A DNA stretch of 45,700 nucleotides from assembly GCA_027450185.1 (NCBI GenBank), contig DAIDKF010000006.1, forward strand, positions 70,795-116,494, read 5' to 3'. Positions 1-45,700 of this stretch are shown here, piece by piece. This DNA comes from Granulicella sp. (lineage in GTDB: Bacteria > Acidobacteriota > Terriglobia > Terriglobales > Acidobacteriaceae). Under the pieces are notes generated by a model. It did no database searches. It was not told the origin of the DNA and worked only from the letters and a program-made list of their open reading frames with translations. The translations under genes were made by a program, and so were the position numbers. Every line of letters begins with the position of its first letter. The stretch's first letter is position 1.

Positions 1-2450
1 CTCCCATCCGCGCCGCGCAGCTTGATATTCTCCAGCGCATCTTCCGACGATCGATCCGCGCGGTCCATCTCCACCGTTGTCTGCACCGCCTCGCGCGCAT
101 TCTGCGCATGCAGCAGTCCCGCACTCATGCCGGAGGTTGCCATCTGCAGCGTTTGCGCCACCTCTGCCACGGCGATTCCGTGTTGCGCCGCCTTCACCTC
201 ATCCACCCGCATCACCAACTGCTGCTGCGGGTCTTCCATATACCAGTCCGTATCCACCACGCCCTTGGTCTGCTGGAAGATCGCCTTCACCTGCCGCGCC
301 ACGTCCACCTGGCCCTGCAGGTTGGGTCCATAAATCTCCGCCACCAGTGTCTGCAGCACCGGCGGTCCCGGCGGCACCTCGGCCACCTGGATGCGTGCTC
401 CATACTGTTTCGCTATCTGCAGCAACCCCGGCCGCAGCCGCTTCGCAATCTCATGGCTCTGCGCCTTGCGCTCATCGGCCGGCAGCAGGTTCACCTGGAT
501 GTCCGCCTGGTTCGCCTGGTGCCGCAGGTAATAATGCCGCACCAGCCCATTGAAGTTATAGGGCCCCGACGTGCCCGCATAAATCTGATAGCTGGTCACA
601 TCGTTCTGCCGGCTCAGGTAGCTCCCCATCGCCTGCGCCACGCTGGTCGTCTGCTCCAGCGTCGTTCCATCCGGCGTGTTGATGATCACCTGGAACTCGC
701 TCTTGTTATCGAACGGCAGCATCTTCACCAGCACCATCTTCAGCGGCACCAGAGCGCAGGCCGCCAGCAGCAGCACCACCAGCGTCCCTAGAAAAATCCA
801 TCGGTTCCGCGCCTTGTACATCAGCGGATGCATCACCCGCCGGTAGAACCGCACCAGCCAGTTCTCCTCTTCTCCCGTCGAACCATGCGCTCCACTCAGA
901 TGCCGTCCGCCCAGCAGTCGCAGCGCCGCCCACGGCGACACCACAAACGCCACGATCAGCGAGAACATCATCGCCACCGAAGCCCCCACCGGAATCGGCC
1001 GCATATACGGCCCCATCAATCCACGCACCATCGCCATCGGCAGAATCGCCGCAATCACCGTAAACGTCGCCAGGATCGTCGGATTACCCACCTCCGCCAC
1101 CGCCTCCACCGCCACCTCGCTCAGCGGACGCTTCTGGTTCTCCGGCAGTCGAAAGTGCCGAACCATATTCTCCACCACCACAATCGCGTCGTCCACCAAT
1201 ATGCCGATGCTGAAGATCAGCGCAAACAGCGTCACCCGGTTCAGCGTGTACCCCAGCAGATAGAAGATCGCCAGCGTCAATGCCAGCGTCACCGGAATCG
1301 CCAGCAGCACCACGCCCGACTCCCGCCAGCCCAGAAACAGCGCCACCAGAAACGTCACCGATAGCGTCGCCAGCAGCAGGTGCTTCAGCAACTCATCGGA
1401 CTTCGCCTTGGCCGTCGCTCCATAGTTGCGCGTCGTCGTCACCGTCACGTCGTTCGGCAGCGTCACCCCGCGCATCTCCGCAATCCGCTTCAGCACCGCA
1501 TTGGAAATATCCGTTGCATTCGTCCCCTTGCGCTTGGCAATCGTGATCGTGACAGCCGGATACTCCTTCGCAACGCCATCGTTCTTCAGGCCGGCCTGCG
1601 TCGTACCATACAGCACATAGTCGGTCGCCTCCGCCGGCCCGTCCACAATCTTGTCCGCAACATCGCGCAGATACACCGGCCGTCCATTCGCAACGCCCAG
1701 CACCACGCCCTCCAGGTCTGCCGTATCGCGGAACACATTGCCCGCGTCCACGCGAATCTCCTGATTGCCCTCCGCAAACTGACCTGCCTGCGTCCGCGCA
1801 TTCGCCGCCTGCAGCCGCTGCACCACCGTCTCCGGAGAGATCCCGAACCCCGCCAGCTTCCCACTGCTCAGCAGCACCCGCATCGCCCTCGGCTCGCCGC
1901 CAATCACCGCCGTCTCCGACACATTCGGCACCTGCCGGATCGTATGCTGCACCTCATCGGCAATCTGCCGCAGTTGATATCCGTTGTACTTCGCTCCCCA
2001 CAGCGTCACGGACAAAATCGGTACATCGTCAATCGCATGCACCTTCACCAGCGGCTCCGTCACCCCCACCGGCATCCGGTCCGCATTCGAGTACAGCTTG
2101 TTGTACACCTTGATCAGCGCGTCGCCCTCCTGCGTCCCCACCAGGAAGCGCACAATCACCAGGCTCTGCCCCGGGCTTGAGATCGAGTACACATACTCCA
2201 CTCCCGGAATCTCATGCATCAGGCTCTCAATCGGATTCGTAACGCGCTGCTCCACCTCCTGCGGAGAAGCGCCCGGCATCGCCGTCATCACATCCAGCAT
2301 CGGCACCTGGATCTGCGGATCTTCCTCGCGCGGAATCGCCATCACCGCAAAGATTCCCAGCACCAGCGAGCCCACCACCACCAGCGGCGTCAGCTTCGAA
2401 TTTAAAAACGTTCGGGCCAGGTAGCCCGCAATGCCGAGAGGTTCCTTCAT
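1..2450 (-). CDS. RND efflux permease, partial (C-terminus beyond window)
   Basis: Inner-membrane proton-driven pump subunit of a tripartite RND efflux system. About 816 residues are visible, against a usual length of about 1,020-1,060, so the end lies beyond the left edge. Translation from the ATG at 2450 begins MKEPLGIAGYLARTF. It then shows a first membrane segment (residues about 20-38), a periplasmic porter domain with VYSISSPGQ, and a block of membrane helices from about residue 335. That block includes GILVDDAIVVVEN, the family motif whose Asp pair takes part in the proton relay. The start codon overlaps the stop of the adaptor gene in an ATGA arrangement, which indicates translational coupling. 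Sequence style resembles the CzcA/AcrB-like general group; metal versus organic substrate cannot be decided from what is visible. Confidence 0.93.
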   Translation of the reverse strand, partial: MKEPLGIAGYLARTFLNSKLTPLVVVGSLVLGIFAVMAIPREEDPQIQVPMLDVMTAMPGASPQEVEQRVTNPIESLMHEIPGVEYVYSISSPGQSLVIVRFLVGTQEGDALIKVYNKLYSNADRMPVGVTEPLVKVHAIDDVPILSVTLWGAKYNGYQLRQIADEVQHTIRQVPNVSETAVIGGEPRAMRVLLSSGKLAGFGISPETVVQRLQAANARTQAGQFAEGNQEIRVDAGNVFRDTADLEGVVLGVANGRPVYLRDVADKIVDGPAEATDYVLYGTTQAGLKNDGVAKEYPAVTITIAKRKGTNATDISNAVLKRIAEMRGVTLPNDVTVTTTRNYGATAKAKSDELLKHLLLATLSVTFLVALFLGWRESGVVLLAIPVTLALTLAIFYLLGYTLNRVTLFALIFSIGILVDDAIVVVENMVRHFRLPENQKRPLSEVAVEAVAEVGNPTILATFTVIAAILPMAMVRGLMGPYMRPIPVGASVAMMFSLIVAFVVSPWAALRLLGGRHLSGAHGSTGEEENWLVRFYRRVMHPLMYKARNRWIFLGTLVVLLLAACALVPLKMVLVKMLPFDNKSEFQVIINTPDGTTLEQTTSVAQAMGSYLSRQNDVTSYQIYAGTSGPYNFNGLVRHYYLRHQANQADIQVNLLPADERKAQSHEIAKRLRPGLLQIAKQYGARIQVAEVPPGPPVLQTLVAEIYGPNLQGQVDVARQVKAIFQQTKGVVDTDWYMEDPQQQLVMRVDEVKAAQHGIAVAEVAQTLQMATSGMSAGLLHAQNAREAVQTTVEMDRADRSSEDALENIKLRGADG

Positions 2451-3586
2451 TGCTGTCCCTCAATCCGCTTTCCCGCCAGTTCCCGGTCGCCCGGGTTGTT
2501 CACCAGCGACTCCCCGCCCGTCAGCCCGGAGAGCACCTCCACCTCATCGCCGTGCCGATTCCCCAGCGTCACATACCGCAGTTGCGCAATCCCATTCCCA
2601 TCCACCGCATACACGCACGCCAGCGACCCGCGCATCACCACCGCCGACTGCGGCGCCACCACCATCCCTCGCGTTCCGCCCGGAAACTCCGCCGAACCAT
2701 ACATCCCCGCGCGCAGCCCTTGCGTCGCCGGCAGGTCCAGCTTCACCTGGAAGCTCCGGCTCGCCGGGTCCGCTGCCGGAACAATCTGCGCGACCGTCCC
2801 CGTCAACTCACCCGCACCCACGCCGTCCACCTTCACCGGAATCTTCATCCCCTCCCGCACCGTCGCAATCATCGACTCATCCACCGACGTATACAGTTGC
2901 AGTGGCCCATCGCGGTCAATCTGCAACAGCGGAACCCCCGGCGAAGCCAGCGTTCCCGGGTCGGCCAGCCGCGCCGTCACCACGCCGCTGAACGGTGCCC
3001 GCAGTTGCGTATACGCAAGCTGTGTCCTTGCTCCGGCCACCGCAGCCTTCGCCGCATCGCTCTGCGCCGTCAACGCCTGCACCTGCAACTGCGCCTCCTC
3101 CGCCCGCTTCTGCACCTCGTCGAACTCCTGCGGGCTCACGCTGTTCTGCTGCTGCAATATCCTGTAGCGCGCCAGCGTACTCTCCGCCAGCGCCGCCTGG
3201 CTCTTCGCCGCCTGCTGTTGTTTCTCCACCGCCGCTCCCGCCGCACTCGCCTGGTTCACCCCCGCCCGCATCGCCCCGTCGTCGAGCACCACCAGCAACT
3301 GCCCAGCCCGCACTCTGTCGCCCGCCTGCACCAGCACCTGCCGTATCGGTTCCGGCACCTGCGCCGAAATCGTCGCCGACTCCTTCGCATGCACCGTTCC
3401 CGTCATCGCAACCGACTGCTGCCCCTGCTCGGCCACGCTCTTCACCAACTGCGCCTGCGCCGTAACCGGAGCCTGCGCCGCCGGTGTCGCTTCATGCGAG
3501 CAGCCCAGCGCCATCAGCGCCACAGCAGATAAAACTAACGTCGTTCCCAGCTTCATCATCCTCAGCTTCATCATGCGTTCCTTCAT
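2447..3586 (-). CDS. RND periplasmic adaptor (membrane fusion) lipoprotein
   Basis: Periplasmic adaptor linking the RND pump to the outer-membrane channel. The 379-residue product starts with a short charged stretch and a hydrophobic signal ending LMALGC, so Cys29 is a probable lipidation site. A HlyD-like order follows: a barrel-sandwich half with PIRQVLVQAGDRVRAGQ, a long Ala/Gln-rich helical hairpin (about residues 105-170), then LRAPFSGVVTARLADPG and a beta-barrel domain. The ATG at 3586 overlaps the TGA of the outer-membrane factor (ATGA) and its own stop overlaps the permease start the same way, so three subunits are made from one coupled message. Internal Met residues (6, 7, 10, 11) are alternative starts just before the same signal peptide. 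Confidence 0.93.
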   Translation of the reverse strand: MKERMMKLRMMKLGTTLVLSAVALMALGCSHEATPAAQAPVTAQAQLVKSVAEQGQQSVAMTGTVHAKESATISAQVPEPIRQVLVQAGDRVRAGQLLVVLDDGAMRAGVNQASAAGAAVEKQQQAAKSQAALAESTLARYRILQQQNSVSPQEFDEVQKRAEEAQLQVQALTAQSDAAKAAVAGARTQLAYTQLRAPFSGVVTARLADPGTLASPGVPLLQIDRDGPLQLYTSVDESMIATVREGMKIPVKVDGVGAGELTGTVAQIVPAADPASRSFQVKLDLPATQGLRAGMYGSAEFPGGTRGMVVAPQSAVVMRGSLACVYAVDGNGIAQLRYVTLGNRHGDEVEVLSGLTGGESLVNNPGDRELAGKRIEGQQ

Positions 3587-4992
3587 TGCAAACTCTCCGC
3601 AGCATCAGGGGTAAGTGTTCCCGTGGCGTACATCAACTCCGCATACGCCACCGTGTTGCCATAAACCGCGCGCCAGTAATCATTCTGGCTCTGCCGCTGC
3701 GCGTCTTCTGTGCGCAGCAGCTCCGTAATCGTTGCCAGCCCCGCGTTATAGCGGTTCTGCACAATCCGCAAACTCTCCGCCGCCTGTTCGCTCGACGCCT
3801 CGGCCGTCTTCACAATCCGCTCTGCCGTCGCATGCTGGCTATAGGCGCTCTGCACCGCCAGCCGAATCTGCTGCTCGCCCGACCGCTCCTGCGCCTCCGC
3901 CTTCCGTCGCGCCGCCTCTTCCTGGGCCAGCTTCGCCCGCTTTCCCATCGGCAAAATATCCAGGCTGATCTGTACCCCCGCCACCCAGTTATTGCCCCCG
4001 CTTCCCGCAAACGAGTCCCGATCCATCTCCCAGTTCCCATACGCGCTCACCTGCGGCCCAAAGTCAGCCCTGGCCGCCTTCACCCCCGCCGACTGCGCCT
4101 CCCGAGCCTGCTCCAGCGCCTTCAAATCCGGCCTCGTCCTCAGCGCGCTCGCAATCTCATCGCCCAGCACGCCGGCAGGGAAGCTCTTGGCCTCAATCGG
4201 TTGCAGCTTCGTCCCCGTTGCCAGCTCCGATCCCATCGCCGCCTCCAGCGTCGCCCGCGCCACATCCCTGTCACCCTCGGCCGTCATCAGCTCCTGCTGC
4301 CGCTCGGAATCATTCACCTGCGCCGCCAGCCTGTCCGAGTCCACCGCAAGTCCCGCCTTCACCTTGCTCTTCGCATCCTCCAGCAGTGCCTCCGCCGTCG
4401 CCTGCTCATGCTCTGCCACCGCGATCCTCCGCTCGGCAAACAGCACCGCCTGGTACGCCTCCACCACCTTCAGCACGACGCCCTGCTGCACCTGTTCACT
4501 CATTGCCGCAGCGCTTCCCGCCGCAAACCGCGCGCCCTTGATCTGATCCTGCGTCCCCATCCAGTTGAACAGCATCCACGACCCGCTGAACCGCGTCGCA
4601 AAGTTCCCCACCGGCGTCGGCGTGTTCAGCGAGTTCAGCGAAAAATCATTCTGCGTAAACTGCTGCTGCCGCAACCGCGTGCCAAACACATACACTGGAT
4701 CATTTCCGCGCGACATATCCTCCACAAAGTTGAGCCGCGGCATCCACCCGGTCTGCGCCAGGCTCACGCCCGCCTTGGCCGCGCTCACATCCGCCCCGGC
4801 CGCCTCCGCCTCCGGGCTCCCGCCCAGCGCCCGGTCCACCGCCTGCCGCAGCGTCAGCGTCGGCCCCGGCATAGCCTGCCCCTGCGCAGCACCCATCTCC
4901 TGCGCAGCCGGCGGCGTCTGGGCACTGGCCACCGCCCAACTCGCCCCCAGCACCATCGCCATCCCTACACCCGCAAGTCTTACTCTGCGCAT
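3583..4992 (-). CDS. TolC-family outer membrane factor
   Basis: Outer-membrane exit channel of the RND system. About 469 residues from the ATG at 4992, chosen because the sequence after it is a signal peptide (MRRVRLAGVGMAMVLG..., cleavage near ASAQ) and an AGAGGA-type ribosome site lies about 7 nt upstream; a longer in-frame start at 5034 would put a charged, non-signal tail in front. The body is Ala/Gln/Glu-rich coiled coil in two repeats, as in TolC, with SAYGNWEMDRDSF and the typical C-terminal RYNAGLATITELL motif. It is the first gene of the operon, so the promoter should lie in 4993-5100. No regulator of the pump is visible within the window. Confidence 0.92.
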   Translation of the reverse strand: MRRVRLAGVGMAMVLGASWAVASAQTPPAAQEMGAAQGQAMPGPTLTLRQAVDRALGGSPEAEAAGADVSAAKAGVSLAQTGWMPRLNFVEDMSRGNDPVYVFGTRLRQQQFTQNDFSLNSLNTPTPVGNFATRFSGSWMLFNWMGTQDQIKGARFAAGSAAAMSEQVQQGVVLKVVEAYQAVLFAERRIAVAEHEQATAEALLEDAKSKVKAGLAVDSDRLAAQVNDSERQQELMTAEGDRDVARATLEAAMGSELATGTKLQPIEAKSFPAGVLGDEIASALRTRPDLKALEQAREAQSAGVKAARADFGPQVSAYGNWEMDRDSFAGSGGNNWVAGVQISLDILPMGKRAKLAQEEAARRKAEAQERSGEQQIRLAVQSAYSQHATAERIVKTAEASSEQAAESLRIVQNRYNAGLATITELLRTEDAQRQSQNDYWRAVYGNTVAYAELMYATGTLTPDAAESLQ

Positions 4993-5219
4993 CGCTAAAT
5001 CCTCTTCTCCACACCCGTACTTCATAAGAGCCACTTTCTTGTGACACTGTTACAGGAATTCGGAAAATAATGAGGGTAGTTGCCCCGGAATCTGCCTAAA
5101 GCCTAAGGGTGGGAGATTGTAAGCAATAGGCAGGGAGGGCCTCGGGCCGTAGCTTGCGGTCCTGAACCCAAGTGATCCGTATCGCCTTCGCTCGCCTGCT
5201 GCCGTAAAGGATTCCTTAG

Positions 5220-5813
5220 TCTCCAGGCAGGTTCTTCCACGCCAGCGGAACCTACGACTTCCCATTCGGACATGGTCGTGAGTTCTTCAACGAGAGCAAG
5301 ATCGCGAACTCGATCATTGGCGGCTGGACGCTCGGTGCCATCGTCACGTGGGAAAGTGGTGAGCCTCACCTCTTCACAGGTGGAACCAGCACCTTCAACG
5401 GAAGCGACTCCGGCATCACGCTCACCGGCGTAACGTCGAAGCAGTTGCAGGCGCAGCTTCATCCTCGCTTCACACCGGGTCAGGCCTACGTCACCATGTT
5501 CGATCCCAAGTACATCAATCAGGTCAACGGAGAGGCGAACACCGCATACATCAGTCCCGCCTCCACCCCCGGCCAGTTTGGCCAGTTGCTCTGGCTTCAC
5601 GATCCCAGTAACTTCGATACCGACCTCTCTCTCACGAAGATCGTTCCAATCAAAGGGGACATTAGCCTCAAGCTGCAGGGAGTCTTCCTCAATGCCTTCA
5701 ACCACGTCGCTTGGACAGGGCTGGACACAGGCGTACAGGATCCAACCTTCGGTACAACCACCGGAGCGTCCTCACCACGTCAGATCGAGATCCGCGGAAA
5801 CGTGCAGTTCTAA
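5220..5813 (+). pseudogene. C-terminal remnant of Oar-like TonB-dependent receptor
   Basis: An open frame of about 197 codons, opened by a TAG at 5217-5219, reads FFHASGTYDFPFGHGREFF, then SIIGGWTLGAIVTWESGEP, and ends RQIEIRGNVQF before TAA. This is the last part of the large acidobacterial TonB-dependent transporters with a carboxypeptidase-regulatory N-terminal domain, which are normally about 1,000-1,200 residues. Ending in an aromatic Phe is typical of outer-membrane barrels. No signal peptide, plug domain or ribosome site is present: the 180 bases upstream match nothing recognisable, so the gene has been cut by deletion or rearrangement. Starting at an internal ATG could only give a non-functional fragment. 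A good terminator follows it. Confidence 0.8.
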
Positions 5814-5830
5814 GTCTGACAACAACTCAA

Positions 5831-5870
5831 CACGCAAAAGAGGCGCCGGAAACCCGGTGCCTCTTTTGCG
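5831..5870. terminator. Bidirectional hairpin terminator
   Basis: A long perfect or near-perfect inverted repeat, ACGCAAAAGAGGC paired with GCCTCTTTTGCGT around a short GC-rich loop. Because each arm carries an A/T run, it can act on both strands, between the receptor remnant (plus) and the gene ending at 5901 (minus). Confidence 0.8.
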
Positions 5871-5900
5871 TTCCTGACAGAATGGATATAGCACCCTCCT

Positions 5901-8252
5901 CTACGCCAGCACGGCAACCACCTCGAAACGCCGCTCTCCACCCGGGTGCACGATCACGGCGTCGCGATGCGTTCCACCAAACGATGCAACTCGCCCGTTC
6001 ACCGTTGCACTGCGCAGCGTGCGTCCCTGGGGCACCCTGAAGCTGACGTGAAGCTCCTCCGGAAGCTCTCCTCGACCGGGAAGCTCAACCGTAGCGACCA
6101 GTGCACTCGCATCACGATGCGCAAGGCGATAGCTCACCCGCCCCCAGCGCGTGGGTGCCCCGGTAACCCCAATCGGCCGTCCACCCACAATCCACTCGCG
6201 CGGGATCGCTCGTCCAAAGTGCAGGTGGTTCGCGTCGAATTCCTCAAAAACCAGCATCCACCGCACCAGCAGCGGAATCGTCTGTTGCGCGGGGATACAA
6301 AACAACGCGCCGCCGCCGTTGATGCCAGACACCTCACCGGCGGTCCAACTGCCGCGCGAGTGATCGTGATAGCGATGCGCATACAGAAACAGGATGTACT
6401 CCTCAACCCGGTTCAGTCGCAGCAGCGTGTGCGCATATCCGTACGAGATAAAGCCGAGGATTGCTCTGCCATACGGGTTCGCTCGCTCAACGTTTGCAAC
6501 AACCCCCATCGTCGTAGCCCCATACGCGCGCATGCAGTCGATCACGGCGTTTGCGTCTGCTTCGGGCAGCACATCGGGATGCAGCATCTCGGTATAGCAT
6601 CGGTGCGCCCATCCCTGCTCGCTCGGATGCTCCTTTGCAATCGCATCGCGGAACATGATCTTGACTCCCGGCATCTGTGTCACATACGGTGGCGTGCGGT
6701 CGTGCCACGTGTTGGCCTGCACGCTGCGTACAAGAGCCGCCTCCAGCAGCTCGCTGCGGCGCGACCAATCCGCCACGAGCTGCGCGCTCTCCGCCGGTTT
6801 CAACATCTTCCATGTGCCCGCAATCGCTCGCCAGCCGCGCACCGCAAACGCACTATTCGCAAAGTAAGGCTTGTTCCAAATGGATGGATCCGGCATCAGG
6901 CATGAGTCAGACTCGCACCATCCGTGTAGCAAGCCATAACCGGGATCGCTTGCTGGCAACTTCAGGCTCTCATCGTGCAGTTCTGCCAGTAGCCGGGCCG
7001 TCGCTTCAATCTTCTCCTGATGCTTCAACACCAATTTGTGGTCGCCCGTGAGCTGCGCATAGCGCGACACAAGAAAGAGCGTAAGCCCGAACTGTGCCGT
7101 CTCAGGCCCGCGCATGTTGACCATTCCAAGCGTGTCGGTAAAGCTCGTGAAGTAGTTGTCGAACACATCGTGTGCCTGGTCAAACCGCCCGCACTCCATA
7201 TTGGCATACAGCGACATCGTAAAAATATCCTGGAAGCCGTCGTACTCTGATCCGTAGTAGTCGCGATCAACCGCTCCATACTTCGGATAGTCGCCGCCTG
7301 GGCGCACCATCAACTCCTTCACAAACGCATACCGAACCATGTCGGTCCAGCTTGCATCCGGCAAAGTGATCGGCACGAGATCGCTCGTCTGCCGTTCCCA
7401 GTACTCTGCGAACTCCAGCAGCCCCCGATAAAAATCCTCCGCCTTCGGCTCCTGCCTCCGCCGCGTATAGCTCGGATAGCTGTATCCGTACTGCACGCTC
7501 GAAATCATCCCATTACGAATCCGCGCCGTCCGGTGCCATGTCTGCACAATGAAGCGGTCGTGAGCCATCACATCGCCGAAGACGACGATCTCGAGATACG
7601 TATCCTCTCCGTCCGGAAGCACCTTGCGGACCGCGGGCATCCATCCTCCAACCAGGCCTTCATGGCGTTGATTGGCCATCTGCAGCGTAAGCTCTTTCAC
7701 ATACTGCTGCGGATGGTACGTCCTCGTATTTCCGGCGGGAAACACGGGCATCGTATCGCTGCATTCGCGCGTCCCGACGAAGGTGTTCCATCCGGGCCTG
7801 AACTCCGGCCGGTGCTCGCCGCCGTGGTCGGAGTTCATCGGCGGCGCGGCACGTCGAACATCCGCCTCTGCAGGATCGCCATTGGCCAGCAGCTTGTCCG
7901 CGAGCAGATCCGCATCCGCCATGCCAATCGCTTTTATATCGAGCCCAAGATGCTGCGGACCTTCCTCTGCGAAGGTTGCCTCCGCCGTCTTGCGCAGCAC
8001 CCGCGCCTTCCCGTCCGACGCGGCGAAGGTGAGCACGCCATCTCGCACCCGCAGGTCCTCATACACCGTCCATGTCTCATCTCTGTGCTGAAACGTCGCC
8101 AGCTTCGTATGCCCCTCGACCGATGCCTCCGCAACCGGCATGAGGCCTGAAGACACAGGCAGTTGTCTCGCAGCTCCCGCCCGTGCTGCCAGCGTGTGCA
8201 GCGCTGCGGTGCTTGCGGTAACGCTCTTGAGAAAGTCGCGTCTATCCATCAT
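5901..8252 (-). CDS. Tat-exported protein, probable alpha/alpha-toroid glycosidase
   Basis: A 783-residue exported protein of unassigned family. The N-terminus MMDRRDFLKSVTAST has the Tat signature (RRDFLK) before a weakly hydrophobic stretch, with cleavage near ARAGAA. Residues about 30-270 look like a beta-rich domain. From about 290 there are repeated helical segments with aromatic and acidic clusters such as DRDYYGSEYDGFQDIFT, GWCESDSC and GYGLLHGW, followed by a small beta domain at the end. This order (beta domain, helical toroid, beta tail) is that of six-hairpin glycosidases, but no catalytic pair can be named from sequence alone. It lies 16 nt behind the DUF885 gene with a GGAGG site in the gap, so the two are one operon. 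The neighbourhood suggests action on plant glycoprotein glycans; this is inference. Confidence 0.7.
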   Translation of the reverse strand: MMDRRDFLKSVTASTAALHTLAARAGAARQLPVSSGLMPVAEASVEGHTKLATFQHRDETWTVYEDLRVRDGVLTFAASDGKARVLRKTAEATFAEEGPQHLGLDIKAIGMADADLLADKLLANGDPAEADVRRAAPPMNSDHGGEHRPEFRPGWNTFVGTRECSDTMPVFPAGNTRTYHPQQYVKELTLQMANQRHEGLVGGWMPAVRKVLPDGEDTYLEIVVFGDVMAHDRFIVQTWHRTARIRNGMISSVQYGYSYPSYTRRRQEPKAEDFYRGLLEFAEYWERQTSDLVPITLPDASWTDMVRYAFVKELMVRPGGDYPKYGAVDRDYYGSEYDGFQDIFTMSLYANMECGRFDQAHDVFDNYFTSFTDTLGMVNMRGPETAQFGLTLFLVSRYAQLTGDHKLVLKHQEKIEATARLLAELHDESLKLPASDPGYGLLHGWCESDSCLMPDPSIWNKPYFANSAFAVRGWRAIAGTWKMLKPAESAQLVADWSRRSELLEAALVRSVQANTWHDRTPPYVTQMPGVKIMFRDAIAKEHPSEQGWAHRCYTEMLHPDVLPEADANAVIDCMRAYGATTMGVVANVERANPYGRAILGFISYGYAHTLLRLNRVEEYILFLYAHRYHDHSRGSWTAGEVSGINGGGALFCIPAQQTIPLLVRWMLVFEEFDANHLHFGRAIPREWIVGGRPIGVTGAPTRWGRVSYRLAHRDASALVATVELPGRGELPEELHVSFRVPQGRTLRSATVNGRVASFGGTHRDAVIVHPGGERRFEVVAVLA

Positions 8253-8268
8253 CAGAGGCCTCCATGCG

Positions 8269-10065
8269 CTAAGGATGTGTGGGGTGATCGCCGTAGAACT
8301 TCCACGAAGTTGTAACGTCTGGCGTCAGTGCGCTGTCTTCCATGTCCGCTCGCAACAGCTCAATCGGCATCGGTCCTTCGTGCAGAATCTTGTCGTGGAA
8401 CTGGCGGTTCGTCATCTTGTGCGAGTCCACGAGTTCGTGATGCAGCTCGCGGAACTGCAACGCGCCCATCAGATATGCACTCTGATACAGCGGCCCGACA
8501 GAGCCATCAAACGAGCGCCGCACCTCGGCAAGATCGTTCTCCGAGTCGAAACCAACATTGTCGATGAGATACTGCACGCACTGTTGCGGTGTCCATCGCC
8601 CCAGGTGAAAGTTCATCGTAAAGATGACCCGCGCCGAGCGGTGCATCCGCCATACCAGCGCGCCCACGCGCTCCTCCGGCGTCTTATCGAAGCCCATCTG
8701 ATAGAACAGCATCTCCCACCAGAACGCGTTGCCCTCGCCCCAGAACGGTGTATCGAAGCGGCGGCGATAAGGCCTGTAGCGTGCGTTCATATAGAACTGT
8801 AAAAAATGCCCCGGAATCATCTCGTGGAACGCCGTCGCCCGCGCGAACGGAATGTTGTTGCCGCGCATGCTCATCTCGCGCTGGTCGTACGTCATCGTAT
8901 CTGTTGGAAAGGACACGCTGATCTCGTCGCCGCCGGTAAAGAACGGATTCACCAACTGGCGCTGCGGCGTCATCATGATCATCGTCCACGTCTCGTCTGC
9001 AAGCGGCGGCACGGTTACAAGATCGTTGTTCACCGCAAAGTCACGGCCCTCAAGCACCAGCTTGCGAATGAGCTCTGGCTGCTCGCCAGGCTGCACGTGC
9101 ATCTCCTTCACCTTCTCCACCGCTGCATGCCAGTTGTCGCCGTATCCCATCTCGTGCGACGCTTTGAGCATCTCCTTCAGGCACCAGTCATACTCCGTCT
9201 GCGCAATCGCTATCAGCTCCTCCGGCGTGTACGGGATCATATCGTCGGATAGCTCATCCATCAGCGCCTGTCGTCCCACCGGATCGCCTATGATCGTTGT
9301 CTTATTGTCTGGCTTGATGCCGATCAGCTTCTCCTTCAGGAAGTTGCTGTAGTCCTCAAGCGCTTTGTTTGCGGTGTTGTACGGCATCCCAACCCACCAG
9401 GTAAACTTCGGATCGTAACCGTTGTACTGGCCAAACCAATGACTCAGCGCCCGCTGAAACTCGCGTGTCGCCTGCACCGCGCGGTTGGCCACCACCGGAT
9501 CAATCTTCGCTCCGGCCGTCGCCGTGCCATCGGTCCCCGCATGAGAATGATCAGGATCGAACTCCTTCCGCGCGGCGTCAATCTGTTTCACCATCGCATT
9601 CAAAAGTTCCGCGTCTTTCTCCGCATCGGGCCGCTGCATCAGGCGCTCCTTCTCCAGGAATGCTTCTATGGTTGCGGAGAAGGGAAGCAGCGGCTGCATC
9701 TGCGCCCTCTGCTGCTTCTCAATCGCCATCCGGTGCTGGTTCGCGATCAGCTCGTGCTTCAGCAGCAGGTAGTCGATCTGGTCCTCATGCGAGAGCGCAT
9801 CGAAGTCCAGCGTCTTCAGCATCGCAAGCTCATCGCTGTAGAAGCGTGCAAAACGCGCCGCGCGCGCCGTGGAGATCCGCAGCGGATACACGCGGTCAAG
9901 CGACATTTCATCCTGCGTAAAGTTCTCGATGATTGCGGGCATGCGCGCCTCGGGCCCTGTATCCGTTTTGCGAGCCGCCGTCGCCGCTGTACCCGCAACG
10001 CAGGTCAGGCTTGTGCCGGCAGCCAGCACCGAAAGCAGTTTGACCGTTCGATAGATGATTCGCAT
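8269..10065 (-). CDS. DUF885 family exported hydrolase (metallopeptidase-like)
   Basis: About 598 residues from the ATG at 10065, chosen because MRIIYRTVKLLSVLAAG starts a signal peptide and GAGGGG lies 9 nt upstream; an earlier in-frame ATG (10098) overlaps the presumed operator. The DUF885 hallmark is AFHEMIPGHFLQ (His414, Glu415, His420), a zinc-type HExxxxH arrangement seen across the family. DUF885 proteins are common in acidobacteria; some resemble carboxypeptidases, though few are characterised. It heads the operon with the Tat-exported protein and is transcribed divergently from the S9 peptidase. In this setting a role in cutting peptides released from the glycoprotein backbone is plausible but not shown by the sequence. 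Confidence 0.88.
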   Translation of the reverse strand: MRIIYRTVKLLSVLAAGTSLTCVAGTAATAARKTDTGPEARMPAIIENFTQDEMSLDRVYPLRISTARAARFARFYSDELAMLKTLDFDALSHEDQIDYLLLKHELIANQHRMAIEKQQRAQMQPLLPFSATIEAFLEKERLMQRPDAEKDAELLNAMVKQIDAARKEFDPDHSHAGTDGTATAGAKIDPVVANRAVQATREFQRALSHWFGQYNGYDPKFTWWVGMPYNTANKALEDYSNFLKEKLIGIKPDNKTTIIGDPVGRQALMDELSDDMIPYTPEELIAIAQTEYDWCLKEMLKASHEMGYGDNWHAAVEKVKEMHVQPGEQPELIRKLVLEGRDFAVNNDLVTVPPLADETWTMIMMTPQRQLVNPFFTGGDEISVSFPTDTMTYDQREMSMRGNNIPFARATAFHEMIPGHFLQFYMNARYRPYRRRFDTPFWGEGNAFWWEMLFYQMGFDKTPEERVGALVWRMHRSARVIFTMNFHLGRWTPQQCVQYLIDNVGFDSENDLAEVRRSFDGSVGPLYQSAYLMGALQFRELHHELVDSHKMTNRQFHDKILHEGPMPIELLRADMEDSALTPDVTTSWKFYGDHPTHP

Positions 10066-10094
10066 GAAGTAGTACCCCTCAGGACGCCAGATTT

Positions 10095-10112
10095 GCATAC
10101 AATTATGTATAC
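10095..10112. promoter_or_regulatory. Candidate GntR operator between DUF885 and S9 genes
   Basis: The string GCATACAATTATGTATAC has dyad symmetry: ATACA (10097-10101), a four-base spacer, TGTAT (10106-10110). It lies in the 94-bp divergent gap and resembles sites at 13652, 22829 and 24517. AT-rich FadR-subfamily GntR operators are of this general kind. Part of it (TATACT) could also be a -10 element. Confidence 0.45.
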
Positions 10113-10159
10113 TTATGCCTCAGTTGTAAATCGAATTCGCCTGGAGCCGACCCTCTCCC

Positions 10160-12754
10160 ATGAAGACCTCATCCGCCGTCTGGTTGTCGATTGGAGCTAT
10201 CTGCCTGCTGTCCATCCCCTCCCTCAACGCCCAGGGAACGCTTGCAGACTATCAACGGGCACACGATCTGCAGGACAAGGCATTCGGCCTTGTCGTCAAT
10301 GTTCCGGGTCCCGCGCACTGGATCGGCAACGAGCATCGTTTCTGGTATGCGAAGACCGTCAAAGGTGGAAGCGAATTCGTTCTGGTTGACGCGGACGCAG
10401 CCACAAAAAAGCCGGCCTTCGATCAGGAAAAGCTGGCCGCTGCAATCTCCAGGGCGACCAGTCACACGTATACAGCGCTCACCCTCCCATTCGCGCCGCC
10501 ACGCATGCGCCCTGGTGCACGACCTCCTGCTGAAGCCAACGGAAAGACCGCGCCCCTAAAGTTCCTCGACAACGAACAGAGCCTATCGTTCGGTCTGGAT
10601 GATTCTCTTTTCATCTGCAAGCTGTCTGACTACACCTGCGCCAGAACTGGTCCCATTCCGAGCGAAGGGCGCCGCGACCGCAACTTCTCGCCGGAAGATC
10701 TCACTCAGCTAAGTCCTGAGGTCGCCACCGAGTTCAACGGCGGCGATCCGGCAAACGGTCTTGAGTTTCACTCACCCGCTCCGCAAGCCACCGGAGACGA
10801 TGACGACTCACCGGAGTTCGATCGCCGCCGCCAGCCTCCCTGCGCAGCCGCTCCCGAGCAGCCGGATAGGCAACCGCCCGCGGATCGCGATGACCATCCC
10901 GGCGTAGGTTCTCGAATTCTCGACCAGCAACCGGAACAGCCGCAGTCCACCTGCGCATCCTTCGATGGGCAATACAAAGCATTCATTCAAAACTTCAATG
11001 TCTATCTCAAGCCCAAGGGCGCCGCGCCCGCCTTCCCGCTCAGCTTCGATGGAACGGAGAACGACGCGTACACCTTCGAGACGCTCGCCTGGTCTCCGGA
11101 CTCGAAGAAGCTCGTCGCCTACCAGGTACGCCCAGGGTTCGATCGTCTGGTAACTTACGTCGAGTCTTCGCCCGCGGATCAAATCCAGCCCAAGACGACT
11201 ACCATCCACTACGCGAAGCCTGGCGACCCCGTGGACATTGCGCAACCCGTCCTCTTTGACGTCGCGACGAAACACGGTACGGTCATCAACAATAGCCTGT
11301 TTCCCAATCCCTTCTCTCTCACTGAACCAAAGTGGTGGAAGGACAGTCGTGGGTTCACCTTTGAATACAACCAGCGCGGACACCAAGCCTACTCGGTCAT
11401 TGAGGTGAACGCAAACACCAGCGCTCCACGCGCGCTCATCGCCGAAACCACCAGGACCTTCTTCTACTACAACGATCTCGGCCCCGGCCTCTCCGCCGGC
11501 CGTCGTTACCGCCATGATGTCGACGACGGCAAGGAGATCATCTGGGCGTCAGAACGCGACGGCTGGGAGCATCTCTACCTCTACGACGGCGTGACCGGTG
11601 CCGTGAAAAACCAGATCACCAAAGGTGACTGGCTGGTTCGCAACGTCGATTTCGTCGACGACAAAAACCGCCAGATCTGGTTTGAAGCAGGCGGCAGTAT
11701 CCCAGGGCAGGACCCCTACTTCACCCAGTACTACCGCATCAACTTCGACGGCACAGGTCTGACACGTCTCACCGACGCAGACGGGATGCACACCGCCAGC
11801 TTCTCGCGCGATCATGCCTTTTACGTTGACAGTTGGCAGCGCGTCGATCTTGCGCCCGTTGCACAGTTGCGCCGCACCTCCGACTCCAAAGTCATCCTCG
11901 ATCTCGATAAGGGAGACACCACCGCACTGCTGGCCGCGGGCTTCCGTTTCCCAGAGGTCTTCGTCGCCAGGGGCCGCGATGGCAAAACCGATATCTGGGG
12001 CACCATCACGCGTCCACTCCACTTCGACCCAAAGAAAAAATACCCCGTCATTGAGAACATCTACGCCGGTCCGCAAGGTTCGTTTGTTCCCAAGACCTTC
12101 AGTCCAGTCGCACCGGACCAGGCTCTCGCGGAGCTTGGTTTCATCGTCGTGCACATCGACGGCATGGGCACCAGCAATCGTTCCAAGGCCTTTCACGACG
12201 TCGCCTTCAAGAACCTCGCGGATGCCGGCTTCCCCGACCGCATCCTTTGGCACAAGGCTGTGGCTGCAAAATATCCCTACTACGACATCTCGCGCGTAGG
12301 GATCTTCGGCACCTCTGCCGGCGGTCAGAGCGCAATGGGCGCGCTCCTGTTCCACCCGGAGTTCTACAAGGTCTCCGTCAGCAACAGCGGTTGTCAGGAT
12401 AACCGCATGGACAAGATGTGGTGGAACGAGCAGTGGATGAGCTGGCCCGTTGGCCCGCAGTATGCCGCATCTTCTAACGTCGATAACGCCTACCGCCTGC
12501 AAGGTAAAGTGCTGCTCATCATCGGCGAGATGGATACCAACGTCGATCCCTCTTCTTCTCTGCAGGTCGTCAACGCCTTCGTCAAAGCGCACAAGCACTT
12601 CGACATGCTGTACATCCCGGGCCAGAATCACGGCGTCGGTATCCTCGCGAACGAACACTACCGCGACGACTACTTCGTTCGCAATCTTCTCAACGTGGAG
12701 CCGCCGGACTGGAACCATGTCGCGCTCAGGAAGGACGAGCCTCCGGCAAAATAG
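10160..12754 (+). CDS. Secreted S9 family (DPP IV-like) serine peptidase
   Basis: A prolyl-type oligopeptidase-family serine peptidase of 864 residues. A signal peptide ([18 protein letters not shown], cleavage near LNAQ) is followed by a DPP IV-like beta-propeller (about 30-600) and a C-terminal alpha/beta-hydrolase. The triad is visible: Ser719 in GTSAGG, Asp792 in GEMDTNVDP, His824 in GQNHGVG. A Pro/Gln/Asp-rich, probably disordered insert occupies about residues 205-265; the frame stays open through it. S9 enzymes of this clan often cut after Pro or Ala, which fits a proline/hydroxyproline-rich backbone, but cleavage specificity cannot be read here. It is divergent from the DUF885 operon, with a candidate operator in the gap, and ends at a strong hairpin shared with the regulator gene. 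Confidence 0.9.
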
Positions 12755-12772
12755 CGCAGCTCCCCCGCAAAC

Positions 12773-12807
12773 ACAAAGTGCATTCGCAACCTGCGAATGC
12801 ACTTTGT
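12773..12807. terminator. Bidirectional hairpin terminator
   Basis: A perfect 16-bp stem, ACAAAGTGCATTCGCA against TGCGAATGCACTTTGT, with a 3-base loop, between two convergent genes. A/T-rich stem ends serve as the run of U in either direction. Confidence 0.85.
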
Positions 12808-12823
12808 TCTTCTCAGCGTCTTT

Positions 12824-13585
12824 CTACCAGCTTCCGCGCTCGCCAAAGATCTCGATCACGCGACCCAGCCGCACCGATCCCTGCTCCCAGTTCTTTTGCA
12901 GCCAGAGCTCCACCCGATCCGCATCCCCCGCCTTGATCGCCCGAATCACCTCATAGTGTTCCGCGACGGACAGATGCAGGTCTTTGATGATGGAGCTCGC
13001 GTACAACCGCCAGTAGCGCTCGGTCTGCGGTTCGATCGCCTTATGCAGGTTCGTCAAACGGGGCCCTGCGCCGTGCTTGATGATGAGCCGGTGAAACGAA
13101 TGGTCGTTCTCGAAGATCTCTCCGGGATTTCCATCGCGGTCCTTCGAGATAACCTCCAGCCGCTCATTTAATACCTGTAACTGCGCGCAGATTTCCTTGC
13201 GCTCCGGCGCCGGCAGGGCAGCTATGCCGCGTCCGGCGATGCCCTCCAGCCGCCCGATAATAAGGTAAAGCTCCCCCGCATCTTCTTGCGTAAGCGGCGC
13301 AACAATCATGCGCGACTTCTTTGCGTTGCGATGCTCGAGGATATATCCTTCGCGCTGAAGCCAGTGGATCGCACCGCGGACCGGCGTGCGACTCATGTTC
13401 AACCGCTCAGCCAGCTCCGCCTCCAATATCCATGTGCCAGGGGATAGCCGGCCGTGCACAATCAGTTCACGTATCTCCCGAAACGCTGTCACCAGGCTCG
13501 TGCCATGTTCTGCTTTTGCCTTTGTTGCCGAGCCGCTGCTCTTGCCTGTCTGTTTCTTCATGGGTGCGTCGATGGTCGCTTGCAA
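12824..13585 (-). CDS. GntR-family regulator with FCD ligand domain (FadR subfamily)
   Basis: DNA-binding repressor or activator, probably controlling the hydroxyproline and glycosidase genes around it. The 253-residue product has a Lys/Ser-rich tail, a winged helix-turn-helix (about residues 30-95; LVTAFREIRELIVHGRLSPG, AELAERLNMSRTPVRGA) and an all-helical FCD domain. The latter has ENDHSFHRLI and EHYEVI, which supply Asp/His metal ligands in this family. The start is uncertain: a TTG at 13585 has GGAG 11 nt upstream, while the ATG at 13561 lacks a clear site. It is divergent from the epimerase gene over a 107-bp gap. FCD regulators next to hydroxyproline operons commonly respond to Hyp or a pathway intermediate; the ligand here is inferred. 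Confidence 0.88.
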   Translation of the reverse strand: MQATIDAPMKKQTGKSSGSATKAKAEHGTSLVTAFREIRELIVHGRLSPGTWILEAELAERLNMSRTPVRGAIHWLQREGYILEHRNAKKSRMIVAPLTQEDAGELYLIIGRLEGIAGRGIAALPAPERKEICAQLQVLNERLEVISKDRDGNPGEIFENDHSFHRLIIKHGAGPRLTNLHKAIEPQTERYWRLYASSIIKDLHLSVAEHYEVIRAIKAGDADRVELWLQKNWEQGSVRLGRVIEIFGERGSW

Positions 13586-13603
13586 TGGGTTTAGTACTCC
13601 AGC

Positions 13604-13667
13604 CTTAATGTACCGCGTTTCTTTGGAAGATGCGGCGATTTTCGTGCGCCAACAATGTATCCAAAAT
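13604..13667. promoter_or_regulatory. Candidate operators in gntR / epimerase divergent gap
   Basis: Two short related sites lie in the gap: TTAATGTACCG (13604-13614) and ACAATGTATCCAAAAT (13652-13667). Both share AATGTA with the sites at 22829 and 24517. Placement between a GntR gene and its likely target operon is typical of autoregulation. The match is short, so support is moderate at best. Confidence 0.35.
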
Positions 13668-13692
13668 CGTCGACAATGAGGTATTATTGGTT

Positions 13693-14643
13693 ATGTCTTT
13701 TCGGTCGCCGATTTGCGTTGTCGACTCCCACACCCAAGGGGAGCCCAGCCGGGTTGTGGTCTCCGGCGGTCCTGATCTCGGCTCGGGCCCCATCGCCGAG
13801 CGCCTGCGTCGTTTCAGTTCCGAGTTCGATCACTTTCGCTCCGCCATCGTCTGTGAGCCGCGTGGCTCCGAAGTTGTGGTCGGCGCTCTGCTCCTCGAGC
13901 CCGTGCAACCCGACTCCTCCGCTGCCGTCATCTTCTTTAACGACGTAGGCTACCTTGGCATGTGCGGCCATGGCACCATCGGCGTCCTCGCCACCCTCGC
14001 TTATCTGGGTAAAGTCGGCGTGGGCCTCCACAGGATTGAGACGCCTGTTGGCATCGTCCAGGCGACCCTGCATAAAGATAAAAGTGTCACCGTCGAGAAT
14101 GTTCCCAGTTACCGCTTTCGCTCCAATGTCAGCGTCAACGTGCCAAACTATGGCGTGTACGCAGGAGATATTGCCTGGGGTGGAAACTGGTTCTTTCTGG
14201 TGTCCGATGCTCCCTGCGATCTCATCCCTGAAAATCGCACCACGCTGATCGCTGTGGCGACTGCGATCCGTTCAGCCCTGCAGGAGAGCGGCATCACCGG
14301 CGCCAACGGCGCATACATCGATCACATCGAGTTCTTCTCCCCGCCGCACGATGCAGAGAACTCCTCGCGCAACTTTGTCCTCTGCCCTGGCGCTTCGTTT
14401 GACCGCTCGCCCTGCGGTACCGGCACCAGCGCAAAGATGGCCTGCCTGTATGATGACGGCAAACTGCCCGCCGAGACATCCTGGAAGCAGGAAGGCATTC
14501 TCGGTACCGTCTTCGAGGGCTCGATTCGTGCTGGTCACGACGGTGAAGTCAACCCCAGCATTCGCGGTCGCGCCTGGATCACTGGCGAATCAAAGTTGTT
14601 GTTCGAAGATGACGACCCCTTCCGCGCAGGGATAAAGTTCTGA
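13693..14643 (+). CDS. 4-hydroxyproline 2-epimerase (proline racemase family)
   Basis: First step of trans-4-hydroxy-L-proline breakdown: epimerisation at C2 to cis-4-hydroxy-D-proline, cytosolic and cofactor-free. The 316-residue protein starts at the ATG at 13693 (MSFRSPICVVDSHTQGEP); a longer frame from 13630 overlaps the promoter region. Both catalytic cysteines of the epimerase/racemase type are present: Cys91 in MCGHGTIG and Cys241 in SPCGTGTSA. This separates it from trans-3-hydroxyproline dehydratases, which have Thr in place of the second Cys. Hydroxyproline rather than proline is preferred as substrate because of the downstream genes. It leads a tightly packed five-gene operon; the next gene starts one base after its stop. 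Confidence 0.92.
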   Translation: MSFRSPICVVDSHTQGEPSRVVVSGGPDLGSGPIAERLRRFSSEFDHFRSAIVCEPRGSEVVVGALLLEPVQPDSSAAVIFFNDVGYLGMCGHGTIGVLATLAYLGKVGVGLHRIETPVGIVQATLHKDKSVTVENVPSYRFRSNVSVNVPNYGVYAGDIAWGGNWFFLVSDAPCDLIPENRTTLIAVATAIRSALQESGITGANGAYIDHIEFFSPPHDAENSSRNFVLCPGASFDRSPCGTGTSAKMACLYDDGKLPAETSWKQEGILGTVFEGSIRAGHDGEVNPSIRGRAWITGESKLLFEDDDPFRAGIKF

Positions 14644-14644
14644 G

Positions 14645-15778
14645 ATGAAGCCGCTCGATGTTCTCATCGTAGGTGCGGGAATCGTAGGTAGCTCTGTGGC
14701 GCGGGAGTGCGCTCTGCTAGGCTGGCGGGTCGGCGTCGTTACCGGGGGCACTCTTGCGGGCAGTTCAACGGTTGCGGGCATGGGTCACGTCGTCGTCATG
14801 GACGACTCCCCCGCGCAGCTCGCCCTCACTGCCTACTCCCAGTCTGTCTGGCGCGAACTCGTCCCGCAGCTTCCAAAGGTAACCGAGTACGAGCAATGCG
14901 GCACCATCTGGGTCGCGGCTGACCACGATGAGATGGCTGAGGTGCAGGCCAGGCATGAAGTCTACGCCAGGGGCGGCCTTGAGACCCGTGTGCTTTCTGC
15001 GTCCGACCTTGCGGCGGCCGAGCCAAACCTGCGCTCAGGTCTGGCGGGTGGCTTGTTGGTTCCCGCCGACGGTGTGATCTACCAGCCCGCCGCCGCCGCG
15101 TACTTCCTCCACCAGGCCCAGCAGCACGGGGCCGAGATTTTCCCCCTGCGCGCAACCGCTGCTGCACACGGCGTACTTCGCCTCGCTGATGGTACATCGT
15201 TGGCCGCGCCCCGCATCGTCCTGGCCGTCGGCGCTGAGTGCGAGTTGCTTCCGGCCATGCAGATTCAACGACGCAAAGGCCATCTCGTCATATCCGACCG
15301 TTATCCTGGCTTCTTGCGGCATCAGCTTGTCGAACTCGGCTATCTCAAGAGCGCCCACAAAGTCGCCGAAGACTCCGTAGCCTTCAACATTCAACCGCGC
15401 CAGACGGGCCAGTTGCTCATCGGCTCATCGCGTCAATATGGAAACAGCGACTCCGAAATTGAGACTGCTATCATGCAACGCATGATCGACCGCGCGTTGG
15501 ACTACATGCCCGGTCTTCGCAACGTCTCCATTCTGCGTGCCTGGACAGGCTCCCGTGCCGCAACGCCGGACAAGCTTCCGCTCATCGGGCCCGCGAAAGG
15601 TCTCGCCGACGACGACACGCTCTGGCTCGCCGCCGGCTTTGAAGGTCTCGGCATCACTAACGCCCCCGGTGCTGCGCGCCTGCTGGTCAACGCGATGGTC
15701 GGGCGTGCCTCTGCAATCGACGCAACTCCCTACCTCCCTGCGCGGCTCAACGCAGGAGCGGCGGTCGCGTATGCCTGA
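14645..15778 (+). CDS. D-hydroxyproline dehydrogenase, FAD subunit (DAO family)
   Basis: FAD-dependent amine oxidoreductase of the D-amino-acid oxidase fold, 377 residues. The N-terminal dinucleotide-binding motif is VLIVGAGIVGSSVARE, and the C-terminal part carries the usual DAO-fold signature WTGSRAATPDKLPLIGP with a terminal GLGITNAPG-like loop. Known multi-subunit D-hydroxyproline dehydrogenases, related to HcnABC and octopine/nopaline oxidases, pair such a beta subunit with a ferredoxin-like subunit and an FAD/BFD subunit. Exactly these two follow here. The predicted reaction is cis-4-hydroxy-D-proline to 1-pyrroline-4-hydroxy-2-carboxylate. Its stop overlaps the next start by 8 nt, so translation is coupled. 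Confidence 0.88.
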   Translation: MKPLDVLIVGAGIVGSSVARECALLGWRVGVVTGGTLAGSSTVAGMGHVVVMDDSPAQLALTAYSQSVWRELVPQLPKVTEYEQCGTIWVAADHDEMAEVQARHEVYARGGLETRVLSASDLAAAEPNLRSGLAGGLLVPADGVIYQPAAAAYFLHQAQQHGAEIFPLRATAAAHGVLRLADGTSLAAPRIVLAVGAECELLPAMQIQRRKGHLVISDRYPGFLRHQLVELGYLKSAHKVAEDSVAFNIQPRQTGQLLIGSSRQYGNSDSEIETAIMQRMIDRALDYMPGLRNVSILRAWTGSRAATPDKLPLIGPAKGLADDDTLWLAAGFEGLGITNAPGAARLLVNAMVGRASAIDATPYLPARLNAGAAVAYA

Positions 15779-16016
15779 GATGCTCTCTCTGCGGATCAAC
15801 GGCGCGACTGTTCGCGTGGCTAATGGAACCTCGGTGTCCGCCGCAATGTTGATCGCCGGTCAGCCAACGCGCATCTCCGTCACCGGAGAACCGCGTGGGC
15901 CTGTCTGCGGCATGGGCATCTGTTTTGAGTGCCGCGCCATCGTCAACGGAATGCCGCATCAACGCACCTGCCAACTCCTCTGCGAGGAAGGCATGACGGT
16001 GGAGACGAATCGATGA
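15771..16016 (+). CDS. Small [2Fe-2S] ferredoxin-like dehydrogenase subunit
   Basis: An 81-residue protein with a plant-type ferredoxin cysteine pattern: Cys46, Cys51, Cys54 and Cys67 in PVCGMGICFEC and RTC. It is the electron-transfer subunit of the three-part D-hydroxyproline dehydrogenase and lies between the FAD subunits, as in HcnA/HypA-like systems. The start ATG at 15771 lies inside the end of the previous gene with an AGGAG site about 13-17 nt upstream. The stop overlaps the next ATG (ATGA at 16013-16016). The gene is easily missed because a longer overlapping frame starts far upstream. Confidence 0.88.
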   Translation: MPEMLSLRINGATVRVANGTSVSAAMLIAGQPTRISVTGEPRGPVCGMGICFECRAIVNGMPHQRTCQLLCEEGMTVETNR

Positions 16017-17365
16017 GCCCTCCCTCCACAACCGACGTTCTGGTGGTCGGCGCGGGCCCCGCAGGCATCGCGGCCGCAACGGCTGCTGCCGAGCACGGTC
16101 GCAAGGTCATTGTGCTCGATGACAACCGCAAGCCCGGCGGCCAGATCTGGCGCGACTCCTCGGTCATCGCTTCACCTGCCAGGAGCGCGAGCGGCTCACG
16201 CAAACAGCGCGCAATCGATCGTCTGCAGCGTTCCGGCGCGACCTTGCTCTCCGGCCACACCGTCTTCAGCGCGTCAGCTTCAGGGCAGCTTGAAACCTTA
16301 CGCGAGCTCGCCACAGGCAGCTTCGCCGAGCGATTCCGGTTTGAGCAACTCATCCTCGCTACAGGAGCGCGAGAGCGCTTCTTGCCCTTCCCCGGTTGGA
16401 CCCTTCCCGGAGTCTTTGGTGTTGGCGGGCTCCAGGCTCTCGTGCGCGCAGGCTACTCCGTTGCCGGCAAGCGCATCATCGTCGCAGGCACAGGCCCGCT
16501 GCTGCTCGCCGTCGCCGCGCACCTTTCGCACGACGGTGCTAACGTCGTCGCAGTCATCGAGCAGGCTGCTCTCTCCAGCCTCATACCGTTCGCCGCATCC
16601 TTGTGGCGGCAGCCATCCAAGCTCTTGCAGGGCGCGCAATATCGTGCAAGCCTCAGCTCCGCCTCCTATCGAACCGCGGCCTGGGTAGCCGAAGCCATCC
16701 CCGCCACCGACGGCCGCTCGCTCTCCGCTGTCCGCATCACCGACGGCAAACGAACCTGGACCGAGCCATGCGACCTGCTCGCTTGCGGTTATCATCTCGT
16801 GCCCAACACGGAGCTTGCCGAATTGATCGGCTGTACCTTGCAACGCGGCTTCGTGCAGGTGGATGAGCAACAGCGCACCTCGGTGCCAAACGTCTTTTGT
16901 GCTGGCGAGCCCACCGGCATCGCCGGCCTCGAAGCGGCGCTCCTCCAGGGTGAGATTGCAGGGCGTGCCTGTGCAGGAGTTGCCACGGCCTCCCTGCGCA
17001 GCCGAGCCAACAAGGAGCAAGCCTTCGCTCGCGGACTTGCGCGCGCCTTCGCCTTGCGTCCCGAGTTGCGCCAACTGCCGCAGCCCGGCACAATCGTCTG
17101 CCGCTGCGAGGATGTCGCCTTCGCCAACCTGCAGCACCCATCCGGCTGGGCAGACATCAAGTTGCAAACCCGTTGCGGCATGGGCCCGTGTCAGGCCCGT
17201 GTCTGCGGTCCCGCAGTCGAGTTCCTGCTCGGCTCCAAGCCATCCTCCGTGCGCCAGCCCCTGTATCCCGTGCCTCTTCACGCCCTCACGGCCACAACCG
17301 AGCACGCACCCGAACCCTTCAAAGTTGAACCGGAATCCATCCATAAAGTTGAGGAGACAGCATGA
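16013..17365 (+). CDS. D-hydroxyproline dehydrogenase, FAD/NAD(P) subunit with BFD-like Fe-S
   Basis: A 450-residue pyridine-nucleotide-disulfide-oxidoreductase-type flavoprotein. The FAD motif is VLVVGAGPAGIAAATAA near the N-terminus, and a second dinucleotide fold shows IIVAGTGPLLLAVA. The C-terminal domain resembles BFD/NirB-type [2Fe-2S] modules with Cys363 and Cys365 (CRCE) and Cys388 and Cys393 (CGMGPC). This is the alpha subunit expected for a heteromeric D-hydroxyproline dehydrogenase. The true start is the ATG at 16013, overlapping the ferredoxin stop; the longer open frame from 15929 lies inside the ferredoxin gene. Its stop overlaps the next start (ATGA at 17362-17365). Confidence 0.9.
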   Translation: MSPPSTTDVLVVGAGPAGIAAATAAAEHGRKVIVLDDNRKPGGQIWRDSSVIASPARSASGSRKQRAIDRLQRSGATLLSGHTVFSASASGQLETLRELATGSFAERFRFEQLILATGARERFLPFPGWTLPGVFGVGGLQALVRAGYSVAGKRIIVAGTGPLLLAVAAHLSHDGANVVAVIEQAALSSLIPFAASLWRQPSKLLQGAQYRASLSSASYRTAAWVAEAIPATDGRSLSAVRITDGKRTWTEPCDLLACGYHLVPNTELAELIGCTLQRGFVQVDEQQRTSVPNVFCAGEPTGIAGLEAALLQGEIAGRACAGVATASLRSRANKEQAFARGLARAFALRPELRQLPQPGTIVCRCEDVAFANLQHPSGWADIKLQTRCGMGPCQARVCGPAVEFLLGSKPSSVRQPLYPVPLHALTATTEHAPEPFKVEPESIHKVEETA

Positions 17366-18285
17366 ACTGGTCTGGCGTAATGCCCGCAATGACAACACCC
17401 TTCACCCCCGAGATGAAGGTCGATCACAAATTTTTGGCGCAGCATGCAGCCTGGCAACTCGGCAATGGCTGTGCCGGCCTCATCATGCTGGGCTCGCTCG
17501 GCGAAGGTGCAACCCTGGAGCACGAAGAGAAGATCGACATCCTGAAGACCGCCATCCGTGTGGCCGGCAAGCTTCCTGTCGTCGCGTCGATCTCCGCGCT
17601 CTCCACCGCCGCCGCCGTCAGGCTCGCGAAAGAAGCAGAGGATCTCGGTTGCTCCGGTCTCATGGTCCTTCCGCCTTATGTCTACACCTCAGACTGGCAC
17701 GAGATGAAGCAGCACGTCACAGCCATCTTTAGCGCGACGAAGCTCGGCTGCATGCTCTACAACAACCCCGTCGCCTACAAGACAGACTTTCTTCCCGAGC
17801 AGATCGCCGAACTCGCTGGCGAGCACCAGAACCTCAAAGCCGTGAAAGAATCAAGCACCGATGTCCGTCGTGTGGCTGCAATTCGCGCTCTGCTCTCCGA
17901 CAGGCTCAGCGTCTTCGTTGGCGTCGACGACGTGATCGTCGAGGCGCTCGGTATAGGAGCGGTTGGCTGGGTCGCCGGCCTCGTAAACGCCTATCCCGCC
18001 GAGTCCGTGAAACTCGTTGAACTCGTCCAGGCCGGCAAGCATCAGGAGGCATTCGAGCTCTACCGCTGGTTTCTTCCGCTGCTTCGCCTCGATACCGTGC
18101 CCAAGTTCGTGCAACTGATCAAATGGGTGCAGGAGCAGGCCCGTGTCGGCTCTGCGCGCGTGCGCGCCCCGCGCCTCGAACTGCAGGGCAAAGATCTCGC
18201 CGAAGCCAAAGCCGTATTCGAAAAAGCAAACGCCACGCGTGCCTCCATCAACGAACGGCCCATCTCAGAGTTCGCCGGAGCTTAA
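17362..18285 (+). CDS. DapA-family 1-pyrroline-4-hydroxy-2-carboxylate deaminase
   Basis: Member of the dihydrodipicolinate synthase/N-acetylneuraminate lyase TIM-barrel family, 307 residues. Tyr133 (CMLYNNPV) and the Schiff-base Lys162 (AVKESS) are in place. The N-terminus VMPAMTTPFTPEM and SLGEGATLEHEEK are close to known deaminases of the hydroxyproline route. The family turns 1-pyrroline-4-hydroxy-2-carboxylate into alpha-ketoglutarate semialdehyde with loss of ammonia. A DapA assignment to lysine synthesis is unlikely because the gene is translationally coupled to the dehydrogenase subunits. It closes the operon before a hairpin terminator. The following step is encoded 10 kb away at 28124. 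Confidence 0.9.
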   Translation: MNWSGVMPAMTTPFTPEMKVDHKFLAQHAAWQLGNGCAGLIMLGSLGEGATLEHEEKIDILKTAIRVAGKLPVVASISALSTAAAVRLAKEAEDLGCSGLMVLPPYVYTSDWHEMKQHVTAIFSATKLGCMLYNNPVAYKTDFLPEQIAELAGEHQNLKAVKESSTDVRRVAAIRALLSDRLSVFVGVDDVIVEALGIGAVGWVAGLVNAYPAESVKLVELVQAGKHQEAFELYRWFLPLLRLDTVPKFVQLIKWVQEQARVGSARVRAPRLELQGKDLAEAKAVFEKANATRASINERPISEFAGA

Positions 18286-18297
18286 CCCTCTCAGCCC

Positions 18298-18330
18298 GAG
18301 GCCCGTGCACTCCTCTGCGCGGGCCTCTTT
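18298..18330 (+). terminator. Hairpin terminator of the hydroxyproline operon
   Basis: GAGGCCCG (18298-18305) pairs with CGGGCCTC (18320-18327) and is followed by TTT. It sits 13 nt after the deaminase stop. Confidence 0.7.
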
Positions 18331-18340
18331 CCATTTCGTC

Positions 18341-18350
18341 GATACAATTC
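18341..18350. promoter_or_regulatory. ATACAATT element before GH27 gene
   Basis: GATACAATTC contains ATACAATT, as found in the candidate operator at 10097 and in reverse at 24528. It lies 16 nt before the start codon. It is too short to separate an operator half-site from a -10 box. Confidence 0.25.
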
Positions 18351-18365
18351 GTCCTGGAGGTTCTC

Positions 18366-19913
18366 ATGAACGTCGCAACCCGTACGATCCTTGCCTGCAC
18401 CATCGCACTTTGCACTGCCAGCACATCTGCGCTCGCTCAGTCCAGCCTCAACGGCTATTGGGATCTCCGCGTGCCGAATCCCAGCGGCGACGGCACCTTC
18501 CTCGACACATACTTCCAGTTGCAACAAAATGGCGACGCTCTCAGCGGACAGCTCATCCGCTGGCATCACACCACGCCAATCGTTGGCACCGTCAAGAAGG
18601 ATTCGCTTCACTTCGCGACGCAGCCGCCCGCATCCGCGCCCAGATGGGAGCAGCGTCCGATCGTATTCGATGGCACCTTTGCGAACAATCATCTGACACT
18701 CTCGCTGCAACGCGGCAGCCATCCGGTTCATGCAGTTGCCATACGTGTGACAGAAGAAGCAACGCAGCCCCCCACGCCGCTGCCGCTCCCCGCCCTGCAC
18801 GACGTCCCTGATAACGGCCTCGCGCGCACGCCACCCATGGGATGGAACAGTTGGAACAAGTTCGCCAACAAAGTGGACGACGCCTCCGTTCGCGCCATGG
18901 CCGACGCGATGGTCTCAAGCGGCATGAGCAAAGTAGGCTACGTCTATATCAACATCGATGACACCTGGGAGCTCGGACGCGACGCAGCCGGCAACATCCT
19001 CCCCAACAAAAAATTTCCTGACATGAAGGCGCTCGCCGACTACGTGCACTCCAAAGGCCTGAAGATCGGCATCTACTCAAGCCCCGGCCCCAAGACCTGC
19101 GCATACTACGAGGGCAGCTTCGGCCACGTGCAGCAGGACGCAGCCACCTACGCCAAGTGGGGCATCGACTACCTCAAGTATGACCTCTGCACCGACCTCG
19201 ATGTCTACAACGACGACGCCCCCACCCTCCAGGCCATCTATCAGCAGATGGGTGACGCACTCCAGGCGACGCATCGGCCCATCGTCTACAGCTTGTGTGA
19301 ATACGGGCGCGCCAACGTGTGGACCGGCTGGGGCGAGAAGAGCGGCGGCAACCTCTGGCGCACAACCGGCGACATCGAGGACAACTGGCAGTCGATGGAT
19401 AAGATCGGATTCAGCCAGATCAAAATTGCTCCATTTGTGAAGCCCGGTCACTGGAACGATCCTGACATGCTCGAGATTGGCAACGGCGGAATGACCGCCG
19501 ATGAGTATCGTACGCACATGAGCCTCTGGTCCCTCCTCGCCGCTCCGCTCATCGCCGGCAACGACCTCCGCACAATGACCGACGAGACCCGGAGCATCCT
19601 CATGAATACGGAGATCATCGCAATCGATCAGGACCCGCGCTTCCAGCCCGTCACCGAAGTCTCCCACGACGGCGACATCGAAGTGTTGATGCGGCCGCTG
19701 CACGACGGGTCCGTTGCCGTTGGCATCTTCAATCGCGGCCAGCAAGCCTCCACGGGAAGCTTCTCGCGCTCCAGCCTTCCCGCCGGCTTCAAAGGCAAAA
19801 CTCTCAGCGTACGCGATCTCTGGAAACACGTCGATGCTTCCATCAACGGCGACGACTTCACCACAACCGTTCCCATGCATGGTGTCGTCATGCTTCGCAT
19901 AGCAACCCGCTAG
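18366..19913 (+). CDS. GH27 alpha-galactosidase, secreted
   Basis: Retaining alpha-galactosidase of 515 residues. The ATG at 18366 has GGAGG 5 nt upstream and starts a signal peptide ending SALAQ. An N-terminal beta-rich extension (about 25-140) precedes the GH27 barrel, which opens with the hallmark PPMGWNSWNKF. The nucleophile is Asp273 in YLKYDLC and the acid/base Asp lies in WNDPDML (about 363-369). A C-terminal beta-sandwich follows. In extensins single alpha-galactose is attached to Ser, so this enzyme would remove that decoration; other galactosides (raffinose-type, galactomannan) are equally possible substrates. The gene has its own ribosome site after the operon terminator, and a convergent neighbour lies downstream. 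Confidence 0.93.
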   Translation: MNVATRTILACTIALCTASTSALAQSSLNGYWDLRVPNPSGDGTFLDTYFQLQQNGDALSGQLIRWHHTTPIVGTVKKDSLHFATQPPASAPRWEQRPIVFDGTFANNHLTLSLQRGSHPVHAVAIRVTEEATQPPTPLPLPALHDVPDNGLARTPPMGWNSWNKFANKVDDASVRAMADAMVSSGMSKVGYVYINIDDTWELGRDAAGNILPNKKFPDMKALADYVHSKGLKIGIYSSPGPKTCAYYEGSFGHVQQDAATYAKWGIDYLKYDLCTDLDVYNDDAPTLQAIYQQMGDALQATHRPIVYSLCEYGRANVWTGWGEKSGGNLWRTTGDIEDNWQSMDKIGFSQIKIAPFVKPGHWNDPDMLEIGNGGMTADEYRTHMSLWSLLAAPLIAGNDLRTMTDETRSILMNTEIIAIDQDPRFQPVTEVSHDGDIEVLMRPLHDGSVAVGIFNRGQQASTGSFSRSSLPAGFKGKTLSVRDLWKHVDASINGDDFTTTVPMHGVVMLRIATR

Positions 19914-19932
19914 CCCTGCGCACCAACGGCAA

Positions 19933-19955
19933 AGGCCGGCGCATCGAGCCGGCCT
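19933..19955. terminator. GC-rich hairpin between convergent genes
   Basis: AGGCCGGC pairs with GCCGGCCT across a 7-base loop, in the gap between the GH27 gene and the end of the DUF5695-like gene. The U-run is poor, so termination efficiency is uncertain. Confidence 0.55.
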
Positions 19956-19985
19956 CTGCCATCGTACGAACAACGCTTGCTCCTC

Positions 19986-22814
19986 TTACTTCTTTGTCTC
20001 CGCCAGTGCCACCGTCGTCTCGCCGCTGCTCAGTGGAATCACCGTCGCTCCAGCATCTCGCACAGCCTTCGTCGCTACATCCCAGGTCACATCGCCACGC
20101 ATCAACTGCGTCTCGGTGAGTCGCAGCCGCGCCGTCGACACGAACTCGCTGGCAGGGGCCAGATGCAGTGTGACCGTGCCCTTGTGCGTGTTGTAATCGG
20201 CCGAAACAATTTTGCCCGCATCCAGTGTGATCCACAGCCCCAGCGGCGCAACGAAGAGTCGATCGCGCGAGCTGTCGAGCACAGTGATGTGCACAACGCC
20301 GCGCCTGTCCTCAACATTGCCTCCGAAGCACAGCCACCCCATCGTGTCATCATGTGTCACAAACGTCCCCGTGTTCATCGCCTGCCCGAAGAAGTTTGGT
20401 CCATAGTCGCCCGTGTACGGGTCGTACATCATCAGGTCAGGGAAGGAGTGGAACGCCGCGGACGCGAAGCCCTTCTCATCGATGTTCGCCAGCGGCCCCA
20501 TCACCCCGCCGTATCCCACGCGCAGCAGGTAAAGATCGTCAGGGTGCAACCGGTACTCCGCAAGCAGCGGAATTGCATTGATGCCCGAGCCATAGTGGTG
20601 CAGTTGGCGCTCGAGCCGAGCGTACTTCTCCTTCCCCCCGTAGATGAAGTCCCAGTACCGGCGCGCGCTCCCGTTATACCCCCAGCTTGGAATCGTCGGG
20701 TCGTACGCCAGAATTGCATTCAAGGTCACCTCAGCCTTCACGTCGTCGTGGAAGTAGCGCGTCCAGTCATACACCTCTTCCTGTCCCGTCGAGTCCCATG
20801 GCATCTCGCTTCCAAAGGGATACGCCTCTGTCTTCCACACATCGGCGCGCGCACGCATCAAGGCTTCCAGCTTCGCGGCCTTGTCCGTCCATCCTTCTGC
20901 CTTCAGGTCGTCGAGCAGCCGCACGAACACCGTTCCTTCCATCTGGCCAAAGCGCGTGTAGTACGGTGCCTGGGTGCACATCGCCAGAGTCGTCTCGTAC
21001 GCCTGGTTCAGATACCACTGCCAATCGTGGTTCGTCACCAGCCCGTGGGTGTTGCGCGCCGTCCGGTACAACGACCAGTACGCCGCCACCACATGAGGAT
21101 AGTTGTAGGAGCGTCCCACATCATCCGCGCCCTCCTTGTTCCAACTCGTCCAACTCGTCCAGTTCAACTTCGGATCATAGGAGAAGCCGGGCACCAGCGC
21201 AGGCTGATAGAAGAACAGGCTCTTATGCACACCATACTTGTGTTCGCCTTCGCTGTTCTGCAGATGTCCCCAAAGCACGCCATCCACAAAGCTCTCCAGC
21301 TTCGCGATCTCTGCCTTGTCGGGTTCGAGGTACTCCTTCATCGAAGCCGCCAGCCACGATCCCGCTCCCGCCTCATCGCTCAGCCCCGCAATCCACACTC
21401 GCGAGTCCTGCGTCACCTGCTTTCCTGCCTCATTGTCATAGCTGATGATCGATGGTCCGCGATGAAACGGATCATGCGGATCATCGAACCACTGCTGTTG
21501 AAACAGGAAGCGTCCCATATCCGCAATCGCCTCCGTCTCCGGCTTGATCGTGCGGTAGCCAATGCTCTGCACCATCCCATCGGCGTAGGTGATCACCAGC
21601 CGAAAACGTCCCCACTGTCTGCCGCGCAGCGTATACGCGTGCAGTCCATGGCTATTCATCCCGTCATCATGAATCTCTACCGCGGCTGCCGGTTCGCCCG
21701 CAATCGATCGCACCGGCTTGTCATAGCGCAGAAAAAGTCGGGCCTCGATATCCTGCGGCAGCACATAGCCGGGTACGCCCACAGCAACTGGCCGCTTATG
21801 TTCCGCAAGCGTCGCTTCAATCTGCCGCAGGTTTGGCGCAACCAGGAACCGCACGCCATAGGTCACACTCTTTCCCGGCGCCAGCGTGGCGGAACTCGCC
21901 GGGTTCCACTCCTGCACTCCCCTCCACTCATTCTCTGTATACCCTTCCGAGTGCACCATCCAGTCGAATGAGCCTTCAAACGTAGTGCCGCGCGGCGTCG
22001 GGTCGTTATCCAGCAGACCCTCGCCCGTCTGGCGGTTGCGATGATCCAGAATCGGCTTCCACGCCTCAAACGGTGTGTGTCCATCCGGTACCACCAGCAA
22101 CACCGGTCCCGTCCCACTCAACTGCGACACCTGCACATAGCCTGCATCTTCCCCAATGTACGGATCGTAAAAGGAGCAGATGCGATACGCCTGGTCCAGC
22201 GTGCGTCCGTTCAGAATGTTGTTGAACACCATCGGAATCCCGAGTCCACCAATCTCCACCGCCGAGCCAGACGTATTCGTGAGCGTAAAACGCAGCGCAA
22301 GCGTACCTCCCTCACTCGACCACGTCCGCACAATCTTCAGCGGCGTCCCACCCGGCAGGCTGGAGCTCACATCGCCCGCAAACTGTTTGGCGTCTGCTGC
22401 AAGCACCGTCACCGGGTTGCGCCGGTACGCGGTCGAAACATCCGTCCATCCACTCGCGCCCGCAGCGCGATACCGCACATCAAGATCGCCCAGGTGATAA
22501 AACGTGTTGGCCGAGCGCTGCTTCAGCAGATCGCCCGGGGTGTAGTCCAGCGTGGCATCGCTGCTGGGCGTCAGCGATGCCGCCGTGCCTGAATAGCGCA
22601 GCAATTCCACCTTCAGATCAGGTGTGCTCAACGAAATCCTTCCACCGTCCAGCATCGGACCCGGCGGCAGCTCACCCGGTCTGTGTCTCTGCTGTCCTTG
22701 TGCCGTGCTCCCCAGTCCAACCCAAAGCAGAAGCGCGCAGATGCTGAAACCAAGCGGCCAAACACGGTAAGAAGCCAGATGTACTTCTTGAATCACAAGG
22801 AGACGATTACGCAT
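19986..22814 (-). CDS. Large secreted DUF5695-like protein, putative glycosidase
   Basis: About 942 residues from the ATG at 22814, favoured because AGGTGAGG lies 5 nt upstream; a GTG at 22826 is four codons longer. The signal/anchor helix is FSICALLLWVGLG. The N-terminal half (about 50-400) is beta-rich, with GGLGIPMVFNN. The second half is helical with many Trp/Tyr and acidic residues (WTSWTSWNKEGADD, YNYPHVVAAYWSLY, EVYDWTRYFHDD, SWGYNGSARRYWDF). I recognise it as DUF5695-like, a family without an established activity as far as I know. The fold order suggests an alpha/alpha-barrel carbohydrate-active enzyme. It is divergent from the GH43-like gene, with TGTATACA in the gap, and so probably coregulated with the locus. 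Confidence 0.75.
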   Translation of the reverse strand: MRNRLLVIQEVHLASYRVWPLGFSICALLLWVGLGSTAQGQQRHRPGELPPGPMLDGGRISLSTPDLKVELLRYSGTAASLTPSSDATLDYTPGDLLKQRSANTFYHLGDLDVRYRAAGASGWTDVSTAYRRNPVTVLAADAKQFAGDVSSSLPGGTPLKIVRTWSSEGGTLALRFTLTNTSGSAVEIGGLGIPMVFNNILNGRTLDQAYRICSFYDPYIGEDAGYVQVSQLSGTGPVLLVVPDGHTPFEAWKPILDHRNRQTGEGLLDNDPTPRGTTFEGSFDWMVHSEGYTENEWRGVQEWNPASSATLAPGKSVTYGVRFLVAPNLRQIEATLAEHKRPVAVGVPGYVLPQDIEARLFLRYDKPVRSIAGEPAAAVEIHDDGMNSHGLHAYTLRGRQWGRFRLVITYADGMVQSIGYRTIKPETEAIADMGRFLFQQQWFDDPHDPFHRGPSIISYDNEAGKQVTQDSRVWIAGLSDEAGAGSWLAASMKEYLEPDKAEIAKLESFVDGVLWGHLQNSEGEHKYGVHKSLFFYQPALVPGFSYDPKLNWTSWTSWNKEGADDVGRSYNYPHVVAAYWSLYRTARNTHGLVTNHDWQWYLNQAYETTLAMCTQAPYYTRFGQMEGTVFVRLLDDLKAEGWTDKAAKLEALMRARADVWKTEAYPFGSEMPWDSTGQEEVYDWTRYFHDDVKAEVTLNAILAYDPTIPSWGYNGSARRYWDFIYGGKEKYARLERQLHHYGSGINAIPLLAEYRLHPDDLYLLRVGYGGVMGPLANIDEKGFASAAFHSFPDLMMYDPYTGDYGPNFFGQAMNTGTFVTHDDTMGWLCFGGNVEDRRGVVHITVLDSSRDRLFVAPLGLWITLDAGKIVSADYNTHKGTVTLHLAPASEFVSTARLRLTETQLMRGDVTWDVATKAVRDAGATVIPLSSGETTVALAETKK

Positions 22815-22828
22815 AGAAAACCTCACCT

Positions 22829-22841
22829 AATGTATACAATA
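22829..22841. promoter_or_regulatory. Candidate GntR operator, perfect TGTATACA palindrome
   Basis: AATGTATACAATA contains the perfect 8-bp palindrome TGTATACA (22831-22838). It lies just upstream of the DUF5695-like start and would overlap an ATG at 22830 if that were the GH43 start. This is the best-formed of the related sites in the locus. Confidence 0.5.
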
Positions 22842-22895
22842 AAGTATGTGAAATTGGGTATCCTTAGCCCCGCACTCTCCTCTTCGGGAGGCTTC

Positions 22896-24512
22896 TTGCA
22901 CCATCTCCATCGCACCCTGCTCTACGCATCCGCTGTCCTTGCTCTGACGCTCCCCGCGTTCACGCAACAACCGCTCACCATCCACAGCGCCGGAAACCCC
23001 ATCGTCTCCGACGGTTCGTTCTACTCCGCCGATCCCGCGCCCATCGTCGTTGGCGACACCCTCTACATCCTCACCGGCCGCGACCAGGCCCCGCCCAACG
23101 TCAACGACTTCATCATGCCGGAGTGGGGCCTTCTCGCCACCAAGAACGTCGCCTCGCAGCAGTGGAAGCTCTATCCGGAGTTCCTTCGTCCCGAGCAGGT
23201 CTTCGCCTGGGCCACGCCCGGCCGCGCCTACGCCGGCCAGATCGTACAGGGGACCGACCATCGCTTCTATCTCTACGCGCCCGTAGAACAGGCCAACTCT
23301 CCCAACCGCGACCCCTTCGCCATCGGCGTAGCCGTCTCTGACAGCGTCCTCGGCCCTTGGAGAGACGCGCACCCCTCCGGCCCCGTCATCTCGCAGTCCG
23401 TGCCCGAACCGGATCGCATCCAGAACATCGACCCCACCGTCCTGGTCGATCGCGACGGCCGCGTCTATATCTATTGGGGAACCTTCGGCCGTCTGCGCGG
23501 CATGGAACTCCAGCCCGACATGGTCACGCCCAAAGGTCACGAGTTCACCGTCGACACGCTGACCGGTTTCTTTGAGGCATCCCGCATCTTCCGCCGCAAC
23601 GACACCTACTATCTGCTCTACGCCGACAACCAGGCTGGTCCGGACTCACCCTGCACCGCGGCCGTCTATCACGCCTGCATCGCCTACGGAACTGCGCCTA
23701 CGCCCCTCGGTCCCTGGACCTACCGCGGCGTCATCCTCGACGTCGTCTCCTCCACCACCTCACACCCCGGTGTCGCTCGCTTCAAGGGAAAGTGGTATCT
23801 CGTCTATCACACCGCCGACGCCAGGGGCGGTGGTCACTTCCGTCGCAGCCTCGCCATCGACCGTATGCAGTGGGACGACACCGTCTCACCCGCGCGCATC
23901 CTCAAAGTCACCCAGACCCACGAGCCATCTCCCCCACCTCCACCCAGCCGCAACATCGCGCCCGCCGCGCTCGCATCGGCCTCCAACCAGCCCATCCCTC
24001 TGCAGTATTGGATCAAGGCTCTCAACGACGGCATCGTTCGCCCCAACCCCCTGCCTCCGGACATGTGGGCTAGCTGGACCCCGCATAATCCGCCAACGCA
24101 ATGGATTCAGTACCAGTGGGCCCGGCCCGTCACCCTCAACGAGTCGCGCATCTACTTCTGGGGCGACCACCCCGCTGGAGCCTCCGAAGGCGTCGCACCG
24201 CCCGCCGCCTGGCATCTTGAGTACTGGGACGGCGGCAAGTGGGTCGCCATCGCGGGCCGCCATCCCTACCCCACCCAGGCGGATTCCTTCAACGATGTCA
24301 CCTTCGCACCCGTCACCACCCGTTGTCTGCGCGCCATCTTCGACGCCTCCGGTTCCGATGGTCACCATGCGGCCGTCGCAGTAGAAGAGTGGGAGGCCCT
24401 TGCGTCTCAGCCCGTTGCGCGCGAGAATCTTCCATCCCTCACACCCTCTGGCGGAGCGCCAGCCGGATGTGGAACCGGCCGGCCAGTTGACAGCGTGGGC
24501 GCAGGTCGGTAA
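22896..24512 (+). CDS. GH43-like glycosidase with C-terminal discoidin-like domain
   Basis: Inverting five-bladed beta-propeller glycosidase, 538 residues. The start is a TTG at 22896, chosen because GGGAGG lies 4 nt upstream and a clean signal peptide follows (MHHLHRTLLYASAVLALTLP, cleavage near AFTQ). The ATG at 22830 lies within the TGTATACA site and gives an odd N-terminus. The GH43 triad is visible: Asp46 (SADPAPIV), Asp179 (NIDPTVLVD), Glu227 (FFEASRIF). After a Pro-rich linker (PSPPPPPS), residues about 350-510 look like an F5/8C-type carbohydrate-binding domain. GH43 enzymes are mostly arabinofuranosidases, xylosidases or exo-galactanases; which applies cannot be settled here. Its neighbour GH127 makes an arabinose-related role the first guess. 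Confidence 0.85.
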   Translation: MHHLHRTLLYASAVLALTLPAFTQQPLTIHSAGNPIVSDGSFYSADPAPIVVGDTLYILTGRDQAPPNVNDFIMPEWGLLATKNVASQQWKLYPEFLRPEQVFAWATPGRAYAGQIVQGTDHRFYLYAPVEQANSPNRDPFAIGVAVSDSVLGPWRDAHPSGPVISQSVPEPDRIQNIDPTVLVDRDGRVYIYWGTFGRLRGMELQPDMVTPKGHEFTVDTLTGFFEASRIFRRNDTYYLLYADNQAGPDSPCTAAVYHACIAYGTAPTPLGPWTYRGVILDVVSSTTSHPGVARFKGKWYLVYHTADARGGGHFRRSLAIDRMQWDDTVSPARILKVTQTHEPSPPPPPSRNIAPAALASASNQPIPLQYWIKALNDGIVRPNPLPPDMWASWTPHNPPTQWIQYQWARPVTLNESRIYFWGDHPAGASEGVAPPAAWHLEYWDGGKWVAIAGRHPYPTQADSFNDVTFAPVTTRCLRAIFDASGSDGHHAAVAVEEWEALASQPVARENLPSLTPSGGAPAGCGTGRPVDSVGAGR

Positions 24513-24516
24513 TCGT

Positions 24517-24538
24517 AATGTATTCGAAATTGTATGCA
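24517..24538. promoter_or_regulatory. Candidate GntR operator before GH127 operon
   Basis: AATGTATTCGAAATTGTATGCA holds two half-sites, AATGTAT and ATTGTAT, around TTCGAA. It lies in the 76-bp gap before the GH127 start and resembles the sites at 22829 and 10095. Confidence 0.4.
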
Positions 24539-24588
24539 TCGACCGCTGGCAAAGCCATCGACACATCACCGGAAAAGGGGCACCACCA

Positions 24589-26580
24589 ATGCATCTGAGA
24601 CTGACACGCAGGCACTTTCTGGGCGCCGCCGCCGCTGCGGGCACCACGGCTCTTCTCCCCGCCCACTCGAACGCAGCCGCTCGCGTCGCCAAAGACAACA
24701 CCACCTCCAGCTCCTCGGACACTGCGGTTGAAACGCTCGTTCACTCACCTGTCGCGAAGGTGCAGTGGAAGGCCGTGCCCTTCTCCATGGCCGAAGTCCG
24801 TCTGCTTCCCGGCTTCTGGAAAGAGATGATGGAGCTGGATCGCAGCTATCTCTATTCGTTGCCCAACGATCGCCTCGCCTACAACTTCCGCGTCACCGCC
24901 GGCCTCCCGACCGATGCCGATCCGCTTGGTGGCTGGGAGGCGCCCGACTGCGAGCTGCGCGGCCATTACGTCGGCCACTATCTCTCCTCGTGTGCGCTGC
25001 TGCACGCCAGCACCGGCGACATGCCCATCAAGGCCAAGGCCGACGACCTTGTCGCCATCCTCGCCGAGTGCCAGGCCAAGGACGGCTACCTCAGCGCCTA
25101 TCCCGTGACCTTCTTCGGCAAGTTGCGCAACCACGAACACATCTGGGCGCCCTTCTACACCTACCACAAGATCCTCGCCGGCATGATCGACATGTACGAG
25201 CACACCGGCAACAAGCAGGCGCTCGACGTCGCGCTCAAGATGGGTGACTGGGCCGACGCCTACAGCCGCCCCATCCCCGGGGACGAATGGCAGCGCATGC
25301 TTCTCGTCGAGCAGGGCGGCATGAACGAGGCTGCCTTCAACCTCTACGCCATCAGCGGCAACGTCAAGTACCGCGACCTTGCCTACCGTTTCGAGCACAA
25401 GAAGATCTTCGATCCCCTCGCCGCGAACGAGGATAAGCTCGACGGCAATCACGCCAACACCAACATCCCCAAGGTCATCGGCGCCATCCGCGGCTACGAG
25501 CTCACCGGCGATCCACGTTACCTCGCCATCGCGCAAAACTTCTATCGCATCATCACCGAGCACCACACCTACTGCACCGGCGGCACGAGCAACGGAGAGT
25601 TCTGGCACAAGCCCGACGCCATCGCATCGCAACTCGGCCCCGCGGCCGAGGAGTGCTGCTGCTCCTACAATATGATGAAGCTCTCCCGCCACCTCTTCGG
25701 CCAGAGCCCCGACGCCAGGCACTTCGACTACTATGAGCGCATGTTGTACAACGTCCGCTACGGTACCCAGGACCGCAACGGCATGCTCATGTACTACGTC
25801 TCCTTGAAGCCCGGCCTCTACAAGACCTTCGGCACACAGTTCGACTCCTTCTGGTGCTGCACCGGCACCGGCTCGGAGGAGTACGCAAAGCTTAACGACT
25901 CCATCTACTTCCACGACGCCGACTCCGTCTTCGTCAACCTCTTTATCCCCTCCAAACTCGATTGGAAGGAACGCGGGCTCCAGCTTCGCCAGACCACAAA
26001 CTTCCCCCACGAAGAGCGCACCACCCTCACCGTCGATGCCGCGCCGTCCAAAACAACCGCACTCAAAATCCGCGTTCCCTACTGGGCTACGAAGGGAGTA
26101 ACGGTAGCCATCAACGGCCAGCCCGTCACGGTAGAGGCCACGCCCACAACCTACCTCACGCTGCACCACGACTGGAAGGCCGGCGACGTCATCACCGTAG
26201 ACATGCCCATGCCCCTCCACATCGATCAGGCGCCCGACGACAAGCAGGTGCAGGCCGCCATGTACGGCCCTCTCGTGCTCGCCGTTCGCCTTGGATACGA
26301 AGACCTCACCAACGCGATGATCTACGGTGACAACGGTCCCTGGGGCTCTGACGACGGCTACCCCATGCCCACCGTCCATCTCCGTCAAGCCCCCGGCAAG
26401 ACCGGCGACGAAGCCAGGACCGGTGACGACGCCATCTGGTTCGAGCGCGCCGAAGCCAGCCACAGATTTCCACTCAGCTTCCGCACCAAGGGTCGCGGCC
26501 CCATCCACACGCTCGTTCCGCTCAACCAGATCCTCGACGAGCGCTACTCCGTCTACGTCCGCAACGAAGGCGTGGCCTAG
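24589..26580 (+). CDS. GH127-type beta-L-arabinofuranosidase, Tat-exported
   Basis: Former DUF1680 protein of 663 residues. The ATG at 24589 has AAGGGG 9 nt upstream and starts a Tat-like signal (LTRRHFLGAAAAAG). The family opening LLPGFWKEMMELDRSYL and the GWEAPDCELRGHYVGHYL segment are intact. The zinc/thiolate site is conserved: Glu355 and Cys357 in EECCCSYNM, and the CC pair Cys423-Cys424 in FWCCTGTG. By analogy with HypBA1, the Glu and three Cys bind zinc and one of the paired Cys is the nucleophile. HypBA1 of Bifidobacterium removes beta-L-arabinofuranose from hydroxyproline-linked arabinosides of extensin. GH146 is close in sequence and cannot be excluded. The permease starts 3 nt after the stop. 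Confidence 0.92.
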   Translation: MHLRLTRRHFLGAAAAAGTTALLPAHSNAAARVAKDNTTSSSSDTAVETLVHSPVAKVQWKAVPFSMAEVRLLPGFWKEMMELDRSYLYSLPNDRLAYNFRVTAGLPTDADPLGGWEAPDCELRGHYVGHYLSSCALLHASTGDMPIKAKADDLVAILAECQAKDGYLSAYPVTFFGKLRNHEHIWAPFYTYHKILAGMIDMYEHTGNKQALDVALKMGDWADAYSRPIPGDEWQRMLLVEQGGMNEAAFNLYAISGNVKYRDLAYRFEHKKIFDPLAANEDKLDGNHANTNIPKVIGAIRGYELTGDPRYLAIAQNFYRIITEHHTYCTGGTSNGEFWHKPDAIASQLGPAAEECCCSYNMMKLSRHLFGQSPDARHFDYYERMLYNVRYGTQDRNGMLMYYVSLKPGLYKTFGTQFDSFWCCTGTGSEEYAKLNDSIYFHDADSVFVNLFIPSKLDWKERGLQLRQTTNFPHEERTTLTVDAAPSKTTALKIRVPYWATKGVTVAINGQPVTVEATPTTYLTLHHDWKAGDVITVDMPMPLHIDQAPDDKQVQAAMYGPLVLAVRLGYEDLTNAMIYGDNGPWGSDDGYPMPTVHLRQAPGKTGDEARTGDDAIWFERAEASHRFPLSFRTKGRGPIHTLVPLNQILDERYSVYVRNEGVA

Positions 26581-26583
26581 CGC

Positions 26584-28077
26584 ATGGCCCAGACCGAATT
26601 CCGCAAGGCGCTTGGCCTCTTCGATTCGGTGATGATCGTCGCTGGCATCATGGTCGGCTCCGGCATCTTCATCGTCAGCGCGGAGATCTCGCGCCAGGTC
26701 GGTTCATCCGGCTGGCTGCTTGTCGCATGGGTCATCACCGGCTTCCTCACCGTCTTCGGCGCGCTCAGCTACGGCGAGCTTGCCGCCATGATGCCCAGTG
26801 CCGGCGGCATGTACGTCTACCTCCGCGAAGCCTTCTCGCCGCTGCTCGGCTTTCTCTACGGCTGGACGCTGATGACCGTCATCCAGACCGGCTCCATCGC
26901 CGCCGTTGCCATCGCCTTCGCGCGCTTCAGCGGCGTGCTCTTTCCCTCCATCAGCGAAAGCCGTTATCTCATCGCGCCCATTCGCTTCCTTCCCGGCTAC
27001 GCCGTCTCACTCTCCACCACGCAGTGCCTCGCTCTCGCCGTCATCCTCGTCACCTGTCTGGTCAACATCGGTGGCGTGCGTTGGGGCAAGCTCGTGCAAA
27101 ACGTCTTCACCTTAGCCAAGCTCGTCGGCATGGTCCTGCTGCTCGGCCTCGGCGCCTACGCTTTCGTGCGCGATCCCTCCGTCCTTCATCGCAACTTCGC
27201 GCACCCCTGGCATCCGCAGAATGTCTCGATGATCGGCAGCCTCAGCGCCATGACCGGCGCGGGCATGATCGTCGTTCTCTGCGTCTCGCAAACCGGCTCT
27301 CTCTTCTCCGCAGACTCCTGGCACGACATCACCTTCGTCGCCGGCGAGGTTCGCAACCCGCAGCGCAACCTGCCCCTTGCTCTCGGCCTCGGCACCTCCA
27401 TGGTCATCGTCCTCTATCTCCTCTGTAACCTCTGCTATCTCGCCGTCATTCCCATGCACTCCATCCAGACTGCGGCCGATGACCGTGTCGCCACGCTGGT
27501 CGTCAACACCGTCCTTCCCGGCATCGGCAGAATCGCAATGGCGTGCCTCATCATGGTCTCCACCTTCGGCACCGTCAATGCGCTCACGCTGGCCGGTGGT
27601 CGTGCCTGTTACGCCATGGCGCAGGACGGTCTCTTCTTTCGCCGCGCCGGATCGCTCAACAAAGAGGGCGTGCCCGGCTGGGCCCTCGCTCTGCAATGTC
27701 TCTGGGCTTTCCTCCTCGTGCTCCCCCGCACCTACAGCACCACCACCCACACCTACGGCAACGTCTACAGCAACCTCCTCGACTACGTCATCTCCGCGGC
27801 GCTCATCTTTTACATCCTCACCGTTGCCGGACTCTTCCGCCTGCGCCGCACCAGACCCCAGGCCCTCCGGCCCTACCGTTGCTGGGGTTACCCGTGGCTC
27901 CCCGCCATCTATATCGTTGGCGCCTCGTTTGTTCTGGTCGTCTTGTTCGCATGGCGCACCGCCACCACCTGGCCAGGCCTCATCATCGTCCTCAGCGGAG
28001 TACCCGTCTACGCACTGCTTCGCCGGAGCGCGGCCCCAGCCGAAGCATCCTCCCGCGCCGCATCGCTCTCCAACTGA
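26584..28077 (+). CDS. APC-superfamily amino-acid permease
   Basis: Inner-membrane amino-acid transporter of 497 residues with about 12-13 hydrophobic segments. The first helix carries the APC substrate-binding motif GIMVGSGIFIVSAEI, and GALSYGELAAMMPSAGGMYVYL is the second signature, as in LAT/YhdG-like permeases. The gene starts 3 nt after the GH127 stop and is followed 46 nt later by alpha-ketoglutarate semialdehyde dehydrogenase, so the three are very likely cotranscribed. That placement makes hydroxyproline, proline or a small Hyp-containing product the best substrate guess; specificity is not readable from the sequence. Confidence 0.9.
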   Translation: MAQTEFRKALGLFDSVMIVAGIMVGSGIFIVSAEISRQVGSSGWLLVAWVITGFLTVFGALSYGELAAMMPSAGGMYVYLREAFSPLLGFLYGWTLMTVIQTGSIAAVAIAFARFSGVLFPSISESRYLIAPIRFLPGYAVSLSTTQCLALAVILVTCLVNIGGVRWGKLVQNVFTLAKLVGMVLLLGLGAYAFVRDPSVLHRNFAHPWHPQNVSMIGSLSAMTGAGMIVVLCVSQTGSLFSADSWHDITFVAGEVRNPQRNLPLALGLGTSMVIVLYLLCNLCYLAVIPMHSIQTAADDRVATLVVNTVLPGIGRIAMACLIMVSTFGTVNALTLAGGRACYAMAQDGLFFRRAGSLNKEGVPGWALALQCLWAFLLVLPRTYSTTTHTYGNVYSNLLDYVISAALIFYILTVAGLFRLRRTRPQALRPYRCWGYPWLPAIYIVGASFVLVVLFAWRTATTWPGLIIVLSGVPVYALLRRSAAPAEASSRAASLSN

Positions 28078-28123
28078 CACCCACAACCAACTCGGCCCGC
28101 ATCAACTGCTAAGGAGTACGAAC

Positions 28124-29722
28124 GTGCAACTCACCGGCGAACAACTCATCGGCGCAAACCGCCACCGCGGCACCGCTGGCGCCCTGAACGCAACCAACCC
28201 CACCACCGGCGAAACCCTCCCGCCCACCTTCGGCGCCGGTACCCCTGCCGACGTCAACACCGCCTGCACCCTTGCCGCCGAAGCCTTCGATACCTTCCGC
28301 GCCGTCTCCCTTGAGCAGCGCGCTCTCTTTCTCGAAGCCATCGCCGATGGCATCGTTGCATTGGGCGACACGCTCATCGATCGCGTCATGGCAGAGTCCG
28401 GTCTCCCGCGCCCACGCCTGGAAGGCGAGCGTGGCCGCACCGCCGGGCAGTTGCGTCTCTTCGCATCCATCGTGCGCTCCGGCCGCTTCCTCTCTCCCAC
28501 CTTCGACACCGCACTGCCCGATCGCACCCCTCCACGTCCCGACCTCCGCTCGCAGATGATTCCGCTAGGACCAGTCGCCGTCTTCGGTGCCAGCAACTTC
28601 CCGCTCGCCTTCTCCGTCGCCGGTGGCGACACCGCCGCCGCACTCGCCGCCGGCTGTCCCGTCATCGTCAAAGCCCACCCCCTCCACCTCGGCGCCTCGG
28701 AGCTTGTTGGCCACGTCATCCAGCAGGCCGTAGCCGCCGCTCGCCTTCCCCAGGGCGTCTTCTCTCTCCTCATCGATGACGCCGCCAACACCGTCAGCAC
28801 CGCACTCGTTCAACATCCCGCGATCGCGGCCGTAGCCTTCACCGGTTCGCGCCGCGTCGGCCGCATCCTCGTCGACCTCGCCGCCCATCGCCCCATTCCC
28901 ATCCCCGTCTTCGCCGAGATGAGCGGCATCAACCCTGTCTTCCTTCTCCCCTCTGCTCTCCATCAGCGCGCCGACACCATCGCCCAGGCTCTCATCGACT
29001 CCGTCACCCTCGGCGTCGGCCAGTTCTGCACCAAACCCGGCATCGTCATCGGCATCGCCGGTCCAGCCTTCGACCGCTTCCGTGCCGCCGCCATCGCCAG
29101 CCTCGAAGCCCGGTCCGCAGCCACCATGCTCGCGCCCGGCATACAACACGCCTATACCCGCGGCCTCGACCACTGGCAGGCAGACACCGACGTGCAACTG
29201 CTCTCCGTCGGATCTCCCGCCGCACCCAACTCCTGTGGCGGCCAGCCCCGCCTCTACGCCACCACAGCCAGGCACTTCCTCCAAACCCCCGCACTGCTTG
29301 AAGAAGTCTTCGGTCCAACCGCTCTACTCATCGAATGCAGCGACATCGAAGAGCTGGTAACCATCGCAAACCACCTCGACGGCCAGCTCACTGCAACGCT
29401 TCAAATGGACCAACCCGACACCGCCACCGCGCGCCGTCTCCTCCCCATCCTCGAACGCAAAGCCGGCCGCATCCTCGTTAACGGCTTTCCTACCGGAGTA
29501 GAAGTCAGCTACGCAATGGTGCACGGCGGCCCCTTCCCAGCCACCTCCGACAGCCGCTCGACCTCCGTTGGCGCCATGGCCATCAACCGTTTCCTGCGCC
29601 CAGTTTGTTATCAAAATCTTCCTGCGGCCCTGCTTCCGCCGCCACTGCAGGACGAAAACCCACTCCGCCTGACCCGCTTCATCGACGGTCACGACGTCCC
29701 TCAGAACCTGTCGGAAGACTAA
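28124..29722 (+). CDS. Alpha-ketoglutarate semialdehyde dehydrogenase
   Basis: NAD(P)-dependent aldehyde dehydrogenase of 532 residues, oxidising 2,5-dioxopentanoate to alpha-ketoglutarate: the fourth and last step of hydroxyproline use. The GTG start at 28124 has AAGGAG 7 nt upstream; the open frame extends far upstream but overlaps the permease. Catalytic Cys302 (GQFCTKPG) and general-base Glu265 (FAEMSG) are present. The GASNFPLAFSVAGGDTAAALAAGCPVIVKAHP segment style is that of the semialdehyde dehydrogenase subfamily rather than general betaine/aldehyde enzymes. These enzymes also serve oxidative arabinose, xylose and glucarate routes, so a dual role with released L-arabinose is possible. 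No terminator is obvious directly behind it. Confidence 0.9.
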   Translation: MQLTGEQLIGANRHRGTAGALNATNPTTGETLPPTFGAGTPADVNTACTLAAEAFDTFRAVSLEQRALFLEAIADGIVALGDTLIDRVMAESGLPRPRLEGERGRTAGQLRLFASIVRSGRFLSPTFDTALPDRTPPRPDLRSQMIPLGPVAVFGASNFPLAFSVAGGDTAAALAAGCPVIVKAHPLHLGASELVGHVIQQAVAAARLPQGVFSLLIDDAANTVSTALVQHPAIAAVAFTGSRRVGRILVDLAAHRPIPIPVFAEMSGINPVFLLPSALHQRADTIAQALIDSVTLGVGQFCTKPGIVIGIAGPAFDRFRAAAIASLEARSAATMLAPGIQHAYTRGLDHWQADTDVQLLSVGSPAAPNSCGGQPRLYATTARHFLQTPALLEEVFGPTALLIECSDIEELVTIANHLDGQLTATLQMDQPDTATARRLLPILERKAGRILVNGFPTGVEVSYAMVHGGPFPATSDSRSTSVGAMAINRFLRPVCYQNLPAALLPPPLQDENPLRLTRFIDGHDVPQNLSED

Positions 29723-30078
29723 ACTCATGCCCTGCCGCAGCAGGTGTGCGGAGTCGGTACGGACCATGGTTTCTGTTGAAATATGGAGCAGCTCGCAGCC
29801 TTTCGGCAGTCGCCGCGGCCAGACCCGCCAGGCCCACCGCCTTTCCCTCAGACCACTTGGGTCCAGGACCGCAACCCCCGGCCCCACCCGCAACTCCCTA
29901 AAACCGAGCTAAAAGTGCCGACTTGCAACTCAAAACCATGTCGCAATTGCACTAAAATCAACAAAATCCTTGGATTCGTTCATCCTGCCCCAGCTCATCC
30001 ACAAAATTTTCAACCCACGTCCTCCCCATGGCGCTATACTCATCATCGCAGCACGAACATATCTCCCCGAGGTCTCCC
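29723..30078. other. Intergenic stretch, no supported gene
   Basis: No coding sequence is convincing here. It contains a 16-mer AGTGCCGACTTGCAAC (29914-29929) that recurs with one mismatch at 37765-37780, and an AT-rich run from 29930 to 30010 that probably holds the promoter of the small exported protein starting at 30079. Confidence 0.4.
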
Positions 30079-30387
30079 ATGAAGAAGCTCCTTGCCGTAT
30101 CCCTCGTAAGTCTCTCATTCCTCTCGTCCAGCGCCTTTGCGCAGACCTTCAAGGGCGTCGTTTCCGACTCCATGTGCGCGCACAACGACATCGCCAAGGC
30201 CTCCGGCCCCAACCACGTCGACTGCGCCAAGAAGTGCATCGGCATGGGCTCTCCCGCCGTTCTGATCGTCGGCACAAAGATCTACAACGTCTCTAACTCC
30301 AGCAAGCTCAATGCTTTTGCCGGCAAGACCGTCACCGTCGAGGGCACCCTGGCCGGCGACACCCTGACCGTCTCCTCCGTCAAGTAG
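30079..30387 (+). CDS. Small exported DUF5818-like protein
   Basis: A 102-residue exported protein. The ATG at 30079 has GAGG 6 nt upstream and begins a strong signal peptide (MKKLLAVSLVSLSFLSS, cleavage SAFAQ). The mature part is about 80 residues with three Cys (SMCAHND, VDCAKKCIGMGS) and a small beta domain ending KTVTVEGTLAGDTLTVSSV. Such proteins are abundant in acidobacteria and resemble DUF5818; function unknown. The Cys/His spacing would allow metal binding or a disulfide, but nothing proves it. An in-frame start further upstream (30028) only adds a non-signal tail. Confidence 0.8.
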   Translation: MKKLLAVSLVSLSFLSSSAFAQTFKGVVSDSMCAHNDIAKASGPNHVDCAKKCIGMGSPAVLIVGTKIYNVSNSSKLNAFAGKTVTVEGTLAGDTLTVSSVK

Positions 30388-30718
30388 TCCTCCCCAATCC
30401 CATCCCGGCGTGGTGCTTCTCACTTCGCTGCTCCGGCCGATGCGGAGCGTGTGTCCTCTCCGCACCGCATCGGCTCGCAACTCTAACTCCTTTCCTTCAA
30501 ACATCTTGTCCACCGGCTTCCCCAAATGGAACCAGCCTGGAATTCCCATTGCTGCATCTGTTGCAAATGCGGACATTACAGGCTCAATCCAACCATCCGC
30601 ATCCCATTCCTGCCAACTTTTCGCTGCCGAGTACCACTCACCGCCAACTTTTCCCGTCTAAACTCTTGAATTCGGCTAGGATAGTCTTCGGGTGAGACTA
30701 GCCGCCCAAGGAGTCAGA
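30388..30718. other. Intergenic stretch with a direct repeat
   Basis: No gene is supported. The sequence GCCAACTTTTC occurs twice, at 30612-30622 and 30643-30653, 31 bp apart (about three helical turns), 66-107 nt before the outer-membrane protein start. This could be a regulator site or overlapping promoter -35 elements. Confidence 0.35.
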
Positions 30719-31336
30719 TTGAAGACCGGTTTTCGCGTCCTTATCCTGCTGTCGTGCGCCCTTGCGGTGCCTTCTCTGGCCCGCGCCCAGGCCATCCCGG
30801 CCGCGAGTCGGCCGCTCACGTTTTCGGCCTTTGGAGCACTCACCGGCACGTATACCGGCCTGGGCGATACCGGTGCTACCTTCGGCGGTGGCAAGAATCT
30901 CGGCATCACCGCTGGCGCAGACATCGGCTGGAAGCCATTCCACCGCTACTATCCTGCTCTCGAAGTGCGCGGCACCTACCCCGTCGACAAGGGTAAGATC
31001 GACTCCCAGGAGAACCTCCTCTTCGGCCTCCGCATAGCTCGTTTCTACGGCAACTTCCGCCCCTACGGGGACTTCCTCTACGGCCGCGCCAAGGTCAACT
31101 ACGCCAGCCCCGGATACCCCAACCCTTCCGCCACGCTGCTCTATCTTGACTCGGTCAGCAACGTCTTTTCCTTCGGCGGCGGCCTCAATTACACCCTCAC
31201 TGAGCACTTCGCCCTCAAGATCGACGCCCAGTTCCAGCACTACGGCGTCCCGGTCACCGCCAGCGGAACGATCTATTCCAAGCCCATCACCGTTGGGGTT
31301 GTCTATCGCTTCGGAGCCCAGGCCTTCGCTCACTAA
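30719..31336 (+). CDS. Outer-membrane beta-barrel protein (OmpA/OmpW-like fold)
   Basis: About 205 residues. The TTG start at 30719 is preferred because AAGGAG lies 5 nt upstream and a signal peptide follows (KTGFRVLILLSCALAVPS, cleavage ARAQ); a GTG nine codons earlier lacks a site. The mature protein is made of alternating amphipathic beta strands with aromatic girdles (FSAFGALTGTYTGLG, NFRPYGDFLYGRAKVNY, VSFGGGLNYTLTEHFALKI) and ends near GVVYRFG. This is the usual eight-strand outer-membrane protein with a beta-barrel domain. The role is probably structural or adhesive; no ligand can be named. Confidence 0.82.
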   Translation: MKTGFRVLILLSCALAVPSLARAQAIPAASRPLTFSAFGALTGTYTGLGDTGATFGGGKNLGITAGADIGWKPFHRYYPALEVRGTYPVDKGKIDSQENLLFGLRIARFYGNFRPYGDFLYGRAKVNYASPGYPNPSATLLYLDSVSNVFSFGGGLNYTLTEHFALKIDAQFQHYGVPVTASGTIYSKPITVGVVYRFGAQAFAH

Positions 31337-31397
31337 ACCCGCACCCGGCCCTGGACCATGTCCCCTGAAGGTGTAACCCAGGGATACGGCTCCAATG

Positions 31398-31421
31398 GGC
31401 GTTTTCCCCAATGAAAACGCC
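31398..31421. terminator. Hairpin between convergent genes
   Basis: GGCGTTTTC pairs with GAAAACGCC over a 6-base loop. It lies between the outer-membrane protein (plus) and the small membrane protein (minus). The U-run outside the stem is weak. Confidence 0.4.
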
Positions 31422-31464
31422 GCTGTAGACCCGTTTCTGGATACCCATCCTCAGGGAAAATGGT

Positions 31465-31776
31465 CTAGTAGTGCTCCTCCACCTCGCGGTGCCGTTCCAC
31501 CCACCAGCAAGGGTTGTGGCCCTCCTGCGGATAGAGTGACTTGCTGCAAGCGACCATCGTGGTTCCATTCGGAAAGTACTCTTCTTTGCCGCCCTTCAGG
31601 TCGGCCACGGTGAACCTCTCCACCGCCACCGAACCCATGCCTCCGCCGCTGGCCACCCTCATCCGCCACACCGCAAAGTCCAGTGGATACGCCAGCGCCG
31701 CTATCAGAAGCAGCCCACCGATGCTCTTGAGCAGCAGCTTCAACGCGAACGTCTCGATCGCATGATCCTCGGCCAT
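31465..31776 (-). CDS. Small single-helix membrane protein, unknown
   Basis: A 103-residue protein from the ATG at 31776, behind an AGGAGAGG run. One predicted membrane helix (LLLKSIGGLLLIAALAYPLDFAVW, about residues 12-36) is followed by a soluble domain with two Cys and ending CWWVERHREVEEHY. I do not recognise a family. It lies 44 nt downstream of the LytTR regulator gene on the same strand, so it may be cotranscribed with it. Function is not assigned. Confidence 0.55.
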   Translation of the reverse strand: MAEDHAIETFALKLLLKSIGGLLLIAALAYPLDFAVWRMRVASGGGMGSVAVERFTVADLKGGKEEYFPNGTTMVACSKSLYPQEGHNPCWWVERHREVEEHY

Positions 31777-31819
31777 AGCCTCTCCTCTCCCTGGCAGCAA
31801 ACCCGTCGCTGCCGCGGCG

Positions 31820-32719
31820 CTACAGGTTGAACAGTTCGCGCAGGCGTTTGGTCTGCGACCGGCTCACCGGCACTTCGGTCTGTTTGCGGTCATCCATGCG
31901 CAGTTGGTAGCTGGACTTGAACCACGGCACCACCTCGCGAATATGCTGGATATTCACTACAAACGACCGATGCACCCTCCAGAACTGCTCCGGGTCCAAC
32001 TGGTCGGTCAACTCCTCCAGCGTCCTGCAATTCGAATCGCCCTCGATCGCCTTCGTCACCACCGAAATCCGTCCCTCGTCGATCGTCGCAAAGCACAGGT
32101 CCCGCTGGTCGACCAGCAGCAGCCGGTTCTGCGCCCGCACCACCACCTTGCCTGACCGCCCCATTCCCGTCGTCCCCGCCGCCGAACCTCCCGCAGTCCG
32201 TTCCTCCACCATGCGCAACAGCGCATCCAGCTTGGCCTCCGCGCCCGCCACGCGGCTTGAGATCCGCGCGCCCGTCGGCTCCGCACCCGCGCCCCCATTC
32301 AAGCTGCCCGGACTCTCCCCCACCATCTCCGCCGCACTGCTGATGCGTTCCCGCAGCTTGTCCAGGGTCCGCTGCACCCGCTTGCTGTCAAAGGGCTTCA
32401 GCAGGTAATCCACCGCATTGACCTCGAACGCCTTTACCGCATACCGGTCGAACGCGGTCGCAAATACCACCTGCGGCAGCTTCATCCTGCGGTCCAGCGC
32501 CATCACCTTTTTGAGCACCGCAAAGCCGTCCAGCCCGGGCATCCGCACATCCAGAAAGATCACATCCGGCTTATGCGCTCGTATCAGCTCCACGGCCTCG
32601 ATGCCATTGGTCCCCTGTGCCAGCACTGACACATCCCCCGCGGCGTCCAGCAGATACTGCAACTCCTGCCGCGCCAGCGGCTCATCGTCGATAATCAGCG
32701 CCGTAAGGGGCATAGCCAT
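31820..32719 (-). CDS. LytTR-family response regulator
   Basis: Two-component response regulator with an N-terminal CheY-like receiver and a C-terminal LytTR DNA-binding domain, about 299 residues from the ATG at 32719. The acidic pocket (IIDDEP), phosphorylatable Asp57 (FLDVRMPG), the Thr/Ala position (VFATAF) and the Lys (LLKPFD) are all present. After a Gly/Ser/Ala-rich linker with a helical segment, the LytTR part shows RLLLVDQRDLCFATIDEG, FWRVHRSFVVN and VPVSRSQTKRLRELF. No sensor kinase lies beside it in the window, so it is an orphan here; LytS-like kinases would be the usual partner. Confidence 0.92.
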   Translation of the reverse strand: MAMPLTALIIDDEPLARQELQYLLDAAGDVSVLAQGTNGIEAVELIRAHKPDVIFLDVRMPGLDGFAVLKKVMALDRRMKLPQVVFATAFDRYAVKAFEVNAVDYLLKPFDSKRVQRTLDKLRERISSAAEMVGESPGSLNGGAGAEPTGARISSRVAGAEAKLDALLRMVEERTAGGSAAGTTGMGRSGKVVVRAQNRLLLVDQRDLCFATIDEGRISVVTKAIEGDSNCRTLEELTDQLDPEQFWRVHRSFVVNIQHIREVVPWFKSSYQLRMDDRKQTEVPVSRSQTKRLRELFNL

Positions 32720-32848
32720 GGCTGCGACTAGTGTACGCGTCCGCGCAGCCTGGCTGCGAACACAGAAAACCGAAGCTGCGGCGTTGGTCTTCGGCCAGCC
32801 GCACTCCCCCATCTCTGGCGTCTACACTCGATCTTCTACACGGTTGTC

Positions 32849-33397
32849 CTAATCGCTATAAACGTGCAGCCGCGCCGGGGCTCCGTCCTCCGCCAGGTCA
32901 TGTCCGCACAGCGTGCAGAACGCATCCGTAATCTTCACCCCGCGATGGCACTTCCCGCACACCGGCGCAATCTGGAACTGGCACTGCGGGCAGAAGTGAT
33001 AGCTCGCCGCAATCGAGGTCGAGCAGTTCGGGCAGCGCGACAGCACCGGCTGCCGCAGCAGGAAGTACACCACCGCTCCCATGCCGCCGGGCAGCACCAC
33101 GCACACCAGCATCCACAGCCCGGCCGACATCCCGCGCCGCTTCACATCCCTGCTCACATACCCCAGCAGCAGCGCATAGCTGGCAAACATCGACCCCCAC
33201 GCATAGCCCATCATCAGCCGCAGCGGCAGCATCTCGTGCCTGTGGTGCGGCATCACCCCGTGGAAGATGTACTGCATTCCCACGAACAGCACGACGGCCA
33301 GCACCATCGACCAGCGCGGAATCATCCGCAGGTCTTCATCGCCGGCCAAACGCGCCTCTGTCCCCCTCGTCGCTGTTCCCATCTCTCCGTGTCTCAT
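32849..33397 (-). CDS. Membrane protein with C-terminal double zinc ribbon
   Basis: A 182-residue protein from the ATG at 33397, whose start overlaps the stop of the upstream gene (ATGA). Two or three hydrophobic segments (SMVLAVVLFVGMQYIF, GSMFASYALLLGYV, LWMLVCVVLPGGMGAVVYFLL) precede a cytoplasmic-type zinc ribbon with four CxxC pairs (RCPNCS, FCPQCQ, VCGKCH, FCTLCG). It is the third gene of the ECF sigma operon. Zinc-ribbon membrane proteins in such settings are often of unknown function; it could sense or report membrane state to the sigma system. Confidence 0.75.
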   Translation of the reverse strand: MRHGEMGTATRGTEARLAGDEDLRMIPRWSMVLAVVLFVGMQYIFHGVMPHHRHEMLPLRLMMGYAWGSMFASYALLLGYVSRDVKRRGMSAGLWMLVCVVLPGGMGAVVYFLLRQPVLSRCPNCSTSIAASYHFCPQCQFQIAPVCGKCHRGVKITDAFCTLCGHDLAEDGAPARLHVYSD

Positions 33398-33798
33398 GGC
33401 TGCGCCTCGTCGTCGTGGCCATGGCGTCCGCGTCCCCGCCGGAACCACGCCATTCCCAGAATCACCGCGGTCACCGGTAGCGACCACAGCAGCAGCACCA
33501 TCAACTGGTTGCTGGCCGTGGGTACCCCAATCGGGTTCAGCTCATACTCATCCAGCACGCCCCAGATCGCGTAGCAGATTGCGGGCATCAGCAGCGAAAA
33601 AATGGCTAGCGGAACCCACAGGCTACGCGACTTCTCTCTCTGTTCCCGCAACGTCATCGCCTGTTCGCGCACCACGCGATGGGTTCGATTCACCACCACA
33701 CCGCGCGCACCGGCGGCCATCACCGCGCCGCGAAACGCCCGCGCCACCTCATGCTCGTGTTCCTTGTGTTCCCAGTTCTCGTTACGAAGCGAGTTCAT
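33394..33798 (-). CDS. Two-helix membrane protein in ECF sigma operon
   Basis: A 134-residue protein with a hydrophilic N-terminal half (about 1-60, charged and helical), two membrane helices (WVPLAIFSLLMPAICYAIW and LMVLLLWSLPVTAVILGMAWF) and a His-rich tail. It overlaps the sigma factor gene and the zinc-ribbon gene by ATGA at both ends. The position directly behind an ECF sigma gene is that of an anti-sigma factor. It lacks the HxxxCxxC zinc motif of classical ZAS anti-sigma domains. A non-canonical anti-sigma is possible; the assignment is by context only. Confidence 0.65.
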   Translation of the reverse strand: MNSLRNENWEHKEHEHEVARAFRGAVMAAGARGVVVNRTHRVVREQAMTLREQREKSRSLWVPLAIFSLLMPAICYAIWGVLDEYELNPIGVPTASNQLMVLLLWSLPVTAVILGMAWFRRGRGRHGHDDEAQP

Positions 33799-34451
33799 GT
33801 GCTCACCTCCACCTTGCCGGTCACCGCTCTGCGCCCGCTACCGCCTCCCGAGCGCAGCTTCAAAATCTCCGGCTTCAGCGCCGCCAGCCCGCGATACAGC
33901 CGCGACTTCACCGTCGACAGCGGAGCCCGCGTCACCGCCGCAATCTCGTCCAGCGACATCTCCTCGTGGAACCGCAGCGTCAGCACCTCGCGATACGCCG
34001 GCTCCAGCTTCTGCAGCACTGCCGCCACCTCGGACGCATTCTCGCGTCCCTCAAACTGCTCCAGCGGGCCTGGGCTCTCCTCGGCAATCTCGAACGGCCG
34101 CGCGTCCGCGTCGCCCTCGCACATCTCATCCAGCGATGTCATCGTCCGCTTCCGCGACAGGTCGATCACCAGGTTGCGCGCAATCGTAAAGATCCACGTA
34201 TCGAACCGCGCCTTCCCGTTGTACTGCGAGCCGTTCCGCAGCACCCGGATCCAGACCTCCTGAAACAGATCCTCGGCCACCTCGCGTCTGCCCGTCAGGA
34301 ACATCAGGTAGCGCATCAGCCGATGCTGATACGTCTCAATCAAGTGGTCCATCAACTCTGGATCATGCTGCTTCAGCCCGCACGCGATGGCAGCGTTTTC
34401 ACGCTCCACCTGCCTGGCCGCCTCGGCTGTCAGTGTGATCGTAGTTCTCAC
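33795..34451 (-). CDS. ECF-type RNA polymerase sigma factor
   Basis: A 218-residue sigma-70 family factor of the extracytoplasmic group. Region 2 (about residues 34-104) has LMRYLMFLTGRREVAEDLFQEVW and FDTWIFTIARNLVIDLSRKR; region 4 (about 146-193) has LEPAYREVLTLRFHEEMSLDEIA and APLSTVKSRLYRG. It lacks regions 1.1 and 3, as the class requires. The start is a GTG at 34451. Three genes (sigma, two-helix protein, zinc-ribbon protein) are coupled by ATGA overlaps. The stimulus is unknown. It is divergent from rlmB across 148 bp. Confidence 0.9.
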   Translation of the reverse strand: MRTTITLTAEAARQVERENAAIACGLKQHDPELMDHLIETYQHRLMRYLMFLTGRREVAEDLFQEVWIRVLRNGSQYNGKARFDTWIFTIARNLVIDLSRKRTMTSLDEMCEGDADARPFEIAEESPGPLEQFEGRENASEVAAVLQKLEPAYREVLTLRFHEEMSLDEIAAVTRAPLSTVKSRLYRGLAALKPEILKLRSGGGSGRRAVTGKVEVST

Positions 34452-34599
34452 CCTAGTATGGACGCCGCTCTCATTTGAAAAGTCTCGGTTATCTCTGCCT
34501 TTATTCTAAGCTGCCCAGCGCATCGCCGCTGAAAAATCTCAACCTCTCGTCCTGCCCGGCTCATCCCCCGTCCGCCCGCTCCCCGATTACACTCGAAGC

Positions 34600-35421
34600 A
34601 TGGATGTTTTGTACGGCCTGCACCCGGTCGAGGAGGCCCTCCGCGCCGGCACCCGACCCCTCGACCACCTCAGCGTCGCCCAGGAGCGAGATTCCGGGCG
34701 CATAGCTCGCCGCGACCCCCGCTTCGAAGCCATCCTCGAACTCGCCCGCGCCAAGGGCATCCGCATCGCCACCGAGTCTCGCGACCAGCTCACCCGCCAC
34801 TGCAAGACCGACGCCCACCAGGGCATCGTCGCCTTCGTCCGCGAGCGCAGGTTTCTCGCCCTCGAAGACCTCCTCCTCGTTCCCTCCGGTCCCTCCGGCC
34901 ACCGCTTCTTCCTCGCCCTCGACGGCGTCGAAGACCCCCACAACCTCGGTGCTCTCCTTCGTTCCGCCGACGGTGCTGGCATCGACGGCGTCATCCTCCC
35001 CGAGCGCCGCTCCGCTCCCCTCAGCGCCGTCACCGCCAAGTCCTCCGCCGGTGCCAGCGAGCACGTCCGCATCGCCCAGGTCGTCAACATCACCCGCTCC
35101 CTCGAAGCCATGAAGAAGCACAACATCTGGATCGTCGGCCTCGACGAGCGCGGCACGCCCGACTACACCGGCTTCGACTTCCGCCAGAACGTCTGCCTGG
35201 TCCTCGGCAGCGAAGGCTCCGGCCTGCACGACCTGGTCAAGCGCACCTGCGACCACCTCTTGCGCATCCCCATGGCGGGCAGCGTCACCTCGCTGAACGT
35301 CTCCGTCGCGGGCGCGGTCGTCATGTACGAAGCCATGCGCCAGCGCAGCTCCCACCCCGGCGTCCAACAGCCCCGGCCGGAGTCTAAACCACCAAAGCCC
35401 CGCAAAGGCCTCGGCTCTTAG
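34600..35421 (+). CDS. rlmB: 23S rRNA guanosine-2'-O-methyltransferase RlmB (TrmH/SpoU)
   Basis: SAM-dependent 2'-O-ribose methyltransferase of the SPOUT knot superfamily, 273 residues, acting on 23S rRNA. The N-terminal substrate-binding domain begins MDVLYGLHPVEEALRAG and ends near GIVAFV. The three SpoU motifs are clear: LDGVEDPHNLGALLRSAD, LGSEGSGL and IPMAGSVTSLNVSVAGAV. These with the length match RlmB rather than tRNA TrmH. A C-terminal Pro/Lys-rich extension of about 25 residues (PESKPPKPRKGLGS) is beyond the usual end. No strong ribosome site precedes the ATG. Confidence 0.88.
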   Translation: MDVLYGLHPVEEALRAGTRPLDHLSVAQERDSGRIARRDPRFEAILELARAKGIRIATESRDQLTRHCKTDAHQGIVAFVRERRFLALEDLLLVPSGPSGHRFFLALDGVEDPHNLGALLRSADGAGIDGVILPERRSAPLSAVTAKSSAGASEHVRIAQVVNITRSLEAMKKHNIWIVGLDERGTPDYTGFDFRQNVCLVLGSEGSGLHDLVKRTCDHLLRIPMAGSVTSLNVSVAGAVVMYEAMRQRSSHPGVQQPRPESKPPKPRKGLGS

Positions 35422-35448
35422 CTGCTTCTCCCCGCCGCTGTCTTTGCT

Positions 35449-37704
35449 GTGGCCTGTTCTACCCGGCGCGCAGGGGGCTTCGGCCTTCGGCTCTTGTTCT
35501 TCTTTCTTCCCAAAGGACTCTGTTTGTTGCCAACTCATCCCAACCCATCCTCGTATCGACCGCAGCGCAGCGTAGCGCAGAGCTTCCTGTATTCCGCACT
35601 CCCTCTTGCTCTCCTGCTCGCCAGCCTTCCCGCGTCCGCCCAGACCACCCCGCCGCAGGCCACCCCACGGCACGGCGAGGTTCTCTTCCAGAGCCACGGC
35701 GCTCCGCCTCCCACCCCCGACGCGGGTGCTCCGTCCGAGCCCGACGCCGTCCAGCCCGGCCACGAGCCCACCGGCCCCGTCCTCACCGACGCCCAGCGCT
35801 CCTTCATCCTCTTCACCGCCTACGACCTTGACGCTCGCCTCGCGCCTGACACTTCTCACCTCACCCTCCGCGCCCGCCTCACCCTGCGCAACATCGGAGC
35901 TCAGCCGCTCGCCCGCATCGCACTGCAAATCTCCTCGTCGCTGCACTGGGGCAGCGCCAGCGTCCTCGCCCCCACCGGCAGTACCCCGCTCCCCCTCACC
36001 CAGCACCTCATCGACACCGACGCCGACCATACCGGCAAAGCCTCCGAAGCCGTCCTCGATCTTCCCCACCCGCTCGCTCCCGGTGCCACACTCACCCTTG
36101 ACACCGTCTACTCCGGCGCCGTTCCCGCCAGTAGCGCGCGCCTCGAACGCCTCGGCGCCTCTGCCACCCAGGCCCTCACCACCGACTGGGACGCCATCGG
36201 CCCCAGCGCCTCCTCCAGCAACAGCAGCAGCTCTGAAGCCTCTCCCGCGTCCCCGTCCAACCCTCTCGACGTCGCCCTGCGTGGCTTCGGCAACGTCCTC
36301 TGGTATCCCGTTGCCAGCCCGCAACTCTTCCTCGGCGAGGGTGCAACCCTCTTTCAGGCCATCGGTCAGCAGCGGTTCGCCGAGCAGTTCGCTCCCATCC
36401 ATCTCCGCCTCGCCGTCGAGTACCACGGCCCACCCCCCACCGCCGCCTACTTCTGCACCCGCCGCCAGCCCCTCACCGCCTACTCCGACAATCCCAACGC
36501 CCCACTCGCAGACGCCTCCGGCATCGCCACCGCCGACTTTTCCCCCCAACCCATCGGCTTCCGCCAACCCAGCCTCTTCGTCGTTGACCTTCCCGAAATC
36601 GCCGCCGCCCCTCTCCCCGCGGCCTCACTCCCCGCGGCCTCACCCTCCAGCGCCGGTGACTCATCTGCGCCGCTGGCCTCCTCATCGGCCAACCCGGGCG
36701 CTAACCATGACGTTCAGCCCACCACCGACCTCCTCTCCGTCGAGACGGCCGACCCAACCGATCTCGCGCACCTCACCGCCTCCGCTGAGCGCATCGCGCC
36801 GCTGCTCCAGACCTGGTTTGGAGCCCTCCCGCTCTCCCCGCTCACCCTCCTCGACCACCCCGGCGACCCCTTTCAGGACGGCCCCCTCCTCGTCGCTCCC
36901 CTCCACCTGCTGGCGTCTACCCGATCCAGCCCGGCGCTCGCCCACTCCCTCGCCCACGCCTGGGTCCAGACCGGCCAGCCCTGGTTCGACGAAGGCCTCG
37001 CCCAGTTCGTCGACCTCCTCTGGGTTGAGCAGACCGACGGCCGTCCCGCCGCCATCCTCGCCCTCAACAACCTCATCCAGCCCCTCAACATTGCCGAGGT
37101 CGGCTTCGACTCCGAGCAGGCTGCCGACGCCGCCACCGCACCCGCCGGTCAACCCCTCGTCTCCGCCACGGACGAACTCTACTACCGCCGCAAGGCCGCT
37201 GCCGTCTGGTGGATGCTCCGCGGCATCGTCGGTGACACCGCGCTCCAGCACGCCCTCGCCCAATGGTGCAGCCAGCCTGCCTCCCACGCCGACCCCACCG
37301 TCCAGGCCATCACCTTCGAGAAGCTCCTCGAAAAGACCAGCGGCAAGGACCTCGGTTGGTTCTTCTCCGACTGGGTTCTCCGCGACCGCGGCCTCCCCGA
37401 CCTCTCCATCGTCGCCGTTGAACCCCGCCTGCTCCCGGCCGGTAAAGGCCACGACGCGGGCTGGCTGGTCTCGGTCACCGTCCACAACGACGGTGCTCCG
37501 GCAGTTGACGTTCCCCTCACCGTCCTCTCGGCCAGCTTCACCAGTACCACCCGGCTCCGCATCCCCGGCTTCTCCAACGTCTCTACCCGAGTCATCGTCG
37601 AAGCCCCACCCACCGAGGTCATCCTCAACGACGGTAGCACCCCCGAGGTTCGCGCGGGCACCCACACCCGCGAGGTCATCCTCCAACCCGCCGCTACCCC
37701 TTAA
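35449..37704 (+). CDS. Secreted M1-like peptidase-fold protein lacking catalytic Glu
   Basis: Up to 751 residues; no ATG is available. A GTG at 35449 gives the longest form, while a TTG at 35524 has AAAGGA 6 nt upstream. Both lead into the signal helix LALLLASLPASAQ. The N-terminal part (about 90-350) is a beta-domain as in M1 aminopeptidases, followed by a gluzincin-like region. The metal motif reads HSLAH (His499, His503) instead of HExxH, then FDEGLAQF with Glu515. The catalytic Glu is replaced by Ser500, so peptidase activity is doubtful. A tail with SWFFSDW-type and beta-sandwich features (LGWFFSDWVLRDRGLPDL) resembles M1 C-termini. A role as a binding or decoy protein is possible. Confidence 0.75.
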   Translation: MACSTRRAGGFGLRLLFFFLPKGLCLLPTHPNPSSYRPQRSVAQSFLYSALPLALLLASLPASAQTTPPQATPRHGEVLFQSHGAPPPTPDAGAPSEPDAVQPGHEPTGPVLTDAQRSFILFTAYDLDARLAPDTSHLTLRARLTLRNIGAQPLARIALQISSSLHWGSASVLAPTGSTPLPLTQHLIDTDADHTGKASEAVLDLPHPLAPGATLTLDTVYSGAVPASSARLERLGASATQALTTDWDAIGPSASSSNSSSSEASPASPSNPLDVALRGFGNVLWYPVASPQLFLGEGATLFQAIGQQRFAEQFAPIHLRLAVEYHGPPPTAAYFCTRRQPLTAYSDNPNAPLADASGIATADFSPQPIGFRQPSLFVVDLPEIAAAPLPAASLPAASPSSAGDSSAPLASSSANPGANHDVQPTTDLLSVETADPTDLAHLTASAERIAPLLQTWFGALPLSPLTLLDHPGDPFQDGPLLVAPLHLLASTRSSPALAHSLAHAWVQTGQPWFDEGLAQFVDLLWVEQTDGRPAAILALNNLIQPLNIAEVGFDSEQAADAATAPAGQPLVSATDELYYRRKAAAVWWMLRGIVGDTALQHALAQWCSQPASHADPTVQAITFEKLLEKTSGKDLGWFFSDWVLRDRGLPDLSIVAVEPRLLPAGKGHDAGWLVSVTVHNDGAPAVDVPLTVLSASFTSTTRLRIPGFSNVSTRVIVEAPPTEVILNDGSTPEVRAGTHTREVILQPAATP

Positions 37705-37843
37705 ATGCAGGGCGACGTCTTGAGAGAAGCAGACGCGTGAGCTACTACTCAAAACAGCGCTGAGAGTGCCGATTTGCAACCTGGAATTGCGTTGAGAGTG
37801 CAGTGAAATTCAGTGGTCGCACGCTAACGGATACAATCAAAGC

Positions 37844-38734
37844 ATGATCAAGGGACTAACACTCGTGGCGCCGGTCGCCTCGGAGGAAACCTTCGCACAG
37901 CTCGGAGAACTATTCCGCGTGCTGGGCTTCGAGCAGGGTAAGGGCTGGGCCGAAGAGACCGGCAAAGGCGCGGCTTTCCTCGCTCCCATCGGCAATCTGG
38001 AGTTCGTCACCGGCCGCGCTCCGGCGGTCCCACCCCTGCTCATCGAGGTGACACAACTGGACACCATCCACGCCGCTGTGGAGGCATGGCTGGTCGCGCA
38101 CCAGCGCAGCGAGGACGTCGCTGCACGGCTCTCCGAGCCTGCACTTACGCACTGGAACGCGCGCCTGTTCACGGTGGATCTCGCCGCCGATCTGCGCGTT
38201 GGCTTCTGGGAGTCGGAGAATCCGCTGCACAATAAGCCGGTGGCCGTTGAGGGGGACCTATCTGCTGCAGGCAAACGGTTTGCCATCGTCGTAGCCCGCT
38301 GGAACGCGGTCATCACCGACCGCCTGTTGCAGGGCTCGCTCGACGCTTTGACGCGCAGCGGCTGCGCCAAATCCGAGATCGAAATCGTGCGCGTTCCCGG
38401 CGCCTGGGAGATTCCCTCTGCCGCCCGCACGTTGGCCGAAAGCAGGCGCTTCGCAGCGGTCATCACGCTGGGCGTGCTGCTGCGCGGCGAAACCGCCCAC
38501 TACGAGGCCATCTACAACGAGGTTGCACGTGGCATCGGACAGTCGCAGCAGGAGACCGGGGTGCCCCATGCATTCGGCGTGCTGACCTGCGAGACGCTGG
38601 AGCAGGCGTTGGATCGGGCCGGCCTAAAGGCAGGAAATAAAGGGTTTGAGGCGGCCATTGCGGCCATTGAGATGGCCTCCATTCAGGAGAAGCTGGGCGC
38701 AGCCAAGCGCGAGACGGTGGAGGCGAAGTCCTGA
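37844..38734 (+). CDS. ribH: VOC-like domain fused to lumazine synthase (RibH)
   Basis: 296 residues against about 155 for ordinary RibH. Residues about 1-128 form a glyoxalase/VOC-like domain (IKGLTLVAPVASEETFAQL, GFEQGKGWAEETG, LRVGFWESENP). Residues about 132-290 are 6,7-dimethyl-8-ribityllumazine synthase, which condenses the ribityl-uracil with dihydroxybutanone phosphate in riboflavin synthesis. The RibH marks are all there: ARWNAVITDRLLQG, VPGAWEIP, LGVLLRGETAHYEAI with the catalytic-type His219, and the GVLTCETLEQA and NKGFEAA ends. The frame is continuous, so this is a true fusion. The stop overlaps the nusB ATG by one base (TGATG). Confidence 0.88.
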   Translation: MIKGLTLVAPVASEETFAQLGELFRVLGFEQGKGWAEETGKGAAFLAPIGNLEFVTGRAPAVPPLLIEVTQLDTIHAAVEAWLVAHQRSEDVAARLSEPALTHWNARLFTVDLAADLRVGFWESENPLHNKPVAVEGDLSAAGKRFAIVVARWNAVITDRLLQGSLDALTRSGCAKSEIEIVRVPGAWEIPSAARTLAESRRFAAVITLGVLLRGETAHYEAIYNEVARGIGQSQQETGVPHAFGVLTCETLEQALDRAGLKAGNKGFEAAIAAIEMASIQEKLGAAKRETVEAKS

Positions 38735-39159
38735 TGGGTACCCGCCGCAAGTCACGCGAACTGGCTATGCAGATGCTCTTTCAGGGCGACTTGGGCAAGC
38801 AGAAGCCCGAAGAGGTGGAACGGCTCTTCTGGGAGGCTCGCGAGGACGTCGACGACGAGACCCGCGGGTTTGCCGATGATATTCACCGCCTGGCTACGCA
38901 GCGCGAGGATGAGGTCGACAAGCTGATCCAGAAGCATGCCCAGAACTGGCGGGTGGAGCGTATGCCCGTGGTGGACCGGAACCTGCTGCGCGCGGCGGTG
39001 GCGGAGATGCTCGGCTACCCCAGGACGCCCGCGGCCGTGGTGATCAACGAGACGCTGGAGATTGCACGGCGTTACGCTGCGCCGGAGAGCATCCATTTTC
39101 TCAACGGCGTGCTGGACGCGGTTGGACGCGAACTTCTGGAGTCGCGTTTGAAGCTGTAG
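38734..39159 (+). CDS. nusB: Transcription antitermination factor NusB
   Basis: A 141-residue all-helical RNA-binding protein that joins NusE (S10) on boxA of rRNA operons. The N-terminus MGTRRKSRELAMQMLFQGD is the usual arginine-rich RNA-binding start. NWRVERMPVVDRNLLRAAVAEML and the closing AAPESIHFLNGVLDAVG are family signatures. It overlaps ribH by one base; ribH-nusB pairs are widespread in bacteria. The C-terminus ends at the usual place. No terminator is visible directly behind; a repeat array begins 74 nt downstream. Confidence 0.95.
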   Translation: MGTRRKSRELAMQMLFQGDLGKQKPEEVERLFWEAREDVDDETRGFADDIHRLATQREDEVDKLIQKHAQNWRVERMPVVDRNLLRAAVAEMLGYPRTPAAVVINETLEIARRYAAPESIHFLNGVLDAVGRELLESRLKL

Positions 39160-39233
39160 GCGAAGAGTCGCGCCTGACTTCGGGCGAGGCTGACGCGTTC
39201 TGCCGTGGTACCCCCCCCTCCCCCCCGGTTTCC

Positions 39234-39387
39234 GTAAATAATTCTATTCAGGGCGGTTACGGGTAAATAATTCATTCGATTGGGGGAGTGGATGTGGCTG
39301 ATTCTGTGGGAGTTGCAGGAGTTGCGCCTGTAAATGATTCCATTCAGAGAATTTACGGGTAAATGATTCCATTCATGCGGGTTACGG
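39234..39387. repeat. Degenerate 29-bp direct repeat, four copies in two pairs
   Basis: The unit GTAAATRATTCYATTCA plus a 12-base tail ending TTACGG occurs at 39234, 39263 (one base short, diverged tail), 39330 and 39359. Copies 1-2 and 3-4 are exactly 29 bp apart; 67 bp separate copies 2 and 3. At unit junctions TTACGG-GTAA makes a small dyad. There is no spacer diversity as in CRISPR. Confidence 0.7.
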
Positions 39388-39638
39388 GGGGCTTCTGCGT
39401 TCGGGTGGGCAGAAAACCCCACCGAAAGATACCGGAGCAGGGATCTGTTCTGAGCTGCCAACGCGGGCCAGAGCCCCTGCCTGGCGGTGGAAGTCTTGGC
39501 TGGCGAAGCACCCTTTTATTTAATTGTAGTGAGTTGGAAGGGGTGATTATGCCACGTTTTAAATAAATAAATTGCCAATGTTTACAGGGTGTTTGGAACT
39601 TTATACAGGCTTTGGGGGGTTGACAGCTTTGGGGCAAA

Positions 39639-39671
39639 CGAAAAGGCCCCCGATGGTCGAGGGCCTTTTCG
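39639..39671 (-). terminator. Hairpin terminator of the lipoprotein gene
   Basis: CGAAAAGGCCC (39639-39649) pairs with GGGCCTTTTCG (39661-39671). Read on the minus strand it comes 19 nt after the stop of the lipoprotein gene; the stem A/T ends make it usable both ways. Confidence 0.75.
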
Positions 39672-39689
39672 TAGAGGTCAGCTTGCAGG

Positions 39690-42185
39690 CTAGTTGGTGG
39701 TCTTCTTGGGGTGCTGGGCGATGAGGTTGACCGGGGCATCGCCTACGCCGGTTACCAGTGGAAGCTGGGGCGAGATGATATTGCCGGGTAGTTCTACGGC
39801 TGTGGGCGCTCCGCTGCCGGGGTAGGTCAGGGTGATGAGGTGAACGTCGTTGTCGGCGGAGGTGCCGTCGGTGGCGCCGGTGCCAGCGTAGAAGGTCAGG
39901 TTGTCCGTGCTGAAGACCCCGGAGATCGGAGCAGAAGCCGGAGTTGCGCCGTTGCCCAGGGTAAGGAACTGCATGGTGCCGCTGCCGGACGCAGCCGGGA
40001 AGTACATGGGCAGGAGCTGGCCGCCGGTGGTGGCGCCGGTGGGCATGGTGTAGGTGACGAAGGCCACCTCCGAGTTGCTGGAGGGAACGACGCTGGTAAT
40101 CGTCGACGCGTTGACTCCGGTGAGAGGCTGAACGGTGAAGGAGCTGGAGAAGTATCCGAGGCCGGGCTGAGGCAGTGGAGGAATCGGGCAACCATCCTGT
40201 GCCGGCAGGTTGACGGCGATATCACTCAGGGTCGAGGTTCCTCCGGGGATGGCGTGTGCTCCGATAATATGCTTGCCGTCGGTGGTGGCTGCGATCTGAT
40301 CGGTGATGGCGTTGCTGTCGTCGACCCTGGGGATGAACTCATTGCTGACGTTGGGCGGCAGGCCGGTGGAAGCGAGGGTACTGGCTGGGCAGTAGCTGCG
40401 TCCGTCGGTGGTCTTGGGCCCGGCGAAGTAGGCTCCCACGCTGGGTACGGTGACGGTGACGCTGGTGTAGACCTCATCGACGGTCGCAGGGTTGGCGGTC
40501 TGCCAATCGGTGAAGGTCGAGTGGGTGAGCACGGCTCCCGACTGAGTGGTGATGTAGACGGCCTGATTGTCGGGCGACCAGGAGGCGCTGGTTCCAACTC
40601 CGTTGTAGGTGGTGAGGACGGTGCTGTTATTGGCCGCGACCAGAGAGACGGTCTGGCGGGTGGGATCGGTGAGGACGATGGTGCTGCCATCGGGCGATAC
40701 GGCCAGGACAACGCCGGGGATGTTCTGGTTGGCTGCCGAGACCGTGTTGCTGGCTGTGGCAATGGACATGAGGCCCTCGGGGCTGCCAAGGTAGATCTCG
40801 GTGCCGGCCTGGTTCATGACCATGGAGTTGGGCTGGAAGGGCAGACGGATGAGCGAACTGGTCTGGTTGGTGGTGAAGTCCTTGAAGGCCACGGACAAGG
40901 AAGAGGTGCTGCCCATGTAGAGGACGGTGCTGCTGGTTCCCACGGCGTTGATGGTGATGGGATTGGAGGTGATGGCTTTGCCGTTTCCGAGGTAACCAAT
41001 CTGGCTGAAGGCGGACGGATTACAGATCGAAGGCTGGCAAACCGCAGTGATGTCGGCGGAGCCGGGATAGAGCGGCGTGACGGTGCCGGCGGCGGAGGGA
41101 ACGATGGTCTGCGGGGTGGTGGAGTTGTACTCCAGGGAGAGGCCGGTGATGGGCTGGCCCTGGGTGTCAAGGACGGTGGCGGTCAAGGGCAGGGGGGTGT
41201 TGATGGCCACGTTGATGCTGTTGGAAGAGTAGCCCGGAGCCGCGAGCACAATCGAGGCTGGCGGGCAGGTGGAGAAGAAGCCGGCGTTGGTGGCGGTGGA
41301 GGAGTTCGAGATGGTTGCGGTGATGGTGGTGGAGCCGGGCATCTGGGCGGTGGCTGCACCGTTTTCATCGATGGAGACAATGCCGGTGGTCTGCGATCCG
41401 AAGGTTACATGGCCGACCTGGCAGGTGATGTTGTTGGCGGTGTCGCCGGTGGTGCCGCCGTTCTGGTAGATGCGGGCGACGAGCTGGCCGACCTGGGTCT
41501 GGGAGACGCAGGCTGAGCCGTCGACGACGCCGGCGGGGGTTGGAACGGGGGTGCCGACGGTGTCGTTGGGGCAACAATCGGTGCCGGGATCGATGGAGCA
41601 GTTAGCGGTCTTGGGCCCGAGCAAAACTCCGGTGACGACGGGGTGGATGTATACGGGAATGGCGTTGCTGGTACCGGAGGCGCCACCGACGGCCGAAGCT
41701 GTGACGTAGGCCAGATACGGAGTAGTGGATGAGCCGGAGGGAAAGACGGGGGGAAAGCAGGTGGTGTAGTCGGCGATGCCGCCGCCGGTGTTGCGGTTCC
41801 AAGTGCCGGCGCAGACCTGGCCGTTGGAAGGATTGATGTCGGCGATGATGGGGCCGCCGTTGGTGTTATCTCCAAAGCTGCTGGTGCTGGAGTAGACAAA
41901 GGATTTCACGGAGACGGGGTTGTTGTGGCAGTCGATGGCGGAGGCGGAGAGCGCCTGACCCATCTGCCCGTAGTTGAGGCTTTCGCCTGTGGTGGCAAGG
42001 GCTGGCGAGAGAATGATGTTGGCCACTTGGCCTACAACCGGGCCGCTGTCGCCGGCGTTGCAATAGACGACGGGGGCAGACTTGTGTCCGCAACCGGTCA
42101 CCGAAAGACCTAAGGGAAGCGCTAAGAAGAGAAGAGCTACCAGAGCAACAAACCGACGCGCCTTATTCACGAAAACCAAACGCAC
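39690..42185 (-). CDS. Exported lipoprotein with Ig-like and beta-propeller repeats
   Basis: 831 residues from a GTG at 42185 with GGGAGG about 6 nt upstream. A lipoprotein signal is clear: VALVALLFLALPLGLSVTGC, lipidated Cys32. The N-terminal half has bacterial Ig-like (BIG2-type) stretches such as GHVTFGSQTTGIVSIDENG and PGSTTITATISN. The second half has propeller-like repeats (LAVSPDGSTIVLTDP, GTSASWSPDNQAVYITT, IAATTDGKHIIGAH). Paired Cys (CCPNDT, CQPSICN) suggest disulfides. Such proteins are common in acidobacterial envelopes; the function is not known, with adhesion or binding the general guess. The gene stands alone and ends at a hairpin. Confidence 0.8.
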   Translation of the reverse strand: MRLVFVNKARRFVALVALLFLALPLGLSVTGCGHKSAPVVYCNAGDSGPVVGQVANIILSPALATTGESLNYGQMGQALSASAIDCHNNPVSVKSFVYSSTSSFGDNTNGGPIIADINPSNGQVCAGTWNRNTGGGIADYTTCFPPVFPSGSSTTPYLAYVTASAVGGASGTSNAIPVYIHPVVTGVLLGPKTANCSIDPGTDCCPNDTVGTPVPTPAGVVDGSACVSQTQVGQLVARIYQNGGTTGDTANNITCQVGHVTFGSQTTGIVSIDENGAATAQMPGSTTITATISNSSTATNAGFFSTCPPASIVLAAPGYSSNSINVAINTPLPLTATVLDTQGQPITGLSLEYNSTTPQTIVPSAAGTVTPLYPGSADITAVCQPSICNPSAFSQIGYLGNGKAITSNPITINAVGTSSTVLYMGSTSSLSVAFKDFTTNQTSSLIRLPFQPNSMVMNQAGTEIYLGSPEGLMSIATASNTVSAANQNIPGVVLAVSPDGSTIVLTDPTRQTVSLVAANNSTVLTTYNGVGTSASWSPDNQAVYITTQSGAVLTHSTFTDWQTANPATVDEVYTSVTVTVPSVGAYFAGPKTTDGRSYCPASTLASTGLPPNVSNEFIPRVDDSNAITDQIAATTDGKHIIGAHAIPGGTSTLSDIAVNLPAQDGCPIPPLPQPGLGYFSSSFTVQPLTGVNASTITSVVPSSNSEVAFVTYTMPTGATTGGQLLPMYFPAASGSGTMQFLTLGNGATPASAPISGVFSTDNLTFYAGTGATDGTSADNDVHLITLTYPGSGAPTAVELPGNIISPQLPLVTGVGDAPVNLIAQHPKKTTN

Positions 42186-42331
42186 TAAGAACCTCCCCGT
42201 TCAACCGGAACGAAAGCTGAACGGTAAAACCGTCAACTGCTAAATCTCCGAGCTTCCAGTTTAGGGGTTGGACGGTCGGTGAGCAAATAGGAAATGCAGG
42301 AAGGATAAAAAGGGAAGCAGGAATTCACCAT

Positions 42332-42378
42332 GAAGAAGAGCGGCCAGCCGACGATGGGGCGGCTGACCGCTCTTCTTT
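42332..42378 (-). terminator. Hairpin terminator of the S9 peptidase gene
   Basis: A 19-bp nearly perfect stem, GAAGAAGAGCGG-CAGCCG against CGGCTG-CCGCTCTTCTTT, with a short loop. It begins 38 nt beyond the stop of the S9 gene on the minus strand. Confidence 0.75.
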
Positions 42379-42415
42379 CGAGGTTTTGCGACAGGCTGTT
42401 TCTGCTTCCTGTCAG

Positions 42416-44503
42416 CTACTTGCTGCTTGCTGGCATGTTGTCTGCAAACCACTTTACTTCGCGCTGGGCGCGGTCGCGGATGTGCTCGGGGTCGCGGAAG
42501 CCGTGGCCTTCGTTGGGGTAGACGACGAGCTGGGTCTTGACGCCGAGATCGCGCAGAGCGTGCCAGAACTCGAAGGATTGAGGGGCTGGGCACTCACCGT
42601 CACGGTCGCCGACGATGACCAGGGTGGGTGTGGTGACGTTTTTGATGAAGGTGATGGCGGAGGACTTGGCGTAGACCGCGGGGTCGTCGTAGACGCTGGT
42701 GCCGAAGAAGGGAATCATCCACTGATCAATGGAGTTTTCGCCGTAGTAGGAGAGCCAGTCAGAGAGTCCGGCACCGGCGATGGCGGCGCGGAAGCGGTGG
42801 GTCTGGGTGACGGCGAACATGGTCATGAAGCCGCCGTAGCTCCAGCCGGTGAGACCCTCGCGGGTCTTGTCGATGGAGACTTTGCCCTCTACCGCATCCA
42901 TGCCCTTGAGGATGTCGCGGAGGTCGCCGTAGCCGAAGTCCTTAACGTTTGCCTGAACAAATTTTTCACCCTGGCCGAAGCTGCCGCGGGGGTTGGGCTG
43001 GAACTCGAAGTAGCCCTGCTGGGACCACATGGAGTTGCCCCAACGCGCGCCAACCGAGGCCGAAGGGCCGCCGTGGACGCTGACGATGAGGGGATACTTT
43101 CTGGCGGGGTCGTAGTCGACGGGGTAGGTGAGCCAGCCCTGGACGTGGTAGCCCTCGTTGTCCCACTCGAGGGAGATGGTTTTGGCGGTGGGCTTGAGGT
43201 TGGCGTTGAGATGGGTGAGCTGGGTGATGTCGCCGGTGTCGGTGGTGAGGAGATAGAGCTCGGGCGGGGTGGTGAAGCTGCTTTCGACGAAGGCTACTTT
43301 GCGGTTGCTGGAGACGGAGACGGCATCCTTGATGCCGCCGCCGGAGACGGTAGCCTCACCGAGATCCGTGGCGCTGACTTCGGAGTTGGTGGAGGTGTCC
43401 CAACGGACCAGGACGGTGTGGCCACTGCGGTCTTCGACGAAGGCGAGTTTGGTGTTGGAGAGCCAGGCTTCGAAGCAGGGCGTGCCGTCGATGCCGGGAG
43501 TCGTGTCAGCCGGGGTTCCGCCTTTGCTGTCGATGACGTAGACGTCGCCGCCGGTGGAGCCCTGGTCGCTCATGAGGCCGCCGATGAAGGCGATGTGCGT
43601 GCCGTCGGGAGAGAAGCGGGGGACAGCGATCTGGAGGTCATGGAGTGGGCCGGAGATGGTGTTGGGATCGAGGACGACGTGCAACTCTTCGTTGACCTGA
43701 TCCTTTGTGTTGGAGCCGGTTGTCTCCTGCAAGTGGCCGGTGATGGTGGCGGTGTAGAGCTTGGCGATCCACCAGTTGTTTTCGCCAGGCGGGTTGGCGG
43801 CGATGAAGGTGATTTCGGGGGACGCGGGCGACCAGGCGAACTCGTAGACATGGAGATTGGCGGGGGTGAGCCAGTTGTCGTTGCCGGTGGAGACGTCCAC
43901 TGAGTCGACGCGCTGGACCTCGACGCCGTCTTCGCCGATGACGCCGGACCAGGGCTTCATGGCATCGAGCGCGCCGGCGGAACGGGTGGCGTTCTGGACA
44001 AAGAGGAAGGCGATGGATTTGCCGTCAGGCGACCAGGCGGGCTGCTGGAGGTTGCCGGCGAGGTGCGAGAGCTGCCTGACCTTGCCGGTGGCCCGGGACC
44101 AGAGGAAGATCTGCTGCTGGTCAGGTTTGGCTTTGTCGTCGGTGCAGGTGGAGAGGAAGGCGAGGGTGTTGCCGTCGGGCGACCAGATGGGCGAGGCGTA
44201 GGAGCAGTGGGCTGCTCCGTCAACCTTGATGATCTTCGTGGTGGCAGGCTTTGCGATGTCGGTGAGGTGGAGCGCGGAGGCGTCGTGAGTGCGGAGGGTC
44301 CAGGCTACGGTGGCACCGTCGGGCGAGATGGCCACACCGCCGGGTTGGGTGGCGCGGGTGAAGGACTGGCTGGGATTGGCGGTGTCGGGTGCGGCGGCGA
44401 GGGCGGGTTTGGCCGGGGTTTGTGCAGTCAGAGCTGTGGTGAGCAGCAGGGAACAGGCGGCGGCAAACGTTAGCTGGTGGGCGCTGCGGACGGGGAAGTT
44501 CAT
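42416..44503 (-). CDS. Secreted S9 family peptidase (acylaminoacyl-peptidase-like)
   Basis: A 695-residue serine peptidase. The signal peptide is FAAACSLLLTTALTAQ. A WD/TolB-like propeller (about 45-410; VAISPDGATVAWTLR, ASPIWSPDGNTLAFLS, PAWSPDGKSIAFLF) precedes an alpha/beta-hydrolase with the nucleophile Ser555 in GWSYGG, the Asp in VGDRDGECP and the His in NEGHGF. The oxyanion region HGGPSASVG is complete. It is more like acylaminoacyl or dipeptidyl peptidases than the S9 enzyme at 10160, and stands alone with its own terminator. The substrate is unknown. Confidence 0.92.
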   Translation of the reverse strand: MNFPVRSAHQLTFAAACSLLLTTALTAQTPAKPALAAAPDTANPSQSFTRATQPGGVAISPDGATVAWTLRTHDASALHLTDIAKPATTKIIKVDGAAHCSYASPIWSPDGNTLAFLSTCTDDKAKPDQQQIFLWSRATGKVRQLSHLAGNLQQPAWSPDGKSIAFLFVQNATRSAGALDAMKPWSGVIGEDGVEVQRVDSVDVSTGNDNWLTPANLHVYEFAWSPASPEITFIAANPPGENNWWIAKLYTATITGHLQETTGSNTKDQVNEELHVVLDPNTISGPLHDLQIAVPRFSPDGTHIAFIGGLMSDQGSTGGDVYVIDSKGGTPADTTPGIDGTPCFEAWLSNTKLAFVEDRSGHTVLVRWDTSTNSEVSATDLGEATVSGGGIKDAVSVSSNRKVAFVESSFTTPPELYLLTTDTGDITQLTHLNANLKPTAKTISLEWDNEGYHVQGWLTYPVDYDPARKYPLIVSVHGGPSASVGARWGNSMWSQQGYFEFQPNPRGSFGQGEKFVQANVKDFGYGDLRDILKGMDAVEGKVSIDKTREGLTGWSYGGFMTMFAVTQTHRFRAAIAGAGLSDWLSYYGENSIDQWMIPFFGTSVYDDPAVYAKSSAITFIKNVTTPTLVIVGDRDGECPAPQSFEFWHALRDLGVKTQLVVYPNEGHGFRDPEHIRDRAQREVKWFADNMPASSK

Positions 44504-45431
44504 GCTGGACAGCGTATCACCGGAGGCTGGTAGTTAGCTGACAGCGGAGTCTTGAGCGGGTGAGAGGGCGGGCTCAGAGCTGCGCCGTTCATTTGTGTCC
44601 CGCTCCGTGGCGAAGGACGAGCATGAATCGGTTGGGACGATGTGGCAGGTGAACTGCGGGGATGGAGGGGCGGTGGAACCGACAGCGCAGGGAAGGGCGC
44701 CAGCGCGTTCATACGTGACTCCAGAGATGGAATGCGAACGAGATGGCGTGGAGATGGGCGTGGAGGAGGAAGAGGCTCTGGGTGAAGTAACGGCGGATAG
44801 AATTCTGGATCAGATCGGACGGCAGGCTTGGGGAGTGTGCCGGTGATGAATTTCAGCGATGAATTTCTTGACGCTGGCGCGGCGACTTGATACAGTTAGA
44901 AGGTTCCGCGAGTATCCGGAACGTGCCGTCATGAAGAGGCTCGGCGGGCTTTGGCCTGCTTTATACTGGATACAAGAGATTCACCGCAGGGTTCGCCCGG
45001 ATGTATGAAGGGGGAATCAGTCAGTCTGCGGGTTGGCATGATGCCTATCTAAATCGCGCCTGCGACACCCTCCTCCCCGCTGTACCACGGCGGGACCCCA
45101 TGGGGACGGGCTATGCGGGCCGGAACAGCGAAACGGAGTGGAGTCGTTGGGCAGGCTTGTAAGAGCTGGCACAGCGCACCTCGGCCACCGTCGACTGTTA
45201 TCTCGCTTGAGTGGTTTGCAGTGTTGTTTGTGGTACGCGCAGTCGGAAGTACGGCCGCGTGCAGGATTCAGAACTTCGCCGGGACGTGTTTGCGCGTTCC
45301 GCCTTCCGTGCGTCTGGCTGGATGTGTTCAGTGCAGCGTGGGAAGTAGAGCGATGGGAGCTGCCCTGCACCGAGCCCGAACAGAGAGTTTCGGGAAGTGA
45401 CTACCTTCGGGTAGAGCCAAGGAGTAGTAAA
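44504..45431. other. Long divergent intergenic region / rpsL leader
   Basis: About 930 bases with no convincing gene; short frames on both strands have no ribosome site or protein-like composition. It must hold promoters for the S9 peptidase (minus) and the ribosomal operon (plus). A hairpin-rich patch lies at 45075-45105, with CCCGC...GCGGG and the palindrome CCCCATGGGG. No tRNA fold was found. Confidence 0.4.
44887..44915 (+). promoter_or_regulatory. Candidate sigma-70 promoter for the rpsL operon
   Basis: TTGATA (44887-44892) and GAGTAT (44910-44915) are 17 bp apart. It is about 515 nt upstream of rpsL, so the leader would be long. A lone TATACT at 44962 lacks a good -35 partner. Confidence 0.35.
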
Positions 45432-45700
45432 GTGCCTACGTTTCATCAGCTCGTCAAGCAGGGCCGGACGCCGACCCGCTACAAGACTGCATCGCCTGCG
45501 CTGCAGGGTTCGCCGCAGCGCCGCGGCGTGTGCACCCGCGTGTACACGCAGACCCCCAAGAAGCCGAACTCGGCGCTGCGCAAGGTTGCGCGTGTTCGCC
45601 TGACTAACGGCATTGAGGTTACGACCTATATTCCGGGCATCGGCCACAACCTGCAGGAGCACTCGATTGTGCTGATCCGCGGCGGCCGCGTGAAAGATCT
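45432..45700 (+). CDS. rpsL: 30S ribosomal protein S12, partial (3' end beyond window)
   Basis: Decoding-centre protein of the small subunit; 89 codons are visible of about 124. The GTG start at 45432 has AAGGAG 7 nt upstream. The protein begins [19 protein letters not shown] and carries [11 protein letters not shown], then [15 protein letters not shown] (Lys43/Lys44, the streptomycin-resistance position, wild type) and [19 protein letters not shown] before the edge. rpsG and the elongation factor genes would be expected next, as in the str operon. Confidence 0.97.

Follow-up and report, generated by a model that had tools for sequence, protein, structure and literature searches.

In a Granulicella-type MAG of a soil acidobacterium, a 24-kb block places the full trans-4-hydroxyproline pathway beside genes for exported GH27, GH43, GH146-like, DUF5695, DPP-IV-type and DUF885 proteins. 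The clustering of genes predicted to serve sugar removal, proteolysis and hydroxyproline use under a common control sequence suggests a dedicated system for feeding on plant protein, and we consider it probable that the block is a single hydroxyproline-responsive regulon for plant hydroxyproline-rich glycoproteins. Such a regulon is well supported by sequence comparison, in which gene content, export signals (judged by eye), conserved linkage, a common operator and the co-occurrence of this operator with the regulator gene were observed. We are evenly divided over the wider proposal that one hydroxyproline-sensing GntR protein controls deglycosylation, proteolysis, uptake and complete catabolism in Acidobacteriaceae, DUF5695 (and perhaps the family of a 783-aa protein) being a so far undescribed family of carbohydrate-active proteins for glycans linked to hydroxyproline.

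Gene content of the locus

Coordinates refer to the window, the whole 45.7-kb stretch of DNA analysed.

5901..8252, minus strand: 783-aa protein with a TAT-type signal (by eye) and no Pfam family (gene call)
8269..10065, minus strand: DUF885 metallopeptidase-like protein, predicted exported (Pfam, 152 bits)
10092..10114, unstranded: operator between the divergent DUF885 and DPP-IV genes (matrix, 23.1 bits)
10160..12754, plus strand: S9 DPP-IV-type peptidase, predicted exported (closest in the PDB to dipeptidyl aminopeptidases IV)
12824..13561, minus strand: GntR/FCD regulator, proposed for the whole set (GntR wHTH and FCD)
13655..13677, unstranded: operator upstream of the epimerase (matrix, 37.9 bits)
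13693..14643, plus strand: trans-4-hydroxyproline 2-epimerase (NCBIfam models, active-site Cys)
14645..15778, plus strand: D-hydroxyproline dehydrogenase, DAO-type subunit (domain match)
15780..16016, plus strand: D-hydroxyproline dehydrogenase, 2Fe-2S subunit (Fer2_4)
16013..17365, plus strand: D-hydroxyproline dehydrogenase, pyridine-nucleotide oxidoreductase subunit (domain match)
17362..18285, plus strand: DHDPS-family pyrroline-4-hydroxy-2-carboxylate deaminase (family match, function by context)
18366..19913, plus strand: GH27, alpha-galactosidase or beta-L-arabinopyranosidase, predicted exported (family match)
19986..22814, minus strand: DUF5695 protein, predicted exported, with distant PL27 lyase resemblance (Pfam, 1269 bits)
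22829..22851, unstranded: weak operator between the divergent DUF5695 and GH43 genes (matrix, 14.1 bits; missed by pattern search)
about 22896-24512, plus strand: GH43, alpha-L-arabinofuranosidase/xylosidase type, predicted exported (weak C-terminal galactose-binding-like match)
24518..24540, unstranded: operator 48 bp upstream of GH146 (matrix, 24.6 bits)
24589..26580, plus strand: GH146-like beta-L-arabinofuranosidase, predicted TAT-exported (by eye; sequence match, Zn site)
26584..28077, plus strand: APC amino-acid permease (family match)
about 28124-29722, plus strand: aldehyde dehydrogenase, by context alpha-ketoglutarate semialdehyde dehydrogenase (family match, below the NCBIfam cut-off)

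Gene calling and Pfam, NCBIfam and PDB matches placed every gene class named in the initial annotation where it had been reported. Its view that the individual calls were strong holds with corrections: the enzyme called GH127 is GH146-like, and the genes for DUF5695, the 783-aa protein and the 2Fe-2S subunit had been absent from it. The window gave no RNA family at the gathering score and no tRNA.

The four steps from hydroxyproline to alpha-ketoglutarate, as previously claimed, form a complete pathway, with the deaminase and the aldehyde dehydrogenase assigned by context. The epimerase scored slightly under the cut-offs of NCBIfam NF052296 (409.6 bits, cut-off 450) and NF010577 (410.8 bits, cut-off 442), and these were its best two models, by a lead of about 200 bits. 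Both active-site-type cysteines are present, in the motifs MCGHGT and SPCGTG. Hydroxyproline 2-epimerases carry two active-site cysteines, not a Cys/Thr pair. The DAO, Fer2_4 and oxidoreductase genes lie side by side, so that the three-subunit D-hydroxyproline dehydrogenase is complete.

For the putative GH127 enzyme with a Glu/3-Cys site, the site stands and the family does not. In sequence comparison the protein scored 347 bits to 5opj, 205 bits to 8k7y and 58 bits to 3wkw. We take 5opj to be BT0349 (GH146), 8k7y, a beta1,3-L-arabinofuranosidase, to be Bll3HypBA1, and 3wkw to be BlHypBA1 (GH127); because the score to 5opj is far higher than that to 3wkw, the call was corrected to GH146-like. 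The Glu and three Cys of the Zn site, E418-x-C420 and C486-C487, align with the E-x-C and CC of 5opj, and the protein is a predicted beta-L-arabinofuranosidase. GH146, GH43 and GH27 are families with other known substrates too, GH146 enzymes also acting on arabinogalactan-proteins or pectic arabinan (excerpt of PMC10850190).

Linkage in relatives

Gene order in relatives had been proposed as a check; within the order, linkage is conserved and gene order is shuffled. DUF5695 occurs in 54 of 397 genomes of the order, with the epimerase in 51 of these 54 versus 87 of the 343 others (Fisher 3e-23), and GH146 relatives occur in 124 of the 397, 83 of them with the epimerase (3e-19); the P values for linkage overstate it because the genomes are related, the linked state needing 9 changes on the epimerase tree, of which starred branches force only 3, and an independent-pairs test of linkage versus GntR giving no significance. 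Same-contig pairs lay within 25 kb in 25/28 cases for DUF5695 and the epimerase (a second fragment row of genome G295 was left out, G295 itself still being counted) and in 27/31 for GH146 and the epimerase, over all 139 GH146 rows.

Sixty epimerase neighbourhoods were then compared, their genes predicted with a simple codon-score caller. They comprise 39 matching genomes of no more than 60 contigs each and 21 hand-picked ones, from a total of 138; the sample is not blind, some linkages having been known beforehand, among them those of G243, G230, G314 and other genomes of the 21 picks. Of the 60 neighbourhoods, 56 had DAO and 49 the oxidoreductase. The commonest further families were a TonB-type receptor, GH146 and S9 (23 each), DUF5695 (19), APC (18), DUF885 (12), GH27 (11) and GH43 (9), none of which occurred in 10 control stretches; 34 of the 60 held fewer than two of eight accessory families.

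Co-occurrence, proximity and the common operator described below make it quite unlikely that a hydroxyproline operon lies by chance beside a pectin/arabinan degradation cluster. Such an accident would agree with the many epimerase neighbourhoods that have no accessory set, with the many accessory sets that have no operator, and with the position of BT0349, the nearest solved GH146 relative, in a rhamnogalacturonan-I locus (excerpt of PMC10850190).

A common operator and its probable regulator

A 23-bp operator matrix was trained on the epimerase promoters of 17 other genomes. Four of the 21 divergent GntR/epimerase promoters were left out: the window's own, withheld from training, those of G230 and G143 (incomplete extracts) and that of G086 (poor seed match). 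Four promoter sites are the only ones of at least 12 bits in the window: beyond the epimerase, the operator lies at the DUF885/DPP-IV and GH146 promoters and, weakly, at that of DUF5695/GH43. In two hundred Markov windows, sites of at least 14 bits averaged 0.085 per window (maximum 2), and there were none at 20 bits. A pattern search of 2.17 Mb of the Granulicella genome found three places, all within the locus, and missed the 22829 site; in G028 just 4 of 12 pattern matches were on the locus contig. As the matrix is unspecific at 14 bits (3.7 sites per 100 kb versus 2.0 in controls) and the pattern search missed it, the 22829 site is doubtful on its score.

At 18 bits or more, 33 of the 43 non-epimerase sites in the 60 neighbourhoods precede accessory genes, against 3.3% of the sequence (1.7e-40), the 15 accessory families of this test having been picked as recurrent near the epimerase after a first operator listing. 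These 33 operators come from 16 genomes; controls gave 1 site. The epimerase operator was present in 28/29 neighbourhoods with a GntR gene versus 5/31 without. Among the 26 neighbourhoods with at least two accessory families, accessory operators occurred in 14/20 with an epimerase operator and in 0/6 without; 12 of the 26, including G107, G008 and G026, have no accessory operator, and 6 of these have no epimerase operator either.

The window regulator combines a GntR wHTH with an FCD domain and its gene adjoins the epimerase, as in HypR-type GntR/FadR proteins. This divergent gene likely encodes the regulator of the operator set, and the earlier proposal of one regulator gains support from the shared operator and its co-occurrence with GntR. 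A collagen-type regulon as in Streptomyces HypR, in which hydroxyproline would come from animal collagen and the glycosidases would be neighbours with another job, is highly improbable: the operator precedes GH146 and, weakly, GH43/DUF5695, the known bonds of these proteins are not those of collagen, and M9 collagenase is absent from the annotated proteins. Its appeal lies in S. coelicolor, where HypR, of GntR/FadR type, governs both a putative M9 collagenase and an operon for hydroxyproline (excerpt of PMC6608401).

DUF5695 and the 783-aa protein

An AlphaFold model of DUF5695 from 14 sequences, at a pLDDT of 54, gave as best Foldseek match the PL27 rhamnose-glucuronate lyase BACCELL_00875 (5nok/5no8; 3e-15, next protein 1.7e-4). 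The same lyase was the top match, a weak one, in a profile search (hmmsearch E 0.097, hhalign 56%), and a single-sequence search of solved structures gave no match. PL27 lyases are thus the nearest solved match by fold and profile, at a sequence similarity too low for family assignment, and DUF5695 weakly resembles this arabinogalactan-protein lyase family. The model of the 783-aa protein (9 sequences, pLDDT 53) is of low confidence, with a weak fold match to BT_1003; the sole match below 0.001 was 5mqo (3e-4), and sequence comparison with solved structures gave one weak match (E 0.024). Its gene adjoins GH146/DUF5695 in 8 of 48 loci on relatives' contigs. The fold matches of these two models are leads, not assignments. 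Within the openly licensed PMC literature, the one paper naming DUF5695 concerns fungal velvet regulators.

These leads bear on the possibility, which we rate as less likely than not, that the regulon serves mainly arabinogalactan-protein (hydroxyproline-linked type II arabinogalactan) and not extensin. In that case the targets would be rhamnose-glucuronate-like caps for DUF5695, beta-L-arabinopyranose or alpha-galactose for GH27, alpha-L-arabinofuranose for GH43 and beta-L-arabinofuranose for GH146. The agreement of fold and profile searches on BACCELL_00875 favours such a substrate, as does the activity of the GH146 enzyme Bll3HypBA1 on arabinogalactan-protein (excerpt of PMC10850190), but the DUF5695 model is poor and its sequence match weak, and no galactan-backbone family was recognised among 30 window proteins scanned. 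Moreover, arabinogalactan-proteins are about 90% glycan (excerpt of PMC7769824), which gives poor reason for coupling peptidases and hydroxyproline use.

Proposed function

For the plant hydroxyproline-glycoprotein regulon, we infer substrates, operator binding, repression and effector as follows. GH43, GH146, GH27 and probably DUF5695 and the 783-aa protein would free hydroxyproline and serine of arabinose, galactose and related caps, and the exported DPP-IV-type and DUF885 peptidases would cleave the bared Pro/Hyp-rich chain. The APC permease would import amino acids or small products, and the epimerase, three-subunit dehydrogenase, deaminase and aldehyde dehydrogenase would convert hydroxyproline to alpha-ketoglutarate. 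The GntR/FCD protein would sit on the 23-bp operator at four promoters, probably repressing until a hydroxyproline-derived effector arrives.

The joint role put forward in the initial annotation is borne out as far as one regulated locus goes, by gene order in relatives and by an operator common to sugar, peptide and hydroxyproline genes. Its extensin-type substrate stands as plant hydroxyproline-glycoprotein; extensin specifically is not established, since arabinogalactan-proteins or pectic arabinan are further substrates of GH146 enzymes and DUF5695 leans weakly to PL27. Either extensin or arabinogalactan-protein may be the substrate. Both are nitrogen-containing parts of the plant wall, and what is known of their breakdown by bacteria concerns chiefly the sugars. 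If true, a regulon coupling sugars, protein and hydroxyproline would reveal how Acidobacteria of soil and peat gain carbon and nitrogen from wall glycoproteins; the operator with DUF5695 would be a genome marker for the trait, and DUF5695 would gain a testable functional assignment.

Comparison with known systems

We found no report of a combined sugar, protein and hydroxyproline system in the openly licensed PMC literature; precedents exist for parts of it. Unlike in a Bacteroides-type polysaccharide utilisation locus, no SusC/SusD pair turned up among the 30 window proteins scanned, which included neither a TonB receptor nor a member of a SusD family; TonB-type receptors occur near the epimerase in relatives (23/60). 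In Latescibacteria, glycoprotein use was claimed from GH127 genes (excerpt of PMC4454575).

Bifidobacterium longum HypBA1/HypBA2/HypAA and the GH146 enzymes Bll3/Bll4HypBA1 likewise provide GH127/GH146 beta-L-arabinofuranosidases for hydroxyproline-linked or arabinogalactan-protein glycans, but are described as sugar-only, with peptidases and hydroxyproline catabolism unmentioned in the excerpts of PMC10850190 and PMC7263609. The Xanthomonas euvesicatoria genes xehypBA1/BA2/AA share with the Granulicella locus a GH43 and a GH146 enzyme for hydroxyproline-linked arabinosides (the latter labelled GH127 in PMC6085000 and GH146 in PMC10850190) and an adjacent prolyl oligopeptidase gene, there a pseudogene; they include a GH121 enzyme and differ in control of the BA2-AA operon by HrpX, and the excerpt of PMC6085000 does not mention hydroxyproline catabolic genes.

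The Streptomyces coelicolor HypR regulon similarly places a GntR/FadR-type regulator over an epimerase, a dehydrogenase, a deaminase and a gene for breaking a hydroxyproline-containing polymer. There, the polymer enzyme is the putative M9 collagenase, encoded elsewhere on the chromosome, and the HypR operator, CTNTGC(A/C)ATGTCAC, differs from the Granulicella 23-bp operator (excerpt of PMC6608401, a paper from which the word stem 'glycosid' is absent). HypR and the Xanthomonas and Bifidobacterium arabinosidases are thus partial precedents.

Gene content of the locus

All the gene classes named in the initial annotation were found at 5.9-29.7 kb of the window, which belongs to a MAG of 2.17 Mb, 54% complete (G000). 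The order of the genes is as follows.

Genes of the locus, in order (window coordinates and strand where used in the text)
5901-8252 (-), 783-aa TAT-exported protein without Pfam family
DUF885 peptidase
S9/DPP-IV peptidase
12824-13561 (-), GntR/FCD regulator gene (P0014)
13693-14643 (+), trans-4-hydroxyproline 2-epimerase
DAO
2Fe-2S protein
pyridine-nucleotide oxidoreductase
DHDPS-type deaminase
GH27
DUF5695
GH43
24589-26580, GH127-clan enzyme
APC permease
aldehyde dehydrogenase

By eye, Sec or TAT signal peptides were recognized on the GH27, GH43, GH127-clan, DUF5695 and 783-aa proteins and on both peptidases, and none was visible on the hydroxyproline (Hyp) enzymes. The nearest matches of the S9 enzyme are bacterial dipeptidyl aminopeptidases IV. 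The 783-aa family, which has no Pfam model and whose genes show linkage with those of GH146 and DUF5695 in related genomes, is possibly a new alpha/alpha-barrel carbohydrate enzyme.

The best match of the GH127-clan enzyme is 5opj (347 bits), which we take to be BT0349 of family GH146, and the enzyme is far from 3wkw (58 bits), presumably BlHypBA1 of GH127. The Glu/3-Cys site described initially, a zinc site, is indeed retained, but the assignment to GH127 gives way to a GH146-like one. The GH146 members Bll4HypBA1 and XeHypBA1 take off the arabinose adjoining hydroxyproline, while BT0349 acts on arabinan and Bll3HypBA1 on arabinogalactan-protein (PMC10850190).

A shared operator in the window

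In relatives, the region separating the divergent GntR and epimerase genes has retained a sequence resembling ATGTATCCAAAATNGTCGACAAT. A matrix was built from 17 of these promoters, excluding that of the window itself, and a scan of the entire window with it gave only four sites of at least 12 bits. In 200 Markov-1 windows, the mean was 0.085 positions of at least 14 bits (at most 2), with none of at least 20 bits.

Operator sites of at least 12 bits in the window
13655, epimerase, 37.9 bits
24518, 48 bp before GH146, 24.6 bits
10092, between DUF885 and S9, 23.1 bits
22829, between DUF5695 and GH43, 14.1 bits

A search of the 2.17 Mb of G000 with the pattern TGTATNCAWWWTNGTMKRCA, allowing up to two mismatches, returned four matches in three places, all inside the locus; the 22829 site was not among them.

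On one side, the locus directly adjoins an RND efflux set (3-5034 (-); AcrB-type pump, membrane-fusion protein and outer-membrane channel), in place of which the relative G243 carries, at about the same distance, an operator-bearing TonB-type receptor. A further S9 peptidase (42416-44503 (-)) and an M1-like protein (35449-37704 (+)) are encoded close to ribH-nusB and the gene for a ribosomal protein of S12 type; they probably lie outside the locus, because the matrix scan of the window revealed no operator of at least 12 bits near them.

Linkage in relatives

Among 397 genomes of the order, searches detected the epimerase in 138 (E <= 1e-40), a GH146 relative in 124 (E <= 1e-100) and DUF5695 in 54 (E <= 1e-100). 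The epimerase was present in 51 of the 54 genomes with DUF5695 versus 87 of the 343 others (Fisher 3e-23) and in 83 of the 124 GH146 genomes (3e-19), p-values that are inflated by relatedness, because only three of the nine changes of the linked state on the epimerase tree are forced by well-supported branches. DUF5695 and the epimerase share a contig in 28 genomes, at most 25 kb apart in 25 of them, and GH146 and the epimerase lie within 25 kb in 27 of 31 same-contig pairs. Two genomes carry a GH146-DUF5695 pair that shares a contig with the Hyp operon but is remote from it, by 0.48 Mb in G102 and 2.3 Mb in G085.

The linkage seen initially is kept across relatives, with an accessory gene order that varies widely among 60 fetched epimerase neighbourhoods. 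By Pfam assignments made on representatives, the commonest non-Hyp families are a TonB-type receptor (OMP_b-brl_4, 23/60), GH146 (23), S9 (23), DUF5695 (19), APC (18), DUF885 (12), GH27 (11) and GH43 (9); all eight were absent from ten 40-kb control stretches. The accessory set is not universal: at least two of eight accessory families occur in 26 of the 60 neighbourhoods, and the seven families used for the tree give a count of 25.

Operator and probable regulator in relatives

Pattern matches fell on the locus contig in G243 (2/2), G230 (5/6), G137 (6/8) and G028 (4/12), and within 25 kb of the epimerase in G084 (4/5); the reversed pattern gave 0 or 1 match per genome. Across the 60 neighbourhoods, 43 sites of at least 18 bits were located elsewhere than at the epimerase (2.0 per 100 kb versus 0.2 in controls, one in 400 kb), and 33 of them stand at the starts of accessory families, the start zones of 15 such families covering 3.3% of the sequence (1.7e-40). 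Lowering the threshold to 14 bits narrows the difference in density (3.7 versus 2.0 per 100 kb); 51 of the 81 sites then lie at accessory starts. Sixteen genomes contribute the 33 sites of at least 18 bits; they comprise 14 of the 26 accessory-rich neighbourhoods plus two others. An accessory operator was found in 14 of the 20 accessory-rich neighbourhoods with an epimerase operator and in 0 of the 6 without; G107, from the genus group of G000, has accessory genes without an accessory operator. Neighbourhoods of relatives further contain a GH127-type gene with the GH127 C-terminal domain, an M1 aminopeptidase gene and GH31 genes (stretches L074:2181-5129; L072:2504-4246; L094:1919-3829); in some genomes, members of these families are preceded by the operator.

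An epimerase site of at least 20 bits accompanies a P0014-like GntR gene in 28 of 29 neighbourhoods, versus 5 of 31 without this gene (6e-11); outside the matrix training set, the figures are 11 of 12 versus 5 of 31 (8e-6). This co-occurrence points to P0014 as the predicted operator-binding protein. An independent-pairs test of linkage against GntR on the epimerase tree was not significant.

DUF5695 and the predicted substrate

A poor DUF5695 structure model (14 sequences, pLDDT 54) had as best PDB match the PL27 lyase BACCELL_00875 (3e-15; next protein 1.7e-4), with low TM-scores of 0.2. The same lyase is the top profile match (E 0.097), and hhalign gave 56% on the matched stretch, a value that is not independent. 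Together, model and profile provide a lead towards DUF5695 as a putative carbohydrate-active enzyme. A second DUF5695 protein of diverged sequence (193 bits; L127:3769-6945) occurs in 5 of the 60 neighbourhoods; in G028 and G314, its gene and GH43 have a promoter region in common, which carries the operator.

The initial annotation had proposed an extensin utilisation locus. A role in the use of plant glycoproteins is well supported as a prediction from sequence; given the PL27-like matches of DUF5695, extensin is therefore not settled on as the specific substrate, its chances being about even at best.

Comparison with known systems

Among the literature matches listed, we found no report of glycan removal, proteolysis and Hyp catabolism under one operator. 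There are partial precedents: in Streptomyces, the GntR/FadR regulator HypR already couples Hyp use with a putative collagenase (PMC6608401), and in Xanthomonas, enzymes of GH43, GH121 and GH146 occur alongside a prolyl oligopeptidase gene that has decayed (PMC6085000).
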